A DNA stretch of 64,000 nt from Sphaerolaimus hirsutus (Eukaryota > Nematoda > Chromadorea > Monhysterida > Sphaerolaimidae), in contig CAXIWS010000359.1 of NCBI GenBank assembly GCA_964036195.1, forward strand, positions 1 through 64,000. Reading direction: 5' to 3'. Positions within the stretch are counted from its first letter, which is position 1; each line of letters begins with the position of its first letter. The notes beneath the pieces were generated by a model. That model saw only the letters and a list, made by a program, of their open reading frames with translations, ran no database searches and was not told the origin of the DNA. Shown here piece by piece: positions 1 to 64,000 of the stretch. A program made the position numbers and the translations under genes.

Positions 1-448
1 AATTGACTTTGGCATTTAAATACCGGGTCAAATCCGCTTAATAAATTCAGACATCACTAATGCGACCTCAAAAATGGAATCTACAGCTTATGTCGATCAT
101 TTTAAGTGTTCAACGGCACACATCGGCCCAAAAATGGCCGAATTATTGAGCTCCGAAGTCAATCGGCCAGATCGGCCATGCAAAATAACCACGTTTTTAT
201 AGACCCCCCTTATCTCGGGACTGGGGGATTATTTGAGACAATAAAAAAATTTGGTCGTAGCCCCAACCTCAAACCCTAACATACTCGAACGGCAACAAAA
301 TCGGCCAACGTACAACAGAATGGGACGACACGAAAGTCTGGTGGACCCCCCCCCCCCCTAAAATGCCACCCTCGATTTATGCTATGGTTGCGCCTCCCTT
401 ATGGGAAATTTATGTACTTCTCGGCTTTTAGAAATCGGTGCCCATAGT

Positions 449-1086
449 CAGGGATGTACGCAGGATTTTTGAGGGGGGGGGGGGCGGATTGTATACGGAG
501 CCCGGCGAACGGGGAGGGCGGCGCCCCCCCCCCCTAAAATTTTGCCCTATATTAAAGGAATAGAGCCATGGCGCTGGCGCCATTTGTAGGCGCCAGCGCC
601 ATGGCAGTATTGGCGTTGGCGCATACGTCTACCATATAGGCAAGGACGTATCCAGGGGGGGGGCGGGGGGGGCTGCAGCCCCCCCCCCTTCCCGGGGTGA
701 GACCTAAAAAGTCCCGGAAAATGCAACTTTTCATGTATATTTTTCTATGTTTCTCAAAAATTTTGCGCGCAAGCGCGCAATGTCTTCCCGATGCATGGTA
801 TTTTCAGCGGATCGGTCCCTGTAAACAAAGATCCTCGGAAATGAGCATATTTTTGCGACTTTCGCTGTATATATATGCATATTTACATACGTATAAAGCG
901 GTTCCTGGCGCTGGCGCCAACGCCAATAACGCCATGGTGTGGCGCCTTTGTATGGCGCTAGCGCCAAAACGCCTTTCTGTCCCTATATAGGGAAAAATTT
1001 TAGGGGGGGGGGGCTGAGCCCCCCCCGTTCGCCGGGCTCCGTAAACAAGCAGCCCCCCCCGCTCAAAAATCCTGGATACGTCCCTG
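449..1086. mobile_element. Inverted-repeat DNA element with C/G homopolymer arms
   Basis: The left end reads CAGGGATGTACGCAGGATTT and the right end is its approximate inverse, finishing CTGGATACGTCCCTG. Both ends run into poly-G/poly-C tracts, and the interior holds palindromic GGCGCC clusters (about 566-620 and 905-970). CAGGG-type ends suggest a non-autonomous hAT element, but I see no convincing 8-bp target duplication; the flanks CCCATAGT and CATATAGG match only partly. Related fragments lie near 1270-1350 and 61995-62165. No transposase reading frame is visible. Confidence 0.5.
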
Positions 1087-1359
1087 CATATAGGTATCTA
1101 TTTATACCTATATATGGTACTACGTCCGCTTTTGGCACTGTTGGACACTTTTCTAGTGCAATTTGACGCCTGAAAAGACATATTAAAGAATGGGGTGGGG
1201 ATTTGCGCGCTTAAGCACAAAATTTTTTAAAGTGCCTACAAGTTCGCCTCAGAAAAGTGCCATTTCTGGCAAATTTTTCTGTCCGGCCCGGGAACGGGGG
1301 GGGGGGGGGGGGCGGCCGCCCCCCCCCCCTGCGTACGTCCTTGCCCATAGTGGACTTAT

Positions 1360-1640
1360 CACATTTCTTGCGTTTTTTTCACACAAAAAAGGATGCGCAG
1401 GATGGACTTGTCGACTTTTAGCCCAAAACTAAGTGGAGTTGTCGACTTCTTGCCCAAATTTTTTGCATTTTTCCCCAAAAATGTCAAATTTGGCACTATG
1501 CCATATGGGCATGTGAGGTCAAAGAATTTATGGAAAATGATGAAAAATGTGCGGAAGTAGCCCCAGATGACGTTTCTGGGCCTAACTCGAAATTTTCATA
1601 TTTTGGACTTGTCGACTTTTAGAATTGGACGCCTCATATG
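1360..1640. repeat. Partial copy of the GACTTGTCGACTTTTAG element
   Basis: This stretch is an inverted, truncated relative of the fuller copy at 48723-49361. Shared blocks include the terminal GACTTGTCGACTTTTAG motif, a segment on the theme of AGCCCCAGATGACGTTTC, and the CTAACTCGAAATTTTCATAT segment. There is no coding potential. Confidence 0.6.
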
Positions 1641-2193
1641 TATATTGACCAATAACCAAATTTGGGAGCTTCGAAAAATACTCGGTTAAAAACACATTGT
1701 TTTGATAGGGCGACAAAAACCCAACTTTTCCGACCGCTACATTAGGGTTCAAATCGGATGCCGGAAATTTGAAAAAACCAATCCGAATGAAAGACAGGAA
1801 ATCTTGATACTTAAAAATCTATTCTCTGGCATCCAAGTGCGTTTTTAGACCTTTTCGTGAAAGAGTGAGATTAAAGATTTTTTGGCCAAAATTCCGATCC
1901 CGGAAATTATAAATGCCAATCTCAATCCGTATCCGGAAATATCAACCCCATTTGAACCCGACCCTGATCACACTAAATCCGACCCTTAAAAATCCTTAAA
2001 AATGTACCTTTCTCCTATCCTTAGCCGCTACCCTAGCAGCCTCTTTCACCTGGGCAACATCCTGGCGCACTTTTTCCGCCTCCTTCAAAATGTCCTCCTT
2101 AAATGGACAGCTATTTGGCACGTGTATGGGCTTGGGGCCGCGCTTGGCTGCACCTTGAATGGGTGGATTTTTATGTGTTGTGGGGGATGTGTG

Positions 2194-2847
2194 TAGGGTT
2201 GGCCGATGTTTTTTTAAACGTTTTTTTTTAACATGACGTCTGAAATGTTTTTTTTAAAAACATCGGCCGAAATTTTTAGTACTAAGCACTAGGTATTTTG
2301 CAAAAATTTTGCGCGCAAGCGCGCAATTTCACGCACAAATTGACATGGGTGGTTGTTTTCAATGGTTTTGTGGCATTTTAGTATCAAAGAATCCATTTCT
2401 ATGTGCTACCATAGGTAAATAAGCCGTCATATGTTGCTGTAGTATATAATATTGAGGTAATGTGCTTCCATGTACCTCCACAGTGTGAAACTTCGCCCCC
2501 AAAGTAACAACCTCTCTTTATAACCTTGTTTGATCACTTTTCTGTGCCAAACTTTACCTGAAGTCACGAATGTTCGACTATGAGGCGATATACGAACGTG
2601 TCGACAAAAATGGATATTTTGACACAAATCACCACTTATAATGCTATCCCATGGCTCCACAGCCATTAAATGGTCATATTTTACATCACAGATTATTGCC
2701 ACTGTCTGATATACCTATATATGTTGACTTTAGGTCATATCTGGGAGCTTTTTAAAAAAAAACTTTTTTTATTTAAAAAACGTTGTTTTTTCAAAAACTT
2801 TTTTTTTAAACATCGAGTTGAAAAAAACGTGTTTTTTTCCAACCCTA
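2194..2847. mobile_element. Non-autonomous hAT-like element with perfect 8-bp target duplication
   Basis: The left end TAGGGTTGG and right end CCAACCCTA are inverted repeats, each followed inward by T/A-rich runs related to ACATCGG. The element is flanked by GATGTGTG on the left (2186-2193) and on the right (2848-2855), an exact 8-bp duplication. TAGGGTTG ends and 8-bp duplications are diagnostic of the hAT superfamily. The interior has no transposase, so it must have been moved in trans. Confidence 0.75.
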
Positions 2848-2855
2848 GATGTGTG

Positions 2856-4500
2856 TGAGATGTTCATTGGTGGGTGGGATTTGGATAGTTTTTAAATGCT
2901 GGTGTGTGAAAAAACAATTGTTCGGCACCCCGTTTGAGTCGGTCATGGATGGCCGGAGGTTTTTACCGCTTAAAAAGGTTGTTATTCAAAAAGCATTGGA
3001 ATTTTTTCCATATTAATTTGTCTAGATACTGAGCAAATTTTTGTACAATTTCACAAACGAATAAACATTGGGCATTGTTTCCATTCGTAACTTTGATGCC
3101 AAAGTCGGCGTTCTGGCACGCTATCATGTAACGATAGTGTAATATTTTATTATACCACGCTCATTCAATGATTTGGCACAGTGCCAAGTGGGGCAAACGA
3201 CTTCTCAGTGTTCGTTTGCTCATTGGCTTTGGGTCCAAGTGACACTCGTACCTCCTTCCAGAGAATGAGTGCATCACCAAAACACGCAGACCTAAGCCTA
3301 AGCGGAGCCTAAAATATTATGAAAATTTTACAAATTTGTATGTAAAGCATATCCAAACCAAATAAATGCGAAGTACAAACCGTATCCAAATCAATAATCC
3401 CAATCGAATTTTTGGCACATAATCAAAAAAGTCGCATAAAGAATGCCGATGAATTGAATCCCGCCAAGGGGGAGTTATTAGGGGGTAAACGAACCTTTCG
3501 GATTTTTCTTGGCATCTTTTCGCGTTTTCCGCTTGCTCTCGCGAATTTTTCTGGCGATTTTGTACTTCTTACGGCACGTTAATCGCTTGGACGGTTTCTC
3601 TGTAAAATGAAATTGCGCAATTTTACGAATTAATTTCAGGCGTTTTATCAGGTAACGAAAACGGGAAGCTAAACTAACTGAGACATAGTTTTGCCATTTT
3701 TGGATGCGGGTTATGTCTATGATGACAAAAAGCCTATGGGAACTGATCGAAATATATCAAACAACAATAACAAGTATTCCAGCAACGGACCGTCTTTTAC
3801 TTTTTTTATTATTTTGGATCGGGTTATATACGTTGGCCCACGTCCAAGTTATTTGTTGCGTATTTTACTAACGAATGTGAAAACCACAATTTTTGCTCAA
3901 AACCGCTAAAATCTGTTTTATTTTGCCAATTTTCACTTTTCCAATCGCTATTTTTGTCCATAAATGGTTATTCGACCACTTTTATAGCTATTTTTGGCCG
4001 AATTAATTAATACTTGTAGCGATTTCGAAGTTTTAGGCTGTCTGCCAACTTTGAATGGTATCTCGTAAATTTTTAGTTGATTTGGATACCGAGTTGTTGA
4101 TATGGATACCAAGATTTGCCACGGTTCGTGCCAAGTTCCAACATTTAAAATGCAAAACATCGTCTTAATTGGAAAGTTTGATGAAAACCGATGTGATTCA
4201 TAATGGAGGACTCTGGTACTGAACATCAATCACTCCATGGTTTTCTTTGTTGTTGTTTTTATTTGGAAGTTCACGGTGTTTATTGAAAGTAAAAAATCCT
4301 AAATGATATTCTCTGGTGTATTTATTTTATTTGCAGAGTTGTTTATGCCCTGTTTACACGGATTTTGTGTGACGACAGAAAATTCGTGTCGTCACAGACC
4401 TTTTTCTGATGAAAACTGTAAATTTTCAATGTGTGACGACAAATCGGCCTCGATAACTGCCACAAAAATCAGCCTCGATGGTGCCGACAAGGATAAATTT
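2856..4500. other. Intergenic stretch, no gene recognised
   Basis: It is AT-rich sequence with short chance open frames only. None has splice-consistent neighbours or recognisable domains. Confidence 0.5.
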
Positions 4501-4505
4501 GCTTA

Positions 4506-5325
4506 CCGTATTACCTCGAATTATCCCCCCTTGAATTACCCCCCCCCTCGAATTAACCCCCCCTCAAACGATGTACATCATGTGTGCAATGTATATGATG
4601 TATTTATTACTGCTAATTTGCATTGCAACTACACATACCGTATTTCCTCGAAATACCCCCGGGGGGTTTATTGTTTCAGAGTGAGAATTTTGAGGGGGGG
4701 TTAAACGAGGGGGGGGGGGTATTTCGAGGGGGGGGGTTTATTATTTCGCCAGAAATTTTTTGAAATCCCAGTACTAAAATGTCGTCTGAAACGTACGCAG
4801 ACGTCGAAAAATGCAACCAAACTCGCCATTTATAAGACTCTAAAGACATTTATAACTGTGTAGACGTACAAACACTGTTCTCACATAACAGAGTCATCGT
4901 TTTTAACGTGTGTTCTGCATTGTCGGGATGACAAACCGCAGCCTTTGTCATTTACGTTCTCTATACACTAAATTTGGGGGGGGGGTATTTCGAGGGGGGG
5001 GGGTTATAAGTTCATAGTGTCCATTTTGAGGGGGGTATTTCGAGGGGGGGGGGGGTATTTCGAGGTGGGGGTATTTCGAGGAAATACGGTAGACTAGTTT
5101 GTGTGGCTATCTATGTTTTTATGTCCAAATATATCCTGTTTGGACACATTTATTACCTGTTTTGGGTACGAAAATGCCTACTTTTTACTATGATCCTTAC
5201 GAAAATTTCTGACAAAATAATAAAACCCCCCCTCGAATAAACCCCCCCTCGAATTAACCCCCCCCCCTCAAATTTTGCTGGCGAAGTAATAAACCCCCAT
5301 GGGGGTATTTTGAGGTAATACGGTA
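4506..5325. mobile_element. Cluster of ACCGTATTT-family inverted-repeat elements
   Basis: Several nested units begin TACCGTATT(T/A)CCTCGAA and end in the inverse, TTCGAGGAAATACGGTA. Just inside each end are repeated short modules of the form CTCGAATTAACCCCC, in both orientations. The best-delimited unit runs from about 4637 to 5091. This family recurs at 5721-5839, 6124-6235, 6560-6658, 11077-11190, 17638-17690 and 19425-20340. No transposase is present. Confidence 0.65.
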
Positions 5326-5720
5326 TTTTACCTAATTTTGCACCCAAAATAAGATTTTTAATTTAGTACTGGGGTGCATTGTCATCACAAAAAAAACACG
5401 TTCACAGCTTTTGACAAATAACAACCACTTTGTCGTCCTGTCAGATTCTGCGTGTGACGACAACCTGTGATCGTCACACTTGCGCATCCTGAAAATCGAG
5501 TTTTTTCAGATTTGTCGGAAAGCTGTCGGAACGCCTGGCGGAATTAAAAAAATTCAACGCCCCTCAACTATTTAATGACTAAGCCAATTGAACTGAAATT
5601 ACCCACACATATACACCTAAGTATCATATATACTCAACCATTTTTACTCGTGAATATGGAACTTTTTATTCAATTTATGCAACTTTAAAGAAAAGATGTG
5701 TCATAGCCAAGAAATCCGTA

Positions 5721-5839
5721 TACCGTATTTCCTCGAAATACACCCCCCTTGAAATACCCCCCCCCTCGTTTGACCCCCCCCCTCTCGAGACCACTATGAA
5801 ACAATCACCCCCCGGGGGGTATTTCGAGGAAATACGGTA
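5721..5839. mobile_element. Short ACCGTATTT-family element
   Basis: A compact 119-bp copy: it opens TACCGTATTTCCTCGAAATA and closes with the inverse. The interior is C-rich (CCCCCCTCG modules). It is almost a pure hairpin. Confidence 0.7.
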
Positions 5840-6559
5840 AACGCCGTCTAATGCATTCTCTGGTGCCAGACAATAGATACAAGGCACAATCGTTTTTACT
5901 GTTGAAAAACTTCATTTTTCATCGTTTCATATCAAATAGAACATAAATATGTAATGCATACAATAAACAACATCAAATTGATCAAACAGAATTGTGAACC
6001 GGCTACAGATTTCCCTGAAATTTCCTTAACCAGCATCACATTGTGTTCTCTGAGTAATTTGGCATGGCTATAATTTGCTCGAATTAGTAACAGTAGGGGA
6101 TGAAAACTGAGTGATAGATCAATATACCGTATTTCCTCGAAATACCCCCAGGGGGTAATTTTTCATGGTGCAAATTTTGAGAAGGGGGGGGGGGGGGTTA
6201 AACGAAGGTGGTATTTCGAGGGGGTTATTATTCTAGAGACCGACAATCCTATCAAACCAAGTAAAGCCAACAGAGCTGACTGGTGTAAAATTCGTATTTT
6301 CACTCTCCACATACTGCAGAATGCAGCTCCGTGTAGCCCTGTTGTAGCTGAAAATAATATGTCAATGACGAATGCAAATGAATTGAAAAAGTTGCTTGAA
6401 TATAACTTTTTCATGGGATATCCCCAGATTATGTCTAATGTCATGAAAAGTGTAAAAAAGCATGTAAAATGTCCAATATTGTCGTATTTTACTTACCATT
6501 TTGCAATTTCATTTACATTTTACAGTGTCTGGAAGTATGAAGGGAATGACACCCTATTA

Positions 6560-6658
6560 TACCATATTTCCTCGAAATACCCCCACACTCGAATGACTCC
6601 CTCAAGATTTGCACTCTGAAAAAACAAATCCCCTGTGGGTATTTCGAGGAATACGGTA
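6560..6658. mobile_element. Short ACCGTATTT-family element
   Basis: About 99 bp. The left end is TACCATATTTCCTCGAAATA (one mismatch to the family) and the right end is ATTTCGAGGAATACGGTA. It abuts a GC-rich open minus-strand frame (6662-6837) that could be an exon remnant; I found no splice partners for it. Confidence 0.6.
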
Positions 6659-6877
6659 GATCCGATGTAACAAAAAAATGTGACCCACGCGATACTACGG
6701 CAGGTGATCAGTTTGACACACTTTTGTTGGCACATAAGCGCCGCGGGGGCACTGGTCACTTGCATTTGCAGTGGCTGCGGGGCGGCCACATCGTGCAGCC
6801 TCACTTCGAATTTGTGCTGCCTCGTCCCATCCAGCACGTCTCCGTCAACTGAGTTGTGATGCAGAGAGTAAGACCAG

Positions 6878-7077
6878 GGGGCAGTCCCAAGCCCTGTAAA
6901 GTGTAAAGTAAAGTGTCAAATGTAAAGTCATATGCAAAGTAAAGTGTAAAGTCAATCAAAACAAAAAAGAAAAGATTTTATTACTGAACTTTGCATGACA
7001 ATTGACAGTTTACTTTGCATTTGACTTTACATTTGGCACTTTACTTTACACTTTACAGGGCTTGGGACTGCCACCAG
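6878..7077. mobile_element. Introner-family element, copy A
   Basis: It starts GGGGCAGTCCCAAGCCCTG and ends with the near-perfect inverse GGGCTTGGGACTGCCAC. Subterminal arms carry GTAAAGTGTAAAG-type repeats. Flanked by CAG on both sides (6875-6877 and 7075-7077), the arrangement of the intronic copies elsewhere in the window. Read on plus, the first two bases are GG rather than GT. I could not assign flanking exons, so its intron status is open. Confidence 0.7.
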
Positions 7078-7580
7078 TTGACTGACACGAGTTTTCATAA
7101 TTACGTCAACTGTGCACGAAATTTGTTGAAAGTACTAAATTTTTTCAAAGTATACGTCAACCTAAAGTATTTATTTTTTACTCGCCCCCTGAGTACAGGA
7201 AACGTAAAGTAATTTTTTTATTTTTACATTTAACATCAGTAAACGTGAGTATACGTACCTCCCAGAAAAAAAACTAAGAAAGAGAGTATTTTTGAGAAAT
7301 TTCGCCCCAATTTTTTGCTCAAAATCACCAATTTTCATTACTTTTTGCCTATATTCAGCACTTATTGGCTACAATTAAGCTTAAAAACAAGTTTTAGATT
7401 TTTTGCCCTATTTTTATTTCATTTGGTCCCATTTTTCCCTTACATGCCTTGAAAAAACCCACATAAATGGCTGTCAATAATACGTTTTCTGTACTCGAGT
7501 ACTTTCCTCTAAGTATATGTAAAAGTGAGTAGTGGAACTTTTTTCAGAGGAATTTACTCAGTACTTGAGTAGGGGCAGGC

Positions 7581-7950
7581 CTGATACGCACACGTGCCCG
7601 ATACGCACATATGCCCGTTTTTTTCACTTGACACTTTTTCAAGTGATTTTCAGATATGAGTAAAGTGAAAAAAGTAGAGCAATGACATAAGTGAACTTTT
7701 TTCACTTCACTCATATATGAAAATCACTTGAAAATGTGTCAAGTGAAAAAAAACAGTGAAAAATAGCCAATTTTCACTGTTTTTCATTTGACACATTTTC
7801 AAGTGATTTTCAGATATGAGTGAAGTGAAAAAAGTTCACTCATGTCATTGAGCAACTTTTTTTCACTTTACTCATATCTGAAAATCACTTGAAAAAGTGT
7901 CAAACGAAAAAAACGGGCATATGTGCGTATCGGGCACGTGTGCGTATCAG
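7581..7950. repeat. 370-bp nested palindrome
   Basis: Position 7581 opens CTGATACGCACACGTGCCCG, and 7931-7950 is its exact inverse. The arms continue inward through TTCACTTGACACTTTTTCAAG, which itself occurs four times in alternating orientation. The centre lies near 7765. The whole segment could fold into one long hairpin with internal side hairpins. Confidence 0.75.
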
Positions 7951-7984
7951 TGCACGCCCCTTGAGTATACGTAAGTAGTATATA

Positions 7985-8246
7985 TGGGTATACAAACCTG
8001 TTAGAAATTTGCCATCTCTAACGGCATTTTTCTGTTTTTCAGAAATTTTGGCGTAAAATCGCATCTTATGTAAATATTTTTTCTGTTCTGTTTTCACTTC
8101 GCTTTTTCAGCCGTCGTACCTCCGGCTGGCTCCGTGCAAACAGAACAGAAAAAATATTTACATAAGATGCGATTTTACGCCAAAATTTCTGAAAAACAGA
8201 AAAATGCCGTTAGAGATGGCAAATTTCTAACAGGTTTGTATACCCA
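7985..8246. mobile_element. Foldback element, copy 1
   Basis: Two arms of about 107 nt, essentially perfect inverses, begin TGGGTATACAAACCTGTTAG and end CTAACAGGTTTGTATACCCA. They surround a loop of about 46 nt reading TTTCACTTCGCTTTTTCAGC at its start. A near-identical copy at 41612-41873 has the loop in the opposite orientation. There is no coding capacity; it is a miniature foldback (MITE-like) element. Confidence 0.8.
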
Positions 8247-8972
8247 CCACGCATCGCTCGCTGTTTGTTTGTATTTGATATGCGTGTAGTTTGGCCCAGT
8301 TTATTTGCATTTCCTACGCGTGTAGATTGAGGTCTATTATACATTTCTGCTGTTAAATACCAAATAGAAAAGTTTTGTAGCTGCTCAGTTTGTCATTTGC
8401 GAACATTTCCACTTATCACTATCATGTTTGCATAGACTGCACAGGCAGTTTTCTGTTCGCTGCAGTATTCATTTCTGCCGGTAAATTGCGAGAGAAAAAT
8501 TCTGTGTAGGGGTCCGACTTTTTCATTCAAAGTTTTTAACCATAAATACTGCATTTGCTTTTGATGTGTGTTTAGTTTTCCATTTTTCACCGCGTTTTAT
8601 GTAGGCAGCATAGCAACAAATTTACATAGAGAGCAAGTATTCGAAAATCCGTGTATGAACAGAGAACAGTTTTTGGTTTTTGTGTTGCCTTTCTACGGGG
8701 AAAAAATTTTTGTCTTGATGCGGTCAAAAGTTTATCAGTTTGCAAGCAAAATGAATACCGATTGCTTGCTCGACTAAAATGCTGAGTAAAAATGCGCTAG
8801 CTTCATTTCATTTTTTCGTATGTTGTTTGCGCTTTTATTCTTAGAAAATTATCGCTGTTCTGACTATTTTTGTTTTTGCCTTTGCTTATTTTTGAGAGTT
8901 ACCACCACATGAATACTTTTTATTGCAAAAATATCATCATAAAATTAGCAAAAATCTCGGCTGTTAAGAAAA
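8247..8972. other. Intergenic stretch, no gene recognised
   Basis: AT-rich sequence. The open frames seen on both strands are short, overlap each other and have no splice-consistent partners. Confidence 0.5.
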
Positions 8973-9186
8973 ACCCGGGTGTAAAGTAAAATTCAGACAT
9001 AATCCATAGTTGGACAAATGTATTTACGTTTACTTGCTAAATACGTATACTTGAGTGATACCTTTACGTTTTCTTCCGGGGTGTAATGCAAAGTTGCAGA
9101 AACACTCAAGTATATCTATTTATCAAGTAAACGTAAATATATTTGTCCAACTATGGATTATGTCTGGATTTTACTTTACACCCGGT
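8973..9186. mobile_element. Inverted-repeat element, ACCCGGGTGTAAAG family
   Basis: Arms of about 90 nt share blocks such as CATAATCCATAGTTGGACAAA and TTTACGTTTACTTG in inverse order. The ends are CCCGGGTGTAAAGT and ACTTTACACCCGG. A degraded half copy follows at about 9300-9490. The ACGTAAATAC and AGTATACGTA modules also occur at 15610-15840. Confidence 0.65.
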
Positions 9187-9723
9187 TATTACTGTATGGG
9201 TACAACTTATCCCTGATATTGCTGGAATTGCGCTAACATTGTAACATTTATTTTACGATATTGTTAAGACGTCTCAAAATTAGTTAGATCTTGAACGTAA
9301 AGTAAACCTGAGTGTAAAGTAAATCTGAGTGTAATGCATAGTTGGACAAACGTATTTACGTTTACTCGATAATTACGTATACTCAAGTGTTGCGTAAATA
9401 CGTTTATATTTTTCTCCAAAAAAAATACCGGTACTCAGTTACTCTGTGCATTTGAAAGTAGCTGTACACCTGGGTTTACTTTACGTTCGTCCATGCACAC
9501 TTAAAAATCACTTCGTTCCATTGCCGCCCAATATATGCCAATACGTAAAGTGCCAAAATCACGTCCCAAATAGTGCTGCGAAAACATGTCTCCACTGCGA
9601 GCAATCATAATCCCAAAAGTCCCAAGTCAGTCGCCAAAAAATCTAGTAAAAAATGGGGGATTTTTTTATGTTTTGCGTGACATTGAAATAATTTAGGACC
9701 AGTGAGAAAAAATACCAGTATTT

Positions 9724-12700
9724 TTACCAAAGGAGTGAATCGTTTGACTGCGATTCAGGTGCATCTGTAGGCAGTCCCAAGACTCTGTAAAGTGTAAAGT
9801 AAGTGTTAAATGTAAAGTTAAATGCAAAGTCAAATGGAAAAGTTCAATAATAAATTTTTTTCGTTTTTTTGTTTTGATTGTCACTTTATTATGCATTTTG
9901 ACTTTGCATTTGATTTTACATTTATCACTTTACTTTACACTTTACAGGGCTTGGGATTGGCACCTGACGTATCGATGCAGGATTGATAAGTATGCAATTT
10001 TTCTTGTTCCACAGCAACATTCACATCAAATTTTTCCACAATCAGTTTTGTGTGCTGCAGATTAGCTCTGGGGACCCTCACACGGGATCCAAAATTACAC
10101 TCGGCACAAATTAGAACCGGATAATCCAAAGCTTTAGCAACATAATATCAAATATCAAAATCAAAATCATTTATTCATCATTATGTGTTCTCATTTAATT
10201 TGAGACTTGATGTATATTTTATAAAGCTTTGGATTATCACCAGTTTGTGTTCGCGCATGCTTTCTTGGCAGACACCATGACACCTAAAAAATTGAGTAAA
10301 ATAAGTATTTTTGAATTTTACCCCTGAAAATTAATAAAAATGTATTTACCTCATATTTATCGCTGTACCATCTGTGGATGGGTATTCTGTCATGAAAGCT
10401 TGCTGAAAAACTGTGGTGGTGCATTGTTCACCGTTTTCCAGACAAGTTTCGCGATTTGGCAAACATGCATGCATGTGTGATTTTCGTCCATTTGGAGCAT
10501 CATCTGAGGTGTGAAAAAAAATTTTTTCTACTTTTATATTATGAAAACGAAAAAATATTGCTCAAAAAATGTAGTATCACACCATGCATGATAATTTCAT
10601 CTTGAAATTTTTTGAATGTTTCTTTAACAGCGCATACATCTCCAACCACAAGTTCACGGTTTCGGGTTTGCCCCAGTGCCGTTTCCGAATGTGACTAAAA
10701 AATGTTTTAAAATTACACAATATAAATTGTTATAATTTTAAAACCATGAAAAAAGTTTTATTTACCACAACTCTTGCTTGCCAGGATTTTGGCGCATTTG
10801 CCTCCCCATGTAAATTGCAGTGTGAACAAAAGTGGTTCTTTGTAACGCCAGGTATGCCCAGCTCGCGGTGTAATGTTTGCTTCAGATGTTTGTGCGTTCT
10901 TGCAATATAGGGCTCCACTGTTTTTCGCATTGTTTTCGCATTCACTTTTTTTGAACGTTTCGTCAGATTTTCATCATTCCCATGTGTTTTCGCCAAAATA
11001 ATCGGAGGGTTTACAAACTGCGCATCTATGAGGAATACAAAACATTTTGCTGGGAGTAAATTTAGAAACTTCGATTACCGTATTCCCCCAAAATACACCC
11101 TCAAACCCCTAAACTTTTTTCAAAAAAGCATCCAACCTATAAATACTTTCCCCCAAAAAATAAACCATGTATTTCAAGGAAATACGGTAATTTGAAAAAT
11201 TACGAGCTGTCATTTCCCTATCATCTTGGCAGGCTGCATCGCTTTCACAAAATGCATTTTGTGCCTGATCCATTTCACCGTGTGCAGTTTCATGAAAGTG
11301 ACAATTTTTCACTTTGCAACTTTTGTGACCTTTCACTGTTAGTCCAGGTGCCGCTGTCAGTGCTGGCGTAATTTGCCTGAGGATTTTCATTCCATACTCC
11401 CCAGCCAGAGAATCTAAAATTTTTTGGAATTTTTTTTGAATTTTTTATTGTGGAAAAAGTCTAAAATACTTTGATCTTACATGTCACATTTGGACTAAGT
11501 GACTCATTCAACAGTGGGTAAATTTCAGGCAAATTGCGTATCCCAACAGCTGGGGGACCAAATGGTTGTGATGAAGTTATTTGTGCCCTACATAAATCTG
11601 TTCCCAAAGCAATGGTTTTTTCAGTGCCAGCTGTAATTGAAGCTTGCTTTTTTGGGTCAATAGATTTGCTGGGGCTTTTAACAGATTTGTCAGAATTTCC
11701 AGGGTTGGTAGAGATCTCAGAGTTTTGGTGGGTATCATTGTGGGGTGTGCGGTTGGCTGTTGTTTTCGATGGTGTGGGGGTTTCTCCAGTTGCAGATGCC
11801 ACCTCGGTGACCTGAAAAATGTAGGGAAATATTTTTTTTAATACTAATGTCGTATACTACAAAGACATTCCTTGGCATTGCTAGATGATGCTGCACCGCC
11901 AGAATTGTCTTGTGCTAAAGACTTCAGATAAAGTGCACGCGTTAAAGCAGGGGACAGTTCAGAACTTTCAATCTGAAAAAAACATTTATGTGATTTTTGT
12001 ATTTTGTATTCATCAAAAAAATGTAACACCTCAAAATCCTCAGAAGTATCCCCACTTTGAATGTTAAAATCAGCTAGAGTCAACCGCTGAACAGTCCCAT
12101 CTTCATTTCGCTTACTGAAAAATGATTTGTTTTAGAGTTAAGGCGATTATTTTAGGGTAAATTATATTAGATTACCGTAAATGGTAATCGGACCTCTGTG
12201 AAGGTGACCTTGAACTGCCAGATTTTGAGCCAGAAGTGGTAGATTTCCGAGATTTTGTGCCAGAAGTGCTATATTTCCAAGATTTTGAGCCAGAAGTGCT
12301 AGATTTCCGAGATTTTTTGGATCCCGAGCGGCTTTTTCTTTGCCTTTTTTTTGCAGTTTTCAAAACTTTTGAAGGTGGCAGAGAGGTCACAGTAACATTT
12401 TTTTCACTCTCAATGATTTGTCTGAACCCAGGTCGCTCGGAAGAACTTGAACTTAACGCATTATTCTGTTCTTCGACCCATTCAGATGTCCGTGATTGTA
12501 TTTCAGCGGGGGTTGGTCCTGTTGAATGAGTTCGTTTTTCAGCTTGCCCTACAGTCACAACGGTTTCATGTTGCCCTACAAATATAAGATAGCGCAAGAA
12601 TACATTTTATAATTAAAATGATTTTTGCTCTACAGACCTGGTGTTTGCACAGATTTTCTCGCCTTATAAATTGATGTTCCCCGTCCAACACCTCCAAGTG

Positions 12701-13176
12701 GATGAGGCAAAGTGCCGCGCCCTACATTTGTCCGAAACGGGTAGCTCACTACATTGATCCGTTGCCAAACTGTTGGGGAATCAGGTCGCGGTGCATTTGA
12801 TTTTTGAACAGAGCGTACTGGTTGATTTGGAATTTTGAACACATTGAATGGAGCTGTGTGAGAATATTTGAAAATTGCAGAGAAATACAAAATTGTTTGA
12901 ATCTAAGCTCTCAGAGTGATGCAAAAGTCATCATGATCATATGGCCGTCAGTATTAGTTTATCATCATTGAGCTTAAATATTCTTACATATCCTAACTTA
13001 TAATGTACGTACCCGCATCAGGTTTCTTTCCGGGATTGTTTGAATCACTTTCGAGAGTCAATTTTTCCTCCTTTATTTCTGTATAAAGAGGATATACTTA
13101 TTTTCGTGTTTAAACATTTTTCAAAAATACCCCCTGTAAATTCACCTGTGTCAGTGTTGGTGACATTGTCAGCCAT
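9724..13176 (-). CDS. 14-exon gene, Ser-rich protein with Cys/His clusters, function unknown
   Basis: Exons, 5' to 3' on minus: 13176-13146, 13078-13013, 12853-12638, 12575-12194, 12114-12030, 11972-11871, 11811-11481, 11413-11186, 11025-10766, 10694-10583, 10503-10350, 10283-10241, 10099-9964, 9764-9724. They give about 728 residues. All junctions are GT-AG and in phase except after exon 6, where canonical donors break the frame and a GA-AG intron (11870-11812) restores it. The protein starts acidic, has a Ser/Lys/Arg-rich stretch (exon 4, SGSKSRKS-type repeats), then Cys/His clusters in exons 8-13 (for example CHGVCQESMREH in exon 12). This suggests zinc binding and a nuclear role, by inference only; I do not recognise the family. 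Intron 8 starts inside an ACCGTATTT element, intron 12 is a hairpin, and the last intron is an introner copy. Confidence 0.65.
9765..9963 (-). mobile_element. Introner copy B, forming the last intron of the 9.7-13.2 kb gene
   Basis: Read on minus, the exon ends CAG, then GTGCCAATCCCAAGCCCTG opens the element. It closes GGGACTGCCTA followed by CAG and the final 13-codon exon. Intron phase is 1 on both sides, so removal of the element plus one CAG keeps the frame. Confidence 0.8.
11077..11190 (-). mobile_element. ACCGTATTT-family element providing a splice donor
   Basis: The 114-bp copy lies at the start of intron 8 of the 9.7-13.2 kb gene. Read on minus it opens TTACCGTATTTCCTTGAAAT, and the only donor that joins exons 8 and 9 in frame is GTATTT inside this end, at 11185. 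The acceptor (CATAG, 11026) lies beyond the element. Confidence 0.6.
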
Positions 13177-13194
13177 TGTTACAAACAGTCATGT

Positions 13195-13482
13195 AGGGAC
13201 CCAATTTCATTATTCATTATTTACCATGTAAAAAGAGAAATGCCATGTACAATGTTGTTGATCACTTAATATGGAACAAATACCCGCAATGGTTGTGAGC
13301 TCTCAGTACACTCTGATATTCTGCTCTCCACCACCCACTAGCCAGAATTTTTTTACAGAGATGATACTGTAGGCACACAACAATTAGGAGTAATGTGCTC
13401 CATATTAAGTAGTTCATACAACATTGTACATGACTTTTCCTTTCTACATGGTAAATAATGAAGAATGAAATTGGCCTGCGAG
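13195..13482. mobile_element. Inverted-repeat element upstream of the 9.7-13.2 kb gene
   Basis: The arms share CAATTTCATT, ATTATTTACCATGTA and GCCATGTACAATGTTGT-type blocks in inverse order, about 85 nt each. It sits immediately 5' of the start codon at 13176 and could affect that promoter. No transposase is present. Confidence 0.6.
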
Positions 13483-13679
13483 GCGCCCTGCATTTAAAAA
13501 TTGCTCAATTATATTACATATGAACATTTTAAACTTTAGAATTTTTTATGCATGATTGCCTTCAGATCCCACCAACTATCTTCACATTTTGAAAAATCCT
13601 ACCTACTTAATCAATCTTAACATCAGATTGAAGTACTTGGACATAGGCATCTCATCATTAGGCAATGTTGAATTGAAAC

Positions 13680-15420
13680 TAGATACTCCTGTCTTCAGTG
13701 AATGCGTTCTAGTCACAACAATGCAACTAACCAAACACAGTTCAGACACAGGATTTTTTTAGTCATCATTAGACAGGAATATTTTTTTACTCAGTAAAAA
13801 TCCCCACCCTGGAAAAAACTGGCCTGAAAAAATCACTCTCACAGAAAAACCAGCGCGAGTTACCAATCTGTTCACCAACGGCCAATGGGGGGGGGCGTCG
13901 GTGCTGTGTGGGGTGAGGAGAGTTTGTTAATTACATTGCTTTTGTAACGTAGTTTATGATAGTTAATTTTGGGTCTACATTTAGCCTTCAGAGGTACACC
14001 AGACCTTAATTTTGTCACCACACGCAATGGTAAGACACCATTTGGGAATTTAGACATCATTAGGCAACTTAATGTTTTTGATACAAAATACTATGTATTC
14101 CCCTTTCAACATGAAATACCCACGCTTTGGTAAAATACCCCACTCTGAAAAACATAAACCCAGAAAAGTTGCCCATACTGTAAAATCTGACCTGAAAAAA
14201 ATCACACTCTGGTAGACAAGCTGGCGCCAGCTCGGTGGGTTTGTTTGCACAAGTCTCGTCTGACACCGACAGCTGCCACAAAGCGAACAGGTCTTGGTGT
14301 GGGGTGGGGGTACTTTGTAAATTATATTTAGTGAATTGTAAGAAAGAACAGCAAAAATTATTTTTTTCTACATTTAGCCTTCAGAGGTACACCAGACCTT
14401 ATTTTTGTCACCACACGCAATGGTAAGATTGCTGACGTATTTTTAGACATCATTAGGCTATTTTTCCTATCTTCAGTGAATGTGTTTTCGTCATAACAAT
14501 GCAACTAACCAAAAACACAGTTCAAATATCTGAAACAACTTTTTAGGCATCATTAGACAGGAATAGTTTTTTTACCTAGTGAAATGTATATTTTCAGCAT
14601 GTTTTTTTCTAGGAAATATTCCCACTGTGAAAAGTTCCCATAAAAACCACCCAGAAAAGTTGCCCACACTGTAAAAACTGACCCCCCCCAAGAAATCACA
14701 CACTGCTAGACAGACCTGCGCCAGCTGAGAGGGTTTGTTTGCACAAGCTGCAAACTTCACAACGGGACTCGTTTGTTCTTCCGGTGGTCGATGCGTCCTG
14801 ATTACAGCTACCGTCTTCGCGAAGTGCCTGGTGGAAATGGGGGGTAAAATTAAGATAAAAATTTATGTGTCTTACGTTATGAAATTTTCTTATTTTTTCC
14901 CATCTTCAGGAGATATTTTTTTAGTCACCACAGTGCAACCAACCAAACATGTTAAGAGTCGCGAAATGTTAGGCATCATTAGACAGGAATAATTTTATTT
15001 TTTACCTTGTGAAATGTATATTTTCAGCACAATTTTTCTAGGAAATATTACCACTCTGAAAAGTTCCCATAAAAAAAACCAAGCCAGAAAAGTTGCTCAC
15101 ACTGTAAAAACTGACCCGTAAGAAATCACACCTTGCCAGACAGAGCGGCGCCACCTTTTCGGGTGTGTTTGCACACGTGTTGATGCTCCAGCCGCCGTAG
15201 AACCAAGGGCAGCACGCCAGGTGTCTGGAAGTTTGAGACCCACTGCCGTCTTTGCGTAGCGCCGCGTACGTACGTCCACGTGCCCTCCCCGGTAACCAAA
15301 CAAGCAGTTGGGCCAGAAATAGTGTGAGCAGTAGAACTATTGTTTCAGGGACCGGGTGGTCCTTGTTCCCAGCGTCTGACGGTGGAGCTTGTTTGCTCTT
15401 TGTGTTTATTGGCTCCACCG
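13680..15420. repeat. Four diverged tandem repeat units
   Basis: A block with the modules CATCATTAGACAGGAATA, GTAAAAACTGACC, a GTTTGTTTGCACAAG-type segment and CAGAGGTACACCAGACC is repeated about every 430-550 bp. Module positions: 13767, 14546 and 14970 for the first; 14178, 14671 and 15105 for the second. Minus-strand translations of units 2-4 resemble each other (a shared FYSVGNFSG-like segment), but they are not clearly exons. The unit could be a decayed gene fragment or a satellite. Confidence 0.55.
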
Positions 15421-15609
15421 CCAGTTTGCAATAAAAATTGCATGAAAAAGTGATTGAAAAAGCTCAAATCACTGTTTTTATATGCTCCTCAAATCACAGT
15501 TTTTGATAACAGGCTGTTACAGGGTGGTACAATGGTGTTCTGAACTCTACAGTATTTTTATTAACCCGTGGGTGCTGATCTGAGATATTACTTGAATTGT
15601 ATCAAGTTT

Positions 15610-15850
15610 TAAATTTATGCAAGTATTTACATTTAATTGAAAAGTACGTATACTCGAGTACTGAGTAAATACATTTACGTATACTTTAAAAAAAGTTCGG
15701 TACTTTTAACAATTTTAGTACCACATGTCTTGGCTCAAGCATTTTTTGCGAAGATGTATTTACATTTAATCCAAAAGTACGTATACTCAAGTACTGACTA
15801 AATACATTTACGTATACTTTGAAAAAAGTTCAGTACTTTTTAATAATTTT
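15610..15850. repeat. Direct repeat pair with ACGTATACTC modules
   Basis: Two copies of about 85 bp (15626-15712 and 15753-15840) share AAAAGTACGTATACTC, AGTACTGA and AAATACATTTACGTATACTT. They belong to the same sequence theme as 8973-9490 and 7500-7560. Confidence 0.55.
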
Positions 15851-16204
15851 GCCCCCCACACGAGTTGTACCAAGCATTGTTGTATCACTTTACCACTTTT
15901 ATAAGTGCTTTCTTCATAAGTTGGGGATTCTATTCAAAGACGGGACTAAAATACAGTAAATATATTTTTTTCTGGAACTGCAAATAAGCTTAAAAGTCCA
16001 TTGATAACAGTTTTAGTCGAAAGTTTTACCGACAGAACGACAGAACACCCCGGGAACACACGCTAATCTGGCGCCAGAAAGTCAACAATTCTGATTACTG
16101 TTAAAGTATAGTTAAAGTTCATTTTGATTAGAACCGGCCACTAAGTCAACAAATTGGAGTTCATGAAGGACAGTTTCAGTTTAAAATACTGTCAAATTTT
16201 ACCT

Positions 16205-16412
16205 AAATTAGACCTAGAGATGGTTCCTTTTTTTCTGGCAAGTTGCAATACTTAACAGACATCAACGTTCACAAATTCCATAATAAATCCAAAAAAATTT
16301 CAAGTACTTCAATTTGTTATTTTTTCAAGATGTTTTTTGGATTTATTATGGAATTTGTGAGTGTTGATGTGTGTTAAGTATTGCAACTTGCCAGAAGAGG
16401 AACTGTCTCCAG
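16205..16412. mobile_element. Inverted-repeat element of about 200 bp
   Basis: The left arm contains CTGGCAAGTTGCAATACTTA, followed by a TTCCATAATAAATCC block. The right arm is the inverse, ending AGTATTGCAACTTGCCAG. It is non-coding. Confidence 0.6.
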
Positions 16413-16660
16413 CGGTAAAGTTTACCGCGTAGCCGCTGCTCCTGGAAATTATGCAAACAAAAAGTTTTTCCCTGTTCACATGACGATCTTTCAAGATGAT
16501 AAGGTATGAATTCAGCGGTGTTTTCCGTGCCTATGATTTGCTTGGTTCATTTGCTTTCTGAACCACCTAGTACTTACGTTCTTTTTATCTACTGTAGTTT
16601 CTATTTTATTCGTCTTTTCTTTAGGGAGAATATTGTCTAGCCCCCCATCAAATTGCTACC

Positions 16661-18451
16661 ATGCTATTTATAATTCCATTCATTTTTGCCTGCCCACAAA
16701 TTGTAGAATCTTGCGAAAAATTTGCGAAATTTTGCTGCATGGAGGTTTCTACAGGTAATATGGGAACATTGACATTTTACTTTGAATTTGACAGTTAACT
16801 TTACAGTTTACAGGCTTGGCACTAGGGTGTCAGCTTTCCGTTTTCCGTTTTCTGTTTCCGCTTTCCGCAGGTAATTTTTTCCCATTTCCGTTTCCGTTTT
16901 TTCCGCTCCATTTTCCGTTTTTCCGGCTAAATTTTTAGTTTTTGCGTATTTTTTCCGTTTTTCAGTCTCACTTGTCAGTTTTATCAACTTTTTCACTTTC
17001 TAGCTCACTTTTTTGTTTTCTGTTTCAGCCAAACTGGTAAACATCAATGCAAGTTATCAATTATGTGATTTTTTTATCTTTCTAGCAAGAATTCTGCAAA
17101 AAAATTTATTTCTGGATAAATTTCTGCAAATTTTTTCCGTTTATGGCAAAATTTCGGCAAATATTTCTGTTTCCATTTCCGTTTCTGGCCTTTCATTTTT
17201 TCCGTTTTCCGACAAGTGCAAATTTTTCCATTTCCGTTTTCTGGCAAGTGCAAAATTTTTCCGTTTCCGTTTCCGTTTTCCGCCAAAAAGTTTTTGTTGA
17301 CACCCTAGTTGGAACTGTCAGCACTTGATATATCCTCAGTAATTTTCATAAAACATCGACAAGAACATATTTACACTGTAATTTTTTAGTGACAGAAGGG
17401 TGGTGCGACGAACGTCAAGTGATATTTCCGGATGGCTACGCTCCAATTCCATCATTGTTGAAAATTGTGGATTTTCATGGATGTACGGCTCTCAATTGCA
17501 CCCAAATAAATCAGAATTACCCCCAGCTCATGCATATCAAGTTTGTGAAAAGTGGGTGTAATTGTGTTACAAAGTGTAATGGAAATGTTCAGTTGACAAA
17601 TAACGTTTTTTGCGGTTTGTTGGGGGAATAATACCATACCGTATTTTCTCAAAAATATGTATAGGAGGTTTTCGAGGAAATACAGTACATTTTTTTACTA
17701 GAAGAACGCTGTTCTATTTTTTCGCTAACTTTTCGCAGTGTTTTTGTAATTTTATCTGTGTCTTGTTCTATTAGGGACAACGTTTTTTTTATTAGAGTCT
17801 GCTATTCTATTGATTTTTTCTCCATGATGCGTGAAAATCTACATTTTTTATCATTACAGAAGTACCTCCAACACCGAGTCCAAATGTCAACGGGGGTAAT
17901 ACTAGCTGGATTATAATGTTCACTGCAATTGGTTTTGTCTGTAATTGTGTGGGGAATGGAATGCTTTTTTTGGCATATAAATGGTGTGTAAAGGGATGAA
18001 TTTTTTGAAGTTGCATTTATTATCTCTGGAAAATGTTGTACTTGAAAATTAGGTAAAAAATTGGCAATTCCAAATCTGTCCCCCCCCCCCCCACCTTGAA
18101 TTAACCCCCCTCAAAAAATACCCCACCCTTAAATTTTTTGCTGACAAAATCATATACCCCCCTTTGAAATACACCACTAAAATTGAGCACCCTCAAAGAA
18201 AAACCCTCAAATTTCCCCCTTCAATTTTTTTCTGCGTAAATAATAAACCCCCATGGGGTATTTTGAGGTAATATGCTATATTCTGAAATTTTTTTTACAG
18301 GTGGAAAAAACGGCACCAAGAGCGTCAATTTGAAGGACAGGAATTGCCACCAGAGCGCGAAATGAACATTGTGGACAATCCCGAATTTCAACATGACTTG
18401 GAAGAAGTGAATTGTTGGTTTTTAGAATTTGCTGCCCTCGCTCCCTCTTGA
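16661..18451 (+). CDS. Small type I membrane protein, 197 residues, 4 exons
   Basis: Exons: 16661-16754, 17390-17614, 17860-17983, 18301-18451. The joins are in phase and total 198 codons. Residues 1-10 are hydrophobic (MLFIIPFIFA), a signal peptide followed by Cys. Exon 2 gives a Cys-rich ectodomain (FHGCTALNC, SGCNCVTKC) with a possible leucine-rich-repeat flavour. Exon 3 has a transmembrane helix (WIIMFTAIGFVCNCVG and on). Exon 4 is a charged cytoplasmic tail with NPEF, an NPxF-type sorting motif by resemblance. The family is not recognised. Intron 1 is an introner copy broken by a hAT-like insertion; introns 2 and 3 hold ACCGTATTT-like debris. The next gene downstream also starts with a signal peptide. 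Confidence 0.6.
16755..17389 (+). mobile_element. Introner copy J interrupted by a hAT-like insertion
   Basis: Intron 1 of the 16.7 kb gene begins GTAATATGGGAACATT after ACAG and contains TTTACAGTTTACAGGCTTGG, the right arm of the introner family. At 16823-17307 it is split by an element with ends TAGGGTGTCA and TGACACCCTA and an interior of repeated TTTCCGTTTTCC. The flanks CTTGGCAC and GTTGGAAC look like a decayed 8-bp target duplication (6 of 8). The introner right end resumes as TTGGAACTGTCAG. Confidence 0.55.
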
Positions 18452-18591
18452 AATTTTTACCGACCAACTCTTCTATTTTTTCATCAACGTTTTTACCCCC
18501 TCTTCTATTGGAGATGCGCTTCTATTGGAGACTGCCCTTATGTTTTTTCACCATTTTTTTCAGCAGAATTTTTTTCGGAGTTTTTGGAAGA

Positions 18592-18864
18592 TACCGTATT
18601 TCTTCTAATAGAAGAGCAACCCTTCTATTTTTCATTCATCAACGTTTTTAGTCGCTCTTCTATTGGAGATGCGCTTCTATTGAAGACTGTCCTTCTATTG
18701 GAGACTCCCCTTCTATTTTTTCAGCATTTTTCAGCAAATTTTTAACGTTCTACCAAAGTTCACTCAACATTTGATGTTAATAGCACAAAATTCGAAGAAA
18801 CAAATAAACCATTCCTGTACAATGACTGGTTGGATACTCGCCCTTCTATTAGAAGAAATACGGT
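18592..18864. mobile_element. ACCGTATTT-family element, TTCTAATAGAAG variant
   Basis: It begins TACCGTATTTCTTCTAATAG and ends CTATTAGAAGAAATACGGTA, an inverted repeat of 20 bp. The interior repeats CTTCTATTGGAGA modules. It shares the outer ACCGTATTT end with the CTCGAA variant, but its internal module differs. Confidence 0.65.
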
Positions 18865-19262
18865 AAAAAAACATAAGCTAAATAACTTCTAAAAAATAGA
18901 AAAAAACAAAAACTTTAGCGAACTTTTAAATAGCTTCTAATAGCTTTCACGCAAAAATCTATGTTATCTAATCTAACGTAAATGTTATGTCAAATGTAGC
19001 CGATATTTCAGAGAGCGTGGTGGAATTACTATCCAGTTATTTCAGTTAACTGCAAGTTTTGCAAGTAGTGGAAATGCTTTCTGTGATTTTTTTTATTTTT
19101 AGAAGTCCTTACCAAGATCTGTTCCTATAAGCAACTGTTATTTCCTTTCCTTTTTTTGTTCTTTTAGTTGCCCCCCAGCAATAGAAAAAACACGTCACTT
19201 TGTCGCTCTTCGGAAATCATCACTTTTGCTCACTCATAGGAAATTTTTTTGAATTGAGCAAA

Positions 19263-22200
19263 ATGTTTGCATTTTTTCTAACAATTTCGCTGTGCACACA
19301 AATAATTGGATCTGCGAATGGTTCTGTGTGCCATTTTTATTATTCACCCTCGCGTCACGGCGTGTAAGTTTTTTTTGATATCTGATACGCCTTATTTTTT
19401 ATGTAGTTAATTTCCTCGAACGATTACCGTATTAGCTCGAATTAACCCCCCCCCTTGAATTAACCCCCCCTAAGCGCAGTTTGTGATCTGTACAATGCAG
19501 AACACACGTTAAAACTGATGATTAAGTGACGTTAGGGAAGGTTTTTTGTGTATATACAATTATATATGCGTATAAACACATATACAGGAGTGGGCATCTT
19601 TAGTTACCGCTGGAAAAACGCGATAGCTTGAGCTACGGTTGAGCGATCGCAGTGAAATTTTAACAGAATAGAGTAGACTCCATAGGACACCTATTCTGAA
19701 GTTTGCAACCCAAACGGCCACATTTTGGGTGAGTAGTGGAACACACCGTTTTTTAGTGTAATTTTATGACTAGGCGTCACTCATAGGATAATTCGAGGGT
19801 GGCATTTGAGGGGGGGGGGTCACCGGTCTTTGGTGTTGTCCCATTCTGTTGTACATTGGCCGATTTTGATACCTTTTGAGTATGTTGGGGTTTGGGGTCG
19901 GGGCTACAACCAAATTCTTTGTTTTTTTCGAATAGTCCCCCAGTCCTGAGATAACGGGGGACAAGTCGCAATCACCCAAAATGTGGCCGTTTGGGTTGCA
20001 AACTTCAGAACAGGTGCCCTATGGAGTCTACTCTATTCTGTTAAAATTTCACTGCGATAGCTCAACTGTAGCTCAAGCTATCGCGTTTTTCCAGCGGTAA
20101 GTGAAAATGCCCATCCCTGTACATCAATGTAATTCTTCGATTTTTCTACGTCAGCGTATGGGTAATTTCCAAAAATTTCTGGCGAAATAATAGTCCCGCC
20201 CCTCGAATTATCACCCCCCTCAAATTTTGCTGGGGAAATAATAAACCGTAATACGGTATTTACGTTTTTCTCTCAAAAATTTCACTCTGAAAAAATAAAG
20301 CCCCGGGGGTAATTCGAGGAAATATGGTAGCTTATTTTTTATGATTTTTTTTGCAAGCGAAATATAATATTTACTCAAAAAATCACCCTATTTTTGCGGG
20401 GGGGGGAGGGGGTATTTTGAGCGGGGACTTTAATTATTTTGCCAGAAAGTTTTCAAAAATAGCAGTACGAAATTGTCCGGTAAGTGAAAATGCCCATCCC
20501 TGTACATCAATGTAATTCTTCGATTTTTCTACGTCAGCGTATGGGTAATTTCCAAAAATTTCTGGCGAAATAATAGTCCCGCCCCTCGAATTATCACCCC
20601 CCTCAAATTTTGCTGGCGAAATAATAAACCGTAATACGGTATTTACGTTTTTCTCTCAAAAATTTCACTCTGAAAAAATAAAGCCCCGGGGGTAATTCGA
20701 GGAAATACGGTAGCTTATTTTTTATGATTTTTTTTGCAAGTGAAATATAATATTTACTCAAAAAATCACCCTATTTTTGCGGGGGGGAGGGGGTATTTCG
20801 AGCGGGGACTTTAATTATTTTGCCAGAAAGTTTTCAAAAATAGCAGTACGAAATTGTACTTTAATTTTATCTAGCTTATTTTTTATTTAAGTGCATAATT
20901 TTTCACTCTTTAATCATCTCGCTAAAATCATAAAAAAATAAGCTAGATAAAAATTAAAGTACAATTTTGTACTGGTATTTTTGAAAACTTTCTCGCAAAA
21001 TAATTAAAGCCCCCGCTCGAAATACCCCCTCCCCCGCAAAAAATAGGGTGATTTTTTGAGTAAATACGTTTTTTTGCATAAATAAACAATAAATCTGGAG
21101 AAAAAAATTTATTTATGTAAATACTGACATTTTACTGACTCAAAAGTTTTTTTAAAAACTAATACTAATGAATTTACCCTTATTTTCAAAAATACTGAAA
21201 ATATATAAACACGTTTTCAGCACTGGCTACTGCACGGAACTCCCATCTTCGATGGAACTGCTCAAGCAGGATTTGGTATTTCTTCGCGTGAACAACGAGG
21301 ACTGCATTTTCAAAGCGAATGCCGATCAGTTTGTGGCTAATGTCATTGAAATGAACAGAAATTTGGCAGTAGAAAACATCAAAATGGGAAAAATTTGCCA
21401 AGAAGTTCAGGTGAGTTGCTTTTTATCATTGAGTGGATAATTTTTGGTGTCTTGGATATTTTGTCTATCTGGCTTGAGTCTGAGATTCCGACCGGTTGCA
21501 TTTTTGCTTCTGAATAAGATATTCGCTCCAACGGTGCAATCCATCTAGATATTCACGAATGATGTTTTTACAGGGCATTTTACATGACTTTTGAGACTTT
21601 GCATGACATTTGTTGTTTTTAGAGTGCTACTAACTTAGAGAGTTTTCGATACATTTATTATGTTGGATAAGTCATAATGTTCAGTCAACTCATAAATTTT
21701 TGAACAACTGATAAATACGCCATTTGAATTGAGTCAAGATACATGTTATTGCAGAGGGAGTAAGGATAGGGGATGATGTTTTAGCAAGGATTTTGCATGA
21801 CTTTTGACACTTCGCATGACATTTGTCGTTTTACACTGATTTTTACTTCTAGCGGTGATATTTTTGGTAGTGGCTAACATCTTGTTGGAAATTGCGTATT
21901 TATCAGATGTTCAAACATTTATAAGTTAACTGAACATTTACGAGTTAACGAAAGAATAAAAAATCAACAATTAAGTTCACAACAAAATTTAATATTTTGC
22001 ATTTACTCTGATTACAGGCTGACACTCTAACGAGTCAAGCTGCAAATTTCGAGCCACTTGCCTTCACGACCCCAGCGCCAGTGATGGCACCAAAGCCCAC
22101 GCAGAAGTTTTACAGTGCTGTCACAGAACGAGTGGCGACTTCACCCATACCGGCAAAGAAAATCTACACTGTGGTCACCGATTTGCCACTGGAACTCATG

Positions 22201-25200
22201 GAGGAGACTGAAAATGGCCTGGTTTGTTTTATTTTCACTTTTGGGTCTGTATATGAGAGTTGTTAAAAGTACTGAACTTTTTATAAGTATACGTAAACAA
22301 AAAAATTTAGGTGAAAAAAGTAAAAGGTGACTAAATTTATAGTTAATTCTCAAAAATAGGGTCTTGAAGCATTTTTTTCAGACTTTACAGGGTTTTTTTT
22401 AAGCATTGACACACAGTAAATACAGTTTAACATTCGAGTTCTGACTTCTATGCATTATTCTGTGTTATACAGATTATCCCCAGCATACGGCATCTGGTAG
22501 CATGTGAGGATGTTCATTTCCAAAGTTACAATTGTCAAAAATATTATATGACTAATCAAATATATCAAAATTACATTTTTGCAAAGACTGAGTTTTATGA
22601 GTATATTCTTTCATTCAGGCCAAAGCACAAATGAGTGCTTCTTGCGAGGGTTGTCAGAAAAATATGACTGAATGCAATAAAAAGTTGATGTTTATTAATG
22701 AAAATATTTCTTCACTGGTGTATGCGAGGCAGCATGACCAGACAGGTGTGAAGAAATTGAATATATGTATATAATATATATTGTTGATCCTTGAATAAGC
22801 CCCTATATGGTCTGGTAAATGAATCATGTTTTTTTACCAATAATTCTGAGGAAAAATAACTACTCAAGGGGGCTTATTCGAGGAAATATGTTACTCAATA
22901 TTCATTTTTATTCTACCAGCGCTGCAAAATTGTGTTGCAAATGCGACGAGATTGGAAAAATGTTGCGGCACTTTTGAAAATTTAAAGCAGCAGAATTTGG
23001 AATTAGAACAGCAAAATAAAGAACTCAAAGTGCAAATGTCTGAGTGCAGTGCAATTTACAGTCGTTTAAATACGCACAAGCAATTTTTGGAACAGAAACT
23101 AGCAAATGCTACCATTTTGACTGCGAAATTGCAAAATGGTTAGAATTTTTTTAGTGATATTTTTCCAATCTCTGACCATTTTAGTATTCTTGCTCTTCTA
23201 ATTACAGTTTCTGACAATTGCCACACTACTGTGGCTATTTGTGAGGCACAGTTGGGGAAGTTACTAGAAAATGCCAGTTTTGTGTCCAAGAAAAATGCGA
23301 AGCTCCAAAATCATGTAGAGAGTCTGCAAGTGAATCTGGACAAATCTTCTGAAAGTGCACAGCGTCTGAATCACAGCAACCGGATTTTGGCTGGAAAATT
23401 GCAGAATGTAAAGCGGCGTCTTTTGACTGTGACAAATTGTGAGAAAAAATTTTTTGGTTATTTTCCCAACTGTGCCCAGAATGAGTGAATATTATTTTTC
23501 AGTGTCTGACATCTGTGAAACCCAGCGCATGGGTTTAATTTCAAAGTATAATGAGTTAAAAATGTCTACCACTGATTATGACGGGAAAATATCAGTCTTG
23601 GAAAATGCAAATAAACGGCTCCAAACCATTGTGAATGTTTTGGAAAGTGAAAAAGTCACTCTATTGGCTACATCTACTGAGTTATCCAGTGCAAATTCAG
23701 AAATGGCTATGAATTTGTCGCAATTTTACCCTCAATTCAAAAGTTTGCTGGAAAATGTCACTAATATTCAGTTCGACTTGAATGTGTGCACTAAAAATCT
23801 GAGAATGGCTAAAATTGAACTGACTTCTACTAAAACTGAATTGGGCATAATGCATGACCAAAATTTTAATTTGGCTAACTTGAATTCAGAAATAGAGTTC
23901 ACATGTGAATTACAATTGCATGAGTGCATTGCTAATCTGACACAGTGTGCACAACTCTATCAAAATGAATCTGACGGCAAAATTGACCAGTCCAGGTGGT
24001 GTTATAACTCATAATATAACAATCATACAAGTGGATATGTACAGCTCCTTTCAAAAAAGTACGCAAGTAACTAAGTACCGGCATTTTTTCAAGAGGAATC
24101 TATTTACACACTTTACGCTAAATCTCATCCCTAACATTCCTGACATTGTTACATTTTACACCCGGGATATTTTATGATCGAGGGAAAAAATACCGGTACT
24201 AAGTTACTTGCGTACTTTTTTGAAAGGAGCTGTACATATCCACATGTTTTAATTGTTATCCTATGGGTTATATCACTATTAACAGCACTACCATGTTGCA
24301 AATTCTGGTGCAAAATTTGACATTTTCAAAAGAAATATTGGAGAAAAAATTGGCTGGCGTCACAAACAGAATGCATTGCCTACTAGAACTAAAAAAATTA
24401 TTATGTCAATGTCTCACAATATTGGGAGGCAATGTATCAGGAAAACCACAGTGTTTCCAAGGTAATTACTGTCCCAATATTGTTAAATTTTTGCTCAATT
24501 TTTGCATAATTTTTGCCAATTTTAGCTCAATTTTTGCATAATTTTTGCCAATTTTAGCTCAATTTTTGCATAATTTTTGCCAATTTTAGCTCAATTTTTT
24601 TGTTAATTTTAACTCAATTTTTTAATTTTGCTGAATTTTTTGCTATGTGAGCTTATTCTATTTTACTGCTGTTTACTGCTCTTATTAACACTTGTTTGCA
24701 CACACTGTTCAAAAATCTTTTAAAAAATGCAACTTTACAGGTGGAGTGTCAGCAATACAATATGGCTCATGGCATCAAATCCATTGAAATTTTGGAAATT
24801 GCAGGTGAATATTTTTTATTCTTGTAGCCCACTGAAAAAAATATGGCAAAATTACATAACTCAAAAAACCTTATTCACAGAATTTGCCTGTGAAATCATT
24901 GGTGGGCTGTGGTTACTTGGCACACTTGTTTTTGGTCCCATGTGTGGTGTGGCTAGCAAACACATTTCACATACAAGTTTCAATGGCAGTGTGCTCCATT
25001 CTGTTGTGTCTTTTGGGCAGAAAAGTGTCAGCCAAATTATTCAGAATGCTTTGGTAAGTGATAGTACTTTACTGAGTTTTGACTAAATGCACTCAAACAT
25101 AAATTATCTTTAATAATGTCTATCAAGTCACATTTGATACTCAGGTGACTTTGCTCTGCACTATTGGACATTTTCTCTGCAAATGTTGCCAGAAAAAGCA

Positions 25201-25537
25201 ACCATCTGTGGTTGAATTGGTTGATCTAGAAGCTGGTCAAATAAACCCAGGTGTCATTCACAGACCCTGTAAAGTGTAAAGTAAAGTGTAAAATGTTATG
25301 ATAGAATGTCACATAATTTGAAAACTGCTATGTCACTTTGCATAAAAAATTAAAGTTTTTTTCAAATAATGTGATATTCTATCATAATATTTCACAGGTT
25401 ACTTTACACTTTACAGGGTTTGGGAATGGTCAGGTGGACTACTTATGGCTGACATTTCCCAGATAACACCAGTGAGGAATAATAATGTTTTTGGGCCCCT
25501 GAGCTCTACTCCCAGTCTGTTATATTTTTTATTATAA
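19263..25537 (+). CDS. Secreted/membrane-anchored coiled-coil protein, 12 exons, about 728 residues
   Basis: Exons: 19263-19363, 21221-21410, 22018-22221, 22619-22745, 22920-23138, 23208-23438, 23503-23995, 24286-24460, 24741-24804, 24881-25053, 25145-25250, 25434-25537. They total 729 codons. Exon 1 encodes a signal peptide (MFAFFLTISLCTQIIG). Exons 4-8 are a long heptad-rich coiled coil with recurring Cys pairs and many N-glycosylation sites (NATR, NVTN, NLTF). Exons 10-11 encode hydrophobic segments (IIGGLWLLGTLVFG; LLCTIGHFLCKCC), probably one or two membrane passes, then a short tail. The exon 8/9 join is in frame only with a GG donor at 24461, or with a GT donor at 24435 and a shorter exon 8. 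Family not recognised; an extracellular tether or surface receptor is a guess. Intron 7 is a complete hairpin element and intron 11 an introner. Confidence 0.65.
19585..20119. mobile_element. hAT-like element with TIRs of about 150 bp, in intron 1 of the coiled-coil gene
   Basis: The left end CAGGAGTGGGCATCTTTAGTT pairs with the right end ATGCCCATCCCTG. The arms continue through TTACCGCTGGAAAAACGCG and GGCCACATTTTG in inverse order. CAGG-type ends suggest hAT. No clean 8-bp duplication is visible. Confidence 0.55.
20096..20861. repeat. Recent tandem duplication, unit of about 383 bp
   Basis: The block starting GGTAAGTGAAAATGCCCATCC at 20096 repeats at 20479 with very few differences (for example GCTGGGGAAA versus GCTGGCGAAA). 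It joins the right end of the hAT-like element to ACCGTATTT-family debris, so it arose after both insertions. Confidence 0.75.
23996..24285 (+). mobile_element. Second introner-like family: hairpin element forming an entire intron
   Basis: Intron 7 of the coiled-coil gene (290 bp) is an inverted repeat almost end to end. The left arm begins GTGGTGTTATAACTCATAAT and contains GTGGATATGTACAGCTCCTT and AAAAAGTACGCAAGTAACT. The right arm contains the inverse of these blocks and ends at CACTATTAACAG. The exon before it ends CAG and the intron ends CAG, the same layout as the main family, with unrelated sequence. Phase is 2 on the left and is completed by one base on the right. Confidence 0.75.
24480..24625 (+). 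repeat. Intronic tandem repeat, unit of about 30 bp
   Basis: Repeats of CTCAATTTTTGCATAATTTT with small variations, about four copies, inside intron 8 of the coiled-coil gene. Confidence 0.7.
25251..25433 (+). mobile_element. Introner copy C, last intron of the coiled-coil gene
   Basis: The exon ends CCCAG; the element starts GTGTCATTCACAGACCCTG and has GTAAAGTGTAAAG arms. It ends GGGTTTGGGAATGGT followed by CAG and the final exon. Intron phase 1 is preserved. The arms are inverse of each other over about 60 nt. Confidence 0.8.
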
Positions 25538-25721
25538 ATATTTTGACAAAGCTCCAAAAATTTCAAAAAAAAGTCATTTATATAAAAAATTGCAGTGGTT
25601 CACTTCGCGCGCCAGGAAGCTATGGTGACATTTCACGCGTCCGATGAATGATTTTGTTCGAGGGAATTCCTGAGGGATGTTATTTTTTTGTATTTTTTAT
25701 GATTTTGGATGTTAGGAGAGA

Positions 25722-26052
25722 TGATAAAAATACTGAAGTTTTGAAAAGTATACTAAATTACTTTTTAGCCAGAAATACTTTTTTTCAAAAATATGTCATA
25801 TTTCCTCAAAATACCCCCTCAAAATAGACAGCGAGTATTTATAAATCCGTTAAAATACTCCCAAATTTAATGTATTGAGAATGAGTCTCATTTTTGCATA
25901 AATTACACCCAATGATTTAGTACTGCGAATTTTTGAAAAAAATTTCAGTAAATAAAAAAATAAATTTGAGGAAATATGACATATTTTTGAAAAAAAGTAT
26001 TTCTGGCTAAAAAGTAATTTAGTATACTTTTCAAAACTTCAGTATTTTTATT
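25722..26052. mobile_element. Inverted-repeat element downstream of the coiled-coil gene
   Basis: Arms of about 75 nt carry ATACTGAAGTTTTGAAAAGT and TTTTTAGCCAGAAATACTTT in inverse order. The centre holds CCTCAAAATACCCCC-like modules of the ACCGTATTT theme. Confidence 0.6.
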
Positions 26053-26479
26053 ATTTCTGCTACTCACCAGGAAATATGCCAGATACATTTTTGATGATCA
26101 TGAGTATTTATGAGTATTTCGATATATATTCAAAATATTTCTTCTGAGTATTTATGAGTTGATGTTCAATTGTGGCATAATAAATATGTTATGATAAATT
26201 TATGACAAAAAAGTTGCATGGATGAAAATGATTGACCAAAAGTCTTTACTTTTACTCAAAAATACGTAAAAAATACGTGGGACTAAAAAGTATTTAGTTT
26301 TACTCGAGTATATATTTTTTTCAATTTGGTGGACTTTTGTGGAACGTTCTCAGAGTTATTACTTTTAATGTTTACCTAGAGTAGTGATAAAATCATTGCC
26401 AGCTTAGGTAGCACCAAACTTTGAACTGTAAACATGAAATTGTCACAAGGCAGCACTACAGTGTTCTGCAAACATTGGT

Positions 26480-26703
26480 TAATTAGAAATGTAAATATGA
26501 TTATGGTAGAAAATGTCACTGTGTGCTACAGATTTGAAAAAAGCATTGATAACTTAAACAAATGTCACTTCCCCACTGGTACAGTTACATTGCTTTATTA
26601 GAAATGTAAATATGATTATGGTAAAAAATGTCACTGTGTGGTACAGATTTGAAAAAAGCATTGATAACTTAAACAAATGTCACTTCCCCACTGGTACAAT
26701 TCC
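26480..26703 (+). repeat. Duplicated upstream block of about 115 bp
   Basis: A segment starting TTAGAAATGTAAATATGATT and ending TTCCCCACTGGTACA occurs twice in tandem with 2-3 differences. It lies directly upstream of the TATATAAG box and may be a duplicated promoter module. Confidence 0.65.
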
Positions 26704-26727
26704 TTATCCTTATCACAACTTTCAAGA

Positions 26728-26735
26728 TATATAAG
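26728..26735 (+). promoter_or_regulatory. Probable TATA box of the 26.8 kb gene
   Basis: TATATAAG lies 112 bp before the start codon at 26840. The spacer is CT-rich, with GCTCACTTCACTG microsatellite-like repeats. Confidence 0.45.
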
Positions 26736-26839
26736 TGCATGCTTTCTTGAGTCTCCTCACTTCACTGCTCTGCTCACTTCACTGGTCTGCTCTGCTCACT
26801 TCACTGCTCTGCTCACATCACTACTCCAGAAGTGTCAGA

Positions 26840-28392
26840 ATGGACAAAACTCCCAAGTTTCAAAAGAAAGTTAAGCGCCCACTGTTCCCGCCACATGAGG
26901 AGGACGAAACTGAGCATTCCGATCAACCTGATGAAGAGGATGACCTCGAAGCACCGCGTCTGCCCAGAAAGCCTGTGAAACCTGTAAGGGCTGTTCCAAA
27001 AGTCAAGCGGATGAATGCTGTTCAGTATGAAACTTCACCAGGTAGAGCTTTGAAAGGTTGCTTTTAGATACTGTTTGGGGTGAATGATGAATCTTTGCCA
27101 AAAACAGAACTTAAAATGTTCCTTGACCACTGGTCACTTTTTTCATCTATTGGTCAATTGTCCAGTGGTCACTCTGTCTAATGGTTACTCCCTATAAATA
27201 GCTAGAAATAGGATCCAGTTTCTTTACAATCCAGTCTAAAGTGCAAGTGACCAGTGTAAAGTGCAAATGCAAGTGTTCACATAATTTAGAAACATTTTTT
27301 TCTACTCTCTCACTGTTTATTTTCAATAAGTGTTTTTTAAGGGGTTTTAAAGTGGTTCGTCATAGGAGTAATTCATAACATAGACATTATTTGTCTATAC
27401 TAGCATCATTGCCTAGTTTTTAAATGAGTGATGCTGATTCTACTATGACTGACCAATGGTCAAAGATACATAAATAAATAAATAAATAATGTCCCTGCCA
27501 TCTAATCTTTGCAGAATCGGTGGATCAAGAGCTCGTTAAGCAGGAGACACAGTATGCAGCTGATTTTCAACAAAAGCAGGAACAGAAAAAACGGCAAGCT
27601 GTGGACAACGTCATCGGGTCAAAGATCCATTGGATTTCGAAAAGTTGCCGTTCGGAAGGATTCAGGTATGTGAGGGTTATATTAAGCTTATGGATAGGTA
27701 ATTTCATTTCTCCTGTGTATAACTATGAGTTTTGCAAATTTAAAAAATTGCAAGACAATCTTCCTCAATAAATTTTTATGGAACTTATGATGTGTCCATA
27801 AAAAATGCTGTAATTTTCACATTACAGAATTCTCTTCAAGGACTCAATGCCGTTTTTGCAGGTGACATTCCCAAACTCTGTAAACATGAAATGTTGAATA
27901 TCAGTTTTTTAAAAAAAAATTCAAAATGTGAAATTTATAAAGTTTAATGTGAGATCTCAGAAATCTCGATTTTTTATTCAGTTGATATTTGATCTTTTCA
28001 TATAACCAGAGATGGGGAATGTCTGTTTAGATCGGCTCATTTGAATTCTGTCGAATTTTTTCAATATATAAGCCCGTGAGGAATCAGGGTTGGCAAAATG
28101 GTCCAAATATGCAATTCAAGTCGGTAGCAGAAATTCCACTTGGAGACAGCAAAATTTTTGACATTTTTGCTGGTAAATTTCGAGGTGTTTTCGAAGCTGC
28201 TATAGCTGAAGCAGAGGTAGGTTGACTTGTGACTTACACTATCACAAAAAAATGTTTTTGTGTATGTAAGGCACTTGCCTCCTACAGGAAAAGTTCGCCA
28301 ATCACACTGCGAGGCTCGTAGAACAACAGGAAAAATATCAACAATCGCGTTTTGGAGGGAATTATGGTGGAAAGTTCAACAATTATGCTTGA
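26840..28392 (+). CDS. 206-residue acidic/basic protein of unknown function, 5 exons
   Basis: Exons: 26840-27041, 27515-27665, 27828-27861, 28088-28216, 28288-28392. All junctions are GT-AG and in phase, giving 207 codons with the stop. The N-terminus is Lys-rich (KFQKKVKRP), then acidic (HEEDETEHSD), then Pro/Lys/Arg-rich. The C-terminal half is a globular-looking segment (IPLGD, KIFDIFAGKF) that ends in a Gly/Asn tail (FGGNYGG). I do not recognise it. The acid/base-block arrangement suggests a nucleic-acid-associated protein, by inference. Intron 3 (27862-28087) opens with the introner terminus GTGACATTCCCAAACTCTG. The start is the first ATG after the TATA-like box. Confidence 0.65.
27862..28087 (+). 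mobile_element. Introner copy K, diverged, intron 3 of the 26.8 kb gene
   Basis: The exon ends TTGCAG and the intron starts GTGACATTCCCAAACTCTGTA, clearly the family's left end. The right end is decayed and closes at AATCAG. Phase 0 is kept on both sides. Confidence 0.6.
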
Positions 28393-28729
28393 ACACCTCA
28401 CTCACTTTTAAAGTGGTTTTTAATGTCTAAGATTCTCTTTATAAGTATTTATGGTAGTATTTATATTTATCGGTAATAATTATGTGTTTTTTTAATGGGG
28501 GGGTATGATTTATTTGCTATTTTCAAGTAAGTATATGTGATTTCTATGTACTGTCCATTAGAGAATAAGTGAATAAGGGAGAAATTAAGGTGTAATTCTC
28601 AAGGGCTGATTCAATTGCAAAAAAATTTTATGTGTAGTGACCGTCGGTCACTAGTGAATAAGGTAGCAATCATGAATTCATTAGTCAATATGTTCACGTT
28701 GTATTTAAGGGGGTCGTTTATCAATTGTT

Positions 28730-28852
28730 CACTAGTAAATAAAGCTGACCATCGGTCACTAGTGAATAAAGCTGACCATCGGTCACTAGTGAATAAAGCT
28801 GACCATCGGTCACGTGATTAAAGCTGACCATCGGTCACTAGTAAATAAAGTT
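28730..28852. repeat. 27-bp tandem repeat left of the Polinton
   Basis: About 4.5 copies of GTGAATAAAGCTGACCATCG plus GTCACTA. Half units also occur at 28636-28660. Its nature is unknown; it lies between the 26.8 kb gene and the first Polinton exon. Confidence 0.75.
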
Positions 28853-29160
28853 GTATTTGAGAATCCATAATCAATATGATTAAGCTGCATTCACATTCAA
28901 GGGGTTCATTTACCTATTCTTCTGTAGTACTTTTCTGGAACTGATGGTAATATTTTATTGTTATACTTATCATTTAGTAGTTGCAGCTGTTTATAATAAT
29001 ATATATGGAATAATAAAATGATTAATAAATGAAATGATCCATTTTTATGTCAAGTTAAATGAGTTGAGACTCTATCTCATTGCTATATGAGATATATCTT
29101 GAAATTATTGATAAATTTATTTCAATCATTATTTTTGATGTACTTTCAGAATAAGGTAAT

Positions 29161-32100
29161 ATGGTGAATTATTCTTGCGAAGTTTGCGGGGCATCCTTTC
29201 TTACAACATACATGATTGGACGTCATATGGAACAGTCGCATCAATTGAAGAAAACCAATATCAGTGTTGATAAATCCGATGCCAATAATTGGATTTATAA
29301 AAGTGTTAGTGTGTTGATTTTTTATTATAAATTTGCAAAAAATTTGTAAAAAATTTGCAAATTCATTTTTTTGCAGTGTGCAAAAAAATCATATTCAAAT
29401 GTTCCATATCTCGACTTCAACATTGTGTCACCCCTTCAGAAACTGAATGACACTATGAATGGGAATAAAGGAAAAGCTGATGTTGTAGCAATGATAGATG
29501 AGGTAGTACAAAGACAAGTGAATAGTGAAAGTTTGAATGGTGAAATTTTAGAAAAACTCACTGAACTAAGCTTAAGGATGGAGAGAGTCATTCATCAAGT
29601 ATGTGAATTATTTTGAGGAACATATAAGAGCTTTGTTATAAATTGGTTTAATTCTAGGTTGACCAACTTTATTCTGCTACCGCAAATATGCCTGGTCCAT
29701 CTTCTGAAAATCAAACGGGTCATCAGGCTGTTGAAAAACGCTCACGTGCTCCAAAACGACCCAAGAAAGCACCTGAACCAGTACAAGAGTTGGATAGTGA
29801 TGAAGAACGTATGTTTCCACAATTATCTTCTGAATTAGCTAATAAGTATGGTTTTGGACACCTTCCATCCCCCATTTTTGCTAAACAGAATGCTGTCATT
29901 AATTCTGACCCAGAATTAAGCTTTTTTCAACAAATGTATCAATATCAATATAAGCCGAGAATTACAATATACCAAAAGGGGCGTAAAATTGAATATCGTT
30001 TTCCTATTTTTGGTGTGTACAATGACAATCTCAGGCAATTGCTGATTCAACAGCTAAAGGCGTTTCTTGGTGCATACCCGAAAATATTCCGGCTCAAATG
30101 TCAAATCGGCTTTTTATTAGTCTCGCGTGAAATGCCAGAAATAAATACTCGTTTTTTTCGTCAATCCTTCAATACCCAATGTTACGATGGTATAGTAAAT
30201 GGCAATTTATATCTCAAATTTAATCAAAGTATTTCTGAATTATGTAGCGGTAATTGTGAATCATACTGTACCTTTATCAATGATATGTTTTCATCTGGTG
30301 CTGCTTATAAATCGCTTCCATTTTCTATTTCCTATATCGGAATCATTATGTAAACGTTTTTAAATACGTAGATTTAATTTTTTCAGAATCAACATGCTTT
30401 GGTGGAACACGTTCGTATATAAGACGAATTATGCAAATGAAAATCAATACAAAAATTTTGGAATGCACTATTATTCTTGCATTTGCCGAATTCACAAAGC
30501 AGAAAATAAATAAAAATGAATTGTCAGAATTGGTGGCTGAAATTGAATCAGCTACTGCACATGATTCATTGTACAAAGCTACTATGTTATTTAATACACC
30601 GATAAAAGTCTATCATTCGTCTCTGAATGAAAAAATTTTTTATGAATCAAATATGTTCCAATCAAAATGGTTAAACAAGACACAAGCACAACTGCTATAT
30701 CAGAAAAATGGTCAAATTCGGCTCATTGTGGATTTGCATTTATTCCGGAAAACCTTCCAATGTACTAATTGTAGCTTAATTATTTCTAATCGCCATTCAT
30801 ATTGGAGACATAAAAGATATAATTGTCTAGCATCTGCAAAGCGCCAAAAACGGTTTGTCCTTCCAATTCATATTTATATGAAATGATTTTCTGATCTAAT
30901 TTGAAAGACCTTTTGAAAAAAACCTCTCAATCTGATCTGTACAGATTGAAAGCAAATCAAAAGGTGATTTCAATGGATGACAATGGGCTACCTAGGCTTG
31001 TAATTTCGGAATACGTAGCAGGTCGCTGGAGTGAACAACCAACCCTGATTGATCGATTAGAGGCACTGTTAGATAAGAAACCGCTTTACCATATAGAAAG
31101 CGAACACATTCCTGTAGATGATTTACCAGCTGAATTAATTGGCTTGTTAAACTTAAACACCTTTCTAACATATGACTTAGAAACAACAGCTGTCAAATCA
31201 AATCTTCCAATAGACACCGCAAACTATTCGTTTATTGGTCGCCATGTACCGTTAATCATTACTGTTACTCGCGCAGACACAAATGAAACTAGAATATGGG
31301 AAGCTTCTAGTTTTTCCAATACCCAAATTGTAGAGTCATTTGTGCTATACTGTTTAGAAGTAGCACTGGAATTTACCCAGAAAAAGCGTGCATATTTAGC
31401 TGAATTTTTTCATTTCATTACAAGTAAGAAGCAATTTACACAGAATGGTTTTGAAATGCAAAAATTGGTGGTTTTAGAAAAGCAATTATCTCAGCACATA
31501 AACACTACACCAATTTTTGGATATAATAGTGCTAGATTTGACCTACCTATATTGTTAAACTCTAAGCTGATTGAATATTTGTATTTGCATGATTTAAGTA
31601 GTGATGGTAAGCAGAAAATGCCTACTGCTATTAAAAAGGGTGAAAAGTATATAGTGTTGAAGTCCCCTCATCTAAATTTTTTAGACGCAATCGTGTTTGA
31701 GGGGGGTAGTCCATCGCTCAGTGATTCTTTACAGCAAACTTTTCCAAATGATACTTCTTTACATAAAAAATTTTTACCATATAAAGTTTTAAAAAAAGGT
31801 ATCGCCTGTTTTTCTTACGGAATTCCGGAATATGAAAGTTTTTTTGATGAAATGGCTTATACCAACACATTAGATATTGAATACAATGATTATATTAAAG
31901 CGCGACATAGATACAAAATGTCAAAAAATGAAGCGCTAGAATATTTGAACTTGAAAAAAATTCCTCAAGTTGGCAGAGAAAAGCATGCTAAAATAGTAGA
32001 AGCATGGAAAGAAAAAGGATTTACTTGCTTTAGGGACATATTAATTGATTACTGCATTAGTGATGTTAAGCCGCTAATTCGTTTTTTACAAACCCGCATA

Positions 32101-34582
32101 CTTTCTTATTATATTATTGCACAACAGTATTTACATGGTTTTGTAACAATTTCTAGTTTTGCATTTCATATTACTTATAATAGTATGCAAGAGAATCAAG
32201 CTCAGTTATTTTATATTCCCGGTGAGCATTTGACAAACTTGATTCGTGCTAATTTGTTAGGTGGTATGACATTTATTTGTACCAAATTTGTTGAATTAGG
32301 TGTAACCAAAATTCGTCCATATGACTATGAAAACCCGAATGTAGCAAAGGCAATTCTGGGTTATGATGCTAATAGTCAGGTGCTTTTATAAAGCTCTTAC
32401 TTATTATACAATTTTTAAAAAAACCTCTAATAACTTATTTATTATTACTTTTTAGTATCCATCGGTGATGTGTCAGAAACAATTCACTGGTCCGCCAATA
32501 TATCGGTGTGCAGAGGATAACTTTAAAGCTGATTTCATTCAGAGACATAAAATTTCACCACTTCAATATGTGGAATATGTGAATCGCACAGAAAATTGTG
32601 AATACATGCATTCACTATGTAATAAGGGAGAAGTTTCAGTATTTTTAGAGAGTATACAGGAAGTATATAGACTAGATGGGTTTGTTTGTTAGGAAAATAT
32701 ACCTGTTGAAAAATATGATACTTTTTTTGAAAAAATATTCATATTTTTCTTTACAGATATGGCGTCCGCCAGCAAAATGGTCGAATTGTTCCTGTTGCTG
32801 TTGAATTTTTTGAATGTAACGGTTCACATGGATTTTGTGGCAAAAATTCCTGTCTTTTCAAAAGACAGGCTAAAAATGATAAACATGTTTGGATAAATGG
32901 TTTATCACACCGTGAAAACAAACAAAACACTCAAATTAGAATAAAAAATCTGAAAAAGATTTATGGACGTAATTTTCATTTTGTCTGGTCATGTGAATGG
33001 ATGCATATGACAAAAACAAACCCAATAGCTAAAATGATCGTGAAACATTTTTCTATTGGACCAGCTTTTGTTCCAAATCAAGAGTATACTGAACGGGAAA
33101 TTCTGGATGAAATTTTGAATGACAAAATCGAAGGGTTGGTGCTTGCATCTGCTTGTGTAAGGCTGAGATCTAGAAAAAAATTCGCTGATTACCCACCTAT
33201 AGCGAAAAGAGAAAACATTTCTGTATCAATGCTCAGTCCAGTGCAACAAGCATATGCAAAAAAAATGGGGTTGCATTTATCAACCACTCGTTCACTGAAC
33301 ATACCAGGATTTTTCTCAGAAAATGTCCTGTTTACAACAGAAGAAATTAAACAATTAGTGTTTAATTACGATACAAAAATTTATAATATTAAAGAGATTT
33401 ATCAATTTTCAACAAATTTTGTATTGAAGCCGATCATGGAAAAACTTTTCAACATGCGGAGTGAGGCTAAAAAAAACAATCAACCTGCTTTAAGTATTAG
33501 TGCAAAGGTTCTCATGAATAGTGTATTTGGGAAGACTATTCAGAAAGTGCACTCATACAAAGATACATTTTTTGTGGATACCGATACTTCAGCAGGGGAA
33601 CAAAAAATTGCAAAGGCGTTTTGCTCTCCGCATTTTGTCAGTGATCGTCATGTTAGTGAAAGCATTGCTGAATTATCAATGAAAAAGGAAAAAATTATAC
33701 ATAAACTACCTATAATCGTTGGTTACTTTATTTTGGCTCATTCAAAACGCCAAACCCAAAACTTTGCTCATCAATTTTTGGGTAAATTTATTGATCCAAA
33801 AGATTACATTGTGTTGATGTCAGATACCGATTCAATTTATGTAGCACTATCTCAGCCAACACTGGATGAATGTGTGTCACCAGAAAAACAACAGGCATTT
33901 CAAATAGCAAAGAAAGAATTGTTTACAAACCGGCTTTTTGGGTGGAAATTGGAGTGTGAAATAAAATTCCACGGAGGATTTGCAGCTCCACAAGAAAAGG
34001 TCATTTGATTAGATTAATGTTCCCTGCGATTTTCTGAACAAATCTAGCCACTGTGCACTTTTTTTGAAAATTTGACCGGTGTCCACCTATTTTTAAAAAA
34101 TCTGACCAATGTTCACTCCATTTTTTGAATAACGAAACAATATCCATTCCATTTATTCTCACTCAAATACATCATCATAATGGTCAGCAAAAATAACTGT
34201 TGTGAAGACTAGAACCCTTTCTCATATGGTCACATTTTGAGCAAATTTTAAGTTATTTACTTTTACTCATAATGCTTATTTATAAACACAGGTATATGGT
34301 ATTTACAAAAAATCAAGTGGAGGTGTTTATTACCAATATAAAGCTGCAACAAAAGGTGTCAACATGCGGAATGTGAACAACCATGAACTGTTTGAATACG
34401 ATACTTTAAAAAAAACCGTTTTTGGTGAAATTGAACCATTAAACTGTCAAGCAGTTAGTTTTCGAAACATTAAAGGTGGAATAGTCACAACAGAGTGTAC
34501 TAAACAAGCAATGACCGGACTCAGTTTCAAACGCTATTTATTGGAAGACCAAATTAATACAGTACCACTCCCTAACCTTTAA
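29161..34582 (+). CDS. polB: Polinton protein-primed DNA polymerase B, 8 exons
   Basis: Exons: 29161-29304, 29377-29598, 29658-30349, then about 30424-30852, 30945-32379, 32456-32679, 32757-33999, 34292-34582; about 1,559 residues. Exon 1 has a C2H2 finger (CEVC...H...H) and exon 4 another CxxC...H...C cluster. Exonuclease motifs: YDLET (31171), YNSARFD (31522), YCISD (32050). Polymerase motif A is split by the intron at 32380-32455 (DANS before, YPS after). Motif B is KVLMNSVFGKT (33505) and motif C is SDTDS (33820). A family-B enzyme of this kind copies the element from a protein primer. The exon 3/4 join is uncertain: the best-looking acceptor (30386) is out of phase, a weaker one (30423) is in phase. 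Exons 1-2 could instead be a separate small gene, with 29688 as the polymerase start. Confidence 0.85.
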
Positions 34583-35295
34583 ATTGCTGTTTGAAATAAA
34601 AACGTAATTTTGGATTCGGTACATTATCAGAATCCAAAATTTTAAAGCCATTCATATCTAATAAATGCAATAGTGCAAGTAACCCAGGAATTTCTGTAAA
34701 ATTTGGTCTTGCAACATTTTTCCGTTTTCTTTTATTCGATGTAATTAATTCAATGCATGTTTGTAGATTTGAACCTTCAAAACTTTTATTCATGATTTCA
34801 AATGAAAGATCTGGATTTACTTTAAATGCAACTTCATGCAAACCTTCTAAAATTGTGATCACTTTTTCAGCATTTGGAACATTATTTTCTATCTTGGAAA
34901 AAATCTCTTCTGTCGTTAAATCTTTTGTTTGAAACCCTGTTGTTTTTCCATTTTCTAAATGATTTTGAGGAATGTCTTGTAACTTTTGTGTGGAGTCATG
35001 ATGTATATTATTTGAATCTGGTAATTGCTCATCTTTTGCTCCGCCATCTATTCCCTCTGTTGTAATGGGTTGAAATTCATCTAATTTTCCTGTAAACAAA
35101 ATACAAACTGATCCATTATATTTCAATATTCAAAAGAAAAAAACTACCCTCTGTAGAGACAGGTCCAGTCAATTTCTGATGTCGAATATTACGTTCATTT
35201 TGTTCCAAATTATGAATTTTAGTTTTCAATTTTTTGTATTCATTAGCAGGTACCATAACAAATGGGTCAATTTCATAGTTTGCTTTTCCAGTCAT
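34572..35295 (-). CDS. Polinton 221-aa protein of unknown function, 2 exons
   Basis: Exons 35295-35148 and 35089-34572, phase 1, 222 codons with the stop. The N-terminus has a short coiled-coil-like stretch (EYKKLKTKIHNLEQN). The middle is acidic and low in complexity. A basic patch KRKRK precedes a hydrophobic C-terminal region (LLALLHLLD). The stop overlaps the polymerase stop tail-to-tail by 11 bp, and the start lies 4 bp from the ATPase stop. I recognise no homolog; it occupies the slot of poorly conserved Polinton accessory genes. Confidence 0.6.
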
Positions 35296-35298
35296 ATT

Positions 35299-36126
35299 TT
35301 ATGAATTTTCACTCAATGCAAAGCAAATAGGCGGGTAATCAGGTGTGTAAATCAAGCCGCTACGTAGTTTGTATTTTATATTTGTGCTAGTGGTATTTCT
35401 CTCTATTAATAGGTAATTATATCCGTATTCTGTGAAACAAAGCTGCGCAATTTTATGAATGAGTCCACCTTTTCCAGCAAAATATCGCTTTTGAATTTCA
35501 GTTAAAACATTAGTGCCTACAGTAGATCTTGAAAGAAAAATATAATTTGCATTATCCAAGAGTGGCGTGAGAGACATGTGTGCATTACCACTACCAGAAA
35601 TACTTTGTAATGTCAAAAAACACGATAAACTTTTGTGATGACAAATCCGCTCAAAATAATTACGTATTTCTGCATAAATAGCCTTAGATGTACGTATAAT
35701 AGATCCAAAATCTTCAAATACCAATAATACATCTTCATGCTGATCACGAGTAGAAAACCATGTTAAATCTGTTACATCCCATGTGGCGTCAAAAACTTTG
35801 AAGCTTTCAAAGAAATTCACAACATTTTCACATGCAGTTTTATACTGCTTAATTGTAACATCATCTAAAGCAAACAAAATCACACCCAACAAAATACGAC
35901 TTGGACGTACTTCTCTCCAATTTTGTATCAGCTGAATAATAGTTGTCGTCTTATAACTCGATGATCCACCGATGTAAATAGCAGTGAAGTAATCACGTCC
36001 ATTATTGGATAATGTCATCTGATCTCTCTGACGAATTTTATTTGCCTGATTTTCTTCATCTTTTTGAACTTGCTCATCGAAATAAGCTTTCATTTTTGTT
36101 ACAAATTGAGCTACTTTCGAATTCAT
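35299..36126 (-). CDS. Polinton genome-packaging ATPase (FtsK/HerA, A32-like), 275 aa
   Basis: A single uninterrupted exon. The P-loop at residues 53-61 reads GGSSSYKTT, so the usual Gly before Lys is Tyr. A Walker B-like strand VLLVFED lies at 133-139, followed by a polar LTLQS motif that fits the sensor strand. Length fits Polinton/adenovirus-like packaging ATPases. The family drives DNA into preformed capsids. The start codon overlaps the protease stop by 4 bp (ATGA), suggesting co-expression from one transcript. The Walker A change is noted separately; the fold assignment rests on order of motifs and context. Confidence 0.8.
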   Translation of the reverse strand: MNSKVAQFVTKMKAYFDEQVQKDEENQANKIRQRDQMTLSNNGRDYFTAIYIGGSSSYKTTTIIQLIQNWREVRPSRILLGVILFALDDVTIKQYKTACENVVNFFESFKVFDATWDVTDLTWFSTRDQHEDVLLVFEDFGSIIRTSKAIYAEIRNYFERICHHKSLSCFLTLQSISGSGNAHMSLTPLLDNANYIFLSRSTVGTNVLTEIQKRYFAGKGGLIHKIAQLCFTEYGYNYLLIERNTTSTNIKYKLRSGLIYTPDYPPICFALSENS

Positions 36127-36560
36127 AGAAATTGTTTAGCAAACCATTCCGATACTAATTTATCATTAACTATACCTGTGAATTTTTGAATTATTGTATT
36201 CCATGACTTACCTTCTAATAAATGGAAAATAATATAAAGACAATACTTAGCACATAAATGTGACAAAGACGGTTGAATTGAGCGTTTTAAAAATAATGGT
36301 TTCCCATACATATATAAAAACTCAAACAATTTAGTATATTGCTGTGGGTCTACCCCTTTTGGATCTATATAGCACACCATTCTTTGTGAATAATTTATAT
36401 AGACAGCTGTAAAATGGTTCTGATGAAGTATAAAACAAAAATTTGGCTCATTTAAATTTAGCACTAAAGACTTACGTATATCAGCGAATGAAAAGATACC
36501 CCTATAAAACTTGGCATAGCTAGAATTAATCACATAAGCATGCAACTCCTTTGCCTGCAT
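36123..36560 (-). CDS. Polinton adenain-like cysteine protease, 145 aa
   Basis: The layout matches the adenovirus maturation protease family (C5/Ulp1-like): His49 in QNHFTAVYI, Asp66 in CYIDPKG, Gln96 and Cys103 in IQPSLSHLCAKYC. The conserved Gly after the catalytic Cys is Ala here. It is somewhat shorter than adenain. Its role would be processing of capsid precursors. It is the first gene of a compact minus-strand pair with the ATPase. The upstream gap to the capsid gene (36561-37024) holds an introner copy and E2F-like sites. Confidence 0.85.
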   Translation of the reverse strand: MQAKELHAYVINSSYAKFYRGIFSFADIRKSLVLNLNEPNFCFILHQNHFTAVYINYSQRMVCYIDPKGVDPQQYTKLFEFLYMYGKPLFLKRSIQPSLSHLCAKYCLYIIFHLLEGKSWNTIIQKFTGIVNDKLVSEWFAKQFL

Positions 36561-36636
36561 GACTTAAGCACTTCCAAGTGAGACAAGATTCGAGATCTGT
36601 ATCGATCGATGCACGTCTACTGTAATTATTTCTATG

Positions 36637-36841
36637 CGGCACTCCCAAACCCTATAAAGTGTAAAATAAAGTGACAAATATAAACAAAAAATGAAGCTAA
36701 GTAACAAAAAATACCAAAAGATAATGTTATTTCTGAACTTTCTGTTGGCAAAAAACAGTGTACTTTACTTTGCTGTATCATTTTGATTTGAGTTTACATT
36801 TAGTCGTTTACTTAACAGTTTACAGAGTTTGGGACTGCCAC
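36637..36841 (-). mobile_element. Introner copy D between capsid and protease genes
   Basis: Read on minus: TTTCAG, then GTGGCAGTCCCAAACTCTG, inverse arms, and a right end GGGTTTGGGAGTGCCGC followed by ATAG. It lies upstream of the protease start and could be an intron of a 5' untranslated leader. Confidence 0.65.
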
Positions 36842-36898
36842 CTGAAATAACTGCCACTGCAAACATATGATAAGTTTGTGTAGTTGGCGATGCCAATT

Positions 36899-36965
36899 CC
36901 GCGCGAAAACGTGTGATACCTGCCAAAATTCAAAAATAAGCGTGACTAAGTTATGGCGCGAAAAT
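36899..36965 (-). promoter_or_regulatory. Two E2F-like sites upstream of the protease/ATPase pair
   Basis: GCGCGAAAA occurs at 36901-36909 and GGCGCGAAAA at 36955-36964 (TTTTCGCGCC on minus). Each is followed by GCCAAAATTCAAAAA, so a block of about 55 bp is repeated. The match to the animal E2F consensus TTTSSCGC is from knowledge; promoter activity is inferred. Confidence 0.35.
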
Positions 36966-37024
36966 ATGGGATAGCCGCCAAAATTCAAAAAGCATCAAAA
37001 ACATGTGTTGCAATTTCATACACG

Positions 37025-38875
37025 TTAAACAAACAAACCAGTGTCTGATGGTACATTAGATGCACTATTGGTTAACCCATGTTGCTGGAAGATGATAGGT
37101 ACAACAAAATATCCACCCGCAAAGTCTTGAAACTTAATTCCAGACTGACATCCAGGAATTCCATTTGTACCTAAGATTTCAAAGAAAAAATAAGTTTGAA
37201 GAAAGTTGTACAAAACCAATAAAAAAATCACCTTGAAATTCAAGAAACTTGTTATACATATATTTCAGTACAATGTTTTGTTTCCCACCGCCTTCCGGAA
37301 GCATTTTTGTTATATATGGATTTGTTGGGAAACGATCCACAGATTCAAACGATGCCTGACACGACACAATTCCCAAATTACTGTACAAATGTGGGTTCTT
37401 AGCGTAGCTCCCTGTAAAAAAAACTGTTATGAAAAAATAATTTATGTATTGATAAAAAGGTATAAAAACAACCTCTATCTCTATCTGCTTCAATAAAAAA
37501 TATTGCTATCGCATCAGGTCTAGTTCCATTAATAATTTGGCTGTCAATGTGACTAATGCCACTATTTACTGACATGGGTCCAAAGATCTTAAATCCTTTG
37601 TACGAATAATTGATAACGTTAGTCTGGTAGCAGTCGCAACCCCCATAAACTATAAAGTAAAGCAACGAATGCAAAACTGAAATAACAGTTGACATTTTTT
37701 GTTTTCAAATGAAATGTTGGTTTCCATTTGTCTTTACATTTGTCGCTTTAGCTTAGATATTATACAGGGATTGGGGCTCCTACCTGACTAAAGCGTCTAA
37801 AAATTTTGTCACACAGCTCTGGTTGGAGAGTATATCTTTCAATCAATAAGTCTGTGTCCAAAAATTCAATTTTTGGATCCAAATCTGCAACAGCAGTATT
37901 AAGTACCTTTGCCCATGGCGCCCAACGTATTTCAACTGTTACTTTCATTCCAGGAATTAAAAGCTTTCTGCGAGTTAATGGAGTGGACATTAGTCAGTTG
38001 TTCTAAAAAATGAAGTGGAGATTCGTCACACCATCCAAAAAACAAGAAAAGTGAACCTCTGATACGCAAGCGGATAAAAAATCCGTGAAATTGTTTCAAT
38101 TTCCATTGAACCATTTGCATTAAAACAGCATTTCCTACGGTAAGCAAATCCTGGATTATCATCATCCATTGCCTGGAAAAAAGTGTCACCTTAACAATCC
38201 TTACATTTCTTGAAAAGTATAGGTATCAACATACGTCAAAATTTCCCTCGTCTTTTGCATAAAACGCCACTTCTCGTTGGTAATTCTCTATAACATTTAA
38301 AAATAGTTCTAGGTCAATTTTTTCAAGTCAGACATAACCAATATAAGCTTACCAAGTGTATCTAAGGTACTCCCAAAAGTAACCAAAAAATAATTGAGTT
38401 GACTTTGATTAGCTCCATATCCTGAAATCACTTTATCGCCAACTCTGACAATAAGGTCCGAAATCATTGAATGAGGAAATGCATTAGCCAATGCTACCTT
38501 TGTATCTAAATAAGAGAAAAAAGTTTGATATGATTACACCAAGAATTTATCATGCTAACATACCGTTTGGTATTGTCTCTCCATTTTTGTTTACTATTTT
38601 GAAACGACAATGAAGATAAAAATGGGGCGAAGTGAAGAGAGTTGTAGATTTCGGTATTTCAAATTGCACAAACTGTTCAGTGTGAACAGATGGTTTGATT
38701 ATCAAATCAAGTTTATTAGTATAAATAAACTGGGTTGGAAGATCACCATACAAGTCAGACCTGAAAAAAAGAATTCAGAATGAACAAGCAAGCATACAAA
38801 ACAAAAAAATAATCACAAGTCTTACCGTGCATCAAGCAAATTAGAGGACTGTTTTGGTACAATCCTTGTGTCCAT
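37025..38875 (-). CDS. Polinton major capsid protein, 9 exons, 425 aa
   Basis: Exons on minus: 38875-38826, 38760-38564, 38505-38353, 38308-38235, 38172-38030, 37967-37784, 37623-37473, 37411-37232, 37170-37025. Every junction is in phase and the sum is 426 codons. Segments such as FLVTFGSTLDTL and PGMKVTVEIRWAPW, together with length and context, fit the double-jelly-roll capsid proteins of Polintons; this is a position- and pattern-based call. Introns are 44-65 bp, except the sixth (37783-37624, 160 bp), which is an introner. Intron 5 has a weak donor (GTGACG). The start codon lies 2 bp after the stop of the 154-aa gene. Confidence 0.7.
37624..37783 (-). mobile_element. Introner copy E, intron 6 of the Polinton capsid gene
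   Basis: Read on minus, the exon ends AGTCAG, then GTAGGAGCCCCAATCCCTG starts the element. It ends GGGGTTGCGACTGCTAC followed by CAG and exon 7. Phase 0 on both sides. The arms are diverged but still inverse (GCTAAAGCGACAAATG versus CATTCGTTGCTTTACTTTA). The intron is the element. Confidence 0.8.
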
Positions 38876-38877
38876 CT

Positions 38878-39407
38878 TCACTTTTTTACTTTTTTCTTTT
38901 TATCACTAGGATCAGTTTCAGACGCACTTGAAAAGCTATCAGTTACAGTCTTTGATGAATGTTCTGCACTTTCGTTTGATGCAATTGGCTTATATATCAC
39001 AGAGTCAGTAGGCGGAGCCTTACGTTTTCTTATTGGTCGTGGTTTACTGTTTAAATATGAATCACCGCGAAATGTAACAACATCACGTGAAATTTTTTCT
39101 GGTGGACGCCGCTGACCACCCATCATGCCACGAAGGGTATTTGCTGCCGTTATATTTTGTCCATAAACCTCAAAAAAATGGTATCATTCAAAAAGTGTTC
39201 ATAATACAGAGAAACACAACACAAGTACATTACCTGATCTGCTTCAAAATTGCGTGCATGTATAGAACTGATCTCCATTTTACTGTGTGAATACCATGGC
39301 GCATAGTGAATGCCTAAACGTTCATCAGGTGGGCTCAATAGTCCAATAATTCCAGAACGACAGCTTTCTAAGTTTATAACAGCGGGGTTCACGACGTAAT
39401 CTTCCAT
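38878..39407 (-). CDS. Polinton small basic protein, 154 aa, 2 exons
   Basis: Exons 39407-39234 and 39168-38878 with a 65-bp phase-0 intron. The N-terminal half is compact (IGLLSPPDERLGIHYAPWY). The C-terminal half is basic then Ser/Asp-rich, ending DKKKKVKK, with KPRPIRKRKAPP as a likely nuclear-localisation or DNA-binding patch. The start codon overlaps the upstream stop (TAATG). Size and charge suggest a virion core or cement protein, an inference only. Confidence 0.65.
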
Positions 39408-40357
39408 TAGATCTCAATAAACTCTAATTCAATATATCCAACAGGATGATAGAGGTGAAACTTTGTATCAACTGGAAATGGTTTGTTATACTCATTAACA
39501 AAATCAAAAGTAATACAATAAAATGCTGTAGATTTTGTCTCAGAATAACGAATAGAAGATGCGTTTGTTACATAATCAAAACTCGGAAAATTAGAAATTT
39601 TCCGTAAAGAAATTAAATCAACATTAGCCACCTTTCTAGACTGATCAGTTACTTCACCCTCTATATAATCAGAATAAATAGGTACTAGAGCATATGGTAA
39701 AATTGCTAACAAATTTTCATACTTATTGCCAACTCTAACGTTAGCGCAAATATTAGAATGAACTTTCAAAAAATGATTCCCATAACTCAAATCACTCTCT
39801 CCTATTCCATAAATTTCATTATGGCCAACTTTCCAATTCAAATAGTCGAATATAACTTCTTTAAAAATACCTAATTTTTTTCCAAGTACTGGGGAAAATT
39901 CAATCCCGAAACTCAAATCTTTTTGTGTAGCAGCACGCTGTAAATCTGGAGCTCTCATATAAAAATGCATTACCTTATTCTTCCAAGTTACCTCAAAAAC
40001 ACAATGTTGCTTAGGAAGTTCAACATATGGGCGTTGCCAAAAAAAAGTTTGAAACATTTTACTTTCAAAGACCTTATTTATAGACATAGCGAAATCAACA
40101 GCTGAAAAAATTTTATGTGTATTAATCGGAAAATGTGCGGTATCAGTCAACACACCATTTTTATACAAATTCCCAATAAAATAACCATCAAAACGAGATA
40201 AAAGAGAAGTAAAAGGTGCAAAGAAAAAATGTTTCATACCTACTTTATACTGCTTTGTTGGATCAAGTGTAAACGGAGGTGAAAAATCTATTTTTGCAGA
40301 TGAAAGGTCTTCATTCCATTCACAATCTGATAAATCAATAGTAAGTGATTCAGGCAT
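39407..40357 (-). CDS. Polinton virion protein candidate (minor capsid/penton-like), 316 aa
   Basis: A single exon. The N-terminus has a strand-rich pattern (FTLDPTKQYKVGMKHFFF) of the kind often seen in a conserved Polinton virion gene located next to integrase and capsid genes. No catalytic motifs are present. Beta-rich composition and position support a single-jelly-roll minor capsid role, but I cannot show the fold from sequence alone. It overlaps the integrase stop by 8 bp and the next gene by 1 bp. Confidence 0.6.
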   Translation of the reverse strand: MPESLTIDLSDCEWNEDLSSAKIDFSPPFTLDPTKQYKVGMKHFFFAPFTSLLSRFDGYFIGNLYKNGVLTDTAHFPINTHKIFSAVDFAMSINKVFESKMFQTFFWQRPYVELPKQHCVFEVTWKNKVMHFYMRAPDLQRAATQKDLSFGIEFSPVLGKKLGIFKEVIFDYLNWKVGHNEIYGIGESDLSYGNHFLKVHSNICANVRVGNKYENLLAILPYALVPIYSDYIEGEVTDQSRKVANVDLISLRKISNFPSFDYVTNASSIRYSETKSTAFYCITFDFVNEYNKPFPVDTKFHLYHPVGYIELEFIEI

Positions 40358-41477
40358 TTTCGCTAGTAGCTAAGACCAACCTATTTTCAGGAAATGTACC
40401 AATTAATCGTAATTGCGTATGCAGTGATTTTAATACATAACTATGTAATGGTTCAGTAGAAATCACACTTTCAACGACACAAACTTCTGGGTTGTATCGG
40501 GGTTGCCCAATCTTGCGGAAAGGATTTGCAGCTAAATTTTCCCGAATAAACACTCTATCTCCAACTTTAAACTTTGCAGGATAATAACTTTTTGGTAGAT
40601 TAACTAAATCTCTCTCTGTCTTTGCTCGCGCGAAAATCTCTTCAACAGCAAGATAGTTGCCCTTGTTAACCTATAAAAAGAACACAGTAATGAGATACAA
40701 ATTTTTATTATACACGACTTTTTTGATTAAAAAATACTTACTTGCGATGGTGAAATGTTGCCTAATGGGCTGCGTTTCTCATTATTATATGATGACACCA
40801 CCGAATAAATTGCGTCATTGAGTAACAGGTCTGGACGTGTTTGCAGTAGCATTGAAACACGCTGACGAATTATCCTTATCATCTTCTCAGCCTACACAAC
40901 AGTGAGACATTTTTATAGATAAGAACATGACGAATGACATATGCAAACAACTTACCTGTACTGTTTTATGCATTGCATAAACACTGGTGTACTTATGCGA
41001 ATATCCCAGTTCTGTCACTCCAGTGTGAAAATCCTTCAAAAATTCACTGCCATTGTCAGTTAAAACATCATAAACAGGGGTTTTATAAAATTTAATCACG
41101 TGTTTAAACGCATTAAGAACATTACTAGATGATAAAATGTTTATTGGGGCTACAGTAGTAAATCCAGTTAAACATTCTACACAAATCAACATAAATTTAT
41201 TAGTACTTTTTTTAGCAAAACCAGTTAAGTACATAATATCACATGCCACCATTCCAACAAATGGAATTATATGTCGACTTGCGATTCCACGCTTAACAGG
41301 GTGTTCTGGAATCACTTTGTTCATTAGATAGCCTTTCTGAGTGTCAAGCCATTTCTGAACCTCTGGTAATGTTACATGATATCCTTGTGCATTTGCTTCT
41401 TTCCATAATTTTTTAGCACTACCATATGCACCAGCGACTCCAGGTGTTGTCCAAATATTTTTAAGGACGTCATCCAT
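40350..41477 (-). CDS. Polinton retroviral-like integrase, 3 exons, 330 aa
   Basis: Exons 41477-40956, 40891-40742 and 40670-40350, phase 0 throughout. The DDE triad is visible: Asp80 (VACDIMYL), Asp141 (VLTDNGSEF) and Glu176 at the start of exon 2 (AEKMIR), so the D-to-E spacing crosses an intron. Exon 3 carries a basic C-terminal domain (KFKVGDRVFIRE) reminiscent of the small beta/chromo-like domain of Polinton integrases. The N-terminal zinc-binding HHCC region is short or absent. The enzyme would insert the element into chromosomes. It is the outermost gene on the right side. Confidence 0.85.
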
Positions 41478-41611
41478 TTCATTGAATTTGCGCGGTGCGT
41501 GAAATAGAGGACATTAATAATAGACTGAACAAAAAAACGGCGCGTGGAGTCAATGCAAAGATGAATAAGTGTAAAAGTTCACCGGTTCATAGAACATTTT
41601 GCGATCCGTAG

Positions 41612-41873
41612 TGGGTATACAAACCTGTTAGAAATTTGCCATCTCTAACGGCATTTTTCTGTTTTTCAGAAATTTTGGCGTAAAATCGCATCTTATGTAA
41701 ATATTTTTTCTGTTCTGTTTGCACGGAGCCAGCCGGAGGTACGACGGCTGAAAAAGCGAAGTGAAAACAGAACAGAAAAAATATTTACATAAGATGCGAT
41801 TTTACGCCAAAATTTCTGAAAAACAGAAAAATGCCGTTAGAGATGGCAAATTTCTAACAGGTTTGTATACCCA
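41612..41873. mobile_element. Foldback element, copy 2, beside the Polinton
   Basis: Nearly identical arms to 7985-8246, but the loop reads GCACGGAGCCAGCCGGAGGT, that is, inverted relative to copy 1. It lies about 135 bp upstream of the integrase start codon. Confidence 0.8.
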
Positions 41874-41991
41874 CTTATACTACTACGTATTTTGGGAGTA
41901 AAAGTAAATACGCTTTAACAACTATGCTGTGCAAGATATTTGCGCTGAACCAGCCTTAGCGTCTAGCTAGCATTGAAAAAATATTTAGAGA

Positions 41992-42324
41992 TACCGTATT
42001 TGCTTGAATAGTTCCCCCCCCCCTTGAATAATTCCCCCCTCGAATAATCCCCCCTGTAAGACGAGTGAGGAAATAATAATTCCCCCCTTGAATAATCCCC
42101 CCTTTAAAGATTTGATTAATTTGTTGTACTTAATTTTAACAAAAATGTCACGTTATTGTGTTTATAAAGCATATTTTGTGAAACGAGTTGATAGAAACAT
42201 GCTTGAAAATTTTGACGGAATAATAATTCCATCTTGAATAATTCCCCCCCTCGAATAGTTCCCCCCTAAAAAATGTCTGACGAAATAATAATCCCCCAGG
42301 GAAATTTTTCAAGCAAATACGGTA
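41992..42324. mobile_element. ACCGTATTT-family element, TTGCTTGAATAG variant
   Basis: The left end is TACCGTATTTGCTTGAATAG and the right end is TTTTCAAGCAAATACGGTA. Internal modules CTTGAATAATTCCCCCC repeat several times. It is a third sub-family sharing the outer nine bases. Confidence 0.65.
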
Positions 42325-42971
42325 TATATTTTGAACTGAAGGCTTATTTCACACACCAATCTCACAAATGGCTGCCTTTGAATTCGTACATTTAGCAATG
42401 GAGTAAGAGTTTGGTGTGCTCTTTTTCACAGCACATCCCTTCGATGTCAATGCATTCTCGTCTGGTTTCCCATCCAACCAGGGGAGGTAGTTGTCTGCAG
42501 GAAAGTGGCAAACTTTGCATTATGCATTTGCACAACTTTAAAAATGAGGGCATCTGCATCAACTTTGGAATCAATTTTTTGTTTACAATGCCGTATCCCC
42601 AGTTGTTTTTGTGTGTGATATGGAGCTGATACTTAAGAGGTATAAATATACCATGGTGTTAGAATACAAGAATCACAACAAGCCAACGAGTCAATAGCTA
42701 TCCAAGCCCACGCACCAGTGACACCATGCAATTGCACATTTCCGGACACGGCGGGTAGATAAAACTTTCGATTTTGGTGATCGAGCCAGTGCCAGCCTTG
42801 GTGCGCCCCAGCCGCCCCTGGATCTCGGTGCAGCCCGATCCACCACTTCCATGCGCCGCCTATCTGCGTGCAATGGAATTTTTTTTTGCATTTTTAAACA
42901 CTTTTAAGAGACTTTTTGGGGAATTATTCAAGGGGAATTGTGATTTCATCAAAATCAAAGCATGTTTCTAT

Positions 42972-45231
42972 TACCGTATTTATTCTAATAGAATGGCGTT
43001 GTTCTATTTTTTCCACATTTTGGTTACTTTCTGTCATGAGTCTGTGTATTCAGCTGTTTTTTGTCTATACAATTCAGAGATGTTTTTTACGACACCACTT
43101 TCCCTATCACTCCACTTCACCACCCGCTTGTCTCTGGTGTGCACTGCACTGGGCCCGGAGGTCCAGAAAATGATGCCATTTGTAAGTTTTAAGGGAATGT
43201 GTCCGAAGACAGTTGTTTTTGCAAGACGTGCAGTGATCCACGCAGGGATAACGCTGTCCTGTTTCTCGTGGCACGCACAGTGCTGACACTAGCACAAGCA
43301 GCACAGTAATTAGAGCGGTTTGTTAATTAGCAAACTAAGGGAAAAGCAGTTAGTATTACTACTCAAGGGGGGTCCAAGTTGAGTTGAGAAGAGAGTTTAT
43401 TTTTAGGTGATGGAAGAACACTAGCAGCAGAGTAGAAGCAAATTCAATTTTTGTTGAAAGTCAAAAGATTGTCTAAAAACAACAATTCAGCTACTTATAA
43501 GGTGAAGTTAAGTACCATAATCGACGTGAATAAAAAGGCTAAAAAAGTATAATATCAGAAAAAGGCACTAGATCACTTCCAACTCAAATTAGCACTTAAT
43601 AAAATCGTAAGGTACAAACGGTGATAAAAAGCGTAATTAATTAGATCAGCCAATTGTGCGGTAACAATTAAATACAATTTGTGATTTCACATATTAGCTT
43701 CATGCGACATGGGGCTTACTTCAAGGAATGATAAATGTACAAGAAACAATTAACCACTTCCATAATTACCTACAACTTCCTACTTAACTTTATACAACCT
43801 AAAATACTTAACAGCGCAGTGCAATGCATATTTACAAAAGCAGGAGAGAATAAAATAAAACCAAGGTAGGCATGAAGTCATGAATTCATAGGAAATCATA
43901 GGAAATCATAGGAAATCAACTTGACTGTATCAGACAATTAACGCAAGCTTACAATTAATACTAATTAATTAACCTGCTAAATATGACTGATTAAGCTCAT
44001 GGAAATGAAAGACATTGGCGTGAAACAATATTTACAGCATTTTCTACATGTCAGGTGGAAACTTTTTACAAGGGGTTTGTATTCAAGAGTTACGGTAGCT
44101 AGCAGAATGCTCGCGGGCGCAGGTGCTTATCACCCTCAACGCCGCAACACATTATTGTGACTATCTGGTCAGCTCAGCTCAGCTCGTGATCAGAAGCTGT
44201 TTCTACCACCCACCAATACTAGATGACACTGCCGACAATCTAGTCAATGTGGGGAGAAACTCAGAACAGTATTTATTTTGATACGCTTCAGTGAAATTCA
44301 TTGTTCCGGGCTTCTGGTCGCCACCTACCATCAGTCGCAGTCTCCACCTCTGCCCAAAGATAAGTAAAGAGTGGAATGAGCATTTGGCTGCCCAGAGAGT
44401 CACAACACTGTGCCGACAACTTCAAGGGCGTCCGCATGCCGCGCCGAGGCATTCTAAAGTGAAAATGTGAAATTCCCCTCTCACCTTGTGCCACATGGAA
44501 TGTAGTTTATTTTTGGGCTAGTGATAACTTAGCTAGTCTTTGATTGGATTAGAACATGTTAATGCGAAAAGTTAATGGGGGGTAGGGAAACGAAAATGTG
44601 CAGAACACTACAACTGGGAAAACATGCGGAGCCAGTGTAGTGATCAATCTTGCTGTGCAGTGCTCTATCGGGGCGTAGCGCAGCTCACTGAATGGCTGCG
44701 TGTTGCCATGCAGGCCCCGTAGACTACAAAAAGTCGCCAAAATACCTGATGGGATTTATTCGAGTTTTAGTTTACAAAATACCTTGTAGTTTACATTATG
44801 TGAATTGTTATTGCATTTGTTTGTCTAAATCGTGGGGTGGTGTTATCCCATCGTTAAAATGCTCTTACACTTGTTATTCTATTGGAGGCTGCTGTCGTTC
44901 AATTTTTTGCGTCAAACTTTTTCACAGTATTTTCATTTGAACATAGTATTTTTAGTGAGACATGAGCGACATTTGAATGTCAGAGCATCAATTTAAACGA
45001 AACCAAATGTGAAAACAACACCTATATCATAGTTCTGAACACCCTTGATGCTCTCACCAACAATTTTTCAAATATATTTGTGTTTTGGCACTCTTACAAA
45101 GTAATTTCTACCTGTCATTCTATTGGAGGTGCCTTTATATTGGAGACTGCCATTTTATTCTCTTCGTGGGTGTAAAAAAGCGCCAAAAGTGTTCTATTGA
45201 GGTATGCCGTTCTATTAGAAGAAATGCGTTA
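42972..45231. mobile_element. Possible long ACCGTATTT-family element (2.26 kb)
   Basis: The left end is TACCGTATTTATTCTAATAG and the right end is TTCTATTAGAAGAAATGCGTTA. TCTATTGGAG modules occur near the right end (44878, 45119). The interior (43300-44700) has no recognisable transposase; short open frames at 44203-44494 are unsupported. The pairing of ends is plausible, but the two ends could belong to separate insertions. Confidence 0.4.
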
Positions 45232-46000
45232 AGTCATTTTGTAAAACACCATAACATGCTACTTTCCTCTAAAAAAGTCTAATAGCATAACAAATAGATA
45301 AAATGGTTGGAATTAGAGGGGGAATTATTTCGATGGAGGATCATCGTTTCCTCACTCGTCTAACACTGGGGATTTATTCGAGTGTGAATAATCCACCAAA
45401 TACAACACATCTACCAAAACTTGCAACATTTGTAAAGAGAGCCCTAACTAAACCAACCAAAAAAGTGCCAGCCATTTGCGAAGCCTTGTAGCTGGCTGGC
45501 ACTGCCAACCTTCCCAGACCCTTCAAATTGTTTTTGCATCCAGTGGAGTGTTGTTGGGCATGTGGATATTTCTCAGTGTGGTATATAAGACACGACTCCC
45601 CAGTGTACAGGGGAAGGGGTCAACAAAGTGAAACACTTTATGTTTATTTTAAGTGACCTGGTTGCATAGATTTGGAACTTGGCCAACTATTGAAATAGGA
45701 AACCAAATAAAAAGAGGGTCTTACAACAAAATGTTGAGGTGCATTTGCTTAGAAGGGGTCCCTCAACCCATGGACCAGCCATTGTTCAGTGATAAAACCT
45801 CTTTTTTGACATTTGACATTTGGCATTAGATTTGACACCTTACAGAGTGCAGGACTGCCCCAGATTGAATTGAAAGAGCAGGTGCTCGGTCATAACGTGA
45901 GTGGAGGTCACTGATCGTTGAAACATGACAGTTACAGGCATAGGCTGCGCAAGGTCACAATTTGCGCCTGTGACATTCACATTAGCCAAAATTTTCCCCT
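45232..46000. other. Repeat-derived intergenic stretch
   Basis: A right half of an introner-family element ends near 45866 (TTACAGAGTGCAGGACTGCC then CCAG). A TATATAAG at 45581-45588 is the only promoter-like signal. No gene is supported. Confidence 0.45.
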
Positions 46001-46200
46001 NNNNNNNNNNNNNNNNNNNNNNNNNNNNNNNNNNNNNNNNNNNNNNNNNNNNNNNNNNNNNNNNNNNNNNNNNNNNNNNNNNNNNNNNNNNNNNNNNNNN
46101 NNNNNNNNNNNNNNNNNNNNNNNNNNNNNNNNNNNNNNNNNNNNNNNNNNNNNNNNNNNNNNNNNNNNNNNNNNNNNNNNNNNNNNNNNNNNNNNNNNNN
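46001..46200. other. Assembly gap of 200 N
   Basis: Exactly 200 unresolved bases, a typical scaffolding gap of nominal length. Anything annotated across it is unreliable. Confidence 0.99.
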
Positions 46201-46235
46201 GTGACAACTTTTTATCAGAGCCCTATGTGATGTTG

Positions 46236-46905
46236 ACAGCCAGCCAAAAATTTTCGAAATCGCTATAAATATAATTGAAATGGGCTACAAATATGTAAAT
46301 ATATAACCATGTAAATAGATGAAAATAGTGATTATATAGGTGAAAATTGGCAAAATGGAGCAAATCTTAGCGATTTTGAGCTAATTTTGAGATTTCATTC
46401 TCGTTTGTAAAGTCCGCGGACATTTCACCCTACAAAATCGGAGAGTTAGAATTCACTCGTGAATAGAGAGAACAACGAAACTTGTGTCCCACGCGGACGC
46501 TAGAAATTGAAAAAGAAAATCATTTTAAAAGAAAAATGGACGTTTCGCTGCGTCCGCGCGTGCCACGCCCTATAGTTATCTACATTTTCAACGTTGCTCG
46601 TAAAGAATTTGACCGTTCAAACTACCGTTTTACTGTTCAAACTATCGTTTTACCGTTCAAACTACCGTTTCTGTTTTTATTTTATTTTTCATTCGTTGGC
46701 TCCGTTCCAACAAAAGAGAACTTGGCAGCCGGCCAAAATTTCGAAATCCGCTATTAATATGAATAAAATAGGCTCACAATAGCTATATAACCATGTATAT
46801 AAACAAAAATAGCGATTATGAAGGTGGAAATTGGCAAAGCGAAGGTAATTTTAACGATTTTTAGCTAACTTTCAGTTTTCACTCTCATTTGTATAATACG
46901 CAACT
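46236..46905. repeat. Diverged duplicate blocks and 20-bp tandem repeat
   Basis: 46236-46420 and 46727-46905 share AATTTCGAAATC, TATATAACCATGTA, GATTTTTAGCTAA-like and TTTCACTCTC-like blocks in the same order. Between them, 46617-46675 repeats GTTCAAACTACCGTTTTACC about three times. Confidence 0.55.
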
Positions 46906-47252
46906 GGTAACTGGGATAAGGGCCAAGTTTTCATAGGTGGCCCGATCTATTCCAATCGTTAAAATTTTGCGTCACAACTCACAATACCTAATGCCGTCAT
47001 GTACTCTCCACTGGAGAGATTGACGCAAATGTTTGTAGGGCGATACGTCTGCCGACTTTACAATACACGCTTGTGAATGTCACAATGTGACAGTGAAATT
47101 TACGCTTGTGACACCAAAAACTCCGCTTGTGACATTCACAAGCGCACAAGCACTTCGCCGCCTATGGTTACAGGTTTACATAACCCACCTACAACTTTGA
47201 TGTCGGGTAAAGTGATGCAGTGCCGTATTTCTCTGTGTAAAGCACCCGGGTG

Positions 47253-48103
47253 TAGTGATGGAATGGCGCCATGGCGCTGGCGCCATTTGAGGGCGCCAAA
47301 GGGCGCCGCGCCATGGCGCCATTGGCGCTTGGCGCCATTTTTCTGTGGCGCCCTTGGCGCCTGGCGCCCACATTCTGAAAGGCGCCATGGCGCCCTTGGC
47401 GCCTGGCGCCCTTTTTCTGTGGCGCCTTTGGCGCCTGGCGACCTGCTTTAAAAGGGCGCCAAAAAGGCGCCAGCAGGGTTTCAAGGTGAGCGTTGTAATT
47501 ATAAATGAAAAAAATGAACAACGCATCCGTGGATGATCTAAATTCGCCAAAAAATGGACAAAGTGGTTTGAGTGGGTGCGAATCTTTCGTCAAATGGTTC
47601 ATAAGATGTGCCTGACCGATCAGAAGACGAGAATGATGGACCACCGAAATTGCAAAATCATAAATCAATGGATTCAAATCGTTGCAATTCTGTTTTTGTC
47701 CATTTCAAGGGAACATTGATTGAAAAAGTCTATTTGAAGTGAATGGATTGTTGTCTAATGACAATTTCCATTGTGTTTGAATTTGCCATGTGGATTTTTT
47801 ATAAAAATATTCTGTTGCTAGTCTTGTTTTTGTTTATTAAATCCTGGAGAACGTGAATTAAGACGTAAATGCATGTACTAAAGTGCTGTAGAAGCATTTT
47901 TAGCACACACAGGGTGTTGTACGCACCTATTTATACTGGCGCCCTTGGCGCCTGGCGCCCTATTTGTCAAATGGCGCCATGGCGCCCTTGGCGCTTGGCG
48001 CCCTCTTTCCGTGGCGCCCCTGGCGCCTGGCGCCCACTTTCCGAATGGCGCCATGGCGCCGTTGGCGCCTGGCGCCCTTTTTTCTGGCGCTTTTCCATCA
48101 CTA
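47253..48103. mobile_element. GGCGCC-rich element with TAGTGATGGAA ends
   Basis: It starts TAGTGATGGAATGGCGCC and ends GGCGCTTTTCCATCACTA, inverse of each other. CACCCGGGTG-like sequence borders both ends. Inside, GGCGCC and CCATGGCGCC recur dozens of times in two clusters, separated by an ordinary AT-rich core (47480-47930). A related copy spans 49488-50302 (TAGTGATGGAAATAGCGC to GCGCTTTTCCATCACTA) and a short cluster lies at 61664-61731. Confidence 0.6.
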
Positions 48104-48722
48104 CCCGGGTGCTATACAAAATTGAGACCCTTTCCAGGAACTTTTTTCAAAACTTGTATAACACCTGGGTGTTCCGTCAGGGGGTGTTTTACATGGAAAC
48201 ACAAACTTGAGTGGTTAGATGTTTGTGTTGTTAGATGTTCTTTAAGTGAGTGCTTTCGTTTTCTATTTGTGCTGCACATTCCTACATATTTAGTCTTTTT
48301 TGGTTCCCAGCGTGCAGCAATTCAATGGAAAAATGAGTGCCGCGGAATTACTTGGTCCGACTGAAAAGTCCCCGGGCAGTGCTCGCCATCTGCGCTGGGG
48401 GTAAGCTACGGTCATACAATTTTGACAGGTTAAGATAGGTGTTTTGAGTTTTCACCCAAAATTTTACCCCTCTAGCTCCACCCACTGCGGAACTGTGGGG
48501 GTTATAATTTCGGTCATTTTGTACTGATGTACAAATGGTGTTCTAGCTCAATGCTGCTTTAACTTGTGATCAAGAAACTTTGGCTAGTGTAAGCCACCAG
48601 TGTTGGCAATGTGCCAGCACTAACCAAAATTAGCTTTGATATCATAAGCCTAGTCCATATTGTCATTACTGTCATCATTAGTACTCAGTACTGAAGTATA
48701 AAATATTTTGAGTAAACATAAT

Positions 48723-49361
48723 TGAGGCGTCTACTTCTAAAAGTTGACAAGTCCAAAATATGAAAATTTCGAGTTAGGCTCGGAAACGTCATCTGGGGCT
48801 ACTTCCTCACAATTTTTATCATTTTCCATAAAATTTTTGACCTCACATGCCCATATGGCAAAGTGCCAAATTTGTCATTTTTGGGGAAAAACGCAAAAAC
48901 TTCGGGCAAAAATTCAACAAGTCCACCTAGTTAAGTGCAAGAAGTCGACAAGTCCATCCCTCCGTTTCCTTTTTTATGGGCAAAAAAAGCAAGAAATGTG
49001 ATATGTCCACCATGGACAGCTACTTCCAAAAGTCGACAAGTGCATAAATTGCCCATAAGGCAGCCTCGGCCTCCCCGGGAACAAAAATGTTCTCTAGTGC
49101 AAGAAGTCGACAATTCCCTCCCAATAACAGTTTTGCTCTGACCGAATGGAAATTTATGGACACCCCATTTTTCACATAAAGGTTGAGAGCAGGGGCTGAA
49201 AATTTGACACTTTATTGTCAACATATGGAACTTGATGGAAAGCATGAGAGAGCCAAATTGGACACGCACCACGAGCCTGGAATTGGGTCCGAAACTTAAA
49301 ATGCGATTTACTCAAAATCACATTTTGTGGACTTGTCGACTTTTAGAAGTAGAGGCCTCAA
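48723..49361. mobile_element. TIR element, TTGAGGCGTCTACTTCT family
   Basis: The left end TTGAGGCGTCTACTTCTAAAA pairs with the right end TTTTAGAAGTAGAGGCCTCAA. Internal GTCGACTT modules recur. The partner fragment at 1360-1640 is inverted. Non-coding. Confidence 0.65.
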
Positions 49362-49487
49362 TTATAACGTGACATAGCCATAGGTTCTCTGTTCTGTTGC
49401 CCGAAATAAAGTACAAAAACCGATTGAAGGACTCAATCTTGATTGAATCGTTACCGGTACCGGTAGGTTTAGTGCCTGCTTCCAACC

Positions 49488-50302
49488 TAGTGATGGAAAT
49501 AGCGCTAGAACGTTGATGCCGAGCGCCAAAGCCAGGCCAGGTTTTTTCCAGAGTTGTGAAAGCGTATTTACGCTTAGCCGAAATACCCGGGTAAATGGGT
49601 ATTTATACTTACGCATACGTTTACGCTTTCATAAAATACCCGTACCTTTATTACGCTTTCCCGGCCAAAATACCCGGGTACTCAAAAGTAAAAAAGCTAT
49701 TCACATGGTCCGGTTTTACACTTTTGAAAAAGTGTAAAACCACGAAAAAAGAAAGTGAACAATACTGCGTACCAAATAAATATGACTGTGTGTGTGCACT
49801 GTGCAGTAAAGCACTGGAAATAGCAACACATGTACAAATTGTGTCCCAATATGAATGTCATGTTGACACTGTGTCTTGGCTTTAGATTAGAAATTTTGGG
49901 GTCAAAAATGGATTCCGACGACGATGTTGCTGCGTCAACAGCATGAGTTAGAAAATGAATCTGACTCAAGTGTTGCTGCCAATCAATTGCCATCAGCATC
50001 TAAGGGCAGGCTACCAAGTGGACGTCAGAAAAATGTTCCTGAGACTGAGAGCTTGATTTCGGAAGAATTCACTGAGAAAAACTGTCTTAAAGTTTTTTAC
50101 GCTTACGCTTTTTCTAACGTTTTCCTAGGTATTTTAATAATAACTTACGCTTTCTGTAGCCATGCTCAAAATTTGAAAAGTTTTATTACGCTTACACTTA
50201 CGCTTTCCAAAAATACCAGTATTTTAACAACTCTGGTTTTATCCTGTCGCCATGCAAAATAGGACCAACCGTCAAAAGCGCCGTGGCGCTTTTCCATCAC
50301 TA
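49488..50302. mobile_element. TAGTGATGGAA-ended element with ACGCTTTC modules
   Basis: The ends match those of 47253-48103. The interior has many short TTACGCTTTC modules near both ends. One open frame (49924-50086 and on) reads acidic/Ser-rich residues but has no recognised domain and could be a decayed remnant. Confidence 0.45.
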
Positions 50303-50933
50303 TTCCAACCTGTGCCTTTGCAACCATTTCACAAAAAATAAGCAGGTCTTATTACTTTGGTGACCTATAAAAACCTTGTGGAACGCACTCCTGTCCAAGT
50401 GGTGTACACCGATGTACAGTTGTACTCATAATCTGTGTTTTGCGGGTTTTTTGCAGTAAATTTTTTTTTGTGGCAGCTTAGGTATAATTGAATGGTTAAA
50501 TATGGGGACCATTCATGTTTGTAAAGATCTGTCAGGTGTGATGATTGCAACCCTCTGGAAAACAGTGTCTAATTCTTCAAGTTTTTTTTTCTTCAAAAGT
50601 TATGTAATTTAATTTTTTTGTATACTTTTTGAATATTTTAATTTTAAACTAGAATATTACTATTTAAAATTTTTCTGGTCAATTTTGAATGCCTCTTTCT
50701 TATCGTGCACCCTCCTAAGCCGTTCCTATTAGCTGTTACAACACACTTTTTTGATGTCATTCTAACGGTGTGGGTGGGACTGGTCCCCTAACTGAACTTA
50801 CCTGCAGCTGTAGGGTTTTGCGAAAATATGATGTAATTGGCCACAATGAAAAACCAATAATGCCTCTGAGAAGTCATGCTAGAAAGCAGAATACCAGGGA
50901 CTTTTTACCTGTGGGACAAGTGGTTGTTAAGTC

Positions 50934-51345
50934 GGAATTACAGCTCAGCGGCGTTTGACGTGAAATGATGACGTCCTAAAATTGATTACATGAAATTGGA
51001 CAAAGGTACAGGTGAAATTTCAGAATTAGATAGTTCTAGTAATTGTGTGTAATGTCCCAAAATTTTTTTATCAAATAATCATTATTTAAGTAGTTATTAA
51101 TTTAATGGCAAAATTTTTTGGTGACATAAAATGTTTGACGTGAAATGTTGAAGTAGACTGTAAATTTTGACATAAAATTCATAACTTATCAAATAATAAT
51201 TACTTTCTTAATTTTTTAAGGACATTACACACAATTACTAGAACTATCAAATTCTGAAATTTCAACGCTATACCTATGTCTATTTTGATGTAATCAATTT
51301 TACAACGTCATCATTTCACATCAAATGCTGCTGAGCTGTAATTCC
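50934..51345. mobile_element. Inverted-repeat element with arms of about 130 nt
   Basis: The left end GGAATTACAGCTCAGCGGCG pairs with GCTGCTGAGCTGTAATTCC at the right. Arms contain GACGTGAAATGATGACGTC and GTGTAATGTCC blocks in inverse order. Confidence 0.65.
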
Positions 51346-51414
51346 AGTTTTATGTCTACTTCATTCCCAGTAATGATTGTGGTCACACAAGATAGTTTTC
51401 ATGGTTCCGATTTG

Positions 51415-51900
51415 AAAACTCAATTTGAAACTGAATGGCGACGAGTCGCCATACAGTTTTCAAACATTGTAAATTTGCATTAAATTTTTCAAAAAGTGTA
51501 AACGTATGCATGCAATGGTTTCCACAAGTCACATTTATTGTCTAAATTTAACATTTGTTGAACATTTTTGAAAACTGTACCGTGTCACATTGTGCCCACA
51601 CACACTAGTTTTCCGCGTGACGCTTGGGAAAACTCAAATGGCGACATGTCGCCATTCAGTTTTCCCATCTTGCATGAAGTAAAATTTAGAGGTAAAAATA
51701 AATTTGTTTTGGTTTCGGCAAGTCACAATTTTTCCCAACATGAATGCAATAGGGGAAAACTGAATGGAAAATGTCGCCATGTGGTATGGCGACACTTGTT
51801 GAATGTCGCCATACCACATGGCGACATGTCGCCATTGTCGCCAAATGTCGCCATGGACTGTATAAGTCAGTTTTCGACATGTGAATGCAATATGTGAAAA
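51415..51900. repeat. TGGCGACATGTCGCCA palindrome cluster
   Basis: The palindromic module GGCGACATGTCGCC and variants recur about six times, framed by GAAAACTGAATGG and CATTCAGTTTTC. The layout parallels the GGCGCC clusters but with a different core palindrome. Confidence 0.6.
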
Positions 51901-52834
51901 CTGAAAAACTTTGCTGTGTATGTGACTGCTGAACTGGCAAAAAACCACACAACCATTTTTGACATGCAGACAGCCGATGAGGAGGAGGAGGAGGAGGAGA
52001 ATGTCGATGTGAACCAAAGTGATGCCGTATCAACGCAGTTTAATCGAGGAAACTGTTGAAATATGATTGTTTTTCGTTTTGGTTTTGTGTGTTTCTTTTA
52101 CATTTCGTTAATGTTTCATGCGTGATATTTTCCATTTGTAAAATTATAATAAAAATACCATAGCAACATTTTTTTTCCATTTTACTTTTTACACATGACA
52201 GAAAGCTTACAGAGAATACAACTGTAAAAAGAGAGCAATTGATGTATTTGTACTGTATCTAGCGAATTTATAAACTGTGAATAATGCCTTACAAAATGTA
52301 ACCATGCACACCGAAATCATCATCATGTAAATCAAAAATGGGATCAGAACGTTGAAATGGCAACAAAAACGTGAGAAAAAACGTGAGAAACAAAAACATG
52401 ACTATTTGTATTTTGACCATATATTTTGAGCTTTTCATAGCCGTAATTGTATTGCACAATAAAGTGAATGAGATTTGATAAGTGACAAATGCATTGAAAA
52501 TGGACAAGTTTGTATGAAACTATATCAATGTTGAAACGAGATAGTTACTTACTTAATTATTGCACATAATTGACCTACTTAACACGAAAGTTGACCTACT
52601 TAAGTAAAATTGACCTACTTAATTACTTCTAAGTACTTCAGAAACTACATACTAAACCAATTTTTAAACAAAATTCCAAATCAAAATCAACATGAGAGTG
52701 GCCATACACACAGTACTTTTCACCATGACTTGTGTGAAAACTGCAATTGCATGCTAGTCATGGTGGAGAGTAGTGTGTGTAGGCACACTAAATTATTTCA
52801 AAAATATTAATTCATCATTCTGACAACCGGCATC
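51901..52834. other. Intergenic stretch, no gene recognised
   Basis: It holds a GAGGAGGAGG microsatellite (51978-51998) and a triplicated TTGACCTACTTAA module (52570-52622). The convergent 3' end of the AT-hook gene lies just to the right. Confidence 0.5.
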
Positions 52835-55800
52835 TCAGTGGTCTGTGTCATCTGCATTGTCTGCTGGCAGTCCCAACCCGTGTATACTGTCAAGTAAACT
52901 GTCAAATGTCAAATGAAATGTAGACTAAACTGTCCAATGTCATGAAAAGTTCAGTATTACAATTTTTCCTATTTTTATTCTGATCGACACTTTACCTAGC
53001 ATTTCAGTTTACATTTGACACTTTACTTGACACTTAACACGGGTTGCGACTGCCCCCTGAATCATCGGAAGCGTCATCTGAGTTTTCCGAGTCATCCTCT
53101 ACGTCGTCATCGTCGTCGTCCTCCTCCTCGACGTCCTCCTCCTCGACGTCCTCCTCCTCCTCGACAATCTGTGTTTAACGTTAAACTGTGCATGGAATTA
53201 GTAAACTAGTGTGTGTAGGCACTATGTTCCTAATTTTTAATGTACGATACAGCAGTTTTCCCACGTTGCATTCAAAATAGGAATGTTTTATGTATGAAAG
53301 AGACATGAGTTTTCCCACATTGCATTCAAAATAGGAATGTATTATGTATGAAACAGACATGAGTTTTCCCACGTTGCATTCAAAATAGGAATGTTTTATG
53401 TATGAAAGACAGGAGTTTTCCCACATTGCAATCAAAATAGGAAATTTTGTACGTATGAAACAGACAGGAGTTTTCCCACATTGCCATCAAAATAGTTTTC
53501 ACAAAATATGTTGGACTTACACTTCTCAACAGTAAAATGTTTAAACTCACTTCCAATCGGCCTGTGCTGCTTTTTTGACTGTGGTCGCGAGCCGCCGCGC
53601 CACCAGCAGCCGCCGCGCCACCAGCAGCCGCCGCGCCACCAGCAGCCGCCGCGCCACCAGCAGCCGCCGCGCCACCAGCAGCCGCCGCGCCACCAGCAGC
53701 CGCCGCGCCACCAGCAGCCGCCGTGCGACCGGCAGCCGCCGCGACGCCGCCTGTACCAGCTGCAGCGCCAGCGCGAGTCGCATCCTGAAGTTTTACTTCA
53801 ATAAGTTGTCACAGTACTTTACGTTTGAAATGGGATTCAGTTTTCAGTATCGTGATCGGTATTCACTTTTTGAGATTTCGGGATCGGGATTTTTGTTTCG
53901 TAATCAGGACCGGGATTGTTTTTTTGAGATTTCGGGATTGTGATTGGGTTTTCAGGATAGGGATCGGGACTGCTAACTCCCTGAATTTCACGGGATCGGG
54001 ATCGCGATCCCATTTGAAGCCTACACTACTTTGCACAGTATTTTAAAAAATACTATATAAGCTTTGAAAGTGGAACATAAAAAGTTATCTATGAGAAATA
54101 AATAATGAATTGAAACTGCTGAAACTGACATTTTGCACACCGACGTGAGCCTGCGCACACTGCGCTGCCGCGCGCTGCCGCGCCGCATCTCGTTTGCAGG
54201 CTTCGCGCAGAATTCGCTGCTGGTATTCAGCTGACGCTGCATCGGAGCCGTAACCGTGCGATGTCACCTGACCACTTTTCCTTTCCGCCACCGCACTTTT
54301 TTGTCTCTGTTGAATGTTCTGCGATGCCTGTGTGAAAAGTTATGTCGTAAATTTAGTACAGGTTTTTGTAAGCAGCCTGATAGTACATAAATGTTAAATG
54401 AATAACCAACCATGTCGATATCGTCTAGATATGGAACTAGGCTGTCATCGCAAGTTGTCCCCTCTGGAAACGGATCCAGTGGCATGTTCGTCTGAAAGTT
54501 GTGACAGTGTGTCGATATTATAAACTTCGAAACTGTTTGCATGGCCATTACGACTACGCTGTCAACAAAAACTTTTTGTGGGAAAATGGAAACGGAATAT
54601 TTGTTGTACATGCCGGAAAAGGGAAACGAAAAGTAATGTGCATTTGTCGGAAAACGGAAAAATGGAAGGCCTGAAAACGGAAACGGACAAAAAATTGCCT
54701 GGGGAAAGCGGAAAATGGAAATTTGACAACGTCATTATGACTGACCTCCATTGGCGTGCGATTTGTGTCCATGGCCGGTGCCACCAACTGCAGCGACAGC
54801 GGTGATGGTATGTGTCCCAGTCGGCGACGGGATGAACCACCGGATGCGCCACCATCCGTGGAATTTCCGGCGCCACGAGCCGAAGTAGCACCAGACGGCG
54901 TCACCAGCGAGATGGCAGGAGCTGGACTGGCAGCGCACGTAACGCCACTGGCGCCAGTGCTCGGATTATTCTGCATTTAACAACAGTTTTCCCACGTTGC
55001 AATCAAAATCTGAATTTTTTATGCATGAAACAGAGAGTAGTTTTCCCATGTTGCAATCAAAATAGGAATTTATTATGCATGAAACAGAGATGAGTTTTCC
55101 CACGTTGCAATCAAAATAAGAATTTCTTATGCATGAAACAGTAGTTTTCCCACGTTGCAATCAAAATCGGAATTTTTTATGCATGAAACAAAGAGGAGTT
55201 TTCCCATGTTGCAATCAAAATAGGAACATTTTATGTATCAAAAAGACAGCGAGTTTTCCCACGTTGCAGTAAATATGTGCATGCACATAAACTAACTTCC
55301 ATGAAAATCTCCAGTGCATCTACCAAATCGGACAATTCCTGATTGGACAGCGAATTGATGGTGTCCATCCATTCGTCCAGGGTGCCCAGGAAGCGCCAGT
55401 GCTTGATGACGTTGCAGACACATTGCAAGTCGATGGTTTGCCTGGATCGTGTGTCCGAGCACCCCTACAATACGTAAATGTAGTGAAAATTGTAAAGGAA
55501 ACTTGCAGTACAGAGTTTATAAAAATGCAACTGACACGTTTGGTATTTTCCATGGCTTTGTTGATGGTGCTGCACAATTCGCGCATTTGTGGCCTGTCCA
55601 ATGCGTTTATTTGCTGTGCGAATTGGCGCAGCGACGCGTGCAGGAGCGGCCGTCCGAGCCTCTTGTGTGTGCACCCTGACTCTGTTATGTCATTTTGCAT
55701 GGGCATTGGCTCTGACACTTTCACCGCAATTGCAACTTTTTCGGGATTCGGTTTTTCAGGTGTCAAACTTTCCGGTGTGAGCAATGCTGCCACTCTGCGC

Positions 55801-58800
55801 ACAGTTCTGAACATCATTGTCTGTTCGTGGCAGCGCCACCAGTTTTCCACCTTTAACTCAATTCTTTCGGCTGAAAGTTAAGCAAGTTAAATGTATTATA
55901 TGTTTGTGCAGCCAACATGGAAAAGCGCAGAAAAATATACCTCGGGTGCATTTCCGATCTGCCTTCAGCTCTACAAAATCATTCCAGCTGAGTTGGATCA
56001 TTTGGTCAGACATGTTAAACGCTTTTTCCTCGCTCAAGCCAAACTTGATCATCAGGTGATTCAGAATGAACGCGTGCAACTCTTTCTTCTCTTTTAGGAT
56101 GTTTTGTTGCATAGCGATGTCCTTTAGGTGTGCGCGGTGAATCTGAAGAGCAAATTAGGAAGTTTTTATGCATGAAAGATAGTAGTTTTCCCACGTTGCA
56201 TATCAAATAGGAATTTATTATGCATGAAAAAGAGAGGAGTTTTCCCACGTTGCAGATCAAATAGGAATTTTTTATGCATGAAAAAGAGAGGAGTTTTCCC
56301 ACGTTGCAATTCAAATAGGATTTTTTATGCATGAAAAAGAGAGGAGTTTTCCCACGTTGCAATTCAAATATGATTTTTTATGCATGAAAAAGAGAGGAGT
56401 TTTCCCACGTTGCAATTCAAATAGGATTTTTTATGCATGAAAAAGAGAGGAGTTTTCCCACGTTGCAAACAAAATAGGTTTTTTTTGGTATGAAACAGCA
56501 TGTATAAAAAAATGTTGTTCGCAAAGAAACGTTATACAGCAGATATGTAACCTTTGCTTTTTTAGCTCTTTGTGATTTGACAGTCGCTTTTTTTTCCTTC
56601 TTTGCTCCATCAGCACCAATGTCAGCAGCGGTGTCTGCGTCGCTGTGCACGTTTGTCCATTTTTCACCCAAATCGTCGGAGCTATGCAGGCGCGTAGCAC
56701 GCTCAGGAAACGCTGAGGCAGTTGTACAATAAATGCATGAAAAATAGTGTCACATAAATTAATTAAAATGTTGAAAACTCACACGCCTCCCTTGCAAACC
56801 ACTCCATGCCCTCCAGTCCTTTGTACTTTGAATCGAGCGTTTCGTTCATGTACTCAGCGCCGGCACTGTCCTGAGCAACGCCACTCAATTGTGACTTTGA
56901 ATCGGCAAATCGCTTCTGAAATGGTGTTTTGTCATTTACAGATAACTGTAAAAGTCATCACAAAAAGGGTTCAAACGGGATCCCTATCCCAATACAGTTC
57001 CCGAAATGTCAAAAACTGAATCCCAATCCCTAAAAGTCAATCCCGTTCGAACCCTACAGACTGTAAAGTGTGCGGTCAGTGGTCAACATGGGTATCACAA
57101 ATTATCTGTTTGGCGCAGTATAAAATGTAGGTTATTTGTTTGGACGCACTGAGGAGAGTATAAAACATAAACCCAACTTTTCAGAACACAAAAAAAACCA
57201 CCCAAAAGCAAATAACAACTAAGTTAACCTTGAATTGTCGCCTCTTCGCACGCCACATCGCTTTCAAAAGTTTCAGGCGCGCGTTAAAGCCGCCTTCATT
57301 CACAGGTTTGTTGGCATCCTTCACTTTGCGGAACATGATGCCATCGGGGTAATCGGGGTACGGCGGCTCAAAGTACTCCTCACTGACAAATTTGCGCCAG
57401 TCCGCTGCCATGAGGTTCTTGTTTAGACGCTGCAATGTAAAAATACATATATTTGGGAAAAAAATTATGCATCACTAATTACGGTTGAAGCGTTATGCCG
57501 TTATACAGAGACATTTCTGTATTTCGTTGTCCCCATGAACATCACGATCCCAAAAGTTCAATGCTCATCCCAATACCTAAATTTCAAAAAGCCGACCCGT
57601 AAAACTGATTCCCGTAAATACTTTAACTTACGCTAGCCGTGATGTGATTGCCGTGTTCATCAATGCGCGACGACTCCTCAGTGCTCCAAATTCTGTGAAT
57701 GTACAAAGTGATACATTTTCTGAAGCAGTCAAAGTAGAAGAAAATCAGTGAACTCACAGCCGATATTTCCCAAGCAGCTGATTGAACTTGAGATTGAACT
57801 CATCCAATTTGTCTGGATGGATGTGAACTGATTTGCGGCCACCGACACCAGCCCTGGACGGGTCACCCTTAGAGGGGGAATCGATGCGGCGCCGTTTCTG
57901 TTTTGTGCCAGATTTCTGTTTTTCAGCAGTTTTGCCCCTCTTTTTGCCATGCAGCGCCGCCTTTGCAATGACAACTGACTTTTCATCTTCTCCTTCAGGC
58001 GTCTGCGCTCTGCTTTGCGGAATAGTTTCCTGTATTGAATTAGCTTATTTTATTACAAATAAACGACTTTTCCCACGTTGCACTCAAAATAGGAATATTT
58101 TTTGTATGAAAGACTAATGAGTTTTCCCACTTTGCAATTCAAAAAGGAATTTTTTGTGTATGAAACAGACATGAGATTTCCCATGTTGCAGTATACATGT
58201 TCATAAACATAAAATAACTTGCATGTAAATCAAAAAACGTTTTTCTTCTAAAACTAACAATTGAGCAGTTGCTGCTGCCACTGTCACTTTCCTGGCCGTC
58301 ATCCTTGTAGTCCTCGTCAGGGTCGTTGTCACTGTCGTCTTCTAAGCGGCGCAGCGGCTTCGAGTTGCGCGACGCTCGGCGCCGCTTACCACGGGAAGGG
58401 GAACCGGCCACAATCCGGTTTCTTTCTTGCTCCAACAGGTACGCCGTGGTTTCTTCAAACTCGTCGCTGCTGTCAGAAATCTGCGATGTTTAATGTAGTA
58501 TTTGTCTGCACATAAACAGTTCTATTTACCGATCACTGACACACAATTACAACACACAAAAAGTACACAAAACAGACATTTCTGTGATAAAAAAAATGTC
58601 TAAACATTTACCTGTTCCACATCATCTGTCTCATCCCACTTTTTCCGTTTTTGCTGCAGCTCCTTTTTCACTTTTTCCTCCTGTTTCTTCCTGTTCGAAA
58701 CTTTGGCTTTGGCTGAACTTTGCTCCTTCAATTCCCGCCAACGCTTCTGAAACAGTGAATCAATTGTTTTACAGACTATAACGGTTAAAACGGGATTGAC

Positions 58801-61800
58801 TTTTCGGGATAGGGATTGACTTTTCGGGATTGGGATTGACTTTTCGGGATCGGGATCGGGATAGCGGTTTAGGTTCGGGATCGGGATTGGGATCCCGTTT
58901 TAACCATACAAACAATTAAAATTGAAATGGTGCAGTCACTGAAACTAACGACTTGTGCCACGGAGAGCATCGGGCTGGGCGCGGCACGCGTGGGACCTTG
59001 GTAACCGATAGTAGCCGCCTGGTTGTCGACAACGCTGACAATTTGCACGTCATCGTCCATTTCCTGAAAAAAATTGACATTACAATGCGCATTTTGCAAA
59101 CTTCCGCAAAAGTTGAATAAATGTGAGAGAAGCGGTAGCAGCAGCAGCAGCAGCAGCAGTACTACAGCAGCATGAGCAACAACGACTTCACCCAGCGCCA
59201 GTTCACCGCCATGCCACAAGATGGCAGGACAAGCAGGCCGAACACTGCCCTACCACAGCTGAACTTCGCGCAAACGTTTGCGGCACCCGAGTGGCGGCAG
59301 TGGCGCCTCCAGTCTTCATCAAGCAGGGTGCAGCCAACGCAAGTCACGAGTGCGACAAGTGCAGTTTCGACCGCGTCACCCATGAGCGTTGAGGAGAGTG
59401 CTCGTGAGGAGATGGGGAACTCAATGACACCCCTCCATGCAGTAAGTTTTCAGTTTTCCCACCATGCATACATGTTGTGACAAAAAAAGTTGCAATGTGT
59501 TCACCTTTTTATGCAGTTTTCCCACGGTGAATGCAATATGAGTAAAAAGACAGGAAATAATTCAGGAGTAGTTTTCCCACCATGCATACATGTTGTGACA
59601 AAAAAAGTTGCAATGTGTTCACCTTTTTATGCAGTTTTCCCACGGTGAATGCAATATGAGTAAAAAGATAGGAAATAATTCAGGAGTAGTTTTCCCACCA
59701 TGCATACATGTTGTGACAAAAACTTCTACATACAGATGGAGGAGGTGATGCATTTTTGTCGGACCGCGGATGCTCAATTGAAGATGGCCAACAACCGACT
59801 GAAGCTGGCTAAAACTGCCATGACCGAGTTTGAAGGCAAGGTGCCACTCCCAAACCGTGTAAAAATACAAGTAAAATGTAAAATGTCATGCAAAGTGAAA
59901 AGTCGTGTAAGATAACCTGTAAGGCCATTTTATACGACTATGGACACTATTAATAACATTTGTACAATTTCCCTGGCTTTTTACACGGTATGTGAGTGTC
60001 ACCAGGTGAACATGATGACCAAAGCTGGTGAAGTCCTTGTGGCACACGTGAAGCGCACAGAGAAGAAAACAAACGCGTATTACAAAATGCTGCACACTCT
60101 TGTCCCCCCGGAGACCTTGCGCTGCCATGACGTGAACAATTTCATGGATGATTAGTTGATCATCATTGTAGGAACATAGCCATGACATTCAGTGTTCAGA
60201 TCAGACGTAAAAACGACAAAGGCGTCATCCTCTGGCTATGTACCTACATTCTTAATTGTAATACCACTGAAGTCTACCTATCGTGAAAAGTGATACTAAA
60301 AGGGCACCCACACAAACAAGTGATGACTGAATTACACTGAATAAACGTACCTCGGGAGAATGTTGCGACTCTGTTGAGCTCTGCTGTGAAACTTGCTCGG
60401 ACGGTGCAGCGGTACTGCTTTTGGCAGGTGATGGAACAACGTTGACGTAACACGCGTCAGTCTGAGAAAAACAGTTTATTGAAAGTTACTGTCATGGACA
60501 ACGTAGTTGATGAGTATGTAGTCTATGTTATTTCAGAAGTGCATGTGTTATGAAAAAGCTAATATGTTTAGTAAAATGAATCTTCTAATAAACTAAATGG
60601 GTAAATTTAGTAGAATAACGAAAACACCAAAACACCAAAACACCAAAATACATGACACACAGAAACACAACACCTTTTAAACTTACAGCTGAATGGATAA
60701 CACCTGACAATTGCAACTTTGCTTTTTTATGTACAGCAATTTGCAATTAACACTATTCGCTAACCGATACGGCCGCAGGGGATGAATTCGCCTTACTTTC
60801 CAATTCGGGCTTCTCAGTCACTTTGGGCAGCTGTGCGGAAGTTGAAGTCACGCACCAGGTGTTCCCGCCTACAGCGTATTCAGTTCTCGCTGCGGACTCT
60901 TCATTTTCACCCACGATGACCGTTTTCATCTGTGAAAAAGGGATATCAGTTAACAGAAGTGTAATATAATATTTGTAACATAAAAAACGTTTTATACTTA
61001 TTTCACGACCTTTTTTTTTTGTTGTTCCTTTTCAAATGGCGATAACACGTCTGGATTCAGTAATGATCGCACGTGGGTGCCATTTCTGCCATACATCTTT
61101 TCAAATTGTGAAGGCATCAAATACAGATCAGGTCGGTATTTCTGAAACATTTTAGACAATTTCTTCAGTTTTCAGACATGTCTTAAAGTTACAAAAAATC
61201 TAACAACGGTGCCATGACACTGGTGACATTTTTCATCAAGAGGGTGGGTTGCCAATGAATCAGCCACATCGTTTCCGGCTTCCGGTGCCATTTTCCCCTT
61301 TTGAAATGTTTTATTTCATTTCAGAAGTTTTCCCACCAAGTATTCATTGTATGAAAACTTACAACAGTGCTCTCGCCATCGCAGGCTGAAGTCACGGTGA
61401 CGTCTGCATCGGGAAGTGAAGACACAGTGTCAGCCGTGCCTGACTGCGCTTCGGCGGCCGGTTCACACGCGGGCTGAAATTGTGCATACAGAAGTAAACA
61501 AAATATGCAATTTTCCTACATGAAATGCAACATGTGAAAACTAACAGCGCCTTTGTCCTCAACCGCGTCCTGGGTGCAGAACATATCATCCTGGGATTGC
61601 TGTACCGCAGGTTGCGACTTTGCCGCCTGTGAGTGTGGTGCACATGGTGATTTTGGTGATTGAATGGCGTCATGGCGCTGGCGCCATTGTATGGCGCCAC
61701 GATATGGCGCCATTGGCGTCAGCGCTTTCAGTAGGGTGGGTGTGGGTTTGGGGGGGGGGGTTGCCCGAACACCAATCCGTAACTAACCACGTCAACATTC

Positions 61801-63513
61801 TCTGCATCAGTGCTGACGCTGCGCGAACAATTTGAAACTGCATCACTGGCGACTGCGTCCACACCTGCGTCCACACCGGCATCCCGGATTGCGTTGATTT
61901 CGCTTTCGAGCTTCTTCATCTCCAATTCTTGCTGCAAGTGTGAGAAAAAGATTGAAAAAGAGAAAAAGTATGCAAATTGCTAAAAATAAATGCTACAAGT
62001 ATTTTTGAGGGGGGTGGGGGCAATTGTTTACGGATACCGGCGAAGGGGGAGGGGGCGCAACCCCCCTGCCTAGAATTTTTGAAAATTGAGCCTGGAAAAG
62101 TTGCACGAGAACACATTTCCTTACATTTCCATGTCTCACCCCTGAAGGGGGGGGGCGCGCCCTGATCGTAAAATGGTAAATGTAAAAAAAGTATAACCTT
62201 TTTCTTCAAAGCGCGCCGCTTTTTAGTCGCCTCAGCTTGGTTTTTCTTTCTGGCCGCACGCTTGGCAGCCTCCAATTCCTTTTGCTTTTCCTCTTTCAAA
62301 CGCTGTTCCTCCTCTACCCGCTTTTTCTCTTCTTCCTGTTTTTTCTGTTCCTCGAACTCTTTCTGGTGTGCAACAATATCCTGCAAAGTTGTAATTATTG
62401 GGGGGGGGGGCGCGGGGGTTCAATATATATATGCAAAGAAGGGAGAAAAGTATAGAAATCGCTCAAAGTAGGTGAATAATGGCTAAAAATGGGTATATAA
62501 GGACATATAGTACTTAAAAAGAGCTTAAAATTCATAAAATCGCTTAGATATGTACATAACTGGCCGATTTCTGGGGGGGGGGTTTGGTGATACTGTCCAA
62601 CATATTTGCCTACGGAATCGATACGTTTTCGGGCGTACCACATAGATAGATAGCTGAAGGATTTGGATGTTAAAACACACCCCACCCCATCCCCTACAAA
62701 AACCATTAAAATTAAGTTATAACTCACCGGTGAAACCACATTGACAAAGGACCCTGGCAAAACGTCATCCGGTTGTAGAATCCGCTCACTACTCACAGCG
62801 CCATCTTGGTGTGAAGTGTGAGTCTGCGCCCACGCTGCGCCGCGGCTCTGCATGAGTTTTGCCTCGTCTGCAGCCTTTTTCGCTAGCCGGCCGGAACTCC
62901 TGCAAAAATTTCTTAGTGTTCGTTTACTAATTGGCTTACGTCTAAATGACACTGCTACTAGGGTTCAAACGGGATCCCGATCCCGATCCCGGATCCCGTG
63001 AAATTCCGGGATTTACCAGTCCCGATCCCGATCCCGTGACCCCAATCCCGGCCAATCCCGATCCCGATCCCGAAATCTCAAAAAACCAATCCCGATCCCG
63101 AAACCCCAATCCCGATCCCGAAATCTCAAAAAGTGAATCCCGATCCCGAAAAGTCAATCCCGTTTGAACCCTAACTGCTACCTCCTTCCAGAGAATGACC
63201 GCATGAACGAAACACTCAAACCTAAGCGTAAGCCTAAACAGACCCGAAAATATTGTAAAATTGTTGCAAAAAGAATCCCCGATTAATATAATAACCTGTC
63301 GTCAGTTTTAGGCCGCAATTGTGCTCTGGCAGACGGTGCCGGCCGCGCAGTATCTGCTTTGCTGGGCCTTCCTCTTTTGCCACCACCGCCGCGACCGCGT
63401 CCGCCACCGCGTCCGCCGCCGCGTCCGCCCCCGCGCCCAGCGTCCGCGCCGCCGCCTGCGCCGCCAGCGTCCGCGCCGCCGCCGGCGCCGCGATTCGCCG
63501 CCGATTTGACCAT
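52835..63513 (-). CDS. 27-exon gene for an AT-hook nuclear protein, about 1,429 aa
   Basis: Exons on minus: 63513-63296, 62899-62728, 62380-62198, 61931-61788, 61626-61546, 61473-61363, 61297-61205, 61141-61010, 60929-60765, 60461-60351, 59063-58950, 58746-58612, 58480-58259, 58029-57758, 57692-57632, 57429-57229, 56915-56783, 56712-56552, 56142-55941, 55870-55536, 55464-55297, 54970-54746, 54491-54411, 54327-54130, 53784-53551, 53168-53057, 52860-52835. Phases agree throughout (1,430 codons). Exon 1 is Gly/Arg-rich with an AT-hook (KRGRPSK). Exons 3 and 12 are Lys/Glu coiled coil, exon 7 has CHQCH, exon 25 is Ala/Gly repeats (15-bp units), and the C-terminus is acidic. This fits a chromatin or transcription factor; I do not recognise the family. 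21 of 26 introns are phase 0. The last intron is an introner starting GG. Confidence 0.7.
52861..53056 (-). mobile_element. Introner copy G with GG-AG ends, last intron of the AT-hook gene
   Basis: On minus the exon ends GATTCAG and the element starts GGGGCAGTCGCAACCCGTG. It ends GGGTTGGGACTGCCAG then CAG and the last exon. Phase 1 is kept, and the acidic tail continues across the join. The second base of the donor is G instead of T. Confidence 0.75.
53255..53500 (-). repeat. Intronic TTTTCCCACGTTGCA tandem array, part 1
   Basis: About five units of about 60 bp in intron 25 of the AT-hook gene, each with GTTTTCCCACGTTGCATTC then AAAATAGGAATG and TATGTATGAAA. Further arrays of the same unit lie in other introns of this gene. 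Confidence 0.8.
54560..54722 (-). mobile_element. TTTCCGTTTTCC element fragment in intron 22
   Basis: It contains TGTCAACAAAAACTTTTTG and repeated GGAAAACGGAAA modules, the inverse of the element at 16823-17307. It lies wholly within an intron of the AT-hook gene. Confidence 0.5.
54980..55265 (-). repeat. Intronic TTTTCCCACGTTGCA tandem array, part 2
   Basis: About six units, in intron 21, with ATGCATGAAACAGAG spacers. Confidence 0.8.
56175..56475 (-). repeat. Intronic TTTTCCCACGTTGCA tandem array, part 3
   Basis: About seven units, in intron 18, with GCATGAAAAAGAGAGGAG spacers; the last units are nearly identical. Smaller arrays lie at 58066-58195 (intron 13) and 59446-59705 (intron 10). 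Confidence 0.8.
58780..58912. mobile_element. GGGATC-rich element in intron 11 of the AT-hook gene
   Basis: The ends are GGTTAAAACGGGATT and ATCCCGTTTTAACC. The interior repeats GACTTTTCGGGATCGGGATT. Relatives: 62959-63173, 56968-57054, 57541-57620 and 53850-54015. Confidence 0.6.
59172..60155 (+). CDS. Nested plus-strand gene, 174 aa, 3 exons
   Basis: Exons 59172-59441, 59736-59840 and 60006-60155, all phase 0 and GT-AG. It lies inside intron 10 of the AT-hook gene on the opposite strand. The N-terminus is Gln/Ser/Thr-rich. Exons 2-3 form a charged helix (MANNRLKLAKTAMTEFEG; VAHVKRTEKKTNAYYK) that looks like a small coiled-coil subunit. No family recognised. Intron 2 is a full introner copy, and intron 1 holds a duplicated block of the TTTTCCCAC repeat. 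Confidence 0.6.
59841..60005 (+). mobile_element. Introner copy H, intron 2 of the nested gene
   Basis: The exon ends GGCAAG; the element starts GTGCCACTCCCAAACCGTGT and ends TACACGGTATGTGAGTGTCAC followed by CAG. Phase 0 on both sides. The left target copy is AAG rather than CAG. Confidence 0.8.
62959..63173. mobile_element. GGGATC-rich hAT-like element with perfect 8-bp target duplication
   Basis: Ends TAGGGTTCAAACGGGATC and GTTTGAACCCTA are inverse. ACTGCTAC flanks it on the left (62951-62958) and on the right (63174-63181). The interior is a string of CCCGATCCCGA modules. It lies in intron 1 of the AT-hook gene. Confidence 0.75.
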
Positions 63514-63748
63514 TTTCGGCGTATTCTTGGCGATATACGCGTCCGGAGAATTTTTTATTTTTATTTTCTTTTTTACTTTTTGAATTGAAAACCGTAAATG
63601 ACATCATAAGTGTACCAAAAAAAAAATTCGCTTGTGTGAACAGTATTCCATACAAAATGGTCACTTTTTTTTAGTTTTCTCATCGTGACAACATAAGATG
63701 AAAACAACTTATGCCCAAAAGTAAAAAATTTCAAAAGTCGATAAAGAA
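63514..63748. promoter_or_regulatory. Divergent promoter region between two genes
   Basis: 235 bp separate the start codons of the minus-strand AT-hook gene (63513) and the plus-strand gene at 63749. Both starts are strong-looking reading frames, so a bidirectional promoter is likely. No TATA box is evident. Confidence 0.5.
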
Positions 63749-64000
63749 ATGGCGGACGAACCGCAAAACGCGCCGCCTAACGGGGCGCAAAACGCGCCGC
63801 AAAATGCGGCACAAAACGAAATAGAACTAGAGCGCCTAAATAGAATAATTGACGGTCACGTCGATGGCTCAGCGCCGTTGACTGATCAACAGCGCCACTG
63901 TATTTTAGTGTCAATTATTGGTCTGGCAGCTACTGTATTTGATTATGAAGATGACCAGCAGGTGACACTCCCACACACTGGAAAATGTCATGTAAAATGT
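63749..64000 (+). CDS. Start of a plus-strand gene, truncated by the window
   Basis: Exon 1 is 63749-63961 (71 codons, phase 0). It begins MADEPQNAPPNG, has Asn/Gln/Ala-rich repeats of NAPQNA type, then a helical segment (IELERLNRIIDGHV) and an aliphatic stretch (ILVSIIGLAATVF). The exon ends CAGCAG and the next bases, GTGACACTCCCACACACTGG, are the left end of an introner copy. No family recognised from this fragment. Confidence 0.65.
   Translation, partial: MADEPQNAPPNGAQNAPQNAAQNEIELERLNRIIDGHVDGSAPLTDQQRHCILVSIIGLAATVFDYEDDQQVTLPHTGKCHVKC
63962..64000 (+). mobile_element. Introner copy I, left end only
   Basis: GTGACACTCCCACACACTGG followed by AAATGTCATGTAAAATGT matches the family's left arm and directly follows CAG. 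The rest is outside the window. Confidence 0.7.

Follow-up and report, generated by a model that had tools for sequence, protein, structure and literature searches.

A CWG-flanked inverted-repeat element family as a candidate source of introns in the nematode Sphaerolaimus hirsutus

Introns can arise from non-autonomous DNA transposons, with the element and its duplicated target each giving one splice site, as described in the available part of Gozashti et al. (2022; PMC9860276). In that account the Chrysochromulina introner brings its own 5′ site, co-opts its 3′ site and is flanked by a 4-bp duplication without inverted repeats, and the Symbiodinium introner has inverted repeats and a 4-bp duplication with the splice-site roles reversed. 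The family described here, from a window of 64,000 nt (the whole stretch of DNA analysed), resembles these in its split supply of splice sites and in the predicted restoration of reading, but differs from the Chrysochromulina and Symbiodinium elements in its 3-bp CWG duplication, long inverted repeats and usually unlike ends. A first-pass annotation of this DNA had stated that introners of this split type were already known, and the paper bears this out; the candidate introner family is new, the type of mechanism is not. The introners of Amoebophrya, in the available sections of Farhat et al. (2021; PMC7789003), are hairpin introns with inverted repeats and direct repeats of 3–5 nt at the splice boundaries, but are mainly non-canonical and share no family-specific inverted repeat, whereas the candidates of the window are GT-AG and form one family.

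The NuwaI group of PHIS (PIF/Harbinger-like) transposons makes CWG duplications and has inverted repeats that usually start GGG; the part of its description at hand (Han et al., 2015; PMC4482050) does not mention introns. The window family shares the CWG duplication, and its GGGGCAG end resembles the GGG start, whereas its other end starts GTG; the duplication and the GGG-type end fit a placement near the NuwaI group. The accessible part of a study of mirusviruses (PMC12768974), which are a dsDNA virus lineage, lists 69 candidate introners, 21 of them in the capsid gene. These introner-like introns within genes for the major capsid protein resemble the copies in the capsid-like gene here, but the mirusvirus candidates were found by intron similarity within one viral genome, whereas the present ones lie in a host genome, in a Polinton-like region, belong to a transposon family and have visible empty sites.

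The element family and its target triplet

The family ends read GTGGCAGTCCC and GGGGCAGTCCC and are usually flanked by CWG. The window holds this hairpin MITE in seven two-ended copies of 157–206 bp and in two one-ended copies (Table 1; the letters A–I are ours and do not follow the first-pass lettering). With up to two mismatches allowed, GTGGCAGTCCC gave 22 matches against 6.75 expected by chance, confirming a repeated inverted-repeat element well above chance expectation. The 14 ends of the two-ended copies have E-values of 5e-20 to 1e-10 against a profile that was built from these same ends. The single ends at 27862 and 63962 (8e-4 and 6e-4) do no better than the best values of a complemented-sequence control (5e-4, 8e-4), but they score 23.7 and 15.8 in a 20-base scan, in which the control reaches at most 13.6, and the 63962 end improves to 7e-7 when sequence past the window edge is included. 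Degenerate ends are found at three further places, 16.8, 6.5 and 45.9 kb (2e-7, 1e-5 and 1e-3, respectively). The repeated element reported earlier is therefore present, although its tally of at least eleven copies is reached only by counting one-ended copies and degenerate ends. Exact GT-type ends number 2,237 across the 348 Mb genome, whereas the reversed pattern has 41 matches. Contig C1 opens with a regular 7.3-kb array of matches, which was rejected as a chance match in what is presumably 28S ribosomal DNA (one locus was read).

The two ends are unlike (GTGGCAG and GGGGCAG, one GT and one GG) in 34 of 40 pairs sampled from contig C1 loci that were picked for an exact GT end. Symmetric ends, as first proposed, do not hold as a family rule, though copies E and G in the window, and copy I on contig C302, have GT at both ends. 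CAG or CTG precedes 32 of 42 exact GT ends (17 CAG, 15 CTG), against a background of ~2.7 %, and the flanking triplets of oriented pairs are CAG/CAG nine times, CTG/CTG five times and CTG/CAG five times. The target duplication is thus CWG and not, as the first-pass annotation had it, CAG alone. Its CAG flanks survive, widened to CAG or CTG, on both sides of copies A, B, C, E and F (the right end of C being irregular and shorter), but on one side only of D and G. Since the sampled genomic copies show no bias of CAG over CTG (17:15), many genomic copies are probably ordinary MITEs; in 13 of 18 sampled copies configured as GT...AG, no frame stays open over 30 codons to the left and to the right alike, a raw count with neither a control nor a coding test.

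Copies in the window

Table 1. Features of the window and of adjoining contig C302 sequence (a caret marks a predicted splice junction or, in copy F, the corresponding position)
Feature	Position	Strand	Remarks
Copy A	6878..7074	-	Near-perfect MITE; GT end 7074, GG end 6878
Copy B, predicted intron	9765..9963	-	TCAG^GTGCCAATCCC...GGGACTGCCTA CAG^
Copy C, predicted intron	25251..25433	+	CCCAG^GTGTCATTCAC...GGGAATGGT CAG^; irregular right end
One-ended copy	27862..27886	+	GCAG^GTGACATTCCCAAACTCTG
DNA polymerase B open frames	30895..34008	+	PF03175; 32731-34008 above, 30895-32391 below Pfam cut-off
Copy D	36636..36841	-	Between capsid-like and protease-like genes; flanks TAT/CTG
Coding sequence following copy E	37474..37623	-	50 codons examined; TNVINYSYKGFKIFGP...
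Copy E, predicted intron	37624..37783	-	Element 37627-37783 plus one CAG 37624-37626; in capsid-like gene
Coding sequence preceding copy E	37784..37951	-	56 codons examined; ...LQPELCDKIFRRFSQ
Integrase-like (rve) open frame	40887..41513	-	PF00665, below Pfam cut-off
Copy F	52864..53056	-	In acidic coding-like stretch; CAG^GGGGCAG...CTGCCAG CAG; wrong orientation
Copy G, predicted intron	59841..60005	+	GGCAAG^GTGCCACTCCC...GTGTCAC CAG^
Transposase, first coding exon	63749..63961	+	71 codons; eye-made model
Copy H, predicted intron 1 of transposase gene	63962..64000	+	Cut at window end, runs to C302:64083
Copy I, further predicted intron in transposase gene	C302:66200-66357		In-frame in eye-made model

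Copies B, E, G, H and I open and close with family ends, as does C apart from its right end, and the similarity between intron candidates in different genes extends to both predicted splice boundaries, the mark of an introner family. On the coding strand B, C, E and G have a GT donor end, a CAG acceptor and a frame able to continue, in keeping with the earlier claim of complete introns; 52861-53056, for which the same had been claimed, drops out, since copy F begins CAG^GGGGCAG on the coding strand and has no GT donor. Copy F also indicates that a family member can occupy coding-like sequence without such a donor. Coding support is weak for copy B, where the frame runs on for 13 codons and then meets a stop; copy G has 54 open codons before it and 49 after, and a search for relatives of its gene found none. 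Copy A has CAG on both sides on the plus strand, in a configuration that is not spliceable, and the one-ended copy at 27862 is possibly the start of an intron. Copy D is shared with loci L049, L050, L051 and L053 and is not a clean intron.

The gene at the window end encodes a Harbinger-type transposase (DDE_Tnp_4, E-value 8e-29), with later exons modelled at C302:64084-66453. The model is open over seven junctions, two of them at candidate introners, but frame was one criterion when the exons were picked by eye, so the open junctions are in part a product of the modelling. Searching locally on C302 near the gene turned up no matching CWG-flanked ends and hence no autonomous partner there, and none of the kind described for NuwaI in the available part of PMC4482050, with both DDE and Myb/SANT genes.

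Empty sites in the capsid-like gene

The coding sequence downstream of copy E has 37 matches in the genome. Among 32 loci of the capsid-like gene examined, copy E is present in five, with GT and CAG intact in all five, and the site is read through in 27, so that the absence of the intron from relatives, proposed earlier as a check, is seen within the same genome. Fifteen of the 27 are contiguous by alignment (12 with no extra bases, two shorter by two codons, one with a 1-base slip), nine are contiguous by direct reading and have a different intron further on, and three are contiguous at E and have another insertion upstream; the 27 loci are not independent, several being near-identical duplicates. 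None of them bears, at the precise position of E, an intron that is not an element. An example of the junction is ELADRIFQKFSI^TNTINYSYKG compared with ELCDKIFRRFSQ^TNVINYSYKG, and unspliced reading into copy E meets a stop after seven codons. Since related gene copies without the element read straight through, the gain of the predicted intron E by element insertion is strongly supported. The codon at the empty site is not CAG in the relatives shown, and the target triplet of E is one that we infer.

Three capsid-like loci (L066, L067 and L068) carry a more diverged insertion 35 nt upstream of the E site, which obeys the same CAG rule (CAACCAG^GTGTC...TTT CAG^AACTTG). At the empty second site CCAG is present in 14 of the 15 relatives checked, with a single CAG there. 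The match of this insertion to the family profile is weak (E-value 0.014 for L066 and L067, 0.33 for L068); its best pairwise match is copy C (4.5e-4). The central claim of the first-pass annotation, that the element gives the GT and the duplicated target the CAG and that removal restores the reading, thus finds support in the empty sites at E and at the second insertion and in the in-frame transposase junctions modelled by eye; the evidence of gain from intron-less relatives covers copy E and the second insertion and does not extend to B, C, G, H and I. The many gene copies in one genome allow intron gain to be studied without other species, and the empty and filled sites offer a base-exact view of a multi-copy gene before and after a putative intron birth.

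The region around copy E is Polinton/Maverick-like. Its polymerase match above the Pfam cut-off has an E-value of 1.3e-9, and it contains what we take, by eye, to be packaging ATPase, protease and capsid genes. A search for inverted-repeat termini of the region found none, the ATPase-like protein had no relatives outside this genome among 5.8 billion proteins, and scans of viral contigs revealed neither relatives of the Polinton-like genes nor the two element-end patterns. The copies in the capsid-like gene would place an introner within a virus-like element, and they bear on the published suggestion that dsDNA viruses ferry introners between hosts.

Proposed intron formation and alternative readings

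In the reading that we prefer, with a probability of about 0.86 on sequence grounds, a non-autonomous PIF/Harbinger-like DNA transposon would insert at CWG and duplicate the triplet. The usual element has one end starting GT and the opposite end GG, the GT end perhaps produced by a single G-to-T change in a GGG-type end, and a NuwaI-type transposase may mobilize it. An exon insertion with the GT end leftmost and CAG as the coding-strand triplet would give a pre-mRNA of the form CAG^GT...CAG^, in which the 5′ splice site would consist of the left CAG and the element GT, and the 3′ splice site of the right CAG; if the spliceosome uses these sites, splicing would take away the element and one CAG and leave the protein unchanged. 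The fixed CWG triplet should thus separate insertions able to form introns, in which the GT end is on the left and the coding strand reads CAG, from those that are not, a natural experiment.

That the elements instead stay unspliced in dead or truncated genes, whose open frames are remnants, we consider improbable: mobile-element genes are often dead, the splice reading is predicted from sequence, and copy F, which lacks a GT donor, lies in coding-like sequence, but the transposase model is open over seven junctions, and the five loci that carry copy E keep its GT and CAG and show few amino-acid changes, or none, in the coding flanks. Compared with the window, these flanks have no amino-acid and four to five silent codon changes in L049 and L050, two amino-acid and two silent changes in L053, and no changes in L051. 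Older introns later invaded by MITEs, with only a secondary coincidence of element ends and splice sites, would suit the intron-rich genes concerned, yet an intron is missing from the E site in 27 of the 32 loci and the element ends are the exon ends to the base, making this very unlikely. Just as unlikely is splicing at an inner TTTACAG near the right end in place of the duplicated CAG. The sequence TTTACTTTACACTTTACAG looks like a good acceptor, and by eye the frame is also open from it for copy B and transposase intron 7, but, again by eye, the counterpart in copy E reads TTTATAG and at +26 nt breaks the frame, in copy C a stop follows after 16 codons, and the empty sites agree with the outer CAG.

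Insertion of the element as a ready-made intron, our preferred reading, can be extended more tentatively, at somewhat less than even odds: a NuwaI-like Harbinger MITE may have become a donor through one base change, invaded the capsid gene at least twice independently at sites 35 nt apart, and multiplied with the Polinton, which would then be a carrier that spreads introns. The predicted donors read GTGCCA, GTGACA and GTTGCA, and past the GT they fit the usual donor consensus poorly. The five carriers of copy E may have arisen by movement of the virus-like element or by segmental duplication. Copy C recurs on contig C7, in a duplicate with 98 % identity, where the match ends at window position 39226 and runs leftwards past 22.9 kb.

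Copy E and a second insertion in a capsid-like gene

Copy E, a member of the hairpin MITE family, interrupts a gene on the minus strand of a Polinton/Maverick-like region, in which PolB (PF03175) is matched in one frame (E-value 1.3e-9) and an rve integrase more weakly (E-value 3.3e-5, under its cut-off). Position and motifs make the gene around E putatively capsid-like, an assignment for which searches gave no identity. The peptide following E has 37 matching places in the genome, and 32 of these loci were examined (12 and 20, fetched in two sets), the window itself being among them and several being near-identical duplicates. Five carry E, as 160, 161, 188, 188 and 188 extra bases, and all five keep the GT donor and the CAG acceptor although the element differs among carriers. 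The other 27 lack E and read through, since 15 align contiguously across it (12 with no extra bases, two lacking two codons and one with a one-base slip), nine with 55-70 extra bases in the alignment prove on direct reading to run through the site and to hold, some 30 nt past it, a different intron, and three (L066-L068) are uninterrupted there and carry another insertion upstream. In 18 of the 32 loci (L055, L066-L082 and others) a small non-element intron follows the E site at a distance of about 30 nt; the five E carriers lack it.

The residues around the site are ELCDKIFRRFSQ/TNVINYSYKGFKIFG in the window, ELADRIFQKFSI/TNTINYSYKGFKIFG in L054 and ELADAIFLKYNN/TNVVNYSYKGLKIFG in L057-L059. 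The E codon of the relatives is not CAG, which leaves CAG as only the presumed target triplet of E. Amino-acid and silent codon changes flanking E between the window and the carriers L049, L050, L051 and L053 number 0/4, 0/5, 0/0 and 2/2 respectively, counts that are small and non-independent. The counts suggest that the capsid-like gene kept its function with E in place, in which case removal of E would be required, since reading into it meets a stop after seven codons. E is the decisive case among the copies for the intron reading. The five carriers may have arisen either by transposition or by segmental duplication. A copy on contig C7 is 98 % identical to the window over 22,892-29,867, with matching that ends at 39,226 and patchy matches further left; copy C and the element start at 27862 also lie within this duplicate.

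The upstream insertion of L066-L068 reads CAACCAG/GTGTCATTCTCACA...TTT CAG/AACTTGCTC, and the empty site, in L055 and others, CAACCAG/AATTGGCAG. Where the empty site has one CAG the filled one has two, with GT at the coding-strand donor, and 14 of the 15 relatives that were checked have CCAG at this place. Removal of the insertion would restore the frame, in phase 1, and the sharing of the site by the three loci suggests one event. Its matches to the family profile have E-values of 0.014 (L066 and L067) and 0.33 (L068), and its best pairwise match is to copy C (78 % over 37 bases, E-value 4.5e-4); it is less closely tied to the element family, and could be a diverged member or belong to a related family.

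Copies in the window and across the genome

The window holds 22 matches to GTGGCAGTCCC with at most two mismatches, against 6.75 expected. A 46-base weight matrix and a profile HMM were built from the window copies, so the scores of the seven two-ended copies are partly by construction; three degenerate ends were also found.

Element copies in the window, located by weight matrix and profile HMM
Feature	Position	Ends
Copy A	6878-7074	both
Copy B	9768-9963	both
Copy C	25251-25433	both
Copy D	36636-36841	both
Copy E	37627-37783	both
Copy F	52864-53056	both
Copy G	59841-60002	both
Single end	27862	one
Single end	63962	one

The two single ends have profile scores no higher than the best matches of a complemented-sequence control, which re-hits the hairpin elements themselves, and lie above the control of a separate scan of the window; the second reaches an E-value of 7e-7 once sequence beyond the window is added. 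Each two-ended copy folds into a long hairpin (-48.7 to -118.4 kcal/mol, raw energies without a shuffle control). By impression from the folds, the arms within each diverged copy (A-G) seem closer to each other than to other copies, which suggests separate subfamilies or arm correction.

Of the seven copies flanked left and right by coding-like sequence, six (B, C, E, G, H and I, of which H and I reach beyond or lie past the window end) have GT at the left and CAG at the right, F being the exception; we attach no probability to this ratio, since spliceability aided recognition of the copies. Copy G has 54 open codons before it and 49 after, and no relatives of its gene were found; copy C has an open continuation with a stop 33 codons on, by our own reading of the translations, and copy B only 13 codons before the frame ends. 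Copy F, which the first-pass annotation had considered a complete intron, has GG and not GT at the donor position, and lies in an acidic coding-like stretch whose character continues after it. Copies A and D would not be spliceable as they stand.

The assembly comprises 348 Mb in 762 contigs, of which C302, holding the window, has 82.9 kb. Exact GTGGCAGTCCC occurs 2,237 times and the reversed pattern 41 times; some of the former are chance occurrences within ribosomal DNA repeats. A sample of 40 stretches (163,740 bases) was taken from the first matches listed beyond the ribosomal array on contig C1, so that it represents a single contig and only loci with one exact GT end. The triplet before its 42 exact GT ends is CAG 17 times and CTG 15 times, together 32 of 42 compared with about 2.7 % of all triplets; the expected CAG flanks are therefore present, but the proposed CAG target rule has to be widened to CWG. 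One GT and one GG end occur in 34 of 40 paired copies, and flanks oriented by the GT end are CAG on both sides in nine, CTG on both sides in five, CTG followed by CAG in five, and other combinations in the remainder. By these counts the usual element is asymmetric, not symmetric as first described, and the duplication is CWG. On C302 the ends are more diverged, with GT at both ends in E, G and I and GT/GG kept in A and H. As the sample has no excess of CAG over CTG, and only 5 of 18 sampled GT...AG copies have 30 or more open codons both before and after them (an open-frame count without a control), many family copies are probably ordinary MITEs.

The five sampled C1 copies whose GT end is flanked by CTG and whose opposite end is flanked by CAG are L019, L029, L036, L037 and L047, the last having a paralogue (L046) with CAG on both sides; the reverse order is absent from the oriented list. 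An alternative end, GTGGCAGTCCCGCA in place of GTGGCAGTCCCAAG, is seen in L012, L017, L018, L021, L022 and others, and possibly marks a related subfamily.

A transposase gene and the proposed mechanism

Copy H, which starts at the second single end and whose remainder lies past the window end (CAG/GTGACACTCCC...GGGACTGTCCC CAG/), is predicted to be the first intron of a gene for which an eight-exon model was drawn up by eye, and intron 7 would be another family copy, I (CAG/GTTGCAGTCAC...GTGACTGCCAC CAG/). The model is open across all seven junctions, an open frame being one of its criteria. Its product matches DDE_Tnp_4 (8e-29) and, among 6,406 candidates scored, 88 proteins at E-values of at most 0.001, many without a name and the named ones including animal HARBI1-like, ALP1-like and uncharacterized proteins. 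A local search found no CWG-flanked inverted ends around this gene, which is at most a candidate for the family's own transposase.

In the consensus, CAG/GT pairs with U1 over five bases, and CAG is a standard acceptor. The predicted 5′ splice site would combine the left CAG, supplied by the target, with the element's GT, and the right CAG would be the predicted acceptor, so that the target triplet would serve twice. If the family is NuwaI-like, the donor would have come about through a single G-to-T substitution in the second position of one terminus. Han et al. (2015; PMC4482050) describe NuwaI transposons as having CWG duplications and ends usually starting GGG; this family has the CWG duplication, and one of its two usual ends begins GG. 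The class of mechanism is already known, since introners carrying one splice site and gaining the other from the duplication are described by Gozashti et al. (2022; PMC9860276); candidate introners in mirusvirus capsid genes are noted in a further paper (PMC12768974). This family is not named in the listed open-access titles on introners (since 2016) or Polinton introns, although a description may exist elsewhere, and the open-access literature on introners and Harbinger gave, among the matches listed, one paper, on fungal introns. Two 2025 papers reportedly concern horizontal spread, one of them dsDNA viruses as carriers.

The window also contains a 291-bp near-perfect palindromic repeat with ends GTGGGTATACAAACC, in two inverted copies that are 98 % identical (7967-8257 and 41601-41890), which is a MITE family distinct from the element family. 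Between 53195 and 58219 a unit that recurs roughly every 54 nt forms arrays, with 13 in-register copies distributed among four places.
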